From Lepidostoma basale (lineage: Eukaryota > Arthropoda > Insecta > Trichoptera > Lepidostomatidae): 64,000 nucleotides of DNA. The notes below the pieces were generated by a model. That model saw only the letters and a list, made by a program, of their open reading frames with translations. It did not search any database and had not been told where the DNA came from. The position numbers and the translations under genes are program-made. The first letter of the stretch is position 1; every line of letters begins with the position of its first letter. Location of the stretch: the NCBI GenBank assembly GCA_022606425.2, contig JAHDVF020001225.1:124001-188000 (forward strand). Reading direction: 5' to 3'. Shown one piece after another: positions 1-64,000 of the stretch.

Positions 1-455
1 TAACCATTGCGGGGTTATCAATTCATGATTTAATTGTATCTCAATAGAGACGAAGATGCAAATTAGAAACTGAATATGGTTGATCAAGGTGTTTACAGGA
101 CTTATGACCTGTCATTGGTTTAGTTAAGCGCACGCTTTATGTAATTACAACATTCCCCATTCCACCTTTCTTATGACCATGTCTGACAAAAGTTGTATTA
201 ATGTTAAAGTCCAACACCAGAATTCACATGTCAGTTTCAATGCGCCATCTATGAAGATTTGATTATATATGTTAATCTCTAAGATTAATCTTTATAATCT
301 ACATACTAACGCCATCTATGAAGATTAATGTTTATTAAGCATTAAACAGAACCTCTTTTTAACACAATGTGAAAGGCTACCCCGCCATTAGTGCATTGTT
401 AGAAGCCGCCTGGAGATGTCACTCCTATCTATATGCCAAACTTTGACATTTGAAC
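1..455. repeat. FB foldback-type repeat, copy 1 (cut by window edge)
   Basis: Copy of a dispersed repeat also seen at 25420, 42396, 49990 and 53445. Shared landmarks in order are TTGTATCTCAATAGAGAC, a block reading ACAGGACTTATGACCTGTCA, CATTCCCCATTCC, CGCCATCTAT and GGAGATGTC. Full copies carry the first block inverted at the far end, so this is a long-terminal-inverted-repeat, non-coding element. No open frame of note. Confidence 0.7.
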
Positions 456-524
456 AGAACTTCTTCAACAAGAATTTGCTAAGCTTTCATCAGTACTGAG
501 CTTTGTCAGTGAATTTCGTAAATT

Positions 525-703
525 ACTGAAAGGCAGTTCATGGCTTGTTCGAAGTAGGAACAATCTACGAGCCTGCATGTCACGATATATGAATATAGAA
601 GAGACGTGAGAGTTGTCACGATAGAACAGTGTTGCGGTCAATCCTATCTGCCTACCCCTACGGAGAAACGCCGTGATGGTTCGTTAGTTAGTTAGTTATA
701 TTT
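525..703 (+). mobile_element. TTAG-LINE 3' end fragment
   Basis: Extreme 3' end of the commonest LINE in the window, recognisable by the block CATGTCACGATATATGAAT, the CCCCTACGGAG hairpin and a tail GATGGTTCGTTAGTTAGTTA. Coding frame is broken. About 180 bp, 5'-truncated. Confidence 0.75.
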
Positions 704-889
704 GAAACGTTTTTAGATAAATTGTACAATTTAAAATCTATATGCGTTGTATTTTCTGCGGTAAGGTCGGCTAAATTGCGTAAAAAGTGCAGATTTAATT
801 CATCATTGATTTATATTATATTTTATTATTATTTAATTAATTATAATACTAGTAATATACCACAAAGCGAATATTTTCAATATTAAAAT

Positions 890-1090
890 TTAAAATGATA
901 TACTGTGTACGATAGAGTGTCGAATGAAAATATTAGAAGGGAATCCAGTGCGAATGAAAGTCTTATGAACAAAATAATGAAAGGAACATTAAAATGGTTT
1001 GAACACATAGAAAGAAAGAATGGTTAAATAAGTATATGTTAACGATTTAAATGGAAATAGAAATAGAGAAAAACGAAGGAAAACTTCGTC
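890..1090 (+). mobile_element. TTAG-LINE relic
   Basis: Internal piece of the TTAG-LINE ORF2 C-terminus. It aligns with the segment encoding YDRVSNENIR and the RWFGHMERM motif in better copies, but is frameshifted and lacks the usual tail. Confidence 0.65.
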
Positions 1091-1143
1091 CGATTAAATA
1101 AATCAATGAGGAGTCCTAATAATTGTTCTTCTCCGGTCTCAAT

Positions 1144-1560
1144 CTAAAGATTGGTCTGCAGCAAGGCGACGCATCTCGTCTTCCACTCCGCTCGGTCGTC
1201 GGCAATTCTCTTTAACTCCGCATAAGCGGTGCAGTACATATCTTGACAAATCTGGTCTTGGTAATCCTGGCGAGGTCGTCCTCTGCCAATCGATCCCACG
1301 ACCATTCCCTCCAATAAATCATGCAGGAAACATTCGTGTCCCAACACATGACCAATCGATATGGTGTTCAACATGTGCCTATTCTCTTCAACTTTGCTGA
1401 GAACCTTCTCATTTGAAACGTGGTCCCTCCATAAAACATGGAAAATTCGTCGGTAGGTCCACATTTCAAATGCCTCCAGCCTTTTGTGCTCTTTTTCGCC
1501 TAGGCACCAAGTCTCGCAGCCGTATAGTAAAACAATCCACACCAATATTTTTAAAAGGTG
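1144..1560 (-). mobile_element. LINE-E-related ORF2 C-terminus
   Basis: Minus-strand open frame of 133 residues (1144-1545) with the arrangement LLYGCETWCLGEKEHKRLEAF, FEMWTYRRIF, WRDHVSNEKVL and RGRPRQDYQDQI, typical of the region after the reverse-transcriptase domain in insect non-LTR elements. It resembles the LINE-E copies at 37700 and 58738 but is divergent. No reverse-transcriptase catalytic motif is left, so this is a dead fragment. Confidence 0.75.
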
Positions 1561-1564
1561 TTTT

Positions 1565-1640
1565 CTAGAAGTTCTATTAATTTTTATGTGAATGACATGT
1601 TTAGACTGTCTAAGGCATTTGACGTTTGATAATGAAAACA
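1565..1640 (-). repeat. H repeat fragment (degenerate hammerhead-like)
   Basis: Read on the minus strand it carries ATGCCTTAGACAG followed by AAACATGTCATT, the signature of the H repeat (see 35410-36230). The conserved GAAAC is mutated to TAAAC. Confidence 0.5.
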
Positions 1641-1664
1641 GATGTTTTCATTTGCATATATTAA

Positions 1665-2370
1665 TTAATTGAAGAAAGATTGGGGCTAACAATAAATGTC
1701 AGAAAAACCAAATGGATGACATTCGGACAGCTTGACTACAGTGGGTTTGTATTGCATTTGAACGGCCGTAACGTTGAAAGGGTGGAAACATTTAAATGCC
1801 TCGGCAGCATACTGACGCAATCTCTTGAGCCAGGTGTAGAGATAAAATGCTGAATTGAGGCAGCAAGAGCTACATTTAATAAAATGAAATCACTCTTCTG
1901 AAATGCAAACATAAACTTGAAACTCCGCCAGAGAATGATCAAATGTGGTTTATTTTATTGTTTGGATGTGAAACGTGGACCTTGAAAGACAACTCAATGA
2001 ACTAACTGGAAGCATTTGAAATGTGCCCCTATCGCTGAATGCTCCGAATTCCCTGGACAGACATGGTTACCAAAACCGAAGTCCTGAGGCGAGCTAGAGT
2101 TGACAGGGAACTGTTATCAACTATCAAGGTTCGGAAATTTTTACGTCGTCATATACTGCATAGGGAAAAGTACCATCTTCTCAAACTGATATTGGAGGGT
2201 AAAATTGAGGGACGCTGAGGGTCCGGTAGGAGACAAATGTCCTGGCTGCGAAACGTGAGGGAGTGGACCGGCATCCGAAGTGTGAAGGAGCTGTTCCGAG
2301 CGGGGCAGGACAGGGACATGTTCGCCGAGGTGATCGTCAACATTGGAGGGATACGACAGGGTACTTGAAA
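1665..2370 (+). mobile_element. LINE-B ORF2 C-terminus, decayed
   Basis: Plus-strand relic with several frameshifts. Readable pieces in order: a KTKWMTF-like stretch, RVETFKCLGSI, FNKMKSLF, LKLRQRMIK, the MW-x-YR block, a TDMVT motif and a WLRNVREWTGI-like C-terminus, ending at ACAGGGTACTTGAAAA. Same family as 11245-11708 and 48095-48700. Antisense frames in it are shadows. Confidence 0.75.
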
Positions 2371-3044
2371 ATTGTTTTAAATTAAGATCCATGTTTCATA
2401 TATTAATTATATATGTATTATATATTTATGGGCAAGGAAGATGTGTAGTGTTACTACAATACATTTCACGTCTGGAAACGACACAAGTCGGCGAACCCCC
2501 CAACTACAGTACAGTGGCAAGAGAGACAGGAGATATAATTCTATCTCTAGAACCATCCTCACTAGACATGGATAATAATGACCTGCCTTTAATACGAACA
2601 AGAACAAAGAAGAATATTATTTAGGCTAAATCTTTTATTCGGTAACTGAAACAAAATTGGCGAAAATATACATTTCTGGGATTTGTTATTTCGTTCATCA
2701 ATTTATATCAATTTTGAATAAGAATATTTGGAAGAATTTTCTGAAAAGATAAGAAACTTAGAAGTACTGCAATATCTTAAACCCTTTAGAAGAGGCCCTA
2801 TCGGAATATTTTGAATAGTAAGATGTCATATATTTTTAGATCAAATCAGCAAGCTTCTTAGAATTCACAGAATATACGCAAATGGCGAATGAAAATCCGA
2901 TTTCACACATATACGAGTATTATATGAAATATTTTTGTACATGCATATAATTGTCTTAATTCAATGTCTCTAATTTGGTTATGCTATCTTTTTCTAGAGA
3001 TATTATTTTAAAGTTCTTGCTGGTTAAGTGCCTAATTACAGCTA
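2371..3044. other. No recognised feature
   Basis: AT-rich sequence. The 93-residue plus frame at 2343-2624 starts inside LINE-B, has no recognised motif and is probably a chance frame. Nothing else stands out. Confidence 0.5.
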
Positions 3045-3468
3045 ATTTAAAAAAACGGTGGATACGTGTAACATAAATTAAATAAACACAAAAGTCCGGA
3101 TCGTCCATGTCAACATGTGCAACATCGAAAAAAAACATTATGTGTTATTACATTATGTGCTTAATTAAAAATACGGTGGATTCGTGGAACATAAATAAAA
3201 TAGTCAGTATGTGCACCATCTCAAAAGAACATTTTGTGTTAAATTATTTTTATTTTGTTATTTTATTTTATATCATTGTATTTTATGTTATTTGTTTTAG
3301 ATTTATTTAGTGGGTGTTGGACGATCGAAATGTGCGCAGGAGATGCCTGTTGGTGGCGATGAGGTTCGTAACCCATCACACCGCGTCTCCCGCGGGGCGA
3401 AAAGAGAAGACAGTCCATTCTTTCTGCCTACCCTTTCGGGAAGACGGCGTTATGGTTAGTTAGTTAGT
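3045..3468 (+). mobile_element. SINE-T, near full length
   Basis: A non-coding 425-bp repeat, also at 7915-8345 (-), 33665-34728 (+, interrupted) and 56415-56790 (-). It begins with two diverged tandem units each containing ACGGTGGATWCGTGKAACAT, passes through GGAGATGCCT, a GAGGTTCGTAACCC stretch loosely resembling a pol III B box, and CGTCTCCCGCGGGGCG, then ends in TTCTTTCTGCCTACCC, a GC hairpin and GGTTAGTTAGTTAG. The last 50-60 bases match the TTAG-LINE 3' end, so it probably borrows that LINE's enzyme. Confidence 0.75.
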
Positions 3469-3479
3469 TTTTTTACTAG

Positions 3480-4327
3480 AGCATTGAAAATTGTGTATTA
3501 TACACAATGGGATATAGATACACAATGGACAACCAGCAACTAGCACATGTATCTACGATAAGAGATCTCGGGATCAATTATGAGAGTAGGCTGACTTTTC
3601 GTGCACATATTGAGAGGATTTGTGGCACTGCACTGAGGATGTTGGGCTTCATCGTCCGTACCAGCAGAGTTTTCAGGGATCCTCATGTGCTCAGAGTCCT
3701 ATACAACACATTGGTTCGGAGCAGACTCGAAAGTGGTTCTGTGATATGGAGTCCTCATGAGGCGAGATATTCCGTTATGCTGGAGAGGGTTCAGAAAAAA
3801 ATTCTGAGGTATCTCTACATGAGGGAGTATGGTAGCTATCCGTGGCTCTATCCCAGAGCATTTATTTTGGGAACGCTTGAGGCCAACTCTCTGCAGCTTC
3901 GAAGAGATGGGCATCTCATAACCCATTTCTTTAGATTACTCAGGGAATGTTTCGAGAACTTGGTCGTGCTGGAGGGTGTTCGGCTTTTTGTCCCTGATAG
4001 ATATCTCCGACAGCGACAGCATATATTGTTTTACCTACCGGCCGCCAGAACCAACCTGCCTCTGGTGACACCGGTGGGAAGAGCAAATAATCTACTGAAC
4101 GCGGTCTCCTCGGAGATCGACGTCTTTCATATAAGTGAAAGTACGTTCAGAAGGCAAATACTTTTAATTCTAGAGAGTATCCTGTCTTCCTAATGTTGAA
4201 CCATCTCTCATGCGTTTCTGGTACTATTCTATACACAATATATTACTTTACCTGTTCTCAGTAGATGCCTTAAAAAAATATTTTGTAATGTCTGTTGATG
4301 AAATAAATTGATTTGATTTGATTTGAT
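3480..4327 (+). mobile_element. TTGAT-LINE (jockey-clade) ORF2 C-terminus with intact tail
   Basis: Open frame 3507-4193 (228 residues) covers the post-reverse-transcriptase region of a jockey/R1-type element: HVSTIRDLGINYESRLTF, CGTALRMLGFIVR, LYNTLVRSRLESGSVIWSP, MLERVQKKILRYLY and a closing LPLVTPVGRANNLLNAVSSE block. These are the usual thumb/C-terminal landmarks of Drosophila jockey-like pol proteins. The stop is followed by about 110 bp and a tail of repeated TTTGATTTGA units. 5'-truncated. This is the best copy of the family in the window. Confidence 0.85.
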
Positions 4328-5560
4328 AATTTGGCGCTGTTTGTAAATTTTTTTGTTGAAATACCATATAAATAAATAAATTAATACAACAAACAGGAGA
4401 GATGGTCGAAAACAGAACTGGATAGACACGTTTCTTGGAGGAGGCGAAAACCGACTTGGGATGATACGCTGAAAAATCATATTAGTAAATTATTTTCAGT
4501 AATAAATTCTTGGTACTTCTACGACTTTTTTTATATGTCCAAATATGTACGCACACAATAAAATATATATTATGCGTACGCAAGCATAGAGTCAATACAA
4601 ATGTATTTGGGTCTCCAATCATTCTTTCAATTATTTGTCTACGTCCTGGAGAGATATATGAGGATATGAGGATTCCGGAATACAAAGGCATTTCCCATAA
4701 AGTTCGACAAAGAGCCGTCATAGAATTTTCTGAATGCGGGATCATTCAATAAACGAAAATAAATCTAATTAAATTGCTCGCCCATTGTGGACTCGGCCAT
4801 CGCAAGTATCTGATGGGTCGCCATTGTTTTGGACTTGTTTAAGGGACAAAACTAACGCACACATATACAGCTGTATAGAAAACTCATTATTTAGTAAAAA
4901 AAACTTTCACTCTTCATTTCGTGGTCTAACAAATTAGCAACAATCCGAAAAATCTACAAATATTAAGCTTAAAAGGTCATCGCAGTGGTATATTTATTTA
5001 TTTGATTATTTATTGGTGCGTAATGTCCCTGAGGTTATTTAATCTATTTTTTTTTAGGGTAACAAACAGCGAATAAGTGTTTATCTATTAAAATACACAA
5101 AGAAGATCTCAAATAAGGCCAATTACATGTTACCACAAATATAAATGAATGAACAGAGTTAACATTATAGACTTATGAAACGAGATTTAAGTAAACTAAA
5201 ATCAATATAAAACTAACTAAGGTAATAGTATAAAAATTAACAAAAAGATAATAATAATAATAATACAAGTAAAGAAATATAACATAATAGCACTATACAC
5301 ACCGAAAAGTTGCTGCAAATATATGGACAAGTGTATAAAAGAGCTGAAAGGGTTGGATGTAGGTGCCAAAATGAGCTGAGTGTCAGTAAGCTGTCTCTTT
5401 GACTTGATCCCCTCTTCCAAAAGCAAGCAAAGCAAAGTACAAATTATTTTACCACTTCTATATTTTAGTATGGAGTTTAATGTCTTCAATTTGTGTGTTA
5501 GTCAATATTTTCGTATTTTTTTTATATACTTTGTATACAATATTAACTTTTTAAACAAAT
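4328..5560. other. No recognised gene
   Basis: AT-rich stretch. A frame at 4510-4752 (+) and its antisense have no motif I know. Tandem ATAATAATAATAAT occurs at about 5249-5263. Possibly old repeat sequence. Confidence 0.4.
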
Positions 5561-5568
5561 TAAAATTA

Positions 5569-5614
5569 AATATCAAACATGTTTCGTACTACCCAGCTCT
5601 TCCTCAGTGATATT
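5569..5614 (-). ncRNA. Hammerhead ribozyme-like module, family 1
   Basis: On the minus strand: stem I strand AATATCA, core CTGAGGA, a hairpin AGAGCTGGGTAGTAC, then GAAA, palindrome ACATGT, one T, and TGATATT. AATATCA and TGATATT are exactly complementary (7 bp), the core matches CUGANGA/GAAA, and the base 5' of the predicted cut is U, allowed at position 17. Caveat: one extra unpaired A follows CUGANGA before stem II, as in all copies here, and stem II has a mismatch in this copy. Confidence 0.6.
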
Positions 5615-5698
5615 GTATAGATATTTAAAATATTATAAAAAAATTTACAAAAATGGTCAGTTTTGACAGATGTTATAAAGATTTAATTTGGAACGTTT

Positions 5699-5998
5699 AT
5701 GCTTTTGTTATAACAAATATTATGAATCAATTTAAAATTGAAAATAATTATTTAAAGTTCTTATTGGGAACCCAATAAGAACTTCAAATAATTATTATTT
5801 TAAAAATTAAATTTATTCATAATATTTGTTATAGCAAAAGCATACCCAGAAACATGGATGATATTTATTTTTAATTTGTTTAATATAATAAGAACTTCAA
5901 AAAAAAATTATTTCAAAATTTAAATTTATTCATAATGTTTGTTATAACAAAAGAATACACAGAAACATGTCTGATATTTAATTTTAATTTGTTTAAAT
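5699..5998 (+). repeat. Palindromic body and two 3' half-modules of the family 1 element
   Basis: Bases 5699-5768 and 5771-5846 are inverted copies around a centre reading TTATTGGGAACCCAATAA. Downstream, two direct copies start with ATAAGAACTTCAAA and end in CAGAAACATG...GATATTT (about 5838-5870 and 5960-5982). These are the 3' halves of the hammerhead-like module of 5569-5614 in the opposite orientation, with the CTGANGA half deleted. Confidence 0.6.
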
Positions 5999-6359
5999 AG
6001 TGAGTATTGTATACAAAGTATATAGAAAAAATACAAAAATATTACAAAATTATTATAATATTACAAAAATTAATATTAAATATTACATAAAAAATACAAA
6101 AATATAAAGTTATAGTGTGATTTACCAAAAACTCTCGAGAACCGAAACAAGTTTTCTTAATTTCCCAAAAAACATGAATTTTGGATTTGGTGCGATATGG
6201 CTAGGGAGATGTCTCTTTTACTATCTCCAAACTGAACAGAAAAATTAAAAATACCTTTGTAATTGAATTATACAATATATTAAAATTATTATGTTTTCTA
6301 AGTGATAGTCCCACCATTCAAATAACAAAAATAATTTTATAAATAGGACCGCAGTTAGA

Positions 6360-6665
6360 AGTCAGAGTCTACTAATAGGACAAAGAACCTTGGGATAAAT
6401 GTAAGCCCTTCGCTCCATCGCAGGCGAAACCCTCAGAGATTGGATCAAAAATGAAACGATAAGGTCTGTCTATGGTGTTAAGGACATATAAAATGGGAAA
6501 GAAGCAGAAGGAGCTTTTGAAGAGACCACGTGGATCGCATGGAGAATACAAGAATTGCAAAAATTGATAAAGATGAAAACCCAAGCAGCAATAGATTACC
6601 AGAAAGGCCGCCAAAAAGATGTAGAGATGGTTGGATTACATCATTCCAGGACAGTTAAATGTCAT
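6360..6665 (+). mobile_element. LINE ORF2 C-terminal relic
   Basis: Broken plus-strand frames give a DHVDRMENTRIAKIDKDENP stretch followed by LPERPPKRCRDGWITSFQDS. This is the W-x-x-H-V-x-R-M ... R-P-P-x-R-W ending of an insect non-LTR element. Same general type as 13926-14165. Confidence 0.65.
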
Positions 6666-6774
6666 AAAAAAGTCATACGACCTAAAATAATAGGAAAAAT
6701 AAGAATAAAAAGACTGCTGTATTGACATAAGAAGACGATGATAAAAGTTCCGAAATAGCATTTTTTAAAATTAA

Positions 6775-6902
6775 ACCGGTTCTATGCAACTTCGACCTCT
6801 CAACGAATTGTGAATGAGAATATGTACGAGAAGTTCGATGTGTCGGGAAAAGGAGAGAATCCTTTTTAGAAAACCTTCGAGAATGGTTCAGTTGCAGCAC
6901 AA
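6775..6902 (+). mobile_element. LINE-B-like C-terminal fragment
   Basis: Bases around 6835-6900 read RCVGKRRESFLENLREWFSCST, matching the G-R-R-x-S-W-L-R-N-L-R-E-W ending of LINE-B proteins. Short and isolated. Confidence 0.55.
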
Positions 6903-6981
6903 TTTTTTTTCTTTTTTAATTTTTTTTATACCATTTGTTTACACAACACTTACTTTAATTTTTTTTTAATTATATAGACAT

Positions 6982-7007
6982 CTTTCGGACAACCAGTCCT
7001 TCTTCAG
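6982..7007 (-). ncRNA. Hammerhead-like module, family 2 (left of a pair)
   Basis: Minus strand: CTGAAGA, hairpin AGGACTGGTTGTCC, then GAAAG in place of GAAAC, then ATGTC. Hairpin GGAC/GTCC is intact. It faces away from the plus-strand copy at 7155-7178. Stem I pairs only with a bulged base. Confidence 0.5.
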
Positions 7008-7154
7008 TGATACATATTATAAAGATACATATTTAAAATATTATATGATCTGACAGATGATATAAAGATTCTTCTTCTTAAAAAGATATTAAATAATCTT
7101 TATAACACCTGTTAGATCATGTAAACAATTTTATAATATTTTAAATATGTATCA

Positions 7155-7178
7155 CTGAAGAAGGTGGTTGTCCGAAAC
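7155..7178 (+). ncRNA. Hammerhead-like module, family 2 (right of a pair)
   Basis: CTGAAGA, AGGTGGTTGTCC, GAAAC, then ATGTCT. The palindrome ACATGT would form stem III in a dimer, with C at the cleavage position. It forms an outward-facing inverted pair with 6982-7007, separated by about 150 bp of partly palindromic AT-rich DNA. Confidence 0.5.
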
Positions 7179-7259
7179 ATGTCTATGTAATTTTTTTTAA
7201 TGTAAGTGTTGTTTTAACAAAGTGCATAAAAAAATAAAAAAATAAATAAAGCAATTACA

Positions 7260-7905
7260 ATACAAAGTATGGTTAATATAGAACAAACTTTTATATTCGG
7301 ACCTGCTGTATCAAGGGTAGAAATGTCCATGATCATGCCCAACCATTAATAGGAGAGGATCGGGAAAAACAATAATATTAACAATAGAAATGACCTTAAA
7401 GAATTGAGAACCTTTTTCTCTTGAAGGTAAAAGGAAAAACACGTATACTTTAATGCAGGTTCAATTCAATACATACAAAATGCAGGTACAAATTTACCGT
7501 TCGGATAGTAACAAAGTTTTCTATCACAACAGGCAATCGATTGAGAACTGTTGTTTCATTACTTCTGGGATCGTACAAGAGCTAGAAAAGGATGCTGGAT
7601 AGCACTCGCAATGAAACTTGGAAACAATTTGTTTGAACGGGTGTTTCCCGCGTTTTATGGTCCAGTGTCTTTAACACGTACTGAGAGCAACCGCGGTCAC
7701 TTTATACGAGTACGTCATCTTAACGCGCCCGTGTCTGATAAGGAATGTAGCAGCTCACGTGTTAACTTTTTAGCTACGTGAGCCAAGATGTTAACCCTCC
7801 CTTCCCTGTGATGGGTATCTTCTACACGTAGCTTCTATTAACCATCAATATTTCTATACATGTAATAAATACAAGGTTAAGATTTTTGGTATTCCTCCAT
7901 AATAT
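7260..7905. other. Unassigned, possible LTR or old repeat
   Basis: Contains two mixed-composition stretches, 7420-7500 and 7540-7800, that look unlike the surrounding AT-rich DNA. The 76-residue plus frame at 7551-7781 has no family I recognise. No paired copy is visible in the window, so no class is assigned. Confidence 0.35.
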
Positions 7906-7914
7906 ATAACTAAC

Positions 7915-8345
7915 TAACTAACCATCACGCCGTCTCCCCGAAAGGGTAGGCAGAAAAAATGGACTGTCACACTTTAACCGATGCGGCACTCCATCCTTCT
8001 CTTTTCGCCCCGCGGGAGACGCGGTGTGATGGGTAGCGAACCTCATCGCCACCAATAGGCATCTCCCGCGCACACTTCGATCTTCCAACGTCCACAAAAT
8101 AAATCTAAAACAAATAATATAAAATACAATGGTATAAAATAAAATAACAAAATAAAAATAATTTAATACAAAATGTTATTTTTAGATGGTGCACATTTGT
8201 CTATTTAATTTATGTTCCACGAATCCACCGTTTTTTAAATTTAGCACATAATGTTTTTCTGATGTTGCACATGTTGACATGGACGATCCGGACTTTTGTG
8301 TTTATTTAATTTATGTTACACGTATCCACCGTTTTGTTTTCAATA
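7915..8345 (-). mobile_element. SINE-T, near full length
   Basis: Starts (minus-strand 3' end) with AACTAACTAACCATCACGCC and the CCCCGAAAGGG hairpin, and contains GGGGCG...GAGACGCGG and both tandem head units with ATCCACCG. Colinear with 3045-3468. Non-coding. Confidence 0.75.
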
Positions 8346-9110
8346 TATTTACGCATTAATTAAAAAAATTATATTAATAATAATCAGAATTCATCGGGTA
8401 CATTGTGAACATCGGAAACAAAATTCGTAGCGCTGAGTACGCGACACTATATTCGCATCTCACTCTTGCATATGTTCTAGCTCAATGTTCTCACTCTCGC
8501 CGTCCCGCCGGCGGCAGTCGCTTTCGAGCTTGCAACCAGAGTGAGTCTATGCCCGTTCCGTGAGCGTTGCCAGATGTTTTTTTTAAAATGTTTTTAGCAA
8601 TCAAATCTCAATTATTATAATTTTTGACTTCAATTATAATTATATAAGGGGATTAGCTATGAATGTTCCTATTTTTCCGATTTAAAATCGCTAATTTTTT
8701 ATTTACGCATTTCTACAGAAATTTTTATATTTTCTTCCCTCTTCTGCTTCATGCTTCATTTCTTTACATAAGGGTTGGCTCTAGAACTACAGACACAAAC
8801 TGAAGACACACACAAACAAATACTTTCCGCAAAAACAACGTGTTTATTTTATACTATAACACAAGTTTTGTTGACCTAGCAAATCTTATATATACGATTA
8901 TTTCTACGCTGGAATGATTGTTCTTGGCAAACTGATATGAATTTTTTGGCACGTTTTGGCGTGACAGTTTCACAGTGTGCCATAAGGAAATCGGCAATTT
9001 GTATTTTGTATTTCAGCATTTTTTATAGAACACGAACATACTCCATTTACAAATAATCTATTTTATACGTACAAAATAAGTATTCATTGTCATGACACGT
9101 TTATAATTGA
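8346..9110. other. No recognised gene; local GC-rich block
   Basis: A GC-rich block at about 8420-8570, with CTCACTCTCGCCGTCCCGCC and AGTCGCTTTCGAGC, stands out from AT-rich flanks. A loosely similar CG-containing block occurs at 31260-31400. Function unknown; it could be an unclassified SINE or MITE. Confidence 0.35.
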
Positions 9111-9119
9111 AAAGTATTA

Positions 9120-9600
9120 ACCCTTTAAGTACCTCGCATGGTTTGGATATAAAAAAAACAAGTGAACGAGAGAAGATTTGTTAAAAGTTTGTATACAACG
9201 TAGAAATGAGGTCACTAAGAAGGATGTGCGGAAAAACAATGTATGATAGAATATATAATGATAAATAAGGAAATAATGTAAATCGGATGAATGCCTGATA
9301 AATAAAATCAAGAAAGGGTCACTAAGATGGTTTGGACATATGGAACGAATGGATGAGGAATGAGTGAATGGAAAAAGAAGTCGAGGAAGGCCAAGGAAGA
9401 CATGGCATGACGAAATTAATCAATAACTGAAATGCGGCCATGTTCGAATTAAGAACAATCGACGAGCGTGCATGTCACGATATGTGAATGTAGAAGAGTC
9501 GCTAGTGATATGTCAGGATAGAACAATGTGGCGATCCATCCTTTCTGCCTTCCCCTCCGGGGAAACGGCGTGAAGGTTGGTTAATTAGTTAGTTAGTTAG
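9120..9600 (+). mobile_element. TTAG-LINE 3' portion
   Basis: Reads VEMRSLRRMCGKTMYDRI and RWFGHMERMDEE, then the RGRPRKTWHDEI block with frameshifts, ending in CCCCTCCGGGG and GGTTGGTTAATTAGTTAGTTAG. 5'-truncated. Confidence 0.75.
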
Positions 9601-9825
9601 TGAATGGAAAGATAATGTATGGAAGACCAAGAAATGCATGGCATGACCAAATTAATCAATTACTAAAAGGCGGCCATATTCGAAGTAGAAAAAATCGACG
9701 AGCGTGCATGTTACGATGTACGAATGTAGAGGAATCCAGAGAGTCAAGTTAGGACAGATCAGTATAGCGGTTCATCGTCTCTGCCTACCCCTCGGGAAAA
9801 ACGGCATGATGGTTAGTTAATTATT
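9601..9825 (+). mobile_element. TTAG-LINE 3' end, second copy
   Basis: A second short 3' end immediately follows the tail of the preceding copy. It begins near ATGGAAAGATAATG and ends GGCATGATGGTTAGTTAATT, with the hairpin partly deleted (CCCCTCGGGA). It looks like insertion into, or extension from, the earlier tail. Confidence 0.65.
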
Positions 9826-9854
9826 AAATAGACTTGAAAATGTTTAAAATATAA

Positions 9855-10150
9855 CTAACTAACTAACTAACCATTACGCCGTTTCCCGGTGGGGGTAGGC
9901 AGAGACGATGGATCACCACACCGTTCTGTCCTGACACATCTTTCTTGCTTCCTCCACATTAAAACATCGCAACATGCACGTTCGAACATGACTTCGAATG
10001 TGGCCGCCTTTCATATTTGATTAATTTGGTCATGCCATACTTTTCTTGGTTTTCCACGACTTCTCTTTTCACTCACACTGCCTGTATACAATATTTTAAA
10101 CATTTTTCTCTCGTTGCCTCACATTTCTTCATTATTTCGTCGTATTCGGT
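9855..10150 (-). mobile_element. TTAG-LINE 3' end, inverted copy
   Basis: Begins with AACTAACTAACTAACC, the reverse complement of the tail, followed by the inverted hairpin and the antisense of the GRPRKTWHDQI block. It is tail-to-tail with the copies at 9120-9825. Confidence 0.7.
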
Positions 10151-10359
10151 ACTTATTTATTGTTTCTTGAACAATGATGTAAAACTCCACATAAATAAAT
10201 TAATACAAATGAAAACGTATGTTTTTTAGTTTTATTATAATTTATATGAATGACGTGTTTCGCCTTTGAAAACGCCGATTTTCTATAAGTCTAATTAAAC
10301 TGAATGGAATTGCAATGTGTTTCAATTATGGAATGATTTTCATTTTTTTTATTTCAATT

Positions 10360-10531
10360 ATGAAAGGGTCGCTGCGTTGGTTCGGACATATGGAGCGAAT
10401 GAATGGAAAAAGAATGGTTAAGAAAGTATACGTTAATGATATAAATGGATTACGGAGTCGAGGCAGACCGAGGAAAACATGGCATGACCAAATTTATCAA
10501 ATTTTAAATGTTGGTCATGTTAGAAGTCGGA
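10360..10531 (+). mobile_element. TTAG-LINE, 5' part of an interrupted copy
   Basis: Encodes KGSLRWFGHMERMNGKRMVK and RGRPRKTWHDQIYQILNVGH without breaks, then stops at AGAAGTCGGA (10522-10531). The rest resumes at 11709 after a 1.18-kb insertion. Confidence 0.8.
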
Positions 10532-11240
10532 CGTTTTTTTTTTTTTTTTTTTATTTGATTTATTTTTTTAAAAACCCGATTGGGTTATATGGTTACATTT
10601 TTAGATCTTACAATTAATTATGTATTGTTTCAGATATTTTTTATATTGAGTTGAAGTGAGTTTCCTTGTGATTATGCTGGTCGCTCATTTTTTTGTAAAG
10701 GTAATTTCTTTTCTCTATTTTAATGTAAATATCCTTCGTCATCCAGCCCTCTTGAAGCGATGGAGTGTCCTTGTTCCTGCTCGTAGTGTGTCTCTTCAGT
10801 TCCTCCCTTATTATGTCTTGAAGCGCTTTGAAGGTTCCTGGTTCCTCTTTCTGTATTGTTTCTCCTAGGCTTTCTTTTAGTTTGTTGTAGTTAATTTTCT
10901 TTGTGGTAGATTGTTGATGTTTTATTCTCTGTCTGGGTATGGTTTTTAGTTCAATATTAATTCCTCTGTGATCGCTCAGTGGTGTGTCGAATAGTTCAAG
11001 TGTCGTTGAATCAGCTAATTCCTGGTTTGTCATTACATGGTCAATTATAGTATTTTTTCCTTTGTCATTTTTCCGTGTATAATCAATTTCTTTTATTGAG
11101 TTGATAAATCCAAGATTATTTTCTTTAATTGTATTAATATAGTCCTTTGTGAGTTTATCACTGGAAAGCAGGTTGAATTTAAGGTCCCCTATTATGATCT
11201 CACATTTTGCACTCCTCTGTTCTCCCGTTAACATTCATCC
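10532..11240 (-). mobile_element. LINE-C: endonuclease domain joined to 3' tail
   Basis: Minus-strand frame 10641-11234 (197 residues) carries the C-terminal part of an APE-type endonuclease: IIIGDLKFNLL near residue 14, IDHVMTNQEL, and the catalytic SDHRG motif. It then runs directly into the family's last C-terminal residues and a poly-A tail (poly-T at 10535-10552). The entire reverse transcriptase is missing, so this is an internally deleted copy. The tail matches 14812-15085. Confidence 0.8.
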
Positions 11241-11244
11241 CGTT

Positions 11245-11708
11245 AACAACAAACGTTAAGGTGCTATGTGTGGTCTATTCTGTTATATGGGTGTGAGTCA
11301 TGGACATTAAAAGTAAATACAATGAACCGGTTAGAGGCATTTGAAATGTGGCTTCACCGAAGGATTTTCAGGATGTCCATGGGGACAGACAGAGTGACGA
11401 ACACAGAAGTCCTGAATCGTGCAGGAGTAAATAGAAAGCTGCTGACATTGATCAATGTCCGCAAGATTTCATATCTGGGTCACGTTCTACGAGGAGAAAA
11501 ATATCGCATGCTGCATCTGATTTTGAAGGGAAAAGTGAAGGGCCGCAGGGGGGCAGGGAGAAGGCGGATCTCTTGGCTGCGCAATGTGAGGGAATGGACG
11601 GGAATCGGAACTGTGGAGGAGCTATTCGGGACAGCGCAGGATAGGGAAGAGTTTAATAGAGTGATCGCCAACGTCGGGGGAATCTGACAGGGTACTTTAA
11701 GAAGAAGA
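11245..11708 (+). mobile_element. LINE-B ORF2 C-terminus with GAA tail
   Basis: Frame 11268-11687 (139 residues): ILLYGCESWTLK, MNRLEAFEMWLHRRIFRM, TDRVTNTEVLNRA, SYLGHVLRGEKY, RRGAGRRRISWLRNVREW, and the stop, then ACTTTAAGAAGAAGAAG. Best LINE-B copy in the window. It lies head-to-head with LINE-C inside one TTAG-LINE. Confidence 0.85.
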
Positions 11709-11860
11709 AGAAGTCGGAAGAATCAATGTTCGTGTTATGACTCGCTGTATGAATGTGGAGGAAGCTAGAGAGGTGTGCGATGATAGAGTAGTGTGGCGAT
11801 CCATTCTCTCTGCCTACTCCTACGGGGAAACGGCGTGATGATTTGTTGTTGTTGCAATGT
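11709..11860 (+). mobile_element. TTAG-LINE, 3' part of the interrupted copy (GTT-type tail)
   Basis: Resumes with AGAAGTCGGA (11709-11718), the same ten bases that end the left part, and continues to CTCCTACGGGG, GGCGTGATG and a TTTGTTGTTGTTGC tail. The ten-base repeat is a target-site duplication of the inserted LINE pair. Confidence 0.8.
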
Positions 11861-12670
11861 TTTTCTTTTCTTTATCAAATGATAATTTTATTAGGCATTA
11901 TCAAATGACAAATTAATTATGCTAATTGATATTTTCATCAGAAAATTTTAGTGTTTATAAAAATGTAAGATGTATTGTAAATATTTTTTTTCTTACTATT
12001 GAGAATAAAAATCACAACTTCGCAGGCGGGAATTCTTTGTACGATATAATATTCAGGTAATTTTTTGCTACGTTATACGATATGACTTTTACTTAAAATT
12101 CATGTATACAGAAGATATAGAGATACGCCAGTAAAATCTTGAGTGGAATCGGGGTATAAAAAAACGTGTGTACCCATCATATGAGCACTCAAAAGGAGTA
12201 AAAAATACTTAAAGGCATTCTCAGTCGATTTGGTAAAGTATCGCATAAAGAAAAACCGACGTATCTGCCTATTCGTTTGAACATTTTCAATACAGCCTTT
12301 TTCAAAGCTTACGAAAAGATATCTCTATATCTAATGGGTTTGAAATATGGCCAATTGCAAAAACATATTAAAAAAACATGTTTTTTTTTGTTTGATTACA
12401 CGTGATTTTGAGAATGAAATGATGGAACATAAAATTCATTAAGATTCATAGAAAATTCCGTACGTTCAATGAATCGTTGAAATATTACGATTCTGTTTGG
12501 AATTTAAGGAATTTATTAGAAGAGTAACAAAGTAAGAACGCTCAATTTGTTTATAATTATTTTTATTATATTATACACAATAACCTCGCAAGCAGCAGTG
12601 AATGCAAGAAAAGTATAAATATATAACTTTTAATGCAAAAACTTTGTTTTTATATCACAATTGTATTTAT
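11861..12670. other. No recognised feature
   Basis: AT-rich. No frame with known motifs. The piece 12120-12300 has a more even composition but no family I recognise. Confidence 0.4.
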
Positions 12671-12675
12671 TTTAC

Positions 12676-12716
12676 GACAGCTGTTTCATCAACCAATGTT
12701 GACATCATCAGGTGTT
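12676..12716 (-). ncRNA. Hammerhead-like module, family 3
   Basis: Minus strand: AACAC, CTGATGA, T, stem II GTCAAC-ATTG-GTTGAT, GAAA, then palindrome ACAGCTGT, C and GT. The canonical CUGAUGA core is intact. Stem II closes with six pairs, one a G-U wobble. Proximal stem I is only AC/GT. Confidence 0.6.
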
Positions 12717-12795
12717 ACAAAAATATATCAAATGTCAAATTTTCGTGAGTATCATAGTGTTTCGGCCAAAACAATGGACTATTTAAAAGTATAAA

Positions 12796-13110
12796 TAATT
12801 ATGAAAGGATCGATGCGTTCGTTCGGACATATGGAGCGCATGGATGGAGAAAGAATGGTTAAGAAAGTATACGTTAATGATGTAAATGGAGTACGGAGTC
12901 GAGGCAATCCGAGGAAAACATGGCATGGCCAAATTAATTAAATTTTAAAGGTTGGTCATGTTAGAAGTCGGAAGAATCGACGTGCGTGTATGACTCGCTG
13001 TATGAATGTGGAGGAAGCTAGAGAGGGGTGTCAAGATAGAGTAGTGTGGCGGTCCATTCTCTCTGCCTACCCCTACGGGGAAACGGCGTGATGGTTAGTT
13101 AATTATAAAT
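12796..13110 (+). mobile_element. TTAG-LINE 3' end
   Basis: Reads MERMDGERMVKKVYVNDVNG, a one-base-altered GRPRKTWH block, and the CCCCTACGGGG hairpin, then GGTTAGTTAATT. A short distance downstream of the family 3 module. Confidence 0.75.
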
Positions 13111-13925
13111 CATTTTGAAAATAGACGAACACTTAACGAAAAGATGTTTCTTCATAAAATTATTTACTTTAAATTGATAACTTCGAACTTTTTTGCAAAT
13201 TTACACTCAATACCCTATGTCTCGCACAAGACACTTTTTCAACTTCCTGCTTATCGCGCTAACTACGCTCAAAGCGCTGCTTCCAATGTACCGTATTTTA
13301 ATAAATCTCATCAATACCTATTATTTATCAATATTTACCAACTGCGTTAAATATATAAACAAAAAGTTATTAAAAATAATTTTATAGGTATAATTATTGA
13401 CATTAAGAACAACCAATTGCTAATGAATAGGTTGGAAAAAATAGATTTAAAGTATGCACTTTTTTAATCTGAAAATAAATCTTTTTATTTATGAATGATA
13501 CATAATAATGAATAATGTATTATAAATATGCAAAAAAACGCGTAAACATATCAAATTGATTTCGAGTATGAAACATTAAATATTCAAGTAGACTTAAAAC
13601 ATATACACATCTCGTTTAAAATCATCATTAGCCTTGAAATTTGCTTCATTTGTACAATATATTTTTAAAATCAAACACATGAGGCTGTGAAACAGTTAAT
13701 TAAATATTAAATGAAAAACTATTATATATTGTATAATAACAGACATGACTCTATGCGACAGAATGAGAAACACGACCACCAGAAAGATGTGTGATATCCA
13801 TCTATTTTGCCGTTGAAATGAATACAGATTATATTTCCGCATTACCTATTTCAAAGTTGTAGTTCCAAATTATATCGAATAGAAATGAAATTATATATCG
13901 TTTTACTTACGTATTATTTTAGGTT
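13111..13925. other. No recognised feature
   Basis: AT-rich DNA; the frames at 13144-13387 overlap in different phases and show no motif. Nothing further seen. Confidence 0.45.
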
Positions 13926-14165
13926 ATGTTATGACTCTACATGGAAAAACGTTAAATTCCAAGTAACAATACACAAGAGACAGAAAAGAAGGTATTGGAG
14001 GGACCATGTAGAAAGAATGGACACCCATAGACAACCACACCTTTAAATACATGGAAAACCAGAGGGAAGAAGAATGCATGGAAGACTCTACCAAGAGATG
14101 GAGAGACAGCTGGGAATCCACGTCGCAAGAAGCAGCAAACTCTGCAGAAACAGGCCCTAGCTGCT
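13926..14165 (+). mobile_element. LINE ORF2 C-terminal relic
   Basis: Reads RRYWRDHVERMDTHRQPHL, then a G-R-R-M-H-G-R block and ESTSQEAANSAETGP. This matches the H-V-x-R-M ... S-W-x-S-x-S-Q-E ending of an insect LINE (compare LINE-K at 18380). Frame is broken. Confidence 0.6.
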
Positions 14166-14274
14166 TCTAACCAGTTTTTATTTATTTTTTAATTTAATTT
14201 ATTAAAAAAAAAACCCGGTTAATTTATTAAAAATTTATTAAAATTTAATTTATTAAAAAGTTGTCATCGCAAAC

Positions 14275-14811
14275 AAAAACCTATCCAAAAAAGCTAGAAT
14301 GGCAGTGCACAATGGTGTTCTTCTACCGACCCTTATTTATGGAAGCGAAGCACGGAACTGGCAAAGGAAGGATGAAAGTAGAATAAATGCAGTAGAAATG
14401 AGATCTCTTAGACGAATGTGTAGATACTATGTGTATGATAGAGTGTCGAATGAAAATATAAGAAGTGAATGCGGTGCGAATGATGGTGTCATGAACAAAA
14501 TAATGAAAGGATCATTAAGATGGTTTGAACATATGGAAAGAATGAATGAAGAAAGAATGGTAAAAAAATTATATGTTAATGATGTAAATGGAACCAGAAA
14601 TAGAGGAAGACCGAGGAAAACGTGTCACGATCAAATAAATCAAATATTGAATATCGGCCATGTGAGGAGTCAGAGAAATCGACGCGCGTGCATGACACGA
14701 TGTATGAATGTTGAGGAAGCGAGAGAAGTATGTCAGGAAAGAAAGGTGTGGCAGTCCATTCTTTCTGCCTACCCCTTCGGGGAGACGGCGTGATGGTTAG
14801 TTAGTTAGTTA
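14275..14811 (+). mobile_element. TTAG-LINE, long intact C-terminal frame
   Basis: Frame 14299-14793 (164 residues) is one of the two best TTAG-LINE copies: LIYGSEARNW, INAVEMRSLRRMC, YDRVSNENIRSECG, KGSLRWFEHMERM, KKLYVNDVNGTRNRGRPRKT, ARE-VCQER and the closing SAYPFGETA. The CCCCTTCGGGG hairpin lies within the last codons and the TTAG tail follows the stop. Confidence 0.85.
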
Positions 14812-15085
14812 AAAAAAAACAGTTGGGTTATTTGGATACATTTTTAGATCTTACTTTTAATTATGTAATGTTTCATGTATATTTTAAATTGAGTTGTAGT
14901 GAGACTCTTTGTGTCTTTTGGTAGTTTATTGTAAAGTTTAAGTCCATTGTTCAATATCCTTGATTGTCCTGTCTTAGTTCGTGCATTCGGTAAGTGATAT
15001 CTGTCACAGTTGGTCCAGTGTCTGTGTATGTCAGAATTTTTAGTTAATGTGTAGCTGCTGTCTGTTGTCTCTTCCACGGCTTAAG
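14812..15085 (-). mobile_element. LINE-C C-terminus and poly-A tail
   Basis: Minus frame 14844-15077: RYHLPNARTKTGQSRILNNG, then LKLYNKLPKDTKSL and FKIYMKHYI, the usual last residues of this LINE, followed by a short A-tract at the tail of the preceding TTAG-LINE. It abuts that LINE tail-to-tail. Confidence 0.7.
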
Positions 15086-15901
15086 AAGAATTAGAAGACA
15101 TGACTCAACTTAAATATCCTTCGTTTTACAGTTAACTAATATAAGAAAATTTACGCCAGAGAATATTTACTGTACATGTATGTAGGTGTAAAATGTGACC
15201 AGTTTTCATATGAATGAATAATAATGACACATCGTTAGAACAATATTTGAATTTATTCAAATAAAGAAACGCGAGAATCATCTTAATCTGACGTCTAGAG
15301 ATTCTTCATTATTTCAATGATAAGTAATTCTATTATTTAAATTTAAAAAAAAAATCGTTTTGTGGAAGTTATTAATATGCATTTAGCCTTTTATGGTCAT
15401 GATAAATTTCATTTTAATTCACATCATTATTGCCCTGTTATTTTTTTAGAATTCGTTGGCCATTGATATTTCCTGAGTTAACCAAAACCTTTAACGCCCA
15501 TAAAATATTCAGAGATAATATACTTCTTTGTTAAAATAAAAATACGTTTTTCTAATTAATTGTAACACTGTTTTCTAAAATCAATTATTGAAAACAAAAA
15601 ACTCAAACTCATAATAATTAACACCCAACTATTCTATTAAAAATGCTATACTTCATTTATAATCTATTAAAAATGTACTTCATTTATTTGTTAAAGACGA
15701 AATAATTTCCGATTTAGAGTAATGGTAAAAATTAAGCCTAAGACGAGTTAAGACTGTTATCACTAGATTCTTTTTGAACTTTTAAGCCAGTAAAGTTAGC
15801 TAATTATCAAATAAATCCTTCTGCATTTTCGTTCATAAGGTTAAAGTCTTTTCTTTTTAGACATCTATATCGTTTATACGATTAAATCACGTCAAAATAA
15901 G
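15086..15901. other. No recognised feature
   Basis: AT-rich spacer without coding features. Its last bases supply the left copy of the target-site duplication described for 15926-16471. Confidence 0.45.
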
Positions 15902-15925
15902 AATAAAACAAATATAGGAACCACG

Positions 15926-16471
15926 GACTCCACAACGGAGTTCTAGTGCCAACCCTCATGTATGGATGTGAAACTTGGAGCTGGCAAAAGAAGGTTGAAA
16001 GCAGGATAAACGCCATAGAAATGAGATCACTAAGAAGAATGTGCGGGAAAACGTTGTATGATAGAAAACCGAACGATGAAATAAAAGAGAAATGTAAGGC
16101 AGATGACTGCATCATGGATAAAATTAATAAAGGATCCTTGAGATGGTTTGGACATATTAAACGAATGGATGAGAGAATAATGGTTAAATAGTTGTACACA
16201 AGCAGCGCTAGTGGAGAAAGAAGCCAAGAACGACCGATGAAAACATGAAATGATCAAATTAATCAATTACTAAAAGGCGGCCACATTCGAAGTCGGAATA
16301 ATCGACGTGCGTGCATGGTACGATGTATGAATGTAGAGGAAGCCCGAGTGGTATGCCAGAAGAGAGCATTGTGGCGATCCATCTTCTCTGCCTACCCCTC
16401 CGGAGAAATGGCGTGATGGTTAGTTAGTTTCTGTTATGATGTAATGAACGATTCAACAAAATAATAATAAT
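15926..16471 (+). mobile_element. TTAG-LINE insertion with 24-bp target-site duplication
   Basis: Frame 15946-16191 reads PTLMYGCETWSWQ, INAIEMRSLRRMC and GSLRWFGHIKRMD, and the rest is frameshifted to the TTAG tail at about 16420. The 24 bases at 15902-15925 and 16472-16495 are identical (both start AATAAAACAA and end GGAACCACG), which marks both ends of a 5'-truncated insertion. About 45 bp, ending in ATAATAATAA, lies between the GTTAGTTAG tail and the right repeat. Confidence 0.85.
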
Positions 16472-16495
16472 AATAAAACAAATATAGGAACCACG

Positions 16496-16855
16496 AATGT
16501 CTTAGACAAAATAAGTAAATATATATAAAACTGAAGATAGGTAAACAAAAATATGACAAGTAAGACTTCTAATATTACGTTTTTTACCAGACATGAGTAA
16601 TTCATAAACGAGTGTTATCAGTTTCGCAAATATTGTATGAACAGATGATTCGTACCTAAATTTCTTATCTAGGAGTTCATCGCTATGCCCACTGGACCGT
16701 AAACTTGGATATTATATAACTACGAAGAAATATACTAGTACCAATATATAACACAGTACTTAACTTACAAGATATGATAACTGACAACCATTGGATTCGA
16801 ATGAAAAATTACATTAATTTAACAGTAATACTTAAGAAAGTACAGAACAGTAAGC
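16496..16855. other. No recognised feature
   Basis: AT-rich spacer with no coding potential seen. Confidence 0.45.
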
Positions 16856-17366
16856 GAAAATGTCCGTTCACAATGGAGTTCTGGTCCCAACTCTTATGTA
16901 TGGAAGCGAAGCATGGAACTGGCAGAAGAAAGACGACAGCAGAATAAATGCGGTAGAGATGAGGTCCCTAAGACGTATGTGTGGTAAAACGATGTACGAC
17001 AGAATCTCAAATGCTGATTATAAGGAAAGAATGTAGAACGAAAGAAGGTATTATGAACAAAATTATGAAAGGGTCATATGGAGCGCATGGGTGAAGTAAG
17101 AATTGTTAAAAAAGTATACGTTAACGATGTAAGTGGAGTAAGGAGTCAAGGTAGACCGAGGAAAACTTGGCATGACCAAATTAATCAAATATTAAAGGTT
17201 GGTCATGTTGGAAGCCGGAAAAATCGACGTGCGTGTATGACTCGAAGTCTGAATGTGGAGGAAGCTATAGAGGTATGTCAGGATAGAGTAGTGTGGCGGT
17301 CCATTATCTTTGGCTACTCCTGCGGGGAAACGGCGTGATGGTTTGTTGTTGTTGTTGTTGTTGCAG
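16856..17366 (+). mobile_element. TTAG-LINE with GTT-type tail
   Basis: Readable: PTLMYGSEAWNWQ, INAVEMRSLRRMC, then a small deletion in the RWFGHMERM block, KKVYVNDVSGVRSQGRPRKT and GYSCGETA. The tail is TTTGTTGTTGTTGTTGTTGC rather than TTAG units. The hairpin loop is TGCG. Confidence 0.8.
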
Positions 17367-17934
17367 AAATACTTTGGTTTTTTGTATTTTTATCATGTTT
17401 CTTGAGTGGTGAATTCGTGATTCTGATTGTATTATGTCTATTAATTTCACGCTCAATTGATCATTCTTTTAATTGAATACGGATTTTTATATATTAATTG
17501 GACGAGTGACAAACGCCTGATAGTCATGTCTGTTGACAAGCTAGTGAACTGATGCAATTAAAACCCCTCTAATATCATATATTAAAATAAAATACATTTA
17601 TAGTTTTCTGAAATATTTCAAAATATACATTATTTCAGTGTCTTAAAATGGACAAGTGATCCATCTCAAAAGATAACAGGATTCCACCTGAAGTTATTCA
17701 TGACAGAGAGTCCAAGTAAAAAACCGACCAAAGGTAATTGGGATTAAGATCAAGAAAAATCAGAATATATAATATAATATTTCCATATCTATCTAGTTCA
17801 CCATCTGTAAGCATTTCGACCGGTACATTCAAGAATGTTTCGGAGAAATCAGATCTCTCTATAAGGATATAATAAGGGAAATGTCTTCTTCTTTTGATTG
17901 TAGATATCAACTTTCTTCCTGTGATGAAGACGAT
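17367..17934. other. No recognised feature
   Basis: AT-rich, then mixed composition from about 17640. A minus frame at 17698-17949 has no known motif. It may be an older LINE segment upstream of 17935. Confidence 0.35.
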
Positions 17935-18262
17935 CAGCCTTCTCTCCATCTCTTTGGTGTTGGTCCTACGGTCGTCAACGGCCTAATGGAGTCTCGTGCA
18001 TCACGATCTTAGAAATTCTTGCTGGATTCATTCATTTCTTCATGAGGCCCCTCCAGAGTCGTTTTTTCTGTCTATTCCATCTCACTGTGTCTCCAATTTT
18101 GCAGGATTTGCGAATTTCTTCATTGGGTATCTTATCTCTAAGGGTTCTCCACACAATAAAACGCACTGTTCTCATTTCGCTACTCTTAAGAGATGTTTGG
18201 TTTTGACAGTGTCTGCTCTTGCTTCGATTCCGTAAGTCATTATGGGACTGATGCATGTTTTA
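17935..18262 (-). mobile_element. LINE-K ORF2 C-terminal relic
   Basis: On the minus strand it reads GIEARADTVKTK-like sequence, EMRTVRFIVWRTLRDKIPNE and EEIRKSCKIGDTVRWNRQKK, the LINE-K order seen at 18870-19640. Frameshifted. Confidence 0.65.
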
Positions 18263-18379
18263 TAAATTCTTATTTTGCGGGAAAGGAAATATGTGAGGTA
18301 AAAATTAAGTTAGGTGGGAAAGCCAAAGGAGGAAACATTAGTATGCCCACGTGAGAATAATAGATCCATGTAGACTCCC

Positions 18380-18690
18380 TCACATTGTGTTCTATGACCA
18401 ACTCCAATAGTTTTGAGAACTTCTGAAATGAAGACACTGAGGACGATAGCAGGCAAGACACCGAGAGATCGCGTGAGGACCACAAGAATAAAAGAGATAT
18501 GTGAGGTTGAGGATATTATAAGATGGAGCGGACAGCGAAAAGGGACTGGTATGGTCATGCTCAAATAATGGACAACACCAAACTCCCCTATATTGCATTG
18601 CATAATCAGCTTCATGGGACTCGTCCTCGTGGAAGACCTCCTAAAAGATGGAAGGACAGCTGGGAGTCTTCCTCACAGGAGGAGTAACAC
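18380..18690 (+). mobile_element. LINE-K relic
   Basis: Plus strand: EMKTLRTIAGKTPRDRVR, IKEICEVEDIIRW, then in another frame DWYGHAQIM, GTRPRGRPPKRWKDSW and ESSSQEE. It is a C-terminus with at least two frameshifts. Confidence 0.7.
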
Positions 18691-18719
18691 TTTGGAGAAC
18701 AGACCACATAGGTCTACAA

Positions 18720-18868
18720 TACAAACTTTTAATTCTGGAGTCTTCCTAATGACGAACCATCTCTCATGCGTTTCTGGTAGTATACTATACACAATATATT
18801 TAGATGTTGTGTTCTTAATAGATGCCTTAAAAATTAATGTCTATTGATGAAATAAACTGATTTGATTT
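18720..18868 (+). mobile_element. TTGAT-LINE 3' tail
   Basis: Contains the LESS-stop region (CTGGAGTCTTCCTAATG), GAACCATCTCTCATGCGTTT, and ends in CTGATTTGATTTGATTTG. Only about 150 bp of the 3' end. Confidence 0.75.
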
Positions 18869-18869
18869 G

Positions 18870-19640
18870 ATTTGTGGCCGAAAATATGGCCGAGAATGTG
18901 GCTGAAAATGAAAGCGACTTACAAGCAATGCTCTCAAAGTTTGATGAATCCTGCTTAAAATACAACATGATCATATCCATCCCAAAAACGAAGTGTATGA
19001 CATTCTCAAGAAATCAACTGAGATGCGAAGTCTCCGTACGCCAGGAGGAAATTGAACAGGTGGACCTATTCAGATATCTCGGAAGAGAAGTAACCAGCTC
19101 TAATGACTTCCCCAGAGAAGTAAGGTCACAGGTGGATAGAGCTGCAGCGGTTGCAGGCTGCCTGAAAGATGTCACATGGAGAAACAAGGACATGAAGACT
19201 GACAGCAAGGTACGCATCCATGAGACCTGTGTGCAACCAATCCTCATATATGGAATTGAATCGAGGGCAGACACTGTCAAGACAAAGAGCATGCTCAGGA
19301 CAACCGAGATGAAAACACTCCGCGCTATAGCTGGCAAGACCCTACGTGATCGAGTTAGGAATACAGCAATCTGAGAAATCTGCGAGGTCGAAGATGTGGT
19401 CAGATGGGGACGTCAAAGACGGCGATACTGGTATCAACACGTAGAAAGGAAATTATTATTGCTCTCCGTGGAACGCCAAACGGACAACGCCGACCAGGAA
19501 GACCCCCGAAACGATGGAGAGAAAGCTGGAGTTCAGCATCTCAAGAGGACCCGCCTGAAATTACATACTCCTGAGTCTACCAAAAGTGAAGAAGAAGAAG
19601 AAGATTTGATTTGACAACAAGGAAGAAGAAGAAGAAGAAG
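18870..19640 (+). mobile_element. LINE-K reverse-transcriptase C-terminal part
   Basis: Frame 18874-19374 (166 residues) starts just after the catalytic loop: ESDLQAMLSKFDESCLKYNM, IPKTKCMTFSR, VDLFRYLGREVTSS, then LIYGIESRADTVK and MKTLRAIAGKTLRDRVRN. It continues in a second frame with EDVVRWGRQRRRYWYQHVER. The tail region carries GAAGAAGAAG and TTTGATTTGAC. Compare 54331 for the matching YADD-containing part. Confidence 0.75.
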
Positions 19641-19883
19641 ATATTATTAAAAACATATATTTTTAAATTTTTTCATAAAGCCAGCTAGAGGGTTCCACAT
19701 ACGTGACAATTTTTTGCATTTCAAGGTTGCACGAGCGCAAAAAGTAAAGAAATTGGTCCTTTGTTATGAATAAATATTGCTGGCTAATCAAACCTGAACG
19801 CTATTACCATCGCGGAAAAATTGATCAGCGCCGTTCGAATTCCAACATCAGATTGTTTTGCATATCTGCACGGTCTGTCTCCA

Positions 19884-19890
19884 TATAAAA
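19884..19890 (+). promoter_or_regulatory. TATA box of the secreted-peptide gene
   Basis: TATAAAA lies 76 bases before the start codon at 19966, with an arthropod initiator-like TCATTT at 19903 and a short 5' leader. Position and spacing fit a compact, TATA-driven neuropeptide or hormone gene. Transcription start is not proven. Confidence 0.5.
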
Positions 19891-19965
19891 ACGGTTTTCG
19901 GCTCATTTCTTCTCGTTATCGATTGACAGTTGTCGCGAACATTGTGTGCCAAGAGGGTTTCCAAA

Positions 19966-19980
19966 ATGAAAGTTTTATTT
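19966..19980 (+). CDS. Insulin/relaxin-like prepropeptide, coding exon 1
   Basis: Five codons, M-K-V-L-F, ending exactly at a strong donor GTGAGT (19981). The start context is CCAAAATGA. This is the beginning of a signal peptide continued in exon 2. Intron 1 is phase 0 and 12,139 bp long. Such a tiny first coding exon is missed by open-frame scans. It is supported by the TATA box upstream and by how well the joined reading makes a hydrophobic leader. Confidence 0.6.
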
Positions 19981-20974
19981 GTGAGTAATTCTCTTCTTTA
20001 CGTTTGGTGAAATTTTGTATTACTTTGTGACGTTTGGTGAAATTTGCATTTTTATGTGATTTAAACTACTATAAAAATATTATTTAATTAAGAATGGCTT
20101 TTTTCGTTTTACAAAGCAGTGTTTAGTAGTGACAGATGTGTTAATTTTTATTTACGTTGATATATTTTCAATATTATATCACATTGAACGTGCAGCTCTT
20201 GTTTAAATTTAATTTTTTTAATTGGTTGATTATTTTTTTAAATTTTTACTTCAATTTCTTAATGCCCCTTTAGGGTAATTTAATTTAAAACATGCACACT
20301 TAATAATTAATCATTTATCAATTAGGACCATAAAATACAGCGTTTTAAGTAATTTTTGATATAATTTTTTTTTAAATTAGGGAATTTCTATAAATATTTT
20401 ATTTTTATTTTTTAATGCTTTAGGTTGTGTTTCAGATGTGCTTAAGATTAGAATTGTGAAATAAGTGTGCATTTAAAAAAATATTTACGTATTATTCAGA
20501 TCAACAATCATTATTTAATGTGAATTATATATAATCAATTTAACAATATTTATAATTTTGTAACAACACTTTGTTTATAATAAAAATTAAATTAAAAATT
20601 AAAACATATCTGTATCGGGGCACAGAAGCCATTCATAGGTGTAGTTATATGTTATATATACAAAATAAACTTAATTTTTTTATTGATATTTGTGGTCAGT
20701 TTAGGATGACGTTAAAAAAAAAATTTTAGAACGTTTTATGAATATATTTTAATAAATATTTTGAAGAAATTCGAAACAATATTTTGAGTTCTTATTGGGG
20801 TCCAGGTATTAATTTTGCGACAAAGAAAGTAAATGATAGATTTTTCTTGAATTTAAATTTATTAGATTTTAATTAATTTTAATTGTTTTTTTTAATTTCT
20901 GAAATATCAATGCATTTACATCAACTTTGTTGAACGAACGATCGTTTATAGGTATAATGACTCTATAATGAATC

Positions 20975-21155
20975 TATAATGTCGGCCATGTGAGGAGTCA
21001 GAGAAATCGACGCGCGTGCATGACACGATGTATGAATGTTGAGGAAGCGAGAGAAATGTAAGGAAAGAAAAGTGTAGCAGTCCATTCTTTCTGCCTACCC
21101 CTTCGGGGAGATGGCGTGATGGTTAGTTAGTTAATTAGTTAGTTAGTTAGTTATA
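20975..21155 (+). mobile_element. TTAG-LINE 3' end
   Basis: About 180 bp: GTCGGCCATGTGAGGAGTCA, AATCGACGCGCGTGCATGAC, CCCCTTCGGGG and a long GTTAGTTAGTTAATTAGTTA tail. 5'-truncated, inside intron 1. Confidence 0.8.
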
Positions 21156-21284
21156 ACTCTATTTTAGTAAAATGTCTAAAATGTGTAGAATTTCTATTTT
21201 TTGTTTTATGTTGTCTGGTCTGTAAAAAGAAATACATTTAAAATGTGGTTTATAAAATAAAAAAATGATGATTATTTTGGTGAA

Positions 21285-21410
21285 ACACGCCGTTCTAGTG
21301 AAATATAATAACACTTCTAGAAACGAGACGTTTTCTTTCGGTTAATAATTAAATATGAAGTTTTACACCATTGCACAAGAAATGGTCAATATATGGTAAT
21401 ACAGGACCAT
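21285..21410 (+). repeat. H repeat fragment
   Basis: Carries GAAACACGCCGTTCTAG, CTTCTAGAAACGAGACGTTT and TTTTACACCATTGCACAAGA, the order of the H repeat array at 35410-36230. Confidence 0.55.
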
Positions 21411-21689
21411 ATTTACTATTCATGTTGATTGTTTTTCTTGTTGTTATGAATCAAAGACGAACAGTTGTACTAGAGTAGTAATTAAGCTTGTTTAACTCAT
21501 TAATTAGCTCACGCAGTACTACCGCATGACTGTCCTAGTTAGATAAAATTAGGTAGATTGAAACATTAATTTACCAGTACGCGATTATGCGATCACGCAA
21601 CTTGTCAATGTGGACATCACAAAACGGCCTATGACATAGTTAATAACAAAATGACCAAAATAAAATATTTAAAAAAATATATTTTATCA

Positions 21690-22442
21690 TCTTCTTCGCG
21701 TGCCTTATCAGGTCCCCCTGACGTTAGCAATCACTCGGGCGAAGTTCTTCTTCGAAGGGCAATCACCTTCTCTATCTTGCGCAACCCGAAACAGCTCCCC
21801 CACATGTCTCATCCCGGTCCAGTCTCTTATGTTGCATAGCCAAGACGTTTACCTTCTACCAGGACCACGCTGCCCCTCAATTTTTCCCATCAGTATTAGT
21901 TGGAGCAAACTGTATTTATATCCCCGCAGAATGTGACCCAGATATGAAATATTACGGAACTTAACGTCCTTAAGCAGTTGTCCACTTCAATTCGCTCTCC
22001 TCAAAACCTCTAAATTTCTGACGAAATCTGTCCACGGTATGCGAAGCATTCTCCTGTGCAACCACATCTTGAATGCTTGCAACCGGTTCATAGTGTGCAC
22101 TTTCAGGGTCCAAGTCTCCGAGCCATAGAGTAATACAGACCAGACATAGCACTTCAACATTCTCTGCCTTAGTTTCAAGTTCAAGTTGTCATTGGAGAAT
22201 ATTGATCTCATTTTGTTGAATGAACTACGGGCTGCTTTGATTCTGCACTTTACTTCCATATCTGAGTCCATAGATGATGCAATCATACTGTCCAGGTACT
22301 TAAATTGTTCCACCCTCTCTAATGGTTCACCACCGAGTCGTAATGCTAGAGCGGAAATAATGGACCACCATAATGTTCTTTCCTGACATACTTCTATCGA
22401 TTTCTCAAGATTCACAACAACAACATTAACGCTATAGCCCAC
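21690..22442 (-). mobile_element. LINE-B ORF2 C-terminal part
   Basis: Minus frame 21987-22442 (151 residues): ERVEQFKYLDSMI, KCRIKAARSSFNKMRSIF, NLKLRQRMLKCYVWSVLLYG, MNRLQAFKMWLHRRMLRIPW and a TDFV motif. The remaining C-terminus continues in shifted frames to about 21690. It meets LINE-F at 22443. Confidence 0.8.
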
Positions 22443-22860
22443 TATTGGCCCCGGCCTCCTTTAGAATTCTTCGCTACTCTCCCTGGTCCATCGCCCGCAT
22501 TCTCCAGTTTATAACATCAATTGCTCCAAGGTCCCCCTCCACACCATCCATCCACCTAAGTTTTGGTCTTCCTACACTTCGCTTTCCATCTGGTCGTGTA
22601 CTGAGAATCAATCTTCCCTGGGATTCTATCTTCTTCTATTCGCTGAACGTGTCCCAACCATCTAAGACGCTGTATTTTTATAAACTTCACTTTGGTGGGC
22701 TCTTTGTAAAGTCCTCCCAGCTCCTAGTTATACCTCACTCTTCACACTCCACCTTTACAGAGAGGCCCAAAGATTTTTCTCAACACCTTCCTTTCAAATA
22801 CCAGAAGAGCATTTTTGCCCCTTTTGCCAACACTCCGCACCATATACAAGTACTGGTCTC
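22443..22860 (-). mobile_element. LINE-F ORF2 C-terminal relic
   Basis: Antisense reading from about 22860 to 22445 gives RMRAMDQGEWRRILKEAG and W-M-D-G-V-E-G-D, the ending of a LINE also present at 63178-63345 with the shared boundary AGCCCACTATGG. The long plus-strand frame here is its shadow. Confidence 0.65.
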
Positions 22861-23025
22861 TGAGCCGAGGAAAACATAACATGACAAAATTAATCAATTA
22901 CTAAAAGGCGGCCACATTAGAAGTCGGAATAATCGACTTGCGTGCATGGTACGATGTATGAATGTAGAGGAATCCCGAGAAGTATGCCAGGACAGAGCAT
23001 TGTGGCGGTTAGTTAGTTAGTTAGT
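22861..23025 (+). mobile_element. TTAG-LINE 3' end
   Basis: Starts at CCGAGGAAAACATAACATG and ends in GGCGGTTAGTTAGTTAG, missing the hairpin block through a deletion of about 45 bases. Confidence 0.65.
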
Positions 23026-23470
23026 TCAGAACAAATACACAGGTGTACTTATTAAAATGTAATGTTTTCACTTTTTTTATATATTTCGTTTGTTTGTTTT
23101 GAAGATCTGAACTGATTAGCTAGTCAAAATCAAGGACACATAGGAAAACTTTTCTTTTATTATGAATATATAAAAAAAAACAGTTATCGGTTATTGACTT
23201 GGTCTGTTCTGTTGTACATATTTGCGATAACAAAACTCAGTCTACCTCTACATACTATAATTCTGAATCTATAGCATCGCGTATATGACTTTATTGTATA
23301 CGCATATATTTCAAGTGTGACAACTGTTTGAATGAGAGATTATGTGACAAATAATGACGAAATGTTCAAAAAGATTGAGTAAAAAACGGGAAAAAATATC
23401 ACATATATGAGACAGTATCGGAATCAGGAAAAAATGACACATTTATAGTATTAATAATTTAAACTAACTT
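23026..23470. other. No recognised feature (intronic)
   Basis: AT-rich, no motif or repeat recognised. Confidence 0.4.
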
Positions 23471-23474
23471 ACTA

Positions 23475-24170
23475 GCTCTAATTCTAATCCTTATGTGTGA
23501 AAGTGAAACTTGGTTCTGGCAAAATATGGATTAAATACATGCCGTAGAAATGAGATCACGAAGAATTATGTGCAGAGAATAATGTGCGTGAGTAAATTTA
23601 AGGCAAATGATTGCATCATAAGTAAAATTTAAAGTAGGATCCCTGAGATGGTTTGGACGAATTGAACGACTTGACGAGAGAAGAACGATAAAAATGTTGT
23701 ATACAAGCGGGGTGAGTGGAAAGAAAAGCCGTGGAAGACCAAGAAAAGCATGACAAAATTAATCTAAGACTAAAAGGCGACCACATTCGAAGTAGAAAAA
23801 AATCGGCAAACATGCAGGTTACGATGTATGAATGTAGAGGAATCTTGAGAGTTATGTCAGGACGGAGCAGTATTATTATTAATATTATTATTTTGAATGG
23901 CTCTTTACATCATTACAGCGCGAGCCAAATCGATGTAAAGGGCAAAGCTATCATATTGATTCTCGTGACATGTGATAGGTAGCTTAATCTATCGCCATTT
24001 TTTTGACACCTGAATTCTAAACCAGACCAAAGACAGTGTGTCACTGCCATCGCCGGGAATCGAACCCGGGACCGTCAGGACTCATCACTCGGCCAATTAG
24101 GTCGTTGAAGTATGGTGACCAATCCTCTCTGCCTACCGCTCCGGAGAAATGGCGTGATGGTTATCATGTT
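23475..24170 (+). mobile_element. TTAG-LINE, decayed and interrupted by a SINE
   Basis: Degenerate RWFGRIERL and G-R-P-R-K blocks up to about 23868, then a SINE insertion (23874-24108), then the LINE resumes with ATGGTGACCAATCC, the CGCTCCGGAG hairpin and GGTTATCATGTTAGTTAG. Confidence 0.7.
23874..24108 (-). mobile_element. tRNA-derived SINE
   Basis: On the minus strand the head reads TGGCCGAGTGATGAGTCC (A-box-like), then a perfect B box GGTTCGATTCC within CCCGGGTTCGATTCCCGG, and the body ends in an AAT-rich tail (left end, TATTATTATTAATATTATTA). AGTAT flanks both sides (23869-23873 and 24109-24113), a short target-site duplication. pol III transcription is expected from the boxes. Confidence 0.8.
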
Positions 24171-24175
24171 AGTTA

Positions 24176-24590
24176 GCTTAACTAACTATCACGTCGTCTC
24201 GATGGGCAGAAATAATGAACAGCCACATTATTCTGTACTGACATTGATTGATTGATGACAAGAAAAGGCTAAATTAAATTAACGTAAGTCCCGGATGGAC
24301 AAGGAACAGGCCTAGATAGTGCAGCGAGACTGACGAAAGGGGGTCGCTGCGTCCTATAACAGTCTCGGGTGGTGGTGGGAACCTTATATTGACATTGATT
24401 CCTCGACATTCATACAACGTGTCATGCATGTATGTTGATTTCTCCGATATCTAACGTGACCAATATTTGAAATTTGATTGATTAGATCGTGACACGTTTT
24501 CCTCGGCCTTCCTCTATTCGTTCACGTCGTTTATATATATTATACATCCTTCAACATTCTGTTCTCACTCATTAACGATTTAAACATATA
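24176..24590 (-). mobile_element. TTAG-LINE 3' end, inverted, with insertion
   Basis: Begins AACTAACTATCACGTCGTCT tail-to-tail with the preceding copy, and continues after an insertion at 24250-24389 with CCTCGACATTCATAC and antisense GRPRKT sequence. Confidence 0.7.
24250..24389 (-). mobile_element. Small insert with 11-bp target-site duplication
   Basis: TGACATTGATT is present at 24239-24249 and 24390-24400, exactly bracketing 140 bp that break the TTAG-LINE. One end shows GATTGATTGAT units, so on the minus strand it has an AATC-repeat tail like a LINE or SINE 3' end. Family not recognised. Confidence 0.65.
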
Positions 24591-24593
24591 TAA

Positions 24594-24985
24594 ATGTGTG
24601 GATACTCTGTGTATGATAGAGTGTCAAATGAAAATATAAGAAGTGAATGCGATGCGAATGATGGTGTCATGAACAAAATAATGAAAGGATCATTAAGATG
24701 GTTTGGACATATGGAAAGAATGAATGAAGAAAGAATGGTAAAAAAAGTAAATGTTTATGATGTAAATGGAACCAGAAATAGAGGAAGACCGAGGAAAACG
24801 TGGCACGATCAAATAAATCAAATATTGAATGTCGGCCATGTGAGGAATCGACGCGCGTGCATGACACGATGTATTTATGTTGAGGAAGCGAGAGAAATAT
24901 GTCAGGAAAGAATAGTGTGCCAGTCCATTCTTTCTGCCTACCCCTTCGGGGAGACGGCGTGATGGTTAGTTAGTTAGTTAGTTAA
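24594..24985 (+). mobile_element. TTAG-LINE C-terminal frame
   Basis: Frame 24594-24962 (122 residues): YDRVSNENIRSECDAND, KGSLRWFGHMERMNEERM, RGRPRKTWHDQINQILNVGH, SAYPFGETA, then GGTTAGTTAGTTAGTTAG. It lies head-to-head against the minus copy ending at 24590. Confidence 0.8.
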
Positions 24986-25220
24986 ATGCTTAGATGGCTG
25001 TGCACAATAGCGTTCATGTCTGTAAATAAAACATGGAACTGGCAAAGATTTGTTATTTGTCAATTTTTAATATTATACATACAATAAACAAAAGGGGGAT
25101 GAAAGAAGACATGCAGTTGAAATGATATTGCTGAAACGTCTGATAAATATGATAGAGTGTCCAATGCAAATATTAGAAGTGAGTGTAGTGCGAATGCACG
25201 CAATATGAATAAAATAATGA
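24986..25220 (+). mobile_element. TTAG-LINE relics
   Basis: Decayed pieces follow the tail: TGGCTGTGCACAATAGCGTT, ACATGGAACTGGCAAAG and, after about 60 unrelated bases, GATAGAGTGTCCAATGCAAA. All match upstream ORF segments. Confidence 0.5.
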
Positions 25221-25419
25221 AATTCACTGTATTTTTTGTGAATGACAATCTGATACATATTAAAATGTTCATATTCTGCAGAGTATGACTTATTTCGTAA
25301 TCGTTTTATTAAAATGAATTTTGCGAAATACTATTCAATTTTACCTTGATTACAACGATGAAAATACCACGATTGCGAAACAATAGTACAATGTTCATTG
25401 TTTTAACTAGTATAAGTTA

Positions 25420-25812
25420 TTTTTTTAATGTGTACAAATACTTGTACACAAATACTGGATTTTACCCATTACGGGTTAATCATTTTTAAGGATTAATTGT
25501 ATCTCAATAGAGACTAAAAAATAGTAGTTAAGGCGTTTACAGGACTTAATAAATAATCTTAATAGATGGCGCTAGTGTAGATTGACCTAAAAAATGTGAA
25601 GTTATTTAACGTAGTAGCATATATACAAGTTCCCAAAATTTGTCAGACGTGGTGGTCGTAAGAATGGGGGAATGGGGAAGTGTTGTTAACATAAAATGAT
25701 CGCTTAACCCAACCAATGATAGGTCATTAGTCCCGTGAACGCCTCGACTACCATATTCTGTTCACAAAAAAATTTACAGCTTCGTCTCTGTTGAGATAAA
25801 ATTAATCATTAA
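25420..25812. repeat. FB foldback-type repeat, copy 2
   Basis: Left end GGATTAATTGTATCTCAATA (25490) and right end CGTCTCTGTTGAGATAAAATTAATC-like sequence (to 25812) are inverted copies. Inside are AGATGGCGCTAGTGTAGA, GTCAGACGTGGTGGTCGTAA and ATGATAGGTCATTAGTCC. Upstream 25420-25490 carries the outer piece with ACTGGATTTTACCCATTACG. Non-coding. Confidence 0.7.
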
Positions 25813-25929
25813 CTTATATGTATTAAAGATTTTTTATACATAAATATATTAATAACAGTTAAGTTCAACAGCTCTTCGTTTAATGTCAGTATACTACCGT
25901 AGAAATGAGTTGAAATAAATAAAATCATG

Positions 25930-26160
25930 TAAGTTCTTCTTATTCTCGGCGCTTCTTGGTGTGGGATTTTGCCTTCTCTATGACAGTCCTCACTGGTTCT
26001 TGTCTCTAGTCATCCCTCTTCATTCTCCAGGTCTTTTTAGCCTCCTCCAATCGTTGGTCCTTATGTTTTTGCCTAGTTCGTTGTTTATTAGGGAGTCCGA
26101 ATTCCAAGGCAATTCTTTTGATACTTGTAATCATGTGTTCTTTATCATGCAGGGTGATTA
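25930..26160 (-). other. Possible LINE fragment, unassigned
   Basis: Composition and an antisense open reading rich in K, R and E (with KEHMITSIKRIALEFG and LEEAKKTWRM) resemble the linker between endonuclease and reverse transcriptase of insect LINEs. No diagnostic motif, low confidence. Confidence 0.3.
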
Positions 26161-26169
26161 GCCCTGCGA

Positions 26170-26365
26170 TAAACTCATGATAGTGTATATGTATTTAGGT
26201 AGCATGTTCACATCGGATGGTCGAACGAACGGTGACGTCGATGGAAGGGTTGGTGCGGGCATAAACGTGAATGGAGCCTTAATGAAAGCCTCAATATCCC
26301 GCTGTTTTGGATGTGTTCCCACCAATGGATTCCCTAAGCGGGTTGTAACACCGTATTTCAAAAGC
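26170..26365 (+). mobile_element. TTAG-LINE upstream segment
   Basis: Encodes MYLGSMFTSDGR, GDVDGRVGAGINVNGALMK, the segment just before the usual PTLMYGSEAW block. The same block appears near 29870-29950 (+) and 63890-63986 (-). Truncated at both ends. Confidence 0.65.
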
Positions 26366-26574
26366 AGCTAGACGTCTTTATTTCATATTCATACAGTAGT
26401 AAACCTCAAACAAAGATCTGTAGTTTCCATTATGCAATGTGATTTTTCTATTCTAATTTCCAAGCCATTTAACAATCATAATTCGATAAAGATAGGTTTT
26501 TATTAACGTAATAGAAATCAGTAAAATAATAATTAATACGCATATAAGAAAGCCTGTTTTTTGGAAGTTTTATG

Positions 26575-26780
26575 TTAATTTAGTGAAATGCCGTGTTTCG
26601 ACTTCCTAAGGCATTATCAAAAGTCATTTGATAAATCCTTAGCAAGGCGAAACATGTCCTTACCATAAATTATAAAATAGTTCTAGAAAACAGATGTATT
26701 TATTATTGAATACTAAGATTTTTTTTAATTGTTGAAGAAACAGTAAATAATAAGTATATTTCATGATTTGGATAAATTAG
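26575..26780. repeat. H repeat with inverted pair of hammerhead-like motifs
   Basis: Minus-strand motif TTGATAATGCCTTAGGAAG-TCGAAACACGG (26583-26616) and plus-strand TTGATAAATCCTTAGCAAGG-CGAAACATGTCC (26617-26655) face outward. Family 4 carries TTGATAA in place of CTGANGA, so the core is altered. Confidence 0.55.
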
Positions 26781-27084
26781 CATACATCGTTTAAAAATGG
26801 ATGGGTGAATTTTTTTAAATAATTAAGTATACAATTTTAAATAAAAATAATTAAAATTTTCCAATACAGCTCTGTAACATGTGAATTTATCAAATGTTTA
26901 ATGACTTAACAATATATAAACTTCTGTCATTCAAATCATTGGACGTATCGTGAGTGAATACGTAACAATTTAATAACTAATTTATTTTAGTAAAATCATC
27001 TAATAATTAATAATATAAATTATTGTTTCATAACAATAGTATGAACACTTTATAAATGTTTGTAAATAAAAAAATAATAATTAA

Positions 27085-27420
27085 TCATCACGCGGTCTCC
27101 CGATTCCTCAACATTCATACATCGTGTCATGCACGCACGTCTATTTCTCCGACACCTCAACGGCCGATATTCGATATTTTATTTATTTGATTGTTTTTAT
27201 AAGGATTAATTGTATCTTAATATAGACGAATATGCAAATTGTTTTTCTGGGAACAGAGTGTGATTATTGATTATGTCACGTTTTTGTCAGTTATTTGATT
27301 GTGTCACGTTTTTCCGGTCTTCCTCTATTTCTAGTTTCATTTACATCGTTAACATTTCGTTTTTTAACCATTCTTTCTTCGTCATTCTTTCCACGTGTCC
27401 AAACTATCTTAATGATCATT
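27085..27420 (-). mobile_element. TTAG-LINE fragments with FB piece
   Basis: 27085-27190 and 27285-27420 are antisense LINE (GATTCCTCAACATTCATAC and CTTCCTCTATTTCTAG). Between them 27195-27260 carries AAGGATTAATTGTATCTTAA from the FB repeat end. Confidence 0.6.
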
Positions 27421-27594
27421 TAATTTTTTTTAAGGTACCTAGTCCATTATTTTGGCCGAAGCACTATGATACTTCAACATAATTTCTGTTAAAATTTAAA
27501 ACACTGTTATAATATCGCAGTTCTTTTTATTCACTGAGTGTCACGAATGTTGGCAACATCACGTGTAACAATAAAGAACATTTTAGTGTAACAC

Positions 27595-27623
27595 CAGATG
27601 ACGCCAACATCGGTTGGCGAAAC
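27595..27623 (+). ncRNA. Hammerhead-like module, family 3 (core mutated)
   Basis: CCAGATGA replaces CCTGATGA, followed by CGCCAAC-ATCG-GTTGGCG, AAAC, palindrome ACAGCTGT, C and GCGAC. Stem II is extended and stem III intact, but U4 of the core is A, so this copy should be inactive. Confidence 0.5.
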
Positions 27624-27699
27624 AGCTGTCGCGACAGTCTCAGTGAATAAAAATAAATTGTGATATTATAACAGTGTTTTATTTTTAACAGTAATAATT

Positions 27700-27925
27700 T
27701 TTTTTTCGTAACGCTATTTTTCGCACCGCATTCACCTCTTATATTTTCATTCGATACTCTTACAAACTCAGATTTTTGACACATTAGTCTAAAATATCTT
27801 GTCTTCTACTGCATTTATTCTACTTTTATCATTTGTCAGTTTCACGCTTCGCTTCTATACATGGTCGGTACAAAAACACTGTTGTGCACTGACATTTAAG
27901 CTTTTATGGAAAGGTTTTTTGTTTG
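27700..27925 (-). mobile_element. TTAG-LINE relic
   Basis: Antisense of the VSNENIR block (CACCGCATTCACCTCTTATA), the INAVEM block and the AVHNGVL region. Truncated both ends. Confidence 0.6.
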
Positions 27926-28374
27926 CTATAACTATTTATAGTTTAAATAATAAAAAAAATCGTAAGGTGACATTTTTTTTTATAATGATATGCTCTCAAT
28001 TAATATTAAAAAGTATTCGATGCGAAACGGCAATGTCACATCAATGAACAAAGTACAAGATAATAAAAATAAAATTATAATTGAAACGCAAAGAAATCAT
28101 TATAAACATTATCAAACGTACTAACTCATCTCATTAAAATGAATGGTTTCTACTTTGAACAGGATTCTGATACAGAAATAAAAGTATATAATCTTTGACA
28201 CGTAGTGGAATTTTCTAAAGTAATTAAAAATTGTCATTCTGGAACTTCGTGATGACTTTATATACGTTCATATTTATATACAATAAAATTAATGTTTTTA
28301 ATTTAAGTACAAAAACTGATTAACAAATATTTTAATGCGTACATTTAAAACCTGTATTTTGATTAATAAAATTT

Positions 28375-28932
28375 AAGGTTGTCATCGCAAACAAAAGCCT
28401 ATCCAAAAAAGCTAAGATGGCAGTGCATAATGGTGTTCTTGTGCCAACCCTTATGTATGGAAGTGAAGCAAGGAACTGGCAAAAGATTAACAAAAGTAGA
28501 ATAAACGCAGTAGAAATGACATCTCTAAGACGAATGTGTGGCAAATCTGTATATGATAGAGTGACAAATGAAAGTATAAGAAGTGAGTGTGGTGCGAATG
28601 AAAGTGTTATAAACAAAATAAGGAAAGGGGTATTAAGATGGTTTGGACACATGGAAAGAATGAGTGAACACAGAATGATGAAGGTATATGTAAACGACGT
28701 GAACGGAGCTAGAAATAGAGGAAGGCCCAGGAAAACTTGGCACGATCAAATCAATCAAATATTGAATGTCGGTCACGTGAGGAGTCGGAGAAATCGACGT
28801 GCGTGCATGACTAGATGTATGAATGTAAAGGAAGCGAGAGAAGTATGTCAGGACAGAACGGTGTGGCGTTCCATTCTTTCTGCCCACCCCTCCGGGGAGA
28901 CGGCGTGATGGTTAGTTAGTTAGTTAGTTATT
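28375..28932 (+). mobile_element. TTAG-LINE, long C-terminal frame
   Basis: Frame 28417-28908 (163 residues) with all landmarks: PTLMYGSEARNWQ, SLRRMCGKSVYDRVTNESIR, RKGVLRWFGHMERM, NRGRPRKTWHDQI, RRNRRACMTRCMNVKEAREV and HPSGETA, hairpin loop TCCG, and tail GGTTAGTTAGTTAGTTAG. With 14275-14811 it defines the family consensus. Confidence 0.85.
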
Positions 28933-29050
28933 TTGTTTACATAGATAAAAAATACAAATTATTTCGAAGATCTCAATTTGTGGTATAGCATTAATAAAAA
29001 AAAATATATAATTCTTGTGTACGATTTTTTTTATATCACCTTACTTACCG

Positions 29051-29077
29051 GTTTCACCCCAGCCAAAGCTTCTTCAG
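29051..29077 (-). ncRNA. Hammerhead-like module, family 5 (left of a pair)
   Basis: Minus strand: CTGAAGA, AGCTTTGGCTGGGGT, GAAAC, CGGTA. Core is intact and ACCGGT is palindromic, but stem II is irregular. It is one half of an outward-facing pair with 29106-29145. Confidence 0.45.
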
Positions 29078-29105
29078 GGCTACAAACACCAAATTTTGTT
29101 TTTGA

Positions 29106-29145
29106 AACCCTGACGAAGCACCGGCGGGAGCGAAACCGGTTGGTT
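29106..29145 (+). ncRNA. Hammerhead-like module, family 5 (right of a pair)
   Basis: Stem I strand AACC, core CTGACGA, A, stem II GCACC-GGCG-GGAGC (one A-A mismatch), GAAA, palindrome ACCGGT, T, and GGTT. AACC and GGTT pair perfectly. Only 33 bases separate it from the minus copy. Confidence 0.6.
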
Positions 29146-29299
29146 CGATATAATGAAAAAAGTAGTATAAATTCAAAAAATAAAGTTTTTAAAATATAAT
29201 AAGTTTACAATTAACAGTAGTAACTATTCTGACGTCAGCAATGTTTTTTTTAATTCGTCTATAGTGGATTTCAGGTATTCATTATTAATAAAAAAATAA

Positions 29300-29410
29300 A
29301 GTGCTTCTTGCATGATGCGATGTATGAATGTTGAGGAAGCAAGAGAAGTATATAATGAAAAAACAGCGTGGCTGTTAATTCATTCTGCTTATTTATTCAG
29401 TAAGGCGTGG
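29300..29410 (+). mobile_element. TTAG-LINE 3' relic
   Basis: GATGCGATGTATGAATGTTG, AGCAAGAGAAGTATATAATG and AATTCATTCTGCTTATT recall the last 100 bases of the LINE, heavily mutated. Confidence 0.5.
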
Positions 29411-29754
29411 TTATTAAATATTTTTAATTACGTTTTTAAGGAAGACAGATCGTTGTTTTGATTTTTTTTAAATATTCTTTAATTTATATCTTAAACTTTT
29501 TCAATGAAATCGTTAGGATGGTTCTAATTGACAATCCACCTCTGATTTAAATCTATTTTACGCAATACAATCGCATATCGTTACCATTGAGAAAATATTC
29601 ACATATTATGACGTCACAGTTGAGATTATGCGCAATGCTCTAGATTTGATCTACCTTCACGCATAGATGCGTAGTAAGCCAAGACGCTTATTTACCAACT
29701 AAATTAGTATTTCGATTGCAGTAATTAACAAGTCTTATCTAATATTATTTATTG

Positions 29755-30505
29755 ATGAATGTCGGAAAGTCAAAGGTGATGGTTTTTGAAAGGGACGAGC
29801 AAATGACAGTTTGTAATATAAGTGTGAACGAAGAGAACTTGGAACAGGTGAGGGAATTTGTGGATTAAGGTAGCATGTTCACAGCAGATGGCCAAACGGA
29901 TAGTGACGTCTAAAGAAGGGTTGGTGCGGGTAACAAAGTGAATGGAGCTTTAAAAATAGTTATTGGAAACAAGAATTTATCAATGACAGTGAAAACGGCC
30001 GTTCACGATGGAGTTCTGGTCCCAACCCTAATGTACGGAAGCGAAGCATGGAACTGGCAGAAGAAGGATGAGAGCAGAATAAATGCGGTAGAGATGAGGT
30101 CTCTAAGACGTATGTGTGGTAGAACGATATACGACAGAATCTCAAATGCTGATATAAGAAAGGAATGTAAAACGGAATAATGTATTATGAACAAAATTAT
30201 GAAAGGATCTCTGCGTTGGTTCGGACATATGGAACGCATGGATGGAGAAAGAATGGTTAAGAAAGTATACGTTAATGATGTAAATGAGGTACGGAGTCGA
30301 GGCAGACCGAGGAAAACATGGCATGACCAAATTAATCAAATTTTAAAGGTTGGTCATGTTAGAAGTCGGAGGAATCGACGTGCGTGTATGACTCGTTGTA
30401 TGAACGCGGAGGATCAAGAGAGGTTTGCCAGGATAGAGTAGTGTGGCGGTCCATTCTCTCTGCCTACCCCTGCGGGGAAACGGCGTGATGGTTTGTTTGT
30501 TTGTT
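29755..30505 (+). mobile_element. TTAG-LINE, longest 5' extent in the window
   Basis: Starts upstream of MFTSDGQ-like sequence (ATGTTCACAGCAGATGG), then frames 29938-30180 and 30187-30441 give ALKIVIGNKNLSM, PTLMYGSEAWNWQKKDESRI, RGRPRKTWHDQINQILKVGH and a broken end. Loop TGCG, tail GGTTTGTTTGTTTGTT. One stop and frameshifts make it non-functional. Confidence 0.8.
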
Positions 30506-30784
30506 ATAAAATATTACTAACAAAATCAACAGCATATAACTCTGAAATATTTTATATACATTTTTATACTGTTTTAAGATATTAAGTTCATGGTTAACCT
30601 TTTACTTTCTGTTTTAAAAATTCCCGCTTAACGATGCTGCGTATTCGCTACTCATTTAAAAAATAGTCTAAATCGGTAAAATGAAATATTTATATAAGAA
30701 AGTTATAGTCAAATTGATAATATTATAAATCATTGCTAAAAAAATATGAATAAATCTGCATGATTTCAATGTTTAAAAAAATAA

Positions 30785-31225
30785 GATAACTAACTAACTT
30801 ACCAACCATCACGCCATCTCTCCGAAGGGGTAGGTAGAAAGAATGGACTGCCACACGTTTCATTCCTGACATATTTCTCTCGCTTCCTCAACATTCATAC
30901 ATCGTGTCATACACGCGTGTCGATTTCTCTGACTCCTCACATGGCCGACATTCAATATTTGATTTATTTGATCTTGCCACGTTTTCCTCTGTCTTTCTCT
31001 ATTTCTGGTTCCATTTACATCGTTAACATATAATTTTTTATAACATTCTTTCTTCATTCGTACTTTCCATGTGTCCAAACCATCTTAATGATCCTTTCAT
31101 TATTTTATTCATAACACCATCATTTGCACCGCATTCACTTCTTATATTTTCTTTCGACACTCTATCATACACAGAGTATGCAGACATTCGTCTAAGAGAT
31201 CTCATTCCTACTGCATTTATTCTAC
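30785..31225 (-). mobile_element. TTAG-LINE, inverted copy
   Basis: AACTAACTAACTTACCAACC tail, inverted hairpin CCGAAGGGG, then antisense ORF including frame 30860-31078 (KKLYVNDVNGTRNRERQRKT). Continues to the antisense INAVEM block near 31215. Confidence 0.75.
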
Positions 31226-31683
31226 GAAGATAAAATATTTTAATTTACCGACAACAAAATAATGTGTCTTTTCTCGCGTTCGTGAATATAGAATAAGCGA
31301 GAGTTAGATGTAAATAGAGTGTGTGAGAGACCCGTATATTGTTTACTCTTTACATATATAAATACGCGACATTACGCCACCAGTGTGTCCGATTTTCAAT
31401 AAAATTAAGATATAATTTTTGAAAAAAAATAGAATCGATAAGATTAGAATATTGTGGTGGATAATCGATCGCTATTTTTTCGCAATTAATAACACTTAAT
31501 TGTTCTCCTATAGTTTTCTACATTACTGGCATACAACAAAAATCGTAAAAAAATTCAAAATAATCCACAAACTTTCGCTTGTTTTCAAAAAGAATTGCTT
31601 GCTCGTTTTCAAAATATTCTCATACTCTTTCTTAATGACATCCGGATTTTTGACTATTAATTTTACGATTAAAACTTACTTAC

Positions 31684-32078
31684 TTAGACAGCAGTTGTCG
31701 TCCACTGCTAGACATAGGCCTCTCCCATACTTCTCCACGTATTCCTGTCTTGTGCCTTTTGCATCCAATCGCCAGCAATTCTCCTAATGTCATCGGACCA
31801 TCGTGTGGGGAGTCTCCCTCTGTTTCTTTTGTGTTCGCGGGGTCTCCACTTTACCACTCTTCTGGTCCATCTATCGTCTACCAATCTGGCAACATGTCCC
31901 GCAAATGAACATTTAAGCTCCGCTACCCTTGCGACGACATCTGTTACTCCCGACCTTCTACGTATTTCAATATTTCTTATTCGATCTGAGAGTTTTACGT
32001 GTAGCATGGCTCTTTCGTGTTTCCTCTGTGCTACAAGGAGTCTCCTTATGGTTGTCTTGGTGAGAGTTGATAATTAAA
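31684..32078 (-). mobile_element. LINE-D C-terminus next to exon 2
   Basis: Minus frame 31708-32007 (99 residues): LSDRIRNIEIRRRSGVTDVV, FAGHVARLVDDRWTRRVVKW, LPTRWSDDIRRIAGDWMQKA and QDRNTWRSMGEAYVQQWT. This is the R-R-x-x-x-x-D-V ... W-x-D-D-I-x-x-x-A ending of a common insect LINE. Its 5' end lies only 40 bases upstream of exon 2's acceptor, so it could affect branch-point use. Confidence 0.8.
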
Positions 32079-32119
32079 AAAACCGAACATAATTTTAAAA
32101 CTTTTTTTCTTTTTTTCAG

Positions 32120-32282
32120 ATGATTGTTTTCTGCATCTTTGCAGTTTCCTGCATCAAAGCGGGGGACGTGGATCATTCGAAATGCTCCATCGATTATATA
32201 AGAAAAATCGTCATGGAAAGCTGTATTAGGCCGATGCGATGTAGACGCCATACTCGACATAATAACGAAGAAGGATTCGATG
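32120..32282 (+). CDS. Insulin/relaxin-like prepropeptide, coding exon 2 (B-like chain)
   Basis: Follows acceptor TTTTTTCAG and ends at donor GTATGT (32283) after 54 codons plus one base. It encodes the rest of a hydrophobic leader (residues 6-19, IVFCIFAVSC), then the first chain with Cys27, Cys40 and Cys46 and an IRKIVMES helix-like stretch between the first two, and basic residues RR at 47-48. The spacing C-x12-C compares with C-x11-C in insulin B chains. Intron 2 is phase 1, the phase of the classical intron within the insulin C-peptide. Function is inferred; receptor and tissue are unknown. Confidence 0.6.
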
Positions 32283-32464
32283 GTATGTACAATATTATGA
32301 TCTTATAGTGATTTTAGAAGACTGAAGGGTGGGGGGAAATAATATAATGCAAATTTTTGGGTCGTTAAACAAAACAATTTTAAGGTTTTTCTAAGAACTA
32401 ATTGTGAGACTTTAGTGTAATTTTTTGAGGTACAATAAACAGTAATATAAACCCTTACCACTCC

Positions 32465-32580
32465 TTTGTCGAATGCCAGCCGACATCGCTATATGTACGC
32501 TACAACTCAGTTGTCGGCTGGCGGCCGACAAGATAAGACTTGCGCGCGCGGTGTATTTTCGCGCGCAAAACTTGACACGT
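32465..32580. repeat. GC-rich inverted repeat in intron 2
   Basis: GCCAGCCGAC (32476) and GTCGGCTGGC (32513) are exact inverted copies with a 27-base loop containing TATATGTACGC, followed by TTGCGCGCGCGGTG and TTTTCGCGCGCAAAA. Flanks are AT-rich. Could be a small MITE or a structured element. Confidence 0.45.
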
Positions 32581-32611
32581 GTCATTGTTTCTTGTGATTA
32601 TTATATTATGT

Positions 32612-32822
32612 AGAAATAATGGTAAAAAAAGTGTATGTTAACAATGTAAATGGAACTAGAAAAAGTGGAAGATCGAGGAAAACCTGGCACCATCGCGTGC
32701 ATTACACGATGTATGAATGTTGAGGAAGCGAGAGAAATATGTCAGGAAAGAAAAGTGTGGCACTCCATTCTTTCTGCCTACCCCTTCGGAGAGACGGCAT
32801 GGTGGTTAGTTTGTTGGTTTTA
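32612..32822 (+). mobile_element. TTAG-LINE 3' end (internal deletion)
   Basis: AATAATGGTAAAAAAAGTGT, then a GRSRKTWH-like block joined directly to CGCGTGCATTACACGATGTA, then CCCCTTCGGAG and GGTTAGTTTGTTGG. Intron 2 of the peptide gene. Confidence 0.7.
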
Positions 32823-33664
32823 AGTATTCTGTATGGGCGAATATAAACTCATAAACTGCTGGACAGGTTTTGATGATTTTTTTGTGTGTGTGTTTAAATG
32901 GGTCTCTGTATGGTTTAGATTCACATTATTCATCACAATTGCGAGCGTATTGAGTATACGGTTCATCATCTTGTATTTAATTTAAATAAAATACGAAAAT
33001 ATAAAAAAATGTTTGCTGAACCAGCTAAAAGCAGGCAAGTCAACGTTCGGGCAGGACAACGTCTGTCGGTTACGCTAGTTTATCACATAAATTAATCCAA
33101 GTGAAACCATTACAAATTAATAAGGGACTTTTACAAAACAAATACCTCAACCATCAATTGCATCAAATTGTCCAAAATGATGCAATCCGAAATAATGTGT
33201 GTGTATAACATATGTTGGTTAATACTGTAACCTCTAGTTAATCTTTCATTAAATTTCAACACAATAAAAGGGGGACTTTGACTATTTGAATTATAACTAA
33301 GCTTATCTATTGGGTTTTGACACGATTAGAGTTTCCTTATGCAAACGAAACGCGTTTTTACAAGTTATAGTAAAAACGTATGATTCATATATAGGCTTAT
33401 GATAAGATTGTGTGGTTTAAAACATATGACGAAATATCTTATAATTCAAATCCATTAGTAATATGATGAAATATTATAAAAGCACTCGTAATAAAAAATG
33501 TGGATTTGAATAGAAAAATATAACCAAACTACAAAATATAACTAAACTAAACTACAATGTTATCAAATAAGTAATCATCAAGCCATTTTTCTGGTGGATA
33601 TGCAGATACAATAGTAGTTTCGTTTCTCATCAATATTTGCCATACTTTGTGTTGGTACAAACAT

Positions 33665-34728
33665 ATGCGCTAGATTAAAAAAACGGTGGATTCGTGGAAC
33701 ATAAATTAACCGTCGCGTCGCGTTGCCATGTGGTAAATTGAGTTTCCACTGCCAATTTAAAGTTGATTTTCTTAAAACCTATGGACCCTAATATTATTAA
33801 AAAAATTGTAATCCTCCATTGAAGTGTTCTCAATATTTCGTAATAAAAAAAAAAGCAAAAAATTACTTCCTTCATCCCAAAAAAAATATTTTCTAAGACT
33901 GCCCTCACCTTCATTCGTGTTAAGGTAGAATCTGTTTTGCTAATATTTACAACTTTATCAAAAGTGACAAATACTTACTCGCTGTTTTGAAGTATTATAA
34001 ATTATATCTTTGGCTTTTTCAATATGTACGTAATAATACCGACTGTAGACGGAAACGCAGGATGCAACTTAATAATATCAGAACTGTGAAAATATTAACA
34101 CTTTACCAAAAGGGACAAATATTAATACGTACTCGTTGTCTTGAATGTACTAAACATTTTGCCTAGGTGCCTTTAGTGGGCCGCGCCGCGCGGCGCTTGT
34201 TTAGACCTGATTTTAGTCGATCGTTTCCCGTGACGCATTACATATCAGAAATCGCATGGTTCCAGAAAAAAATTAATAATGATATGTTTTTCAAATAATC
34301 CATGTATGTTATAGATATCGATCTATTCTAATGAAATTCCCTACAAGATGACATAAATTAAATTTTGATTCATCTAGTCATATGCTTGATATTTAGATAA
34401 AGTTAGCGGTAAACTGAACTTACCACATGGGAGCGAGCGTTTTGTTTTGAACACGGTACGTTAAGGGTTAAATAGACAATATGTGCACAATCTAAAAAGA
34501 ACATTTTGTGTTAAATTATTTTTATTTTGTTATTTTATTTTATATCATTGTATTTTATATTATTTGTGTTGGACGATCGAAGTGTGCGCGGGAGATGCCT
34601 ATTGGTGGCGATGAGGTTCGCAACCCTTCACACCGCGTCTCCCGCGGGGCGAAAAGAGAATGATGGAGTGCCGCATCAGTTAAAGTGTGACAGTCCATTC
34701 TTTCTGCCTACCCTTTCGGGGAGTTAAA
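33665..34728 (+). mobile_element. SINE-T split by a TTAA element
   Basis: Head AAACGGTGGATTCGTGGAAC at 33680-33699 and remainder from 34472 (ATAGACAATATGTGCACAAT) to the truncated hairpin CCCTTTCGGGGAG at 34710. Removing 33710-34471 restores the order of the uninterrupted copy at 3171-3468. Lies in intron 2. Confidence 0.75.
33710..34467. mobile_element. TTAA-flanked non-autonomous element (piggyBac-type MITE)
   Basis: 758 bp inserted in SINE-T between two TTAA copies (33706-33709 and 34468-34471). The ends are CCGTCGCG and ...AAGGG. About 20 bases in, GCCATGTGGTAAATTGAG and, near the other end, an inverted CCATGTGGTAAGTTCAGTTT match, giving subterminal inverted repeats. A TTAA target fits piggyBac mobilisation. 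No transposase frame; the frame at 33675-33914 (-) has no motif. Confidence 0.7.
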
Positions 34729-34879
34729 ACTTATAACTGATTACGATTGTGTACTGAACTAAGTTTAAAGGGTAGAAAATCTTTAATTTCGTGAATATTT
34801 CACGGGATGCAACTAGTGTAATAATATTTCTGAAGCCAAAACTCGTTTTAAGTATTATAATTGTTTTTTATCTTTACAG

Positions 34880-35094
34880 ATTTGGATGCTGACTTCGCCA
34901 TTCAACGCGACAGGACTCATATGATGAATAGAGTCTTCCGCAATATTGATCTAAACCTTCTGCCAATAAACAGTTCTCTCACCATCAAGAAGAAGGATAG
35001 GCAGAAGCGAGGGATAGATTCTAAATACGATATGTACTTTCAGTACTGCTGCGAACACATAAAAGAATGTGAAATGATCGAATGCCCACCTTGA
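34880..35094 (+). CDS. Insulin/relaxin-like prepropeptide, coding exon 3 (C-linker and A-like chain)
   Basis: Acceptor TTTACAG (34873-34879); first two bases complete Asp60. It encodes a 43-residue linker ending at a furin-type site RQKR (residues 100-103), then a 27-residue chain starting Gly-Ile and containing Cys116-Cys117, Cys123 and Cys128 before the TGA. The Gly-Ile start after KR and the adjacent Cys-Cys are insulin A-chain hallmarks. Spacing CC-x5-C-x4-C differs from CC-x3-C-x8-C. Seven cysteines in the mature part leave one unpaired or intermolecular. It might be a divergent relaxin or gonadulin-type hormone, or an unrelated cystine-knot-like peptide. Confidence 0.6.
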
Positions 35095-35318
35095 TCAAAA
35101 CGAATCAATTCTGTTTGATTTGATTTGATATTTAATATCTATATGATAAATTATGGTTTAATCCGTCACGCTATGACTGTTTAAAGTAGATTGGATTGAA
35201 ATATGCGCGGATAGTGTACTTGCCTGAATAATTGCTTTATACATATTTCCACCTATGGAGCATATTTACATTATTATCCCAATAAGAAATAATGAATTCT
35301 TACCTAATTATTTTAATC

Positions 35319-35324
35319 AATAAA
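35319..35324 (+). terminator. Polyadenylation signal candidate
   Basis: AATAAA 225 bases after the stop codon at 35092-35094, the first on the plus strand after it, giving a short 3' UTR. The UTR includes TTTGATTTGATTTGATA, a possible TTGAT-LINE tail remnant. Confidence 0.5.
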
Positions 35325-35409
35325 CAGTTGAATGTAGATTTTACATCTGTAGTGATCTGAATAGTATTATATAAAGGAAAAAGCATTGGGGGTGGAAAAT
35401 TGGGAACAT

Positions 35410-36230
35410 TAAAAAAACATCCTTTTTATAGAAGTTTTATTATATTTTATGGAAATGACATGTTTCTCCCTTCTAAGGTATTATCAAATGTCAGAAGGCG
35501 AAACATGTCATTCCAATAAAATAAAATAAAACTTCTAGAAAACTGGCGTTTTAATTCGTATTAATTATTTAATATGGAGTTTTACATCATTGTTCAAGAA
35601 ACAATAAATTAATTAAAAAAACTTTTTTTTATTCATTATTACATATGAAAACGTTTGTTTTCTAGAAGTTTTATTATATTTTATATTAATGACATGTTTT
35701 GGCTGTCTAAGGCATTATTAAACGTTATAAAACTTTTAGAAAAATAATGAAAGATCTATAAAACAGACGTTTTCATTCGAATTAATGATTTAATGTAAAG
35801 TTTTACATCAATGTTCAAAAACGAAGAAAACTACTACTTTCTAGAAATTTTATTATATTTTATGTGATTCACATGTTTTGCATATCTATGGCATTATCAA
35901 ATGTAATTAACTTCTATCAAACGGACGTTTTCATTCGTATTAACGATTTAACATGGAATTTACGATCATTGTCCAAGGAACAATTGATATTTATTAATCC
36001 TTATGTAATGATAAATTCGTAATCATTGATCGTGAACGAATCTGCTTTCGAGAAATTTTATAATATTTTATTTGACATTATCAACTGAATGAAACTTCTA
36101 GAAATGTTATAAAAATTCTAGAAAACAGACGTTTTCATTCGTATTAACGATTTAATAGGGAGTTTTAGATCAATTTTATTTAATTATTACGTAATGATTA
36201 ATTCTAGATATAATTTTATGCCTTAATTGG
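35410..36230. repeat. H repeat array (four to five diverged units)
   Basis: Units repeat the order hammerhead-like motif, AAAACTTCTAGAAAACAGAC, GTTTTCATTCGTATTAATGA, TTTTACATCATTGTTCAAGA. Copies start near 35430, 35650, 35840 and 36030. The block GAAAACAGACGTTTTC is itself a hairpin. Motifs reading GATAATGCC...GAAACATGTCAT occur mostly on the minus strand (35459, 35696, 35868) with one plus copy (35485). Confidence 0.6.
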
Positions 36231-36658
36231 GCTCTAGAAAATTGATTATGTTAAATAAAATATTTTTCAACGGAGAGGTACAAAAATACGAGTATACGCA
36301 AAAATTAATCTGTTAACATACTTCTTTTGAATTATTAATCTTTTTTGCCATCGACAAAAATGTTTATTTACTTTATATATTGTAACATATTGTGGGTAGT
36401 ACTAACCTGTGTCTATACGAACATGGATAGTATCAATTAAAAAATATTTTCTTTCTGTTCAATAAATGGTTAATAAGATAATTTGGTATAATAAATACAT
36501 ATTTACGTCATAAACGCTAACATGTTTATGAAGTGACAATTTATAGTTTAAATTATTTTGAAATGTATTAGAAAATTATGTATTTAAGATGAAAATACTA
36601 TTTATCCAAGAACTGCTTCAGCCTTTGTATTATATATACAATATTTCGACAGCGACCG

Positions 36659-36686
36659 GTTTCGAGAAGCACATTGGCATCAACAG
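36659..36686 (-). ncRNA. Hammerhead-like module, family 5-like, degenerate
   Basis: Minus strand: CTGTTGA in place of CTGANGA, TGCCAATGTGCTTCTC, GAAAC, CGGTC. Palindrome ACCGGT followed by C is retained. A partner GGAGCCCGGCGAAACCAATT occurs on the plus strand at 36706-36725. Confidence 0.4.
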
Positions 36687-36840
36687 ATAATTCTGTCGAT
36701 CACAAGGAGCCCGGCGAAACCAATTGCTGTAGAAATAATGAAACAAGTTTAAGAGTTTTGAAAAACATAATTTTATTATTTAAAATGAACTTCAATCATG
36801 AGATTAAAGTAAAATCATTTATTGCACTTTTCGTAAACAT

Positions 36841-36868
36841 GTTTCGGATCGCAGGCACCCTTCCTCAG
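36841..36868 (-). ncRNA. Hammerhead-like module, family 1-like
   Basis: Minus strand: TATACA, CTGAGGA, AGGGTGCCTGCGATCC, GAAAC, ATGTTT. Core is intact with palindrome ACATGT and U at the cut; stem I pairs poorly. A decayed plus partner with CTTAAGAAGGGCGTCTGATC is at 36903-36930. Confidence 0.5.
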
Positions 36869-37084
36869 TGTATACATTTTAACTAAGGTTAAATTCTTAA
36901 CACTTAAGAAGGGCGTCTGATCCTCAAAGCCTGTTTGAGAAAATTGCTACAGTGAAAATAAAATTTACTTTAAATGTTATTAAATTTTGAAATTGTTGTT
37001 AAGGGTGACGAAAAATATATGATAAATTAAAAAAAAAATAACATCACAATAAAAAACCTTTTATAAATGAGTTGAGTAGGTAAC

Positions 37085-37230
37085 TTACTTACTGAATAAG
37101 ACAGCCGTTGTCGTCCACTGCTGGCCATAGGCCTCCCCCATACCTCTCCATGTCTTGTGCCTTTCGCATCCAATCGCCAGCAATTCTTCGAATATCATCG
37201 GACGATCGTGTGGGGGGCCTCCTAGTAGGT
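37085..37230 (-). mobile_element. LINE-D 3' end
   Basis: Antisense PTRSSDDIRRIAGDWMRKA and QDMERYGGGLWPAVDDNGC, the LINE-D C-terminus, as at 31684-32078. About 145 bp. Confidence 0.75.
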
Positions 37231-37395
37231 AAAGTGGAGATTAATTTATTTTTTTGTAAAATATTGAATGTTAAGGGGTTAACATTGTGTAATTCCATTG
37301 TAAATTGGAATTTAAAACACAACACTGTATATTTTCCACTTAAATTTATTCAATATATTTATAAAATAAAAATAAATGTATTAAAATACGACAAT

Positions 37396-37421
37396 GTTTC
37401 GGAGGTGACCTCCATCTTCAG
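37396..37421 (-). ncRNA. Hammerhead-like module, family 6
   Basis: Minus strand: ACAC, CTGAAGA, T, stem II GGAGG-TCA-CCTCC (perfect), GAAA, ACATTGT, C, GT. Same family as 62123-62161. A truncated plus partner (ACATCTGAAGATTACCTGAA) is at 37450-37469, and the flanks AAAGTGGAAAATATACAGTG repeat in inverted orientation (37327, 37474). Confidence 0.6.
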
Positions 37422-37699
37422 GTGTAAGTATATAACAGTTATATACTTACATCTGAAGATTACCTGAATAAACTAAAGTGGAAAATATACAGTGTTGTGT
37501 TTCAAATTACATATTTTGTAATAGTCGAGAAATATCAGTATTCATTGTAAACGTCCCATGTAATGAAAGTATTTCGTGCTGAATATTTTAAGTTTATTTA
37601 TTTATTTGTTTTATTAAATATTGAATGTGCGTTATAACATTCGTTCGTTGCCAAAAATTTTAAGGTTTTGATTAATTAATAAAATGTATAGTATTAACA

Positions 37700-38480
37700 C
37701 AGTTTCGTCTTTTATTTATTATTTATCCTGTCCCCAATTTCTTCTATTCTTCTCTTCCATTCTTCCCTGTCTAGTGCGGCTCTTTTGAAATCTGCATATG
37801 ATGAGCAGCGCACGTCTACCAACAGGTCCTCCAGGTACTCTCGGCGTGGGTGTCCCCTAGAGTTTGTCCCCTCGGTCATACCCTCCATTATGGCATGCAA
37901 GACGCCTTCTTGTCGTATTACATGGCCGATCCATCTTGCACGCCTTTCGGACAAGGTCTTGAGCAGGTGCCTTCCTCCTTCGATTCTTTGGAGAATCTCC
38001 TCATTTGTGATGTGGTCTCTCCAGGAAATCCCTAATAGTCTTCTATAGGACCACATCTTAAAAGCCGCAAGTCTCCGTTTATCTCTTTCGGATAGGTACC
38101 ATGTCTCGCAGCCGTGCATCAAGATACTCCATTGATAAGGAGTATTCTCAGTTTTGGGTCTATACGAGTATTATTTGATTATATTATTTTCGACCTTTTA
38201 TTAAATGCAAGTCTAGCCTGATGTATACGGCTGTCGACCTCGCTCTTAGACCGACTGTCCTATGTTATTTTGCTCCCGAGGTAGACAAACTCTTCGGTGT
38301 TCTTTAGTGGAACTCCTGACACCACTACTCTCATCTGATATTGCGTTCGGCCTACAGTCAGCAGCTTTGTTTTGTCTTTATTTATCTTTATGTTGTAGTT
38401 ATTTTGAAGAATGCTTTGCAATGCTATGTTAGTGTCCTTGTAATGAGTGTGTCCTCGTAATGCGATACGAGGGTCATTGT
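37700..38480 (-). mobile_element. LINE-E ORF2 C-terminal part
   Basis: Minus frame 37712-38122 (136 residues): GCETWYLSERDKRRLAAFKM, WSYRRLLGISWRDHITNEEI, ARWIGHVIRQEGVLHAIMEG, and DVRCSSYADFKRAALDREEW. Upstream to about 38450 lies the V-Y-L-G-S-K-I-T block in other frames. Close relative of 58738-59385. Confidence 0.8.
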
Positions 38481-38559
38481 AAGATGAATTTAAGATTTGG
38501 AATTGTAACGGTGAGAAATTAGAGCCAGTTACAGAATTTATTTACTCTTTGAAGCAAGT

Positions 38560-38816
38560 TTACAATAAATGGAATACCGAGGAAGAAATATATGACATAT
38601 GATTGCATCATAAGTAAAATTAGTAATGAAAGTATTTTGAAAGATTGAATTGGATATACGGAACGCATGGATGAAGAAAGAAAGGTTAGGAACGTATACG
38701 TTAACGGTGTGAATGAAGTACGGAGTCGTGGGAGACCGAGGAAAACTTGGCATGACCAGATTTATCTAATTTTAAAGGTTGGCCAATTTAGAAGTCGGAA
38801 AAATCGACGTGCGTGT
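38560..38816 (+). mobile_element. TTAG-LINE relic
   Basis: Frame 38667-38852 begins MDEERKVRNVYVNGVNEVRS and RGRPRKTWHDQIYLIL, and is cut at AATCGACGTGCGTGTATG by the tRNA-like segment that follows. Confidence 0.7.
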
Positions 38817-38895
38817 ATGGTCGTGCTGAGACTTGAACCCATGTCGCTTTGATCAGGAGTCAAGTGTTCTGACCCCCGGACCTTTAGCCCATATT
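38817..38895 (-). mobile_element. tRNA-like SINE head or tRNA pseudogene
   Basis: Minus strand contains B-box-like GGTTCAAGTCTC and an anticodon arm CTTGA-CTCCTGA-TCAAA, which would give anticodon CCT. Acceptor arms do not pair, so it is not an intact tRNA. It lies exactly between two LINE fragments. Best read as a tRNA-derived SINE head. Confidence 0.5.
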
Positions 38896-38899
38896 GAGC

Positions 38900-39155
38900 C
38901 TTAACCTCCATTATTTTTCGCCTGGGTCATGTACTGCGTGGGGAAAAGTACCACCTTCAACAACTGATATTGGAGGAGGAAATTGAGGGACGCCGAGGGC
39001 CCGGTAGGAGACAGATGTCCTGGCTGCGAAACGTAACGGAAGTGGACCGGCATCCGAAGTGTGGAGGAGTTGTTCCGATTGGCGCAGGACAGGGACAGGT
39101 TCGCCGAGGTGATCACCAATGTTAGGGGGACCCGACAGGGCACTTGAAGAAAAAT
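38900..39155 (+). mobile_element. LINE-B C-terminus
   Basis: Plus-strand reading FAWVMYCVGKSTTF in one frame then RPGRRQMSWLRNV, WTGIRSVEEL and ending in CGACAGGGCACTTGAAGAA. Frameshifted 3' end. Confidence 0.7.
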
Positions 39156-39164
39156 CAAATTAAA

Positions 39165-39850
39165 TCAGTTCATTTGATCAATAGTCATTACAAAATTAAT
39201 TTTTAAAGCATCTATTGAGAATTGGTAAAATAATATATCGTTGGTGATCTGGCAGAAAGTCCTATCTCGAAAATGTCAATTTTTTAAGAGAGACGTAAAA
39301 CTGTTTTGTTCAGAACTTAAGGGTCACACAATATTAAATAAAAACACGTACAATTTTTTATTATTTTAGTTGATTAAAAAAAAAGATGGAAATTTAAAAA
39401 CTATTCTTATAATGGAGTTATGAAAGATGGTGTAAAATGACATACATAATATATACGAAGTGCAGATAGGACTTTCTGCCAGATCAACGACGATATTTTG
39501 TATAGTATACTACCAGAAAAGCATGAAAGATGGTTCGTCAAGAGTATTTGCCTTCTGAACGTACTTTTACTAATATAAAAGACGTCGATCTCCGAGGAGA
39601 CCGCGTTCAGCAGATTAATTACTCTTCCCACCGGTGTCACCAGAGGCAGGTTGGTTCTGGCGGTCGGCAGGTAAAACAATCTATGCTGACGCTGTCAGAG
39701 ATATCTATCAGGGACAAAAGGCCGAACACCCTCCAGCACGGCCGAGATCTCGAAATATCTCCTGAGTAATCTAAAGAAATGGGTTATGAGGTGCCCATTT
39801 CTTCGAAACTGCAGAGAGTAAGTCCGAAGCATTCTCAAAAGAAGGTTCTT
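39165..39850 (-). mobile_element. TTGAT-LINE, inverted copy with MITE insertion
   Basis: Begins with ATCAAATTAAATCAGTTCAT (inverted tail), is broken by 39239-39492, and resumes with antisense of the ARTNLPLVTPVGR and SSEIDVF blocks, then the antisense of the C-terminal ORF up to about 39850. Confidence 0.75.
39239..39492. mobile_element. Small inverted-repeat MITE inside TTGAT-LINE
   Basis: The 29-base ends 39239-39267 and 39464-39492 are inverted copies with 27 matches; each includes TGATCTGGCAGAAAGTCC. Length 254 bp, no coding capacity. ATAT lies on both sides and may be the target duplication. Excision would restore the LINE tail order seen at 18780. Confidence 0.75.
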
Positions 39851-39859
39851 CGCCTAAAA

Positions 39860-40030
39860 TTTCAGTCCTCCGTTTTATCTATACAATCTGACAATCGTTA
39901 CAACTTCGCTGTATCATTCTCAACGTTATGTATCCATCGCGATTGTAGCCCAATTGGTTTTCTACCACCTGATTGCCAATCCAGTAACCTTTTTATGGTT
40001 CGCGATGACGGCATCCTCTGCACGTGACCA
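39860..40030 (-). mobile_element. LINE-G C-terminal relic
   Basis: Antisense reading EDAVIANHKKVTGLAIRW with KTNWATIAMDT resembles the PSSRTPKRMLELHPGGRRPI-type ending at 63420-63655, after mutation. Confidence 0.45.
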
Positions 40031-40485
40031 GCTCAGAACGAGTGTACAATGTTTATACAGTCCTATGATAATATGAAACAGATAATTCAACAAATTATAC
40101 CAACCATGATAAACTGTTTTGAATTATATACGATTAGTATTGTGGAGCACATTGATTAAAATGAATGACGATATTATAGTTTGGTTTATTTGCATACAAA
40201 ATTATTTCACATTGCAGTGTAAGCTTGTTTTGTGTTCTAAATAACAAAAAGCAACGTGTGCATTTATGAAATTTGTTGATACAAAATACCAAAATTATAA
40301 TTGTTATCTGTGACCCATATTGACTCTACTACCGAGAAAGCTATTGATGTATTGTGAAATCCATGAAAACACCTAAAATTTGGTCTAATTTTAAATACCA
40401 TTTAAAAAAATTCGAATTCAAAAGGTCGTTTGAACCCAATTACTACAATATATACAATTTGTACTATTATATTGAGTTGATTGTA
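40031..40485. other. No recognised feature
   Basis: AT-rich, no motif or frame recognised. Confidence 0.4.
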
Positions 40486-40489
40486 AGAC

Positions 40490-40520
40490 CTGACGATGCT
40501 AACATCGGTTAGAGACACAG
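40490..40520 (+). ncRNA. Hammerhead-like module, family 3, degenerate
   Basis: CTGACGA, T, GCTAAC-ATCG-GTTAGA, GACAC in place of GAAAC, AGCTGTC, GCGAC. First half of core and stem II survive; the GAAA box is damaged. Confidence 0.45.
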
Positions 40521-40744
40521 CTGTCGCGACTAATTATATTAAATTTTGATATTCATAACAAAGTTTTTTATTTTTTAATAATTTAAAATGATATTGTAAT
40601 AACCTTGGAAATGAAAAATAAAACACGTTGCTTACGTTCCACTTTAATTTATGAAATATTTTTAAACTGCATTGTTTTGTCGGAAACATTTCGATATTTC
40701 AATATTATTAACTGTTTAAAACTTCTGCAAACTAAAACACGTCT

Positions 40745-41245
40745 TTGAAAACAAGGAAACTCCAATATGTCTAAAGAGAAAAGTTTATGATTCATGCATA
40801 CTGCCTGTGATGACGTATGGGATGGAAACTATGACCCTCACCAAGAAAAATGCAGAGAGATTAAGAGTCACGCAGCGTTCCATGGAAAGACATATGCTCG
40901 GTCAGTCTCCGAGATAAAATCAGAAATGAAGAGATTAGACGCCGAACAAAAATAACGGACATCATGGAACGACTAGCGAGACTGTAGTGGCAATGGGCGG
41001 GTCATGTGGCGAGACAGAGTGAGGATAGATGGACCCAGAAAATAATAAGGTGGAGACCATGGTAGAATAGGAGAAACGTCAGCAGGCCGCAAAAAAGGTG
41101 GGCCGACGACATTGCTGCCGTGGGGGGTGGGGGAGGAAATGTGGCTACGGCTGGCAGGAGATAGAGACGAGTGGAAGGGAAGGGAAGAGGCCTATGTCCA
41201 GCAGTGGACCGATAAAGGCTGACGAAGAAGAAAAACTGTTTAAAT
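40745..41245 (+). mobile_element. LINE-D C-terminal part
   Basis: Reading VMTYGMETMTLTKKNAERLR, an R-S-M-E-R block, LRDKIRNEEIRRRTKITDIM, W-A-G-H-V-A-R and GLCPAVDR-type end, with frameshifts, closing in GACGAAGAAGAA. Counterpart copies at 31684, 37085 and 49095. Confidence 0.75.
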
Positions 41246-41289
41246 TAAAACACTGTTTTAAAATACCAAAATTGATTTTACTTCTTTTG

Positions 41290-41345
41290 AAATTGTCGCG
41301 ACAGCTGTTTCGCTAACCGATGTTAACATCGTAAAGTGTTACAAT
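41290..41345 (-). ncRNA. Hammerhead-like module, family 3, with distal stem I
   Basis: Minus strand: ATTGTAACAC, decayed core TTTACGA, GTTAAC-ATCG-GTTAGC, GAAA, palindrome ACAGCTGT, C, GCG, ACAAT. ATTGT and ACAAT pair, showing that family 3 has a distal stem I separated from the core by an internal loop, as type I hammerheads often do. Confidence 0.5.
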
Positions 41346-41440
41346 GACAATTTTTATAATTTTTTATTATTATTTATATTTAAAATTAAATAGAAATAAA
41401 AACACTGCACTTTGTTTTCCACCACTCGGTTATTTAAATT

Positions 41441-41478
41441 GCCGACTAGTTTCGCTTGTGCCCAAGCTTCCTTATGGC
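41441..41478 (-). ncRNA. Hammerhead-like module, family 7 (left of a pair)
   Basis: Minus strand: GCC, ATAAGGA (from CTGAGGA), A, stem II GCTTG-GGCA-CAAGC (perfect), GAAA, palindrome ACTAGT, C, GGC. GCC/GGC closes stem I. Two core bases are mutated. Confidence 0.5.
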
Positions 41479-41691
41479 TTTGTAATAACAGAACAACAAC
41501 ACATATTTACATTAATTATTATTTTTTATATTTTGTTTATTTTAGTGTAACAAACAAACATGTATAATATATATAGTGGATAGAAAGAGAGACAGGGGGA
41601 TGAAAACTGGGACCCGTATATTCGAAAAATCTCCCCCCTCCCTCTCTTTCAATCTACTTGTAAATCTATGTTGTTGTTCTTTTATTACGAA

Positions 41692-41729
41692 GCCCTGAGG
41701 AAACTTGGGTACAAGCGAAACTAGTCGGT
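41692..41729 (+). ncRNA. Hammerhead-like module, family 7 (right of a pair)
   Basis: GCC, CTGAGGA, A, ACTTG-GGTA-CAAGC, GAAA, palindrome ACTAGT, C, GGT. Intact core; stem I GCC/GGT has one G-U. Outward-facing pair with 41441-41478, 214 bp apart. Confidence 0.55.
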
Positions 41730-41974
41730 AAATAAAATAACCGCATAGTGGTAAAAAACAAAGTGCAGTGTTTTTTCTATTTTATTTTAAATATAAATAA
41801 TTATAAAATTGTAAATTTCTTTCCACAAAGTGAATGCCTCATACGAAAATTTAATTTTTATTTATTTAAACGGTAAAATATTTTTATAAAATAAAAATGA
41901 CAACCACTTGTTTCAGCATGTTTTTTCAATTATAAGGTTATTAAAATGGAATTCCACTGTGTTAACGCATTAAC

Positions 41975-42381
41975 CTTCAATCTTCTTCTAAGTCGTATCC
42001 CTCATGATTGAAGGTCGTGTCCATCATGTAAACCATGATCATGGCACACCATGCGCACCTGTCACCCGTCAGTCTCCAGGCTGCAGCTAATGAGAGACTA
42101 GTCAGCTCCCTGATTTGATCGGACCAGCGGTTCGGTGTTCGTCCTTGTGGTCGCCTTTCCTCTCTATTGGCTCTGGCTCTCTGCAGTACGTCTGCATTAC
42201 TGACCCTATCGGTCCATGGTATACAGAGCATTCTGCGGTATATCCACATCTCAAACGTTTCCAACCGGTTCATTACATTCACACCTAGAGTCCAGGATTC
42301 GCAGCCATATTGTAGAACAGATCATTTATAACATTTGATCATTCTTTGTCGGAGGTTAAAGTTAAGATTATTGTTGCAAAA
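41975..42381 (-). mobile_element. LINE-B-like C-terminus (3' part of a nested, split LINE)
   Basis: Minus frame 41977-42282 (101 residues): MNVMNRLETFEMWIYRRMLC, IPWTDRVSNADVLQRARAN, RTPNRWSDQIREL and a W-R-L-T-G-D-R end. Reading continues through 42381 (RQRMIKC block) and, after removing FB and piggyBac, into 45457-45790. Confidence 0.8.
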
Positions 42382-42390
42382 TAATGTTCT

Positions 42391-42474
42391 CATTTTGAAT
42401 GTATACAAATTCTTGTAGACAAATACTGGATTTCTCCAGTATTTGTCTACAAGAATTTGTATACATTCAAAATG
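42391..42474. repeat. Perfect 40-bp-arm palindrome
   Basis: Arms 42391-42430 and 42435-42474 are exact reverse complements; spacer is TTTC. The arms begin CATTTTGAATGTATAC and include TGTAGACAAATACTGGA, the outer end of the FB repeat, so two FB ends meet head to head. The first five bases also belong to the target duplication. Confidence 0.85.
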
Positions 42475-42868
42475 TTGTTGTATAAATATAACTGGTACAT
42501 GCAGGCAAAAAATTGGAGAGACATCTCCAGGCGAAATCTAGTACTATATGATTTGCATAGACTTTCACAGTACATTTAATAAAGGTTTTCTGCTTAATGC
42601 TTTCTAATCTTAATATAGATGACGCTAGTGTAGAGTGAACATAAAAATGTGAAAATAGGTGTAGAAACATACCATATATACAAGTTCCAAAAAGTTTGTC
42701 AGACGTGGTGGTCATAACGGCGGAATGGGGAATGTTGTTAAACGTGAAGCGATCGCTCAACCCAACCAATGACAGGTCATAAGTCCTGTAAGCGCCTCGG
42801 CCACCACCTTCTGTTCCCAGAAAAAACAATTTGCATCTTCGTCTCTATTGAGATACAATTAATACTTG
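42396..42868. mobile_element. FB foldback-type element with 14-bp flanking repeat
   Basis: Copy 3 of FB. TAATGTTCTCATTT lies at 42382-42395 and 42869-42882, exactly flanking it and matching the interrupted LINE, so both ends are defined. Internal landmarks: GGAGAGACATCTCCAGGCG, AGATGACGCTAGTG, GTCAGACGTGGTGGTCA, AACCAATGACAGGTCATAAG, and end CGTCTCTATTGAGATACAAT. Confidence 0.75.
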
Positions 42869-42897
42869 TAATGTTCTCATTTGATTAACTTTTAGGA

Positions 42898-42968
42898 GAG
42901 TATGGTCGTATATCTACGACAGCGCGATTTTTGTTTGAAGGAGTATGGTCGTATATATACGACAGTGC
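42898..42968 (+). repeat. Subterminal palindromic repeats of the piggyBac element
   Basis: Two direct copies of GAGTATGGTCGTATAT begin at 42898 and 42941. Each contains GTCGTATATMTACGAC; the second (42948-42963) is a perfect 16-bp palindrome, the first has one mismatch. Such subterminal repeats commonly bind transposase; here that is an inference. Confidence 0.65.
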
Positions 42969-43493
42969 TTTTTTATGGGTGACTGGTGTGTTTATGCTTC
43001 AAGTATGAATTATAATTCCATCTGTGGACAATATATGGACAATATTACCATTTCAAAACAGATTCCATATTTAAAAACCGCGAAAATCTACTTTATCGAA
43101 TGTCACGTGATATTTATATGACGTCACACGAGCAAGTTTCAACAGATCATGTATTGCAAACTAAAGATTTTTGCGCGCGCGCTTTTTCGTACTTTTTTCG
43201 CGATATTGTGAAGTTTTACTGTTTTTAGCGTGTTTTAGTGTGATTTTGTCGTTTTATATTGTGTGTTTCTACAAAATTCTCGCAAGGTTCGGAGGTTTCT
43301 TAGTGTTTTACGTAGTTTAAAGTAAATTACAGTTTTATACAGTGTTTTATCATACTTTTCTTGCAAATTTTATAAGTTTTACAGTGCCATACTATATTTT
43401 AACGTGATTTGAAGTTTTTTATTGTATCGCATTCTGTATTTACTTTTGAATTTTTACTGCCGTGATTTATTTGTATCGATCTATATTGCTAAA

Positions 43494-45164
43494 ATGGAAA
43501 GAGACATAGGAATTGAGGACATATTAATGAATAGTGACAATGAGGAAGAAAACATCGAAGATATTGATGATATATCAATGGAGTTTTATGATTCTTCTTC
43601 TGATGATGATGAGGAACCAGATATTCAACCTAGTGCAAAACGCAGTCGAGAAGAATCAAGAATGTGGAACAACTCCACATTTACTCCAACTCTTCACGAT
43701 TTCGATGGGTTTCAGTCCGGCTTAAAAGCAAATTTAAATGTACAAGGGGATTACGTCGAGTTGGAACTTTTTCAGCTCTTTTTTACCGATGATGTTGTGG
43801 ACGTAATAGTTCGAGAAACAAATATTTATGCCGCGGCTGTATCCCAGAAAACACCTGAATCGTCCAAAATGAAAAAATGGGTAAACACGACAGCGCAAGA
43901 AATTTTTGTTTTTCTGGCCACTATTATTTTGATGAGCTTGGTGGGAAAAAATTGCATTAAAAAATACTGGACAAATAATGCCCTTATCGAGACACCATTT
44001 TTCAAAGTGTTATTCTCTCAGGACCGTTTCCTTTTGATATTGAGAAATTTGCACTTTACAAGCCTGTGCAGCAGTAATGATAGGCTTTATAAAATAAGAC
44101 AAATTTTAGACCCGCTCAGGAAAATAATGAAAGAAACATTCAGTCCTCACCAGAATCTATGTATCGATGAAAGTTTGTTACTCTGGAAAGGCAGACTGTC
44201 TTTCAAGGTTTACATCCCATCGAAAAGACATAGGTTCGGGATTAAATTTTTTGTTTGTTGCGATGTAAAGACGGGATACGTTTTAGATTTAATTATTTAT
44301 ACCGGTGCCGAAACGGACATTCAGATTCATTCTGATGTAGGAATTTCTGGTTCTGTGGTTTTGTGTTTGCTAAAGGACTACCTTGATCGTGGACATCGCC
44401 TATATGTAGACAACTGGTATACTTCCCCCGCTTTATTTGATTGTCTCTTTGACAGAAAAACAAATGCATGTGGAACTGCAAGAGTCAACCGCAAACAAAT
44501 GCCGAAGTTTGAAAAAATTAAAAAAGGGGATGTAGTGGCATTTAACAGTGCAAATCTGATGGCATTGAAATGGCGCGATAAAAGGGATGTAGTTATTCTA
44601 ACCACCATGCATACCGATACAATGATCGAAACTCCCAAGATAGACTATAGTACTGGACTCAATAAACATAAACCAGAAGCAGTCGTAGACTATACGAAGA
44701 ATATGGGAAGTGTCGATAATGTGGATAGAATTTTGGGACTCGGGGCAGTTGGACGCAAAACCGTAAAGTGGTACAAGAAAGTATTCTTCCGGCTCCTGGA
44801 GATCTCAATCGTCAATGCATTCTTTTTGTTTCGCACTGTAAAATGCAAAAACACATCTTTTGAGGACTTTAAAGAGAAACTCGTAGCCCAGATCGTTGAG
44901 AAATACCACACTCCACGAGCACCAACATCTGGTGGAAGACGAGCCAATGATAATCCTATCAGACTAACAGAAAGACATTTCATTCAACCGGTTCCACAGG
45001 CACAAGTCAAGGGTAGCACTACCCGACGCCGGTGTCATGTGTGCGCGCATTCTTCAATAAGACCACCGAAGAGAAAGGAAACAGGATACATGTATATTGA
45101 ATGTGATGTTGGGCTATGTGTTCATCCATGTTTTAAGGATTTTCATACAAAAAAACACTTCTAA
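43494..45164 (+). CDS. piggyBac-family transposase (DDE_Tnp_1_7 type)
   Basis: 556 residues from the ATG in AAAATGG at 43494; an in-frame ATG at 43422 would add 24 residues but has a poorer context and a hydrophobic stretch unlike the family. Order: acidic N-terminus (DDDEE near 37), a core with the three catalytic aspartates at about D225 (LCIDESLLLW), D306 (LYVDNWYTS) and D408 (MGSVDNVDR), and a C-terminal cysteine-rich domain from about 515 (C-H-V-C ... C-D-V-G-L-C-V-H-P-C) used for end binding. Length and spacing fit active piggyBac proteins, and no stop or frameshift is seen. It would excise and insert DNA at TTAA without footprints. Confidence 0.93.
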   Translation: MERDIGIEDILMNSDNEEENIEDIDDISMEFYDSSSDDDEEPDIQPSAKRSREESRMWNNSTFTPTLHDFDGFQSGLKANLNVQGDYVELELFQLFFTDDVVDVIVRETNIYAAAVSQKTPESSKMKKWVNTTAQEIFVFLATIILMSLVGKNCIKKYWTNNALIETPFFKVLFSQDRFLLILRNLHFTSLCSSNDRLYKIRQILDPLRKIMKETFSPHQNLCIDESLLLWKGRLSFKVYIPSKRHRFGIKFFVCCDVKTGYVLDLIIYTGAETDIQIHSDVGISGSVVLCLLKDYLDRGHRLYVDNWYTSPALFDCLFDRKTNACGTARVNRKQMPKFEKIKKGDVVAFNSANLMALKWRDKRDVVILTTMHTDTMIETPKIDYSTGLNKHKPEAVVDYTKNMGSVDNVDRILGLGAVGRKTVKWYKKVFFRLLEISIVNAFFLFRTVKCKNTSFEDFKEKLVAQIVEKYHTPRAPTSGGRRANDNPIRLTERHFIQPVPQAQVKGSTTRRRCHVCAHSSIRPPKRKETGYMYIECDVGLCVHPCFKDFHTKKHF

Positions 45165-45456
45165 GTTAATATTGTTTTTATACCTGTTTTTTTATTTATT
45201 TTGTATACCTGCTATAATAGTGAAAAGTGGAGTGTTTTAAGTGTGTATCGATGGTTTGCGATCCCTGAAATACGCAATCGATTTTTTAATGATAAAACTT
45301 TAAAAACGTGAGTAATATTTTTTTTACTATTTTTTACTATTTTCGTATTCTTGTATCATGATTTGATAAAAAAAAAAAGTTTGTATTTTCCATGTCAAAA
45401 AAACTCACTCCCCATAGCACTCACTATATAAATTGTTCTACTCCCGGAAAGGTTAA

Positions 45457-45790
45457 ATGCAGCTCGTGCAACTTCAATTCTGCAATTTATTTCAATGTCC
45501 AGGTCAAGGTATTTAAAATGTCAACCATTTCAACATTTGCACCATTCAGCTGTAGAGTGGATGAAGAATAAGTTAAGTCGCCCAAATGCCATCCGTTTGG
45601 TCTTCTTAACGTTGATTTTTAAGCCCAGATCTTCTCCTGCTTATCAATTTTATTAAGGAGTTCTTGAAGTTTGGATATACTATCAGCTAAAATAACTGTG
45701 TCATCAGCATACCTGAATTTATTAACAATAACCCCATTAACCTTCACTCCCAGGCTAGAGTTTTCAATACATTACTTTATACTCGTATCT
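45457..45790 (-). mobile_element. LINE reverse-transcriptase segment (5' part of the split LINE)
   Basis: Minus strand encodes NKFRYADDTVILADSISKLQ, the reverse-transcriptase catalytic Y-A-D-D loop, and LLNKIDKQ, then K-T-K-R-M-A-F and the V-E-M-V-D-I block. It is the natural upstream neighbour of 41975-42381. Confidence 0.8.
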
Positions 45791-46320
45791 AATGAACATT
45801 TTTAAGTTATCTTCTTATCTGGATAAAAATTTTAGTATCCACTGAGAAAATTTAGAACTTCCGGTAAATGCGATCCTTGCTAAACATCACGAATCCCTAC
45901 GGTTTTCAGATTTTCTGGTATTAGGGTGAGTGTGAGAGGGAAGCCGGGGAATTCGGGAATTCGGAGAACTGAATGACTGGGAATCTGGGAATCACGACCG
46001 ATTTGAACTAGTACTATCCAGAATATGTGCCTGTGATTAATGGGCTATATATAATGTGGAAACTACACGATCTTGAAATTACCCTCAATACATTTATGGT
46101 CTATTTAAAGTCATTTCTATATAGCATAGTAAGGGCATTTCATAGGTAAAGTCTTGTTAGATATATGGTATATGACACATTTATTAAGAACGAATTATTA
46201 TTTTCATTCTTAAAGAGATATGAGAATATTGAATTGTTTTGAAGTGAACATTAATGTTTTTGGATATTAATATTGTTTCTTCTATGTTCGCCATACTTTG
46301 TGTTGTAGATGTATTATATT
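45791..46320. other. No recognised feature
   Basis: Mixed composition to about 46010 (with GAATTCGGGAATTCGGAG), then AT-rich. No motif identified. Confidence 0.4.
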
Positions 46321-46382
46321 ATATATAAATTTTTATATTCAATTTGTATACAACACTCACTTTTTAAACAAATTAAAATTAA

Positions 46383-46426
46383 ATATCAAACATGTTTCGA
46401 ACTACCCAGCCCTTCCTCAGTGATAT
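46383..46426 (-). ncRNA. Hammerhead ribozyme-like module, family 1 (left of a pair)
   Basis: Minus strand: ATATCA, CTGAGGA, A, GGGCT-GGGT-AGTTC, GAAA, palindrome ACATGT, T, TGATAT. Stem I closes with six Watson-Crick pairs, stem II with five pairs including wobbles, and core and cleavage base fit. One of the best candidates for activity. Confidence 0.65.
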
Positions 46427-46444
46427 AGATATTTAAAATATTAT

Positions 46445-46775
46445 AAAATTGTTAATATTATAACAAAATAATGAAAGGATCATTAAGATGGTTTGGACAT
46501 ATGAAAAGAATAAATGAAGAAAGAATGGTAAAAAAATTATATGTTAACGATGAAAATTGAACAAGAAATAGAGGAAGACCGAGGAAAACGTGGCACGATC
46601 AAATAAATAAAATATTCAATGATAGCCATGTAAGGAGTCAGAGAAATCAACGCCCGTGCTTGACACAATGTATGAATGTTGAGGAAGAGAGAGAAATATG
46701 TCAGGAATGAAAATGTGGCAGTCCATTCTTTCTGTCCACCCCTTCGGGGTGACGGCGTGGTGGTTAGTTAGTTGG
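46445..46775 (+). mobile_element. TTAG-LINE nested in a hammerhead-bearing element
   Basis: TTATAACAAAATAATGAAAG, RWFGHMKRINEERMVK, RGRPRKTWHDQI, then CCCCTTCGGGG and GGTTAGTTAGTTGG. Inserted between the inverted family 1 modules. Confidence 0.75.
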
Positions 46776-46895
46776 TTCTTTTTTAAAAATTGTTTACAAA
46801 CAGGTATGGTCCTGTTTCGACAGATGTTATAACATCTATCAAAACTGACCGTATTTGTAAACAATTTTATAATATTTTAAATATCTATAAATGTT

Positions 46896-46939
46896 ATATC
46901 ACTGAGGAAGGGCTGGGTAGTCCGAAACACGTTTGATAT
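46896..46939 (+). ncRNA. Hammerhead ribozyme-like module, family 1 (right of a pair)
   Basis: ATATCA, CTGAGGA, A, GGGCT-GGGT-AGTCC (five pairs, one G-U), GAAA, ACACGT, T, TGATAT. Stem I is perfect. The stem III palindrome has one change (ACACGT for ACATGT). Faces outward opposite 46383-46426; the flanking TTTAATTTTAATTTG is also inverted. Confidence 0.65.
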
Positions 46940-46999
46940 TTAATTTTAATTTGTTTAAAAAGTGAGTGTTGTATACAATGTATATATAAAAAAAATATA

Positions 47000-47455
47000 T
47001 AAATATTGTTATTTGAAATGTCATGGAAGAAGAGTAAATTTAAAAAAATTTAAGTATTTATTTACTTAAATTCCACTTGAGTGGAATGAAGTGAGACCTA
47101 AGTGGGATTTAAATAAATATACAATATATATTTTTAAAATTTTTATAATTATAAATATTTTACGCTTAAATTTCATTATCTCAACAATTTCATGTAGTAT
47201 GGTGGAATAAAGTTATCCCGCAAAAATCAAAAACAGTATTGAAATCCATTTTATAATATATCAAACACGTAACAGAATTTTTTTCCTTTATTTTCGTTTT
47301 TCCGCTTTACGTTAATATTTTTCATTTTCTTTCGTTGTTTCACTAATTTCGTTCTGAGATAATCAATATAATTTTTATTTTTGTTTATTTTTTTTTATGA
47401 ATACATGTTTAAATAAATGAGAGTATCAATTAAAATTATACCATATTTTAAGGAA
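47000..47455. other. No recognised feature
   Basis: AT-rich; includes inverted TTACTTAAATTCCACTTGAG and ACCTAAGTGGGATTTAAATAA near 47055-47115. No coding signal. Confidence 0.4.
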
Positions 47456-47640
47456 ATAGTCCATTATTTTGGCCAACTATGATACTTAATGAACTGTTAA
47501 ACTCTGTTTACGTATCAGAATTATTCTTTTACACAAAAACTTATTTTTTCTTTAGAAACAGCTGTCGTAAAAAATAAAAACATAAATTAAATTGCGATAC
47601 ATAAACAGAGTTAAATAATTAAACATATTAAGTTCTAATT
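47456..47640 (+). repeat. Family 3 element fragment (3' half-module)
   Basis: TTAGAAACAGCTGTCGTAAA at 47562-47581 is the GAAAC-AGCTGTC end of the family 3 module, with the CTGATGA half missing. Upstream CCATTATTTTGGCC also occurs near 12769 and 27441, marking the repeat body. Confidence 0.5.
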
Positions 47641-48094
47641 TCTTAATGAATTGAAATAAAAAAAATTTCGGTTCCTATCCACTTTAGTTACTAAGTTTGT
47701 TAGTTTATTTTTAAATGGTTCGTCTTATTCTGATTGTATATATAATTTAGAACGTTAGTTGACAAAAACAAACGCGCATTTTCTTCATCTGACTGTACGT
47801 TATTAATTCCGATAAACTCATTCATGCTTAAGAATCCGTGTTACGTTGTTGGCATAAAAATAATCGAATTCTTCGATCGGTCAGGATAACGAATAACAAA
47901 TATAAAATATGAACGCGGGTCGTACGATAAAACGAAAAATTATCATGAATAAGTCAGCATTATCTGCCATAATCATACTGGTTCGAAATTTGCTTTGTGG
48001 CCGGGAAGCAACTTACACCATAGAGGTCGAGTTATAAAGTTAAAATAAAGGAAACTCTTGTGAAAAAAAATGAAGCTGAGAAAAAGATTACAAT

Positions 48095-48700
48095 ATATTA
48101 TTTTGTTCTTTTCTTCAAGTGCCTTCTCGGGTCTCCCCAACGTTGGCGATCACCTCGGCGAACCTGTCTCTGAGACTCTAGAGAAGAGCTCCTCCACACT
48201 TCGGATGCCGGTCCACTCCCTCACGTTTCGCAGCCAGGACATTTGTCTCCTACCGAGACCTCAGTGTCTCTCAATTTCGCCACCAATATCAGTTGGAGAA
48301 GGTGGTACTTTTCCCCACGCAGTATATGACCCAGATGTGAAATCTTTCGAAACTTGATAGTTGATTACAGTTTCCTGTCAACTCTAGGTCGCCTCAGGAC
48401 TTCGGTATAAGTAACCATGTCTGTCCAGAGAACTCTGAGCTTTTGGCGATGGAGCCACATTTCAAATGCTTCCAGTCTGTTCATTGAGTTAACTTTCAAG
48501 GTCCACTTTTCACTTCCGTACAATAAAACAGACCACACATAGCATTTGATCATTCTCTGGCGGAGTTTCAAGTTTACGTTATCATTGCAGAAGAGTAATT
48601 TCATTTTATTAAACGTAGATCTTGCTGCCTTAATTCTGTGTTTTATCTCTATATCTGGGTTGAGAGATTGCGTTAGTATGGTGCCGAGGTATTAAAATCT
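48095..48700 (-). mobile_element. LINE-B C-terminal part
   Basis: Antisense frame 48365-48604 reads LLFCNDNVNLKLRQRMIKCY, VWSVLLYGSEKWTLK and MNRLEAFEMWLHRQ; the C-terminal remainder runs to 48095 in other frames. The plus frame 48070-48357 is its shadow. Confidence 0.8.
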
Positions 48701-48866
48701 TATTTAAAGGAACAGAAACAAGTTTTAAACACTTTTTTGCTTACAAGGGGAGGGCACGATATAAGAAATTAATTTCGAGATGGATTTTGACAGGATTGTA
48801 GTACCTCCTAAGAATCGTCCATAGTCAAAAATGCGCAATAACCAACCAATTTCTAGAAAAACATTT

Positions 48867-49024
48867 TTAAACTAGCAAAGGGATGCTGAATTCTCTGTTT
48901 TTCTCTTTTAGTTGTCTTACGTTTGATATCTGCTCTCTTATGTCTCGACCTTTGACAAATCCTGCTTGTTCTGTTAGAATCTGGCAAGGTAGATAAGGCT
49001 TAGCCTGTCGTTCAATACGTAGAG
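48867..49024 (-). mobile_element. LINE reverse-transcriptase finger segment
   Basis: Minus frame: ILTEQAGFVKGRDIREQISN and VRQLKEKNREFSIPL, the conserved Q-x-G-F-x-x-G-R ... Q-I motif of LINE reverse transcriptases before the first catalytic aspartate. Confidence 0.65.
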
Positions 49025-49080
49025 CAAGGGCGGCCAAACCGCGGCCCACTGGTTGTCCACTTGTGGCCCGCGGAGCAAAT
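49025..49080 (+). mobile_element. hAT-type transposon left end
   Basis: CAAGGGCGGCCAAACCGCGG, then CCACTTGTGGCCCGCGGAGC. This CAxGGGxGGCCAAxC...GCGGCCC start is the standard terminus of hAT elements related to vertebrate and insect ZBED/GTF2I-type families. Only about 55 bp remains before LINE-D. Confidence 0.6.
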
Positions 49081-49094
49081 GCACACTTTTTTTT

Positions 49095-49440
49095 TCTTTT
49101 AGTGGGGTCATGTTAGGTCCATGGAAAGACAAGTGTTAGGCGTATGTCTAAAAGACAAAATAATAAATAAAGAAATAAGACGCAGAACAAAAGTCATAGA
49201 CATAATGTCAATCATAGACATGTCACCAGAGAGGGAACAGAGCGATGGGCACCCAGAGTCCTCAAATGAAGACCATGGGAATGAAAAAGAGGAGTGGGCC
49301 GACCCCAAAAAAGATGAGCCGACGACATTATCCCTGCCGCGGGTAGAATGTGGCAAATAAAAGCCCAAGATAGAGTGGAGTGGAAGTAAATGGAGGAGGC
49401 CTATATCCAGCAGTGGAGAGATGGCTGAGGAAGAAGGAAG
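49095..49440 (+). mobile_element. LINE-D C-terminal relic
   Basis: Plus strand: MERQVLGVCLKDKIINKEIR, RRTKVIDIMS, then frameshifted W-R-P and GLYPAVERWLRKK-like end. Sits between the two hAT pieces. Confidence 0.7.
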
Positions 49441-49609
49441 ATGAGGCAACCACCAAAAGAACATTCTACCGTGCGTAGTTCGTATCATATCCCATATATG
49501 GAAGTATCTCAATACATTGATTTAACTATCGTGACAATTTCTTCTATGGTATATTCGTGTTGACAAACAATCACAACGTTAAGCTGATTTTAAAAAGCGC
49601 GCACGCCGA

Positions 49610-49930
49610 TTTTGCGTGGATAGCCGTGAGCGTGAATGCGGGGCGGTAAGATTTAAAAAAGCATCGTGTGCTTTTTGTGGCATTCGCAACGCCATTCTCT
49701 GTAGACGTGAATTTATTGCCAGGAATTTTACAAATAGAACATTGTGAAATGTGTTGTAATGCACAGTTAAATGAGAAATATCCTGCACTACTGACTGCCC
49801 CATCACCCGCAGGAACTCCTGCCGGTACCTTAGATATAAGGACCGTATACTGGATATACATTACCGACTGCTTGTCGCAATTTCATAATTAAATGAACTG
49901 TGTCAAAAGGAACGTTCGATTCATTGGTCA
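49610..49930 (+). mobile_element. hAT transposase relic
   Basis: Frame 49668-49892 gives VAFATPFSVDVNLLPGILQI and EHCEMCCNAQLNEKYPAL. This follows the F-x-x-P-F-x-x-D-x-x-x-x-P-x-x-L-Q-x-E-x-x-x-x-Q-x-x-x-x-L-K-x-K pattern of GTF2I-repeat/ZBED-type hAT transposases. With 49025-49080 it suggests one hAT copy broken by LINE-D. Confidence 0.6.
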
Positions 49931-49989
49931 CCCGGATTGATCCCTATCACAATAAAAAAATTAAATTGAAAAATAAAAAAAGTAGATTG

Positions 49990-50507
49990 GACCGAATTTA
50001 AAAAAGAAATACAAATAGTTCCAGAAAACAATTTACATCTTTATCTCTATTAAGATACAATTAATCCTTATAAAAAAATTATTAATTCGCAATGGGTAAA
50101 ATCCAGTATTTGTCTACAAGAATTTGTATACATTCAAAATGTCCTGTAAGATAACTGGTCCAAGTTAAAGGCATAAAAATTGGAGAGACATCTCCAGGCG
50201 TAATCTAGAACTGTTAGATTTGCAGAACCTTTCACAGTGCATTAATAAAGATTTTCTGCTTAATGCTTCCCAATCTTAATAGATGACGCTAGTAGAGTGA
50301 ACTAAAAAGATAAGCGCAGCATTCTAGCATATATACAACTTCCAAAAAATTTGTCAGACCGGTCGTAAGAAAGGCGAAATGGGGAATGTTGTTATAATAA
50401 ACAAAAAGCAATCGCTCTACCCAACCAATGACAGGTCATAAGCCCTGTAAGCGCTTCGGCCACCATATTCTGTTCCCAGAAAACAATTTACATCTTCGTC
50501 TCTTCTT
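49990..50507. repeat. FB foldback-type repeat, copy 4
   Basis: Contains TCTATTAAGATACAATTAAT near 50045, CAATGGGTAAAATCCAGTAT, GTCTACAAGAATTTGTATAC, GGAGAGACATCTCCAGGCG and a terminal AGAAAACAATTTACATCTTC. The block CAGAAAACAATTTACATCTT appears at both ends in direct orientation (50021 and 50476). Confidence 0.65.
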
Positions 50508-50890
50508 CTTCTCCGGCGCTAAAACCCTTAGTGGGTCTTGGCCTCCTCCAAGAAACGTCTCCATCACGTACTGTCTCTGGCCGCCACTTCCCAGTCTTGC
50601 TGCTCCAGGACCCGACAATCTGCCACGGCACCATACAGTCATCGCAGTCTCGGCCTACCGATGCTTCTTCGCCCTGCTGGATTGTCATACAACACTCTTT
50701 TGGGGGGCTCCAGATTTCCCATGCGGTGCACGTGCCCTAGCCAGCGCAGTCTGTTAATCTTTATAAACTTGACCACGCTGACGTCCTGGTATATATCGTA
50801 GAGCTCTGTGTTGTATCTCCTTCTCCACTTCTGACCATCCTTAATGGGTCCGAAGATTGCGGATGATCTTCCTTTCGAAGCACATTATTA
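50508..50890 (-). mobile_element. LINE-G C-terminal part
   Basis: Antisense reading in shifted frames: WLGHVHRMGNLEPPKRVL, RPRLRW-like block and a final RWRRFLEEAKTHYGF. Matches the R-P-I-G-R-P-R-L-R-W ... W-R-x-x-x-x-E-A ending at 63420-63655. Confidence 0.6.
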
Positions 50891-51238
50891 ACATCTTCGT
50901 CTCGTGACTTCACAAACTTGCATACGAAAGGAAGCCAATGCTCCCACCAGCAATACTCCTTTCCCCGCCTTACACGTATTCCCGACGGAGGTATAAATCA
51001 CCTATCGTGTTAAGCCGAATTAACATTTGTTATTTCCCCGCAAAACCTTTCACTGCGGAAACAACGAAATTCATTGCTGATTACATTAATCTTTTTATTT
51101 TGCTTAAGTAAACATAATGAATGCGAATGGAAAACGGGATGTTGTAGAAATACTTGATACTGATACGTCAGCATTTTGTTAAGGGTAACAAAAATTTCCG
51201 CATTTCTTTTTCACAATATCCTATACCAAAATAACTTA
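50891..51238. other. No recognised feature
   Basis: Mixed composition, no family or frame recognised. Confidence 0.4.
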
Positions 51239-51239
51239 A

Positions 51240-51668
51240 CTAACTAACCATCACGCCGTCTATCCGAAGGGGTAGGCAGAAAGAATGGACTGCCACACAT
51301 TTCTCTCGCTTCCTCAGCATCCCATCGTGTCATGCACGCGCGTCGATTTCTTTGACTCCTAACATGGCCGACATTCAATATTTGATTTATTTGATCGTGC
51401 CACGTTTTCCTCGGTCTTCCTCTATTTCTGATTCCATTTACATCGTTAACATATAATTTTTTTAGCATTCTTTCTTCATTGATCCTTTCATTATTTTGTT
51501 CATAACACCATCATTCACACCGCATTCACTTCTTATATTTTCATTCGACACTCTATCATACACAGAGTATACACACATTCGTCTAAGAGATCTCATTTTT
51601 ACTGCGTTTATTCTACTTTCATCCTTCTTTTGCCAGTTCCATGCTTCGCTTCCATACATAAGGGTCGT
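51240..51668 (-). mobile_element. TTAG-LINE, inverted copy
   Basis: AACTAACTAACCATCACGCC, inverted hairpin CCGAAGGGG, frame 51244-51468 (KKLYVNDVNGIRNRGRPRKT), then antisense VSNENIR and MYGSEAWNWQ blocks to ATAAGGGTCG at 51668, where it is cut by the next repeat. Confidence 0.8.
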
Positions 51669-51758
51669 ACGTAAACCAAAATAAGTATAACGTAAAAACA
51701 GAATATAACAATTTGTCTTTAGAGATCTTGGGTTTACCGGTGTAACTTGTCTTTCTGG

Positions 51759-51800
51759 ACCGACGTTTCGGAGATCGTTGCAGTCTCCCTCTTCAAGGTA
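51759..51800 (-). ncRNA. Hammerhead-like module, family 8
   Basis: Minus strand: TACC, TTGAAGA (C3 changed to T), G, stem II GGAGA-CTGCAACGA-TCTCC (perfect), GAAA, ACGT, C, GGT. ACC and GGT close stem I. The first core base differs from CUGANGA; otherwise complete. It lies in a ~165-bp repeat cut into the TTAG-LINE. Confidence 0.5.
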
Positions 51801-51834
51801 TTTTTTTTTGTATGCGACAGTATAACATGTCCCA

Positions 51835-51955
51835 ACCCTTATGTATGAAAACGAAACATGGAACTGGCAGAATAAAGATGAGAGCAGAATTAATGCGGTA
51901 GAGATGGGGTCTCTATGACATATGAGTGATAGAACGATGTACGACACACTGTTGA
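51835..51955 (+). mobile_element. TTAG-LINE fragment
   Basis: CCCAACCCTTATGTATGAAA, ACATGGAACTGGCAGAATAA and GCGGTAGAGATGGGGTCTCT: the MYGSEAWNWQ and INAVEM region, now in plus orientation. Confidence 0.65.
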
Positions 51956-52004
51956 ACGATGACTGTTTTTCCCACCTTTGTTATATTTGTATGTTAAATT
52001 GTCA

Positions 52005-52370
52005 AAAACAACAACAACAACAAACCATTACGCCGTTTCCCCGCAGGGATAGGTAGAGAGAATGGACCGCCACACTAATCCACCCTGACATACATTTCTA
52101 GTTTCTTACACACTCATACAGCGAGTCATACACGCACCTCGATTTTTCCGGTTTCTGACATGACTAACCTTTAAAATTTGATTAATTTGGTTATGCCATG
52201 TTTTCCTCGGTCTACCTCGACTCCGTACCCCATTCACATCGTTAACGTATACTTTTTTAACCATTATTTCTTCACCCATGCGCTCCATTTGTCCAAATCA
52301 ACGCAACGATCCTTTCATAATTTTGTTCATTACGCCTTCTTTCGCTCTACATTCCTTTCTAAAATCATTG
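52005..52370 (-). mobile_element. TTAG-LINE, inverted copy with GTT-type tail
   Basis: AACAACAACAACAAACCATT tail, inverted hairpin CCCCGCAGGGA, antisense frame 52106-52288 (MERMGEEIMVKKVYVNDVNG, RGRPRKTWHNQI). Same subfamily as 16856-17366. Confidence 0.75.
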
Positions 52371-52483
52371 TTAACATAAATTGTCAACAGATTTCGCATA
52401 CTTAATTTCAGCTATGACTAACACACTAATGAGTTTTTTACCCTATAAATACTAAGTTTTTTCATTTGTTACTTTAGTTTATT

Positions 52484-52530
52484 GTAACACCTGATGATGC
52501 CAACATCGGTTGGCGAAACAGCCGTCGCGT
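52484..52530 (+). ncRNA. Hammerhead ribozyme-like module, family 3 (best copy)
   Basis: TTGTAACAC, CTGATGA, T, stem II GCCAAC-ATCG-GTTGGC (six perfect pairs), GAAA, ACAGCCGT (one change from the palindrome), C, GCGTCAC. The core is canonical CUGAUGA/GAAA. Proximal stem I is only one or two pairs; distal pairing as in 41290-41345 is plausible. Confidence 0.6.
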
Positions 52531-52579
52531 CACTCTGAGTGAATTAAAATAAATTGTGATATTATAACAGTGTTATAAA

Positions 52580-52965
52580 TTTTAACAGTAATAATGCAGA
52601 AGTACCATAGTGTTTCTGCCAAAACAATGAACTAAAAAATAATCAAAATATCGGTTACGTTGTAATTCTTACGTTGTTGGTGCAAATAAACTCAGAATCG
52701 TATTTCTCCCACTTCAGCACCGATTAGAGTTAGGGGTTTAGTGGATTTGCCGAAAGAGGTGGATTACGCTGTCTTTGCTACAATTTATGTTAATTTCCTT
52801 TCATCCCCTGTGTATTGCTAAAATGTTTTATTTGTACAGGTAGAGCCGTTTACTTGGCGTACTGCGAGTTCCGTTAATTTATTGAGTTCTCTATCCAGCC
52901 TCGTCGGAAAATCTCAAATAAGATGAGTTATCTCACAGAGTGTTAATCTTTAATTCTGAAGTCTA
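52580..52965. other. Family 3 element body and unassigned DNA
   Basis: 52535-52635 repeats the family 3 flank (TAAATTGTGATATTATAACA). The rest has no recognised feature. Confidence 0.4.
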
Positions 52966-52969
52966 AATG

Positions 52970-53042
52970 AAAATTTAATAATTTGTTTTTTTAATGTATA
53001 CAAAAACTGGATTTTACCCATTGCGGGTTAATCATTTTTAAT
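52970..53042. repeat. FB outer-end fragment
   Basis: AATGTATACAAAAACTGGAT and TTACCCATTGCGGGTTAATC, the outer end of FB, about 70 bp. Confidence 0.6.
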
Positions 53043-53089
53043 TTATTATTATTATGATGATTTGTATTTTAAGTGCGCCGTTTTTTAAA

Positions 53090-53410
53090 ATCAATTACTC
53101 CAAGGGCGCACTAGGAAATGACTGACCGAACAGTGCAGCCTTCAGAAGTTTCTTAAATTTAACGTCACTATCCTCATACTTAATGCTAACATAGAGGCTA
53201 GTCCACGCCAACGGACCCGCAACGCTGAAAGCACGATCATAGAAACATGCTTTATTAGCTCTGACTGGAATTGCTATGTTGTTTGCACTTGTTTCTACTG
53301 ATCGGAGTGAACGTTGCCTTTCCGTTGGCATGGGTGTCACGCAGAGGTCCGATATATACGATGGCGCTCTCTGGTGTCGAGCCTTAAACACTGTCAAACA
53401 CAATTTATAT
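53090..53410 (-). mobile_element. CR1-type LINE C-terminus
   Basis: Minus frame 53095-53403 (102 residues): KARHQRAPSYISDL, RSLRSVETSANNIAIPVRAN, DRAFSVAGPLAWTSL and FKKLLKAALFG. A-P-x-Y-I-x-D-L, R-A-F-S-V-A-G-P-x-x-W-x-S-L and F-K-x-x-L-K-x-x-L-F are standard last blocks of CR1/L2-clade pol proteins. The only CR1-clade copy seen here. Confidence 0.8.
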
Positions 53411-53444
53411 TTTACTCGCTCTCGGATTTTAAGCCAGTGAAGGT

Positions 53445-53720
53445 CCTATTACTTGTATCTCAATATAGACGAAGATGTATTTTTTTTTGGAAACAGAATA
53501 TGGTAGTCGAGGCGTTTACAGGACTTATGACCTGTCATTGGTTGGGTTAAACGATCAATTTATGTTAACCACATTCCCCATTCCGTCTTTCTAATGATCA
53601 CCACGTCTGACAAATTTTGGAAAGATGTATATATGCTACTATGTTAAGAACACTTCACATTTTAGGTCAATCTTCACTAGCGCCATCTATTAAGATTAAA
53701 TGTAAGTATCAGCAGAAAAT
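53445..53720. repeat. FB foldback-type repeat, copy 5
   Basis: TTGTATCTCAATATAGACGA, GGCGTTTACAGGACTTATGA, CATTCCCCATTCCG, CACCACGTCTGACAAA, and ACTAGCGCCATCTATTAAGA, in the same order as copy 1. Confidence 0.7.
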
Positions 53721-53854
53721 CTTTAAAAATGCTTTAATACTTTAGAATTCCATATTGATGAATTTTATAAATTAAAACACTGTTGTTCCACTTTTTAGTT
53801 TGTTTTTCTCTCACTGAAATGTGGAAAAAACAGTTTTTTGATTCATAAAAATTC

Positions 53855-53990
53855 GTCAAATCAAATACTGAATGTCGGCCACGTGAGCAGTCGGAGAAAT
53901 CGACGTGCGTGCATGACACGATGTATATATGTTGAAAAAGCGATTGAAGTATGTCAGAAAGAAAAGTGTTGCAGTCTATTCTTTTACATT
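53855..53990 (+). mobile_element. TTAG-LINE 3' fragment
   Basis: CAAATCAAATACTGAATGTC, AATCGACGTGCGTGCATGAC, then decay before the hairpin. No tail. Confidence 0.6.
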
Positions 53991-54325
53991 ATCTTTTTCT
54001 ATTTATAATCACAAAGTAGAAACTAAAAATATAATGAAATTTATTTGAATTAAAATACAAAATTAATTCTCCCTCCTGTAATATACTTCTCCCTTTAATC
54101 TTCCTTTTATGGAACAAAGGGAATTTATATCTTCTCTTCCATCCCTTATTTTTGAAACATCCTGACAATAAAATGAGTCCAGAATTGTAGGTTACTTAGA
54201 GCAATCTTTTCTACAGTGGAGGAGTATAAAATTGTGGCGAATACTTGTGGTTATGACGAAAATTTAAAATATATATATTCTAGAAGATAGTCGGACAAAA
54301 AATAGTTCTAAATGATCTCAAAATA
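53991..54325. other. No recognised feature
   Basis: AT-rich, no motif recognised. Confidence 0.4.
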
Positions 54326-54330
54326 ACAGA

Positions 54331-54680
54331 ATGGCTGTCTGTAATATGCAGTCAGCGAGTTTTGAGTTTTTATTTGACCCATTACCAGGAAAACTCATCA
54401 ATGTGGTATGCTATGCTGACGACGCAGCGATACTGGCAGATAGTGAAGACGATCTACAACAAATGCTATATAGGTTCTATCTTGCGTCTAAGAAGTTTAA
54501 TATGATGATATCCGTTGCCAAATCAAAATGTCTAACAGTTTCCAGACGGTCTTTCAGACGCAAACTGGCTGTAGACGATAAACTCATAGAACAGGATATG
54601 AAGTTCAGATATCTGGGTGTGGAGATATCTAGTTGCAGCGATCCGTTTAATGAAGTTAAAAAACAGACTGATAATCAATC
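54331..54680 (+). mobile_element. LINE-K reverse-transcriptase core fragment
   Basis: Frame 54331-54750: VVCYADDAAILADSEDDLQQ contains the catalytic Y-A-D-D, followed by MLYRFYLASKKFNMMISVAK, K-S-K-C-L-T and MKFRYLGVEISS. It precedes and overlaps the LINE-K part seen at 18870. Joined at about 54680 to an inverted TTGAT-LINE tail. Confidence 0.8.
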
Positions 54681-54684
54681 GATC

Positions 54685-55035
54685 CATCAAATCAGTTTAT
54701 TTACACAAAAGACAGCATTAATTTTTAAGGCATCTATTGAGTACAGGTAAAATATTATATACTCGTACATTTAACATAATACCAGGAACGCGTTAGAGAT
54801 GGTTCGACATTAGGAAGACAAGATGTTTTCTAAAGTCGAGAGTATTTGTCCCCTGAGCGTACTTCACAAATATGAAAGACGTCGATCTCCGTGGAGACCG
54901 CGTTCAGCAGACTAATTGCTCTTCCCACCGGTGTCACCAGAGGCAGATTAGTTCTGGCGGCTGGTAGGTTAAACAATCTTTTGTCGCTGTCGGAGATATC
55001 TATCGGGGCAAAAAGACCAACATCTTCCAGAGTCA
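54685..55035 (-). mobile_element. TTGAT-LINE 3' part, inverted
   Basis: Begins near ATCCATCAAATCAGTTTATT; minus frame 54830-55036 gives LPAARTNLPLVTPVGRAISL and LNAVSTEIDVFHI, matching the C-terminus at 3480-4327. Confidence 0.8.
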
Positions 55036-55049
55036 ATTATAGAGTTTTG

Positions 55050-55245
55050 CCAATTAACCAGGTTCCAATTATCCAGTTCTACTGTATGACCAAGATACTA
55101 CATGATAAAATAAGGAATTCTAGGATAATGGAAATACGCGAGGTCGAAGACGTCTTTAGGTGGAGAAGGTAGAGAAGACATTGGCATGCACACGTGAGAA
55201 GATCACATGCCAATCCCACTTAAAAAAACAAACTTAAAGGCCTAT
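55050..55245 (+). mobile_element. LINE-K fragment
   Basis: LHDKIRNSRIMEIREVEDVF and RWRR followed by HWHAHVRRSHA in another frame, as in 19350-19440. It may be the continuation of 54331-54680 beyond the inverted insertion. Confidence 0.6.
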
Positions 55246-55389
55246 ATTAGAAGAAGATAAAGAAGAAGACATGAATATGCCTTACCAATAATAATATGCT
55301 ATTAATTAAAACATCGTTATCGCGACATCTCAAGGGCTCAAAAGGACTTGTTTTTAATCTGATATTCGTGATCTGTTAGAAAACAACAA

Positions 55390-55560
55390 AAAAAAAATAT
55401 TTACCTGTCTTTTTTGATGCCGTGTCCTCTCAATATTGGCGATTGCTGCAGCAAAAGCATCGCGATCCTGCGCTACTTGGAACTTGTTCTCAGCTCTCTT
55501 CATTCCTGTACGATCCATTATATTCCATAGTGACGACAACGGCCTTCTGCAATAAAACCA
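55390..55560 (-). mobile_element. LINE C-terminal fragment
   Basis: Minus frame ending FQVAQDRDAFAAAIANIERT with RHQKR. The Q-D-R-x-x-F-x-x-x-I-A-N pattern resembles LINE-B's last residues. Short. Confidence 0.5.
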
Positions 55561-56028
55561 TAAAATCTTTTTGTTATTGTGAGTTTTATTAAATATTTCA
55601 TTTTTATACTCTTAAACCGTTTACACTAGAATTCTAGAATGACATTTTTTTTTATGAAAACATTGTTTTTTTCCGCATCCGACTTTATTTTTCTTAAATA
55701 TATTATCAAGATTCATTTTACATTGCCGGTTTTCACGCACCCCCCTTGGGATTTTCCCTTGACCTTTTACAAAGTTTTTGAATACTTCAAAAGAACTCTC
55801 CCACAGTAAATTATTACACTGAATAGTGAAGATTTTGGAGCAATTTGAATGAAAAGTTTTTATTTAAACTCAGTATTACGTCAGAAAAACCAATTTCATA
55901 CTAAATTATTTCCTCAGTAATAGAACTTAAATAAAAGACATTTTAAAATAAGCATTCATAGTACGAATCCAATAATATGAATGCAGTATTAAGAAAAATC
56001 TTAGGATGAACATTAAAGATATATAAAA
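55561..56028. other. No recognised feature
   Basis: AT-rich spacer; no repeat recognised. Confidence 0.4.
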
Positions 56029-56029
56029 C

Positions 56030-56248
56030 TAACTAACCATCACGCCGTGTCTCCGCGGGACTGCTAAACATTTCTTTCCTGACATATTTCTCGCGCTTCC
56101 TCAACATCCATACAACTTGTCACGACTCTACTCTGACTCCTCACGTGGCCGACATCCAATATTTGAATTATTTGATCGTGCCACGTTTTCCTCGATCTAC
56201 CTCTATTTCTAGTTCCATTTACATTGTTAGCATATAATTTCTTCAAAT
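56030..56248 (-). mobile_element. TTAG-LINE 3' end, inverted
   Basis: AACTAACCATCACGCCGTGT, then antisense frame 56064-56246 (KKLYANNVNGTRNRGRSRKT). Joined at 56246 to an inverted TTGAT tail. Confidence 0.7.
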
Positions 56249-56345
56249 CAAATCAAATCAGTCTATTTCATCAACAGACATTACAAAATTAATTTTAAGG
56301 CACCTATTGAGAACAGGTAAAATAATGTATTGTGTATAGTTAGTA
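56249..56345 (-). mobile_element. TTGAT-LINE tail, inverted
   Basis: AAATCAAATCAAATCAGTCT, TTCATCAACAGACATTACAA and ACCTATTGAGAACAGGTAAA, the last 100 bases of the family. Confidence 0.75.
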
Positions 56346-56414
56346 ATATTTATTTGTGGAACACTAAATCAGAAGATGGCTGCGAAACTAAATGAATAAG
56401 AGGAATAAAGCTGA

Positions 56415-56790
56415 ATTAACTAACCAACTAACTAACTAACCATCACGCCGTCTCCCCGAAAGGGTAGGCAGAAAGAATGGATTGCCACACTTTAATCGAT
56501 GCGGCACTCCATTCTTCTCTTTTCGCCATCGCGAGAGACGCGGTGTGATGGGTTGCGAACCTCATCGCCACCAACAGGCATCTCCCGCGCACAGTTCGAT
56601 CGTTCAACGTCTACATAATAAATCTAAAACAAATTATCTGAAATACAATGATATAAAATAAAATAACAAAGAAATATAATTTAACACATAATGTTCTTTT
56701 AGATGGTGCACTTGTCGTCAGCTGGACGATCCGGACATTTGTGTTTATTTAATTTTTATTCCACGTTATCCACTGTTTTTATTTTATTTA
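56415..56790 (-). mobile_element. SINE-T
   Basis: AACTAACTAACTAACCATCA, hairpin CCCCGAAAGGG, TCGCGAGAGACGCGG-like centre and the head with TTCCACGTTATCCAC. Slightly decayed. Confidence 0.75.
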
Positions 56791-57115
56791 CTGTAATTAG
56801 GCACTTAAAACAATCCAACACCAGCAAGAACTTAAAAATATCATTGAAGAATTTATTCAAATTGTCATTGGAACAAATGAAAAATTTTATTTTTACACCT
56901 GTCAAAATTCTTTTTATAAACGAAAAAACTTATATAATTTTAACACCAAAACAGTAAAAACGTATTTTTTGGCACAAATAACTATCATAAAGAGCGGCAA
57001 TAATCAAATTGACTAAAACAATCCACTTATACACGAAATATCTCCAAATTGACGGGAGCATCATATGAACCAAACCAAATTTTCAAAATCAGAACTAATG
57101 TCAACTGAATTAATC
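56791..57115. other. No recognised feature
   Basis: AT-rich, no motif recognised. Confidence 0.4.
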
Positions 57116-57119
57116 ATTA

Positions 57120-57225
57120 AATATATGTGAACGTTAAGGAAGGAAGAGAAGTATGTTAAGAAAGGTGGTGTTTAATTATTTCTGCCTACCACTTAGGACA
57201 GACGGCGTGATGATTAGTTCAATTA
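57120..57225 (+). mobile_element. TTAG-LINE 3' relic
   Basis: AACGTTAAGGAAGGAAGAGA, TATTTCTGCCTACCACTTAG and GACGGCGTGATGATTAGTT. Hairpin destroyed. Confidence 0.5.
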
Positions 57226-57299
57226 GACTCTTACCTTGAAACAAATTAATCAAAAACATAAACCATTTATGTACTTGAAAAATTGTGATGAAAAACTCC

Positions 57300-57592
57300 A
57301 TATTACATAATGAATACGAATGAAAACGTGCTTTTTCTAGAAGTTAGAATAATAATTTATTCGATTGAAAAGGCATTAAATAAGATATAATACATACGTC
57401 TTTTTTATAGAAATTTTATTAATGACATGTTTCGTAATTAATTTCGGCATTATCAAAGTCCTACTAGAAGCGAAACATGTTATTCCCATCAATTATTATT
57501 AAACTTCTAGAAAACAGACGTTTTCATTCATATTAAGTATTTGATACGAGTATAATAAGACTTCTAGGAAACAGATGTTTTCATTTGTATTA
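57300..57592. repeat. H repeat copy
   Basis: AAAACTCCATATTACATAAT, minus motif ending GAAACATGTCAT at 57422, plus half TAGAAGCGAAACATGTTATT at 57466, and AACTTCTAGAAAACAGACGT. Confidence 0.55.
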
Positions 57593-57659
57593 ATTATACC
57601 ATATACGTAATTATACCATATACGTAATTATACCATATACGTAAGTATACCATATATGG
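57593..57659 (+). repeat. 17-bp tandem repeat, about four copies
   Basis: Unit ATTATACCATATACGTA repeats at 57593, 57610 and 57627, with a diverged fourth unit at 57644. A single copy of the unit recurs at 58234-58250 inside a 67-bp direct duplication. Confidence 0.8.
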
Positions 57660-57990
57660 TTATCTTCGATAGCGTCAGCACAGACTGTTTTATCTCCCAA
57701 CATGCAGAACCAACCTGCCTCTGGTGATGCCGGTGGCGAGAGCAATCAAACTGCTGAACATGATCGCTTCGGAGATCGATGTCTTTCATATTCGTGAAAG
57801 TACATTCAGAAGACAAATACTCTTGACTTTGGAGAGTATCTTGTATTCCTAATGTCGAACCATCTCTCATGTGTTCCTGGTATTATATATTTATTATGTT
57901 TTACCTGTTCTCAATAGATGCCTAAAACTATAAAAAATGTTTGTGAAGTCTTTTGAGAAAATAAACTGATTTGAATTTGAATTTGAATAA
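57660..57990 (+). mobile_element. TTGAT-LINE 3' part
   Basis: CAGAACCAACCTGCCTCTGG, GAGATCGATGTCTTTCATAT and the tail CTGATTTGAATTTGAATTTG. Frame broken (the minus frame there is a shadow). Confidence 0.75.
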
Positions 57991-57999
57991 GTCAAATTA

Positions 58000-58252
58000 A
58001 TACGAATGAAAACTTCTGTTTTCTAGATATTTTATAATATTTTACGTGAAAGACGTGTTTTTCATATCTATCAAGTATTGCAAGGCATTATCAAATATGC
58101 TTTATAATAAAAATCCTAGAAAACAGACGTTTTCATTCGTATTAATTATTTAGTGTGGAATTATCATTGTTCAAGGAATAATATATACGAGTATAATAAA
58201 ACTTCTAGGAAACAGATGTTTTCATTTGTATTAATTATACCATATACGTAAT
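58000..58252. repeat. H repeat copy with 67-bp duplication
   Basis: GTATTGCAAGGCATTATCAA, AATCCTAGAAAACAGACGTT, then 58186-58252, which duplicates 57545-57611 with one mismatch. Confidence 0.6.
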
Positions 58253-58735
58253 CACGAGCTCAGTAAAATAGTATGACCATATTTTTATTGAAGAAATTAT
58301 AGGCATATTTTCTTTGTGTACATCTGTATACCAATTAGTCAAAGTTCCGAAGTTTGAATCATTTGGGGTATTTCAACCCAATAGCTTCAGTTCGTAATAA
58401 GGTATCGAAACCTGAAATCTTGATAATCGACATGTTAGATTTGTATTCAGATCTACGTTTCCCTATCAGGTAAACTAAACGATTGTCTGCTTCGAGTATT
58501 TGAATGATATCAAGACACGAGTCAACTTTTGACTAGTTTTTAAATTTACGTCAAACCCTAATATTTCAAATTTCGAATAAAATTGCACTAACTCTTAATG
58601 CATTGTATCACGGAGCCGTGTAAAAACGTTATTGTATAACAAAGTGTTGTATCCTGGTCCCGTGTTTTCAGGTGGTTTACTAGGCGTCTAAAAATGTGCA
58701 TTTTATTGACGTCTAGTAACTTCTATAAATAAAGA
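58253..58735. other. No recognised feature
   Basis: AT-rich to mixed; nothing recognised. Confidence 0.4.
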
Positions 58736-58737
58736 CA

Positions 58738-59385
58738 AAACAAAGCTGCTGACTGTAGGCGGAACGCAATATCAGATGAGAGTAGTGGTGTCAGGAGTTC
58801 CACTAAAGAACACCAAGGAGTTTGTCTACCTCGGGAGCAAAATAACATGGGACGGTCGGTCTAAGAGCGAGGTCGACAGCCGTGTACATCAGGCTAGGCT
58901 TGCATTTAATAAAAGGTAGAAAATAATACAATCGAAAAATATAGACCTTAAACTGAGAATACTCCTCATCAAGACCTATGTATGGAGTATCTTGATTAAC
59001 GGCTGCGAGACATGGTGTCTATCCGAAAGAGATAAACGGAGACTAGGGGCTTATGAGATGTGGTCCTATAGAAGACTATTAGGAATTTCCTGGAGAAACC
59101 ACATTACAAATGAAGAGGTTCTCCAAAGAATCGAAGGAGGAAGTCAGCTCCTCAGGACCTTGTCCGAAAGGCGTGCAAGATGGATCGGCCATGTAATACG
59201 ACAAGAAGGCCTCTTGCATACCAAAATGGGGGGACCAACTCTAAGGGACGCCCACGCTGAGAGTACCTAGAGGACCTGTTGGTGGACGTGCGCTGCTCAT
59301 CATATGCAGATTTCAAAAGAGCCGCACAAGACAGGGAAGTATGGAAGAGAAGAATAGAAGAAATTGCTGCAAACCAATCCCAGGT
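58738..59385 (+). mobile_element. LINE-E ORF2 C-terminal part
   Basis: QMRVVVSGVPLKNTKEFVYL, GSKITWDGRSKSEVDSRV, LKLRILLIKTYVWSILINGC, then frames 58992-59270 and 59279-59524 with LSERDKRRLGAYEMW, HITNEEVLQRIEGGSQLL and VDVRCSSYADFKRAAQDREV. One stop (58919) and one frameshift (about 59275). Clear sister of 37700-38480. Confidence 0.8.
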
Positions 59386-59529
59386 TGAAACCAGAGAGAG
59401 AGAGAGATTAACTTATCTTAAAGTTTTTCTTAGTTTGAATAGCAACTACAAGAACCATTCCAAAGCCAGGTATTCTACCTTTGCTTATACAAATTTACAA
59501 CGGTTCTTTTTCAGTCATAAATAATAATT

Positions 59530-59735
59530 ATTCGCCTTCTGGAGACCACATTTTGCAGTTACCGGGTCCACTCCGAGTGCAAAACTTGTAAGATCCACCA
59601 AGCAGGTTGTCAAGGGCTATGTCCAAGCATATTTAAATAGACATACCTCCCACAGAAAAAAAAGAGAAACCCTGTAGAACCTGCAAGTTGTGTGCAAAGC
59701 ACAAAAAAGGAATGAGACCCAGAACGGTTGGGGCA
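59530..59735 (+). mobile_element. piggyBac C-terminal relic
   Basis: IPPTEKKEKPCRTCKLCAKH followed by KKGMRPR, with an upstream H-x-L-Q-L-P-G block in another frame. P-P-x-x-x-K-x-x-P-x-R-x-C-x-x-C is the start of the piggyBac cysteine domain. It differs from the complete element at 42885, so a second lineage. Confidence 0.6.
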
Positions 59736-60035
59736 GGCAGCAAGGGATCATTATGTTGGTTTGGACACATGGAAAGAATGAATGAAGAAATAATGGTAAA
59801 AAAATTTATGTTAACGATAAAAATGGTACTAGAAATAGATGAACACAGAGAAAATCGTGGCATGATCAAATAAATCAATATTGAAAAGTCAAAGAAATCG
59901 ACGCGCGTGCATGACACTATGTATGATTGTTGAGGAAACGAGAGAAATATGTCAGGAAAGAAAAATGTGCCAGTCTATTCTTTCTGCCTACTCCTTTGGG
60001 GAAATGGCGTGATGGTAAGTTAGTTAGTTAGTTTA
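59736..60035 (+). mobile_element. TTAG-LINE 3' end
   Basis: KGSLCWFGHMERMNEEIMVK, broken G-x-P-R-K block, ACTCCTTTGGGGAAATGGCG and GGTAAGTTAGTTAGTTAG. Confidence 0.7.
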
Positions 60036-60039
60036 GTTT

Positions 60040-60105
60040 TATGGCTTTGATCGGTTTTGACAGCTTGTCAGCATCTTTTGGTCTGGACCAGAAGATGGCA
60101 GTGTG
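60040..60105 (-). repeat. Degenerate hammerhead-like motif and hairpin
   Basis: Minus strand CTGACAAGCTGTCAAAACCG recalls family 5 with a damaged core. Next to it CATCTTTTGGTC and GACCAGAAGATG (60073-60099) form an inverted repeat. Confidence 0.35.
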
Positions 60106-60660
60106 AATCCCTTCGTTAAAACTTTATTATTTAAAATATAATACAATTTTCACATTGTTGCTTTTTTGTAAATCATAGACTACGATTGAAAATCCACCCT
60201 TTCAGATCCACATACCCACTCCTGACAATGAACAGGGGATGGTTTACTGAAGTGGTTTCAGTTAGCCGGCGGGCGGTTCGGCAAGAAGATGAATGACTTA
60301 AGTTTTCTCTAATATTCATCCTCTATTCTATGGATAGTTCTCTTTCATTACTAGACTTACTAGTTTGACTTGCTCTTTACCCTTTTGGGCTCCTGGTAGC
60401 GGATTGGGAACAAGAAGTACAAATATTGAAGTTGGCACGAACACAATCAATGAAATCGTGTAAGAAAAATTACCTAAGTCTTGATATGATATATGAAGAG
60501 GAGACCTGGAGAGTTGTGGATTTCCAGAAGAAGTTTTTTTTTGTGCAAAATCTCGATGAGATTTTTTGGTCCAGTCCGCGAGGATAATATAGTGTGTGTT
60601 TTTTAAGAGGTTTGGTTTTTAAACTAGCAACATTTTTTCTATAGACTGTCAATTTGACAA
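60106..60660. other. No recognised feature
   Basis: No family recognised. The minus frame 60470-60685 has no motif. Confidence 0.4.
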
Positions 60661-60664
60661 TTAA

Positions 60665-61030
60665 GAATTGATTTATAGTCATCACGTTTTGCCATTTTAC
60701 TATAAATAGATTTACGTTAGAAAAGCGCTTAAAAATTGTGCAAATTTATTTTGAAATCATGGTTTGGTTCGCCAAATTTATCGTGCACTACGTCCATTTT
60801 AAGGGCGACATAATCGTCCATCCAAGCAAGTTATTCGAAAGATCATGGATCGTTTTCGCACCACATACACTCTAGTGGATAATACGCATCCACAAAGACG
60901 ATAATTGTCGAAAATTGGATTTCAAGATTGCGCTTTATTCGAGCTAACCGTGGCGCTCATATGCCCGAAATCATATTTAAACAATAATGGCATAAACTTA
61001 TCTATTAAATAAAGTCAATTTCATAGACAT
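60665..61030 (+). mobile_element. mariner-like transposase relic with internal deletion
   Basis: RHNRPSKQVIRKIMDRFRTT and YTLVDNTHPQRR match the second helix-turn-helix part of a mariner-related insect transposase family (R-P-x-x-x-x-I-x-x-I-V-x-K-F). Immediately after, ANRGAHMPEIIFKQ then a stop resembles that protein's last residues (R-G-x-H-x-P-D-I-I-F). The whole catalytic core is missing. Confidence 0.55.
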
Positions 61031-61159
61031 TAACATTATTTTTATGTGGGTTTTTTTTCATTTTTAATATGTATTGTATACCTCTAAAAAAACAACTATG
61101 TTTGGTGACGTTGGTATAATTCTGAGTTGTACAAACTATACTATAAATTAGAAGTCGAC

Positions 61160-61435
61160 AAGATTGTAATACCTCAACGGCTTATGTAGGCTGGACATCT
61201 GTTGCGAATATTGGAGTTTACAACACTCACACAGTTGACATTAACAAGACTGGATTGAAGGTGCAGTGTGGGAAGATCACTGATTCGTTGGCTGGACAGT
61301 GTTCTGAAGGACTTGCAATTGTTGGGAGTCAGACCTGAGAAGTTGATGTCCAGGGCTCAGAATAGAGTCAGCTGAAGAAGCATTTTAGAGGCGACCGAAG
61401 TCCACCAAGGACCGTAGAGCTAAAAGAAGAAATAT
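61160..61435 (+). mobile_element. LINE C-terminal relic
   Basis: SLIRWLDSVLKDLQLLGVRP then AQNRVS, a stop and RSILEATEVHQGP, the R-W-x-D-x-V-x-x-D-L ... A-x-D-R-x-x-W-R-x-x-x-x-E-A pattern. Ends in TAAAAGAAGAA. Confidence 0.6.
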
Positions 61436-61904
61436 AATGATTAATTACCTATTTCAGGATCGAAATTGTTCGCTTAAATGGGCTGGAGGCGTACCAGATT
61501 GGATAAGTTTAGCAATGAGCATATTTCGGGCAGTTTTAAGTTTGCCCCTCTAATAAATAAGGTCAATAATTGTAGATTGAGATGGTTTAGACACGTCAAA
61601 TGCCGAGAAGATGACCACATCATTTCTTGGAGTGGTTGAGAATCGGTGATGTTGGCTATTGGTGATGTGGGAGTAATTAATTGAGAACACCCTCACGAAA
61701 TGTAGACATAAAACAAAGCTGACCCAAAACCGGGCGTTCAGGAGAAATTATGCTAGGAAGGCCGACCCTCCTGTTATATAAAAGTTGATAAAAATAATTA
61801 ATATAAATAACAATGAAGATTAAGACTAATTGCAGTATAAAATTACAGATTCTAAAAGGGTACCCAGAAATGGCTGTAAATTGCTTCACGTGTATCGGAG
61901 AGTA
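61436..61904. other. Possible LINE relic and unassigned DNA
   Basis: 61455-61650 has LINE-like composition (CTTAAATGGGCTGGAGGCGT suggests a KWAGG motif) but too little survives to assign. The remainder has nothing recognised. Confidence 0.3.
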
Positions 61905-62115
61905 ACTAACCATCACGCCCGTTTCCCCGGGGGGTGGACAAGGCTGAGAGGATGGAACGCCATATTGCTCTGACCTGACAAACCTCTAACAAACACACAT
62001 CGTAACATGCACGCTCGTTGATTTTTTCTGCTTCAAATGTGGCCGCATTTTAATATTTGATTAATTTGGTCATGCCATGATTTCCTTGGTCTTCCACAGC
62101 TTCTCTTACAGCTCA
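61905..62115 (-). mobile_element. TTAG-LINE 3' end, inverted
   Basis: GTAACTAACCATCACGCCCG, GC hairpin, GACTTCAAATGTGG-like block and antisense NQIKILKCGH region. Truncated at 62112 by the family 6 element. Confidence 0.65.
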
Positions 62116-62122
62116 CATAAAA

Positions 62123-62161
62123 ACACGACATGTTTCGGAGGATACCTCCATCTTCAGGTGT
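62123..62161 (-). ncRNA. Hammerhead ribozyme-like module, family 6 (best copy)
   Basis: Minus strand: ACAC, CTGAAGA, T, stem II GGAGG-TAT-CCTCC (five perfect pairs), GAAA, palindrome ACATGT, C, GTGT. Stem I ACAC/GTGT is perfect. Core, stems I and II and the cleavage base C17 all fit; the extra U before stem II is the only departure. A decayed plus partner (GGTATCCTCCAAAATATGTC) lies at 62407-62426. Confidence 0.65.
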
Positions 62162-62429
62162 AAAAATATAATTATAACTAAACAAAGAAAGATTAAATTA
62201 AAAACACATTTAAAACGATACAATAATTTTAATTAAAAAATTAACCTGGACTTTTTGTTACAAGTACTAATAATTATTACTAATTGATAATATTAAGCAA
62301 TAATAAAACATGACAACTATATGAAAAATATTAAATTGTAATTTAGAAAAAAACATACATTCGAAAAGACATAATTTTTATAAAAATTAATAAATGAAAA
62401 GATGAAGGTATCCTCCAAAATATGTCGTG

Positions 62430-62980
62430 TTTTTAAATATTTTTAAAAATATTTTGTGGATTAAACAAAGTTATTTTAAATTTCCTAAGTGTACAACAAT
62501 AACTAGCTTTTTTTGAAATACTTAAGACATAATAACTGAAGAAATGTTTAATGTTACAATTATTTTCTACGATTATTATTCTTGCCACATTTTGAAGGTA
62601 GCACACACCCATCATCTGGTTTTAAGTTTTCTCCTGATGATGAATGAAAACTCCATTTAAAATAAATAAACACAAAAACGAAGAAAATAAAGCACTCTCC
62701 CAGATTAAAGATATTTCGTTTAAAATACAGCTAATTCCAAAGGCCTGACTTTTTAATCTGTAATGGCTCTTTGCCTACCTCCATATCGATAATGTACCCC
62801 TTGAGACTTTGCAGGATATATTAATATTGGTTATCGATAGTTGACAACTAATCTACTGCATGTAGAATCTTTTATAGAAATAACCTTTATGTATTTTCCC
62901 AAGATCAGAGTAAGCGCAATTCGAATATTAAAGTCTAACAGATATCTTAATTAATACTAAAATTAACTTACTGGCATGCC
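62430..62980. other. No recognised feature
   Basis: AT-rich, no motif recognised beyond the family 6 element end near 62460. Confidence 0.4.
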
Positions 62981-62984
62981 GTTT

Positions 62985-63177
62985 AGATCGTCACACCGTT
63001 ATTTCGTGACATATTTCCTTAACTACCTCAACACGCATACATCGTGTCATGTACGCACGTCGATTTCTCCGACTCTTCACGTGGCCGACATTTTATATTT
63101 GATTGATTTGATCGTCTTATGTTTTCATAGATTTTTCTCTATTTCAAGTTCCGTTTACGCCGTTTACATATACAATA
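62985..63177 (-). mobile_element. TTAG-LINE, inverted fragment (left part)
   Basis: ACCTCAACACGCATACATCG, GATTTCTCCGACTCTTCACG and TTTCAAGTTCCGTTTACGCC, antisense of the ORF end. Interrupted at 63177 and resumes at about 63680. Confidence 0.65.
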
Positions 63178-63345
63178 ACAACAACTACATTGTCGCTACA
63201 GCCCACTATGGGCCCCGGCCTCTTCCAGAATTCTTCGCCACTCTTCCCAGTCCATCGTCCGCATTCTCCAGTTTGTAACACCGATTTCTCTGAGGTCCCG
63301 CTCCACACCATCCATCCACCTAAGTTTTGGTCTTCCCACACTTAT
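63178..63345 (-). mobile_element. LINE-F C-terminus
   Basis: Antisense reads RMRTMDWEEWRRILEEAG with a W-M-D-G-V-E-R block, starting from AGCCCACTATGGGCCCCGGC, the same terminal sequence as 22443. Confidence 0.7.
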
Positions 63346-63419
63346 TACTTATTACTTCCCACTGCATAATGACGAGCTGTACTATATTTGTGTACTCCCA
63401 GTCCCTTGACACAGGTCAG

Positions 63420-63655
63420 ACTACCATAAATGCCGTCATCGCGAACCCCAAAAAGAATGCTGGAGTTGCACCCAGGTGGTAGAAGACCAATTGGACGACC
63501 AAGGCTGCGATGGGAGGATGAAGTTAGGAGAGATGGGGCGAAATTGTTAAGAGTGTCAGATTGGAGGGTCGAAGCGGAGGACAGGAGGAGTTGGAGGCGA
63601 AGAACACTGGAGGCTAAGGCTCGATATGGGTTGTAGGGCCATCGAAGAAGAAGAA
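63420..63655 (+). mobile_element. LINE-G C-terminus with GAA tail
   Basis: Frame 63430-63636: PSSRTPKRMLELHPGGRRPI, GRPRLRWEDEVRRDGAKLL, DRRSWRRRTLEAKARYGL, stop, then GGCCATCGAAGAAGAAGAAG. Head-to-head with LINE-F. Confidence 0.75.
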
Positions 63656-63679
63656 GATAACACATTTATTCTCACTACT

Positions 63680-64000
63680 TTTAATTCTAATATTTTGCAT
63701 TTGACACTCTTACATATACAGATTTACCACATATTCGTCCAAGATATTTTATTTCTACTGCATTTATTCTACTTTAATCCATCTTTTGGCAGTACCATGC
63801 TTCGCTTCCATACATAAGGGTCGGTACAAGAAAACCATGGTGCACTGCCATTTTAGCTTTTTTGGATAGGTTTTGGTTTACGATGACAACTTTAAGTGCA
63901 CCATTCACTTTGTTGCCTACTCCAACCCTTCTTTCAATATCCCTCTTCACTCGCCCATCTATTGTAAACATACTACCTAAATACACGAACTCATCTAGTT
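63680..64000 (-). mobile_element. TTAG-LINE, inverted fragment (right part, cut by window end)
   Basis: Antisense frame 63774-63986: MYLGSMFTIDGR, RRVGVGNKVNGALKVVIVNQ, PTLMYGSEAWYCQ. Continues past the window edge. Confidence 0.75.

Follow-up and report, generated by a model that had tools for sequence, protein, structure and literature searches.

Predicted minimal hammerhead motifs in Lepidostoma basale often occur as head-to-head pairs with a likely origin in Penelope-like element insertion

Minimal type I hammerhead ribozymes were described in Penelope-like elements (PLEs) by Cervera and De la Pena 2014 and Lunse et al. 2017 (as cited in PMC7761336, PMC6155905 and PMC7229834), and their role is called a mystery in PMC7761336. 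The pLTRs of Adineta vaga Penelope elements are inverted and lie head to head (PMC3846280). One of them may carry a tail of approximately 31 bp, described as optional, that encodes the first residues of the ORF; target site duplications measure 8-10 bp, and the inverted repeat is explained there by self-priming. In Anolis carolinensis, the Poseidon PLE PAc carries a reverse transcriptase (RT) and GIY-YIG frame with a hammerhead at the pLTR-ORF junction. Its purified protein starts reverse transcription at two internal sites that bound the tail, and cuts and extends both target strands; further steps of PLE insertion are yet to be validated (PMC11167929). Metazoan retrozymes are small elements without coding capacity that bear type I hammerheads and are arranged as direct tandem repeats of approximately 170-400 nt (PMC7229834).

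The L. basale motifs, which we analysed in a 64-kb stretch of DNA (the window) and across the genome, resemble known PLE hammerheads in that stem III is very short or absent, in being dispersed in thousands of copies and in lying in PLE pLTRs. They differ in the CTGTCGA core of one family and in the arrangement of the dispersed copies, which here sort into outward-pointing pairs; an extra base before stem II may be a further difference. This layout is new and was not noticed in the first-pass annotation, while PLE hammerheads themselves were already known. Head-to-head inverted pLTRs, a tail on one arm, short target site duplications and a tail that reaches into the ORF are all shared with A. 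vaga. Whereas its tail is given as optional, short and long ends occur together in 32/34 pairs of our youngest family, and most arms here are unequal. PAc is similar in its frame, in the position of its hammerhead, and in having two start sites and two extended strands, as we infer for L. basale; however, no difference in start site between its strands was reported in vitro (PMC11167929), while the two arms of one insertion here nearly always differ.

Nine sites in the window combine an exact CTGANGA core with GAAA and a stem II of 4 bp or more, compared with a mean of 0.23 and a maximum of 2 in 60 dinucleotide shuffles. The excess is weak if one core change is permitted (15 sites; shuffle mean 4.6, maximum 15). 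The first-pass annotation had listed hammerhead-like copies of one uniform architecture, and the motif or a decayed form of it is present at each of its coordinates, more commonly on the minus strand. Some details need correction: 51759 has the single core change that was allowed for, and 41441 has two (ATAAGGA); CGAAAC, claimed for every copy, reads TGAAAC at 12676 and 29051 and GAAAG at 6982; stem II pairing is kept overall through covariation, and is imperfect at 5569. Three further sites had been missed (46420 and 46902, both with exact cores, and 27595, with one core change), as had the extra base between CTGANGA and stem II. When this base is skipped, 291/332 stem II cells are paired, versus 119/332 when it is not (83 distinct strings from the first 100 listed genome matches). 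The Rfam hammerhead models give no match in the window, either at the curated threshold or up to E = 10. Matches to miRNA-like Rfam models at or near some pairs fall below the curated cut-offs and correspond to long inverted repeats. The sites are listed in Table 1.

Table 1. Predicted hammerhead sites and inverted pairs in the window (strand in parentheses).
Feature	Span	Hammerhead site(s)	Alignment score	Remarks
Inverted pair, GGACT/GGGCT class	5456..6101	~5573-5612 (-)	219	Hammerhead-like; opposed arm without core; stem II imperfect; clear tail on neither arm
Inverted pair, GGACT class	6904..7250	6974-7012 (-), ~7150-7186 (+)	256	Right-arm tail with 5 errors; left arm none
GTCAAC-class hammerhead	12675..12777	12675-12716 (-)		No opposed arm in automatic pair search (score 45)
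Inverted pair, GCCAAC class	27476..27701	27590-27631 (+)	196	One core change; left arm missing 3' half; left-arm tail with 2 errors, right none
Inverted pair, GCTTT/GCACC class	28990..29200	29043-29082 (-), ~29105-29144 (+)	138	
Inverted pair	36756..37033	36833-36873 (-)	123	Opposed arm degraded
Inverted pair, GGAGG class	37302..37516	37388-37426 (-)	154	Opposed arm carries deletion within core; left-arm tail with 6 errors (background 0/150 at that level), right none
Inverted pair, GCTTG class	41353..41815	41441-41480 (-), ~41690-41729 (+)	224	Two core changes in (-) site
Inverted pair, GGGCT class	46315..47005	46386-46425 (-), 46897-46936 (+)	219	Absent from first-pass annotation; stem I 6 bp in each hammerhead; LINE 3' end inserted between arms; exact tail on left arm, right none
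GGAGA-class hammerhead	51757..51801	(-)		One core change; flanked by inverted LINE fragments; opposed hammerhead arm not found
GCCAAC-class hammerhead	52486..52527	(+)		Exact core; opposed arm not found (score 42)
GGAGG-class hammerhead	62118..62435	62124-62162 (-)	91	Stem I ACAC/GTGT; degraded opposed arm at 62251-62435; score below cut-off used for pair counting; tail looked for on both arms, found on neither

A tail-like stretch was also spotted by eye at approximately 12747-12777, running in the opposite direction to the 12675-12716 hammerhead.

Across the whole genome, the pattern proposed in the first-pass annotation has 53,436 matches (26,867 + 26,569), whereas the same pattern read backward has 448 (233 + 215), a 119-fold excess that bears out the suggestion that ribozyme-bearing retroelements form a very large and diverse population here. 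The youngest family alone contributes 4,778 exact copies of a 33-mer, compared with 0 of its reverse; its core, CTGTCGA, has one changed base. Pairing in stem II exceeds the shuffle maximum (mean 175, maximum 209 cells), as does that in stem I (188/264 cells versus a mean of 113 and a maximum of 138, with a regular expression that partly dictates the shape of stem III), so that the covariation claimed earlier is upheld for both stems; some families are without stem I pairing. Judged by sequence, the motif is real, with the predicted fold of a minimal type I hammerhead: a core with a paired stem II, and stem I across the cleavage site. Chance alone, given a pattern this short and loose, could account for the relaxed window count, which equals the shuffle maximum, but the stem covariation and the 33-mer counts make this explanation vanishingly improbable, and the genome count rules it out.

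Two families, the young one and GGAGG, were traced to PLEs by the presence of the motif behind a GIY-YIG domain. The young-family hammerhead is present in 16/30 GIY-YIG loci (14 distinct places), and in 15 of these 16 it lies 461-472 nt behind the domain, with an ATG approximately 65 nt beyond; the GGAGG-family hammerhead is found behind the domain in three loci (L034, L044 and L046). In the young family, and in that family only, a single frame with both domains was found (L061; 747 aa, RVT_1 at 1.4e-13 and GIY-YIG at 6.5e-5). The hammerhead lies near the pLTR-ORF junction, and inverted pLTRs, a tail and a short target site duplication are present, as in PLEs. The PLE tracing covers these two families; the GCTCC, GCTTG and GGAGA families have no linked coding copy. 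By eye, four families, the young one and three older ones, have an ATG between the two 3' ends (described below). The first-pass annotation had called the families unrelated. Many distinct stem sequences with covariation do exist, but the term is too strong, because a fold with the extra base is shared, as are the outward layout wherever pairs were readable, the ATG stretch in these four families and an upstream GIY-YIG domain in the two traced ones. The families are best read as one kind, Penelope-like elements.

Hammerhead copies tend toward a head-to-head layout with both ribozymes pointing outward. Inverted pairing was observed at 8/12 window sites, compared with 8.5% of 1148 random positions. 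Among the first 100 of the 4,778 young-family copies, neighbours less than 3 kb apart comprise 19 '-+' and no other kind; among the first 100 listed matches to the general pattern, neighbours within 700 bp comprise 8 '-+', 2 '+-', 4 '++' and 1 '--'. These layouts bear on whether the elements are metazoan retrozymes, whose small circular RNAs carry a type I hammerhead, insert as direct tandem repeats and are moved by PLEs. Elements that are small, non-coding and equipped with type I hammerheads do occur here, and PMC7229834 reports retrozyme-like repeats from insects. However, apart from the five same-strand neighbours above, the copies are mainly opposed and outward, not direct repeats; this identity is very improbable, and the retrozyme layout was rejected on both neighbour counts, the young-family one showing '-+' neighbours and no direct tandem repeats.

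The young family has two 3' end positions, a short one just before the ATG of the ORF and a long one approximately 45 nt into it. A short arm is paired with a long one in 14/14 coding pairs and in 18/20 other pairs, the latter counted with gapped 3' ends. Direct repeats of at least 10 nt flank 13/14 coding pairs and 16/20 others (random, 0.5%), although two of these 29 repeats fall within simple sequence (C742 and L087), and all 29 pairs have the short/long arrangement. Both exceptions (L084 and L093) are short/short and have no flanking repeat. Of eight apparent singles, one (L099) has two short ends, and for three no partner is visible within the 501 bases read. Among three older families, the tail is on exactly one arm in 9/15 pairs, on both arms in 0/15 and not recognisable in 6/15, a tail with at least seven errors being scored as absent; 17 pairs were examined, of which L012 and L027 were excluded for misplaced cores. 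L012 has a tail on one side, and L027 has a weak tail on both. Flanking repeats of older pairs, searched for automatically, were close to the random control and are not used as evidence.

The 5' ends of the two arms are at least 31 nt apart in 12/13 coding pairs and equal in one (C542). The 5' stop lies exactly 6 nt before the core in 18/38 arms, with a TATA box (TATATAAA) at -36, 30 nt upstream. Arms with a hammerhead were chosen for holding one, and cannot show how frequently cleaved RNA serves as template. Variants are common to both arms in 7/10 informative insertions, and none are common in the other three.

An inverted repeat could also arise by self-priming, as proposed for A. vaga PLEs in PMC3846280: either a folded-back cDNA or a self-primed antisense RNA is copied on itself. 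The self-complementary centres of many tiny pairs are as expected from such a process, and the equal 5' ends of C542 agree with it. Self-priming nevertheless predicts equal arms, contrary to the 5' ends of the coding pairs, and leaves the short and long outer ends without a reason; we consider it unlikely. Alternatively, the pair might be copied as one unit in the manner of a miniature transposon whose two inverted ends are unequal; each insertion would then inherit the short/long pattern instead of creating it. The strictness of that pattern and the short flanking repeats would fit, but junctions, fillers and 5' ends vary among insertions, and variants are rarely common to the arms of different insertions (mean Jaccard 0.03 in 544 comparisons, maximum 1.0). 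Copying as one unit was rejected on the differing junctions, and we regard it as improbable, more so than self-priming.

We favour a third reading, in which the motifs in the traced families are PLE-borne and the head-to-head pairs probably result from priming on both cut target strands, one at the short site and one at the long site. Stem I and II covariation, the upstream GIY-YIG domain, the outward arms and the short/long arrangement in 29 pairs are the part of this reading that is taken from the sequences themselves. The proposed two-sided target-primed reverse transcription would proceed as follows. Transcription would start approximately 6 nt before the core, putting the hammerhead ahead of any other structure in the RNA. 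Staggered cuts by the endonuclease would open the two target strands, and each target 3' end would serve as a primer at one of the two RNA sites; the resulting cDNAs would then be joined end to end by host repair. Tiny hammerhead-only pairs would result if priming took place at the leader copy close to the RNA 5' end, and ORF-carrying pairs if it took place at a downstream copy within a tandem transcript; many dispersed hammerheads are likely run-off copies of the leader. The purified PAc protein, which cuts and extends both strands, provides a precedent for two-strand priming (PMC11167929). Against the two-strand reading we count the short/short exceptions, the singles without a partner, the insertions without shared variants, C542, the self-complementary centres, the older pairs without a tail, the lack of a strand difference in the PAc start site in vitro (PMC11167929), the simple-sequence repeats and the three families without a PLE frame.

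A broader, asymmetric two-strand rule can be put forward tentatively, at somewhat less than even likelihood. Of the two start sites on one RNA, each target strand would use a different one, a single time, and almost all insertions would therefore arise as head-to-head pairs. The hammerhead would be the first RNA fold, and orphan minimal hammerheads, scattered in their thousands through animal genomes, would be run-off double copies of a 5' leader. Short and long ends, unequal 5' ends and flanking repeats together constitute a rule that can be read across thousands of insertions in one genome. Such a rule would make the PLE insertion mechanism testable, and would give dispersed minimal hammerheads a simple origin.

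Exact cores of the hammerhead-like motif (CTGANGA, a stem II hairpin and GAAA) occur at nine sites in the window, whereas 60 shuffles average 0.23; with one core change allowed there are 15 sites (shuffle mean 4.6, shuffle maximum 15). Across the assembly (769 Mb in 1572 contigs), CTGANGA-N(8-25)-CGAAAC has 53,436 matches, versus 448 for the reversed pattern. The motif named in the first-pass annotation is thus present, and its exact form is commoner than in shuffled sequence. An Rfam search of the window reported no hammerhead. The window is 65% A+T and LINE 3' fragments are abundant: truncated LINE 3' ends sharing TCTGCCTACCCCTTCGGGGAGACGGCGTGATGGTTAGTTAGTT or near variants lie in at least 19 places (9279-60030). 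Additional features are tabulated below; the DDE_Tnp_1_7 frame is presumably a piggyBac-type transposase, and the CCTTAG inverted repeats could be one more hammerhead-like family, one whose stem II is very short.

Additional features of the window
Feature	Position	Strand	Remarks
583-aa ORF	43413-45161	+	Pfam DDE_Tnp_1_7 (E 1.1e-84) and zf-Tnp_2 match; transposase frame intact
Near-perfect 80-nt hairpin	42393-42472		Both strands match mir-5014, far under the curated cut-off
Inverted-repeat family, CCTTAG...CGAAACATGTC	1559-1619, 26541-26730, 35424-36150, 57320-58235		

Stem II was examined in the first 100 genome matches (83 distinct strings). Over its first four base pairs, 291 of 332 cells are standard; shuffling the 3' arms 2000 times gave a mean of 175 and a maximum of 209. 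The pair adjoining the core is biased, one of its sides being fixed by the search pattern. Pairing depends on skipping one base after CTGANGA (unskipped, only 119/332 cells pair), and these are therefore not textbook hammerheads. Stem I is paired in 188 of 264 cells (66 distinct sites; examples are ACAC/GTGT, ATCA/TGAT and CAGT/GCTG), versus a mean of 113 and a maximum of 138 in 1000 shuffles. Both tests are inflated by kinship among the sequences; with both values above the shuffle maxima, the covariation claimed earlier is upheld for stems I and II. The putative stem III has two pairs around a centre for which several families have a self-complementary sequence (ACATGT, ACCGGT, ACAGCTGT).

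A GIY-YIG domain search, in which 150 of 541 candidates were scored, gave 62 matches, and 30 were turned into loci. Sixteen of the 30 loci (14 distinct places) carry a variant hammerhead, CTGTCGA-stem-GAAACCGGTC; its distance behind the domain is 461-472 nt in 15 loci and 415 nt in one. In three further loci, L034, L044 and L046, members of the GGAGG stem II family lie 364-408 nt behind it. One locus (L061) has a single 747-aa frame with both RVT_1 and GIY-YIG, and every animal-named sequence among its best 120 relatives listed is from an insect (e.g. Phthorimaea, Euphydryas, Diabrotica, Schistocerca), which suggests an insect-like host. The two traced families, GGAGG and the young CTGTCGA family, are thus best read as Penelope-like elements (PLEs). 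Two other loci, L031 (C102:22626-22847) and L033 (C729:135548-135769), have GIY-YIG in long 623- and 621-aa frames without a hammerhead; the former resembles a bacterial UvrC by eye, and bacterial contigs may therefore be present in the assembly.

Copies tend to lie head to head. An opposed copy within 1 kb (score at least 120) accompanies 8 of 12 window sites, compared with 8.5% of 1148 random positions away from those sites, and in all eight pairs the hammerheads point outward. When the first 30 genome matches were taken as loci (some overlapping), 18 had an opposed copy at the same score cut-off of 120. Neighbours within 700 bp among the first 100 matches to the general pattern are oriented '-+' in eight cases, '+-' in two, '++' in four and '--' in one. 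The young family has 4,778 exact copies, versus none of the reversed sequence; among the first 100, all 19 neighbours within 3 kb are '-+', and within 6 kb there are 20 '-+' and 2 '+-'.

Past the young hammerhead, sequence ends at either 51-76 nt (short, inside stem III) or 107-117 nt (long), counted from the start of the 3' reference used. As the intervening stretch contains an ATG (by-eye translation MNFHQEISVKSFDYL) and two protein relatives start MNFRKVTPDSIQYL and MDFRKITPDTINYI, the short end is placed directly before the predicted ORF and the long end approximately 45 nt inside it. This stretch resembles the tail of other PLEs (PMC11167929; PMC3846280). In all 14 pairs that contain PLE coding sequence (coding pairs), a short end is combined with a long one (short on the left in 9, long on the left in 5). 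The same holds for 18 of 20 pairs in a second set (the 19 pairs within 3 kb plus L004, a near-exact chance find); the other two have two short ends. Direct repeats of 10 nt or more flank 13/14 and 16/20 pairs, respectively, versus a 10-nt repeat in 0.5% of 2000 random-window trials. All 29 pairs so flanked follow the short/long rule; two of the repeats, the TA repeat of C742 and the A run of L087, are weak as duplications. Eight copies have no exact partner within 3 kb: in four of them the opposed arm is damaged and the ends are again of both kinds (L100, L102, L103, L104), one (L099) has two short ends, and three have no partner within the 501 bases examined. In 15 usable pairs from three older families, the tail is on exactly one arm in nine (four of them in the window), on neither in six and on both in none.

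In 12 of 13 coding pairs the arms have 5' ends at least 31 nt apart; in the remaining pair the difference is 2 nt. The inner joints of these pairs comprise five overlaps (1-12 nt), two blunt joints, five fillers (2-43 nt) and one gap of approximately 270 nt. In tiny, hammerhead-only pairs the filler varies between loci; in L086, L094 and L096 it consists of short repeats of nearby leader (GTCTGTC, CGGACCCAG, ACTGGTGGTCCAG), a pattern suggestive of templated end joining. Variants are common to both arms in 7 of 10 informative insertions (at least two variants in each arm) and none are common in three; mean Jaccard sharing is 0.28 within 17 insertions and 0.03 between insertions (544 comparisons, maximum 1.0).

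The pairs thus face outward between flanking repeats; a short end is combined with a long one, the 5' ends are mostly unequal and variants are often shared. Self-priming also yields a head-to-head pair (PMC3846280) and accounts for the self-complementary centres of many tiny pairs, but leaves the unequal arms and the short/long rule unexplained. We infer instead that both target strands would be cut with a stagger, that both 3' ends would prime at two start sites of one RNA, or of transcripts of one locus, and that end repair would join the products. The purified PAc protein acts on both strands, cutting and extending each, and has two internal start sites (PMC11167929); those sites show no strand difference in vitro, whereas young-family arms nearly always differ. 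Earlier publications already describe hammerheads, inverted pLTRs, tails and short target duplications in PLEs. Neither a nearly constant use of different start sites by the two arms nor an origin of dispersed minimal hammerheads as paired leader copies is stated in the literature listings searched, in the main text of PMC11167929 or in the passages covered of PMC3846280, PMC7761336, PMC6155905, PMC7229834 and PMC6431247; the 2014 and 2017 PLE hammerhead papers may contain either.

Hammerhead-bearing arms span the cleavage site, so their templates were uncut there, a biased sample since these arms were chosen for holding the hammerhead. The young family's altered core base is predicted to weaken cleavage. 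In one case (L104, C2:89970-90470), the plus-strand opposed arm, from 207, starts at the predicted cleavage site, as a copy of a cleaved RNA template would. The 19 pairs within 3 kb provide 38 arms, of which 18 end precisely 6 nt ahead of the core (22 at 5-7 nt) and seven extend for at least 60 nt; TATATAAA begins at -36, 30 nt ahead of -6, in 31 of the 34 longer arms printed. Together, the stops and this upstream sequence point to a transcription start at approximately -6. The RNA would then begin with hammerhead stem I, and run-off copying of its initial 100-150 nt would account for the tiny pairs.
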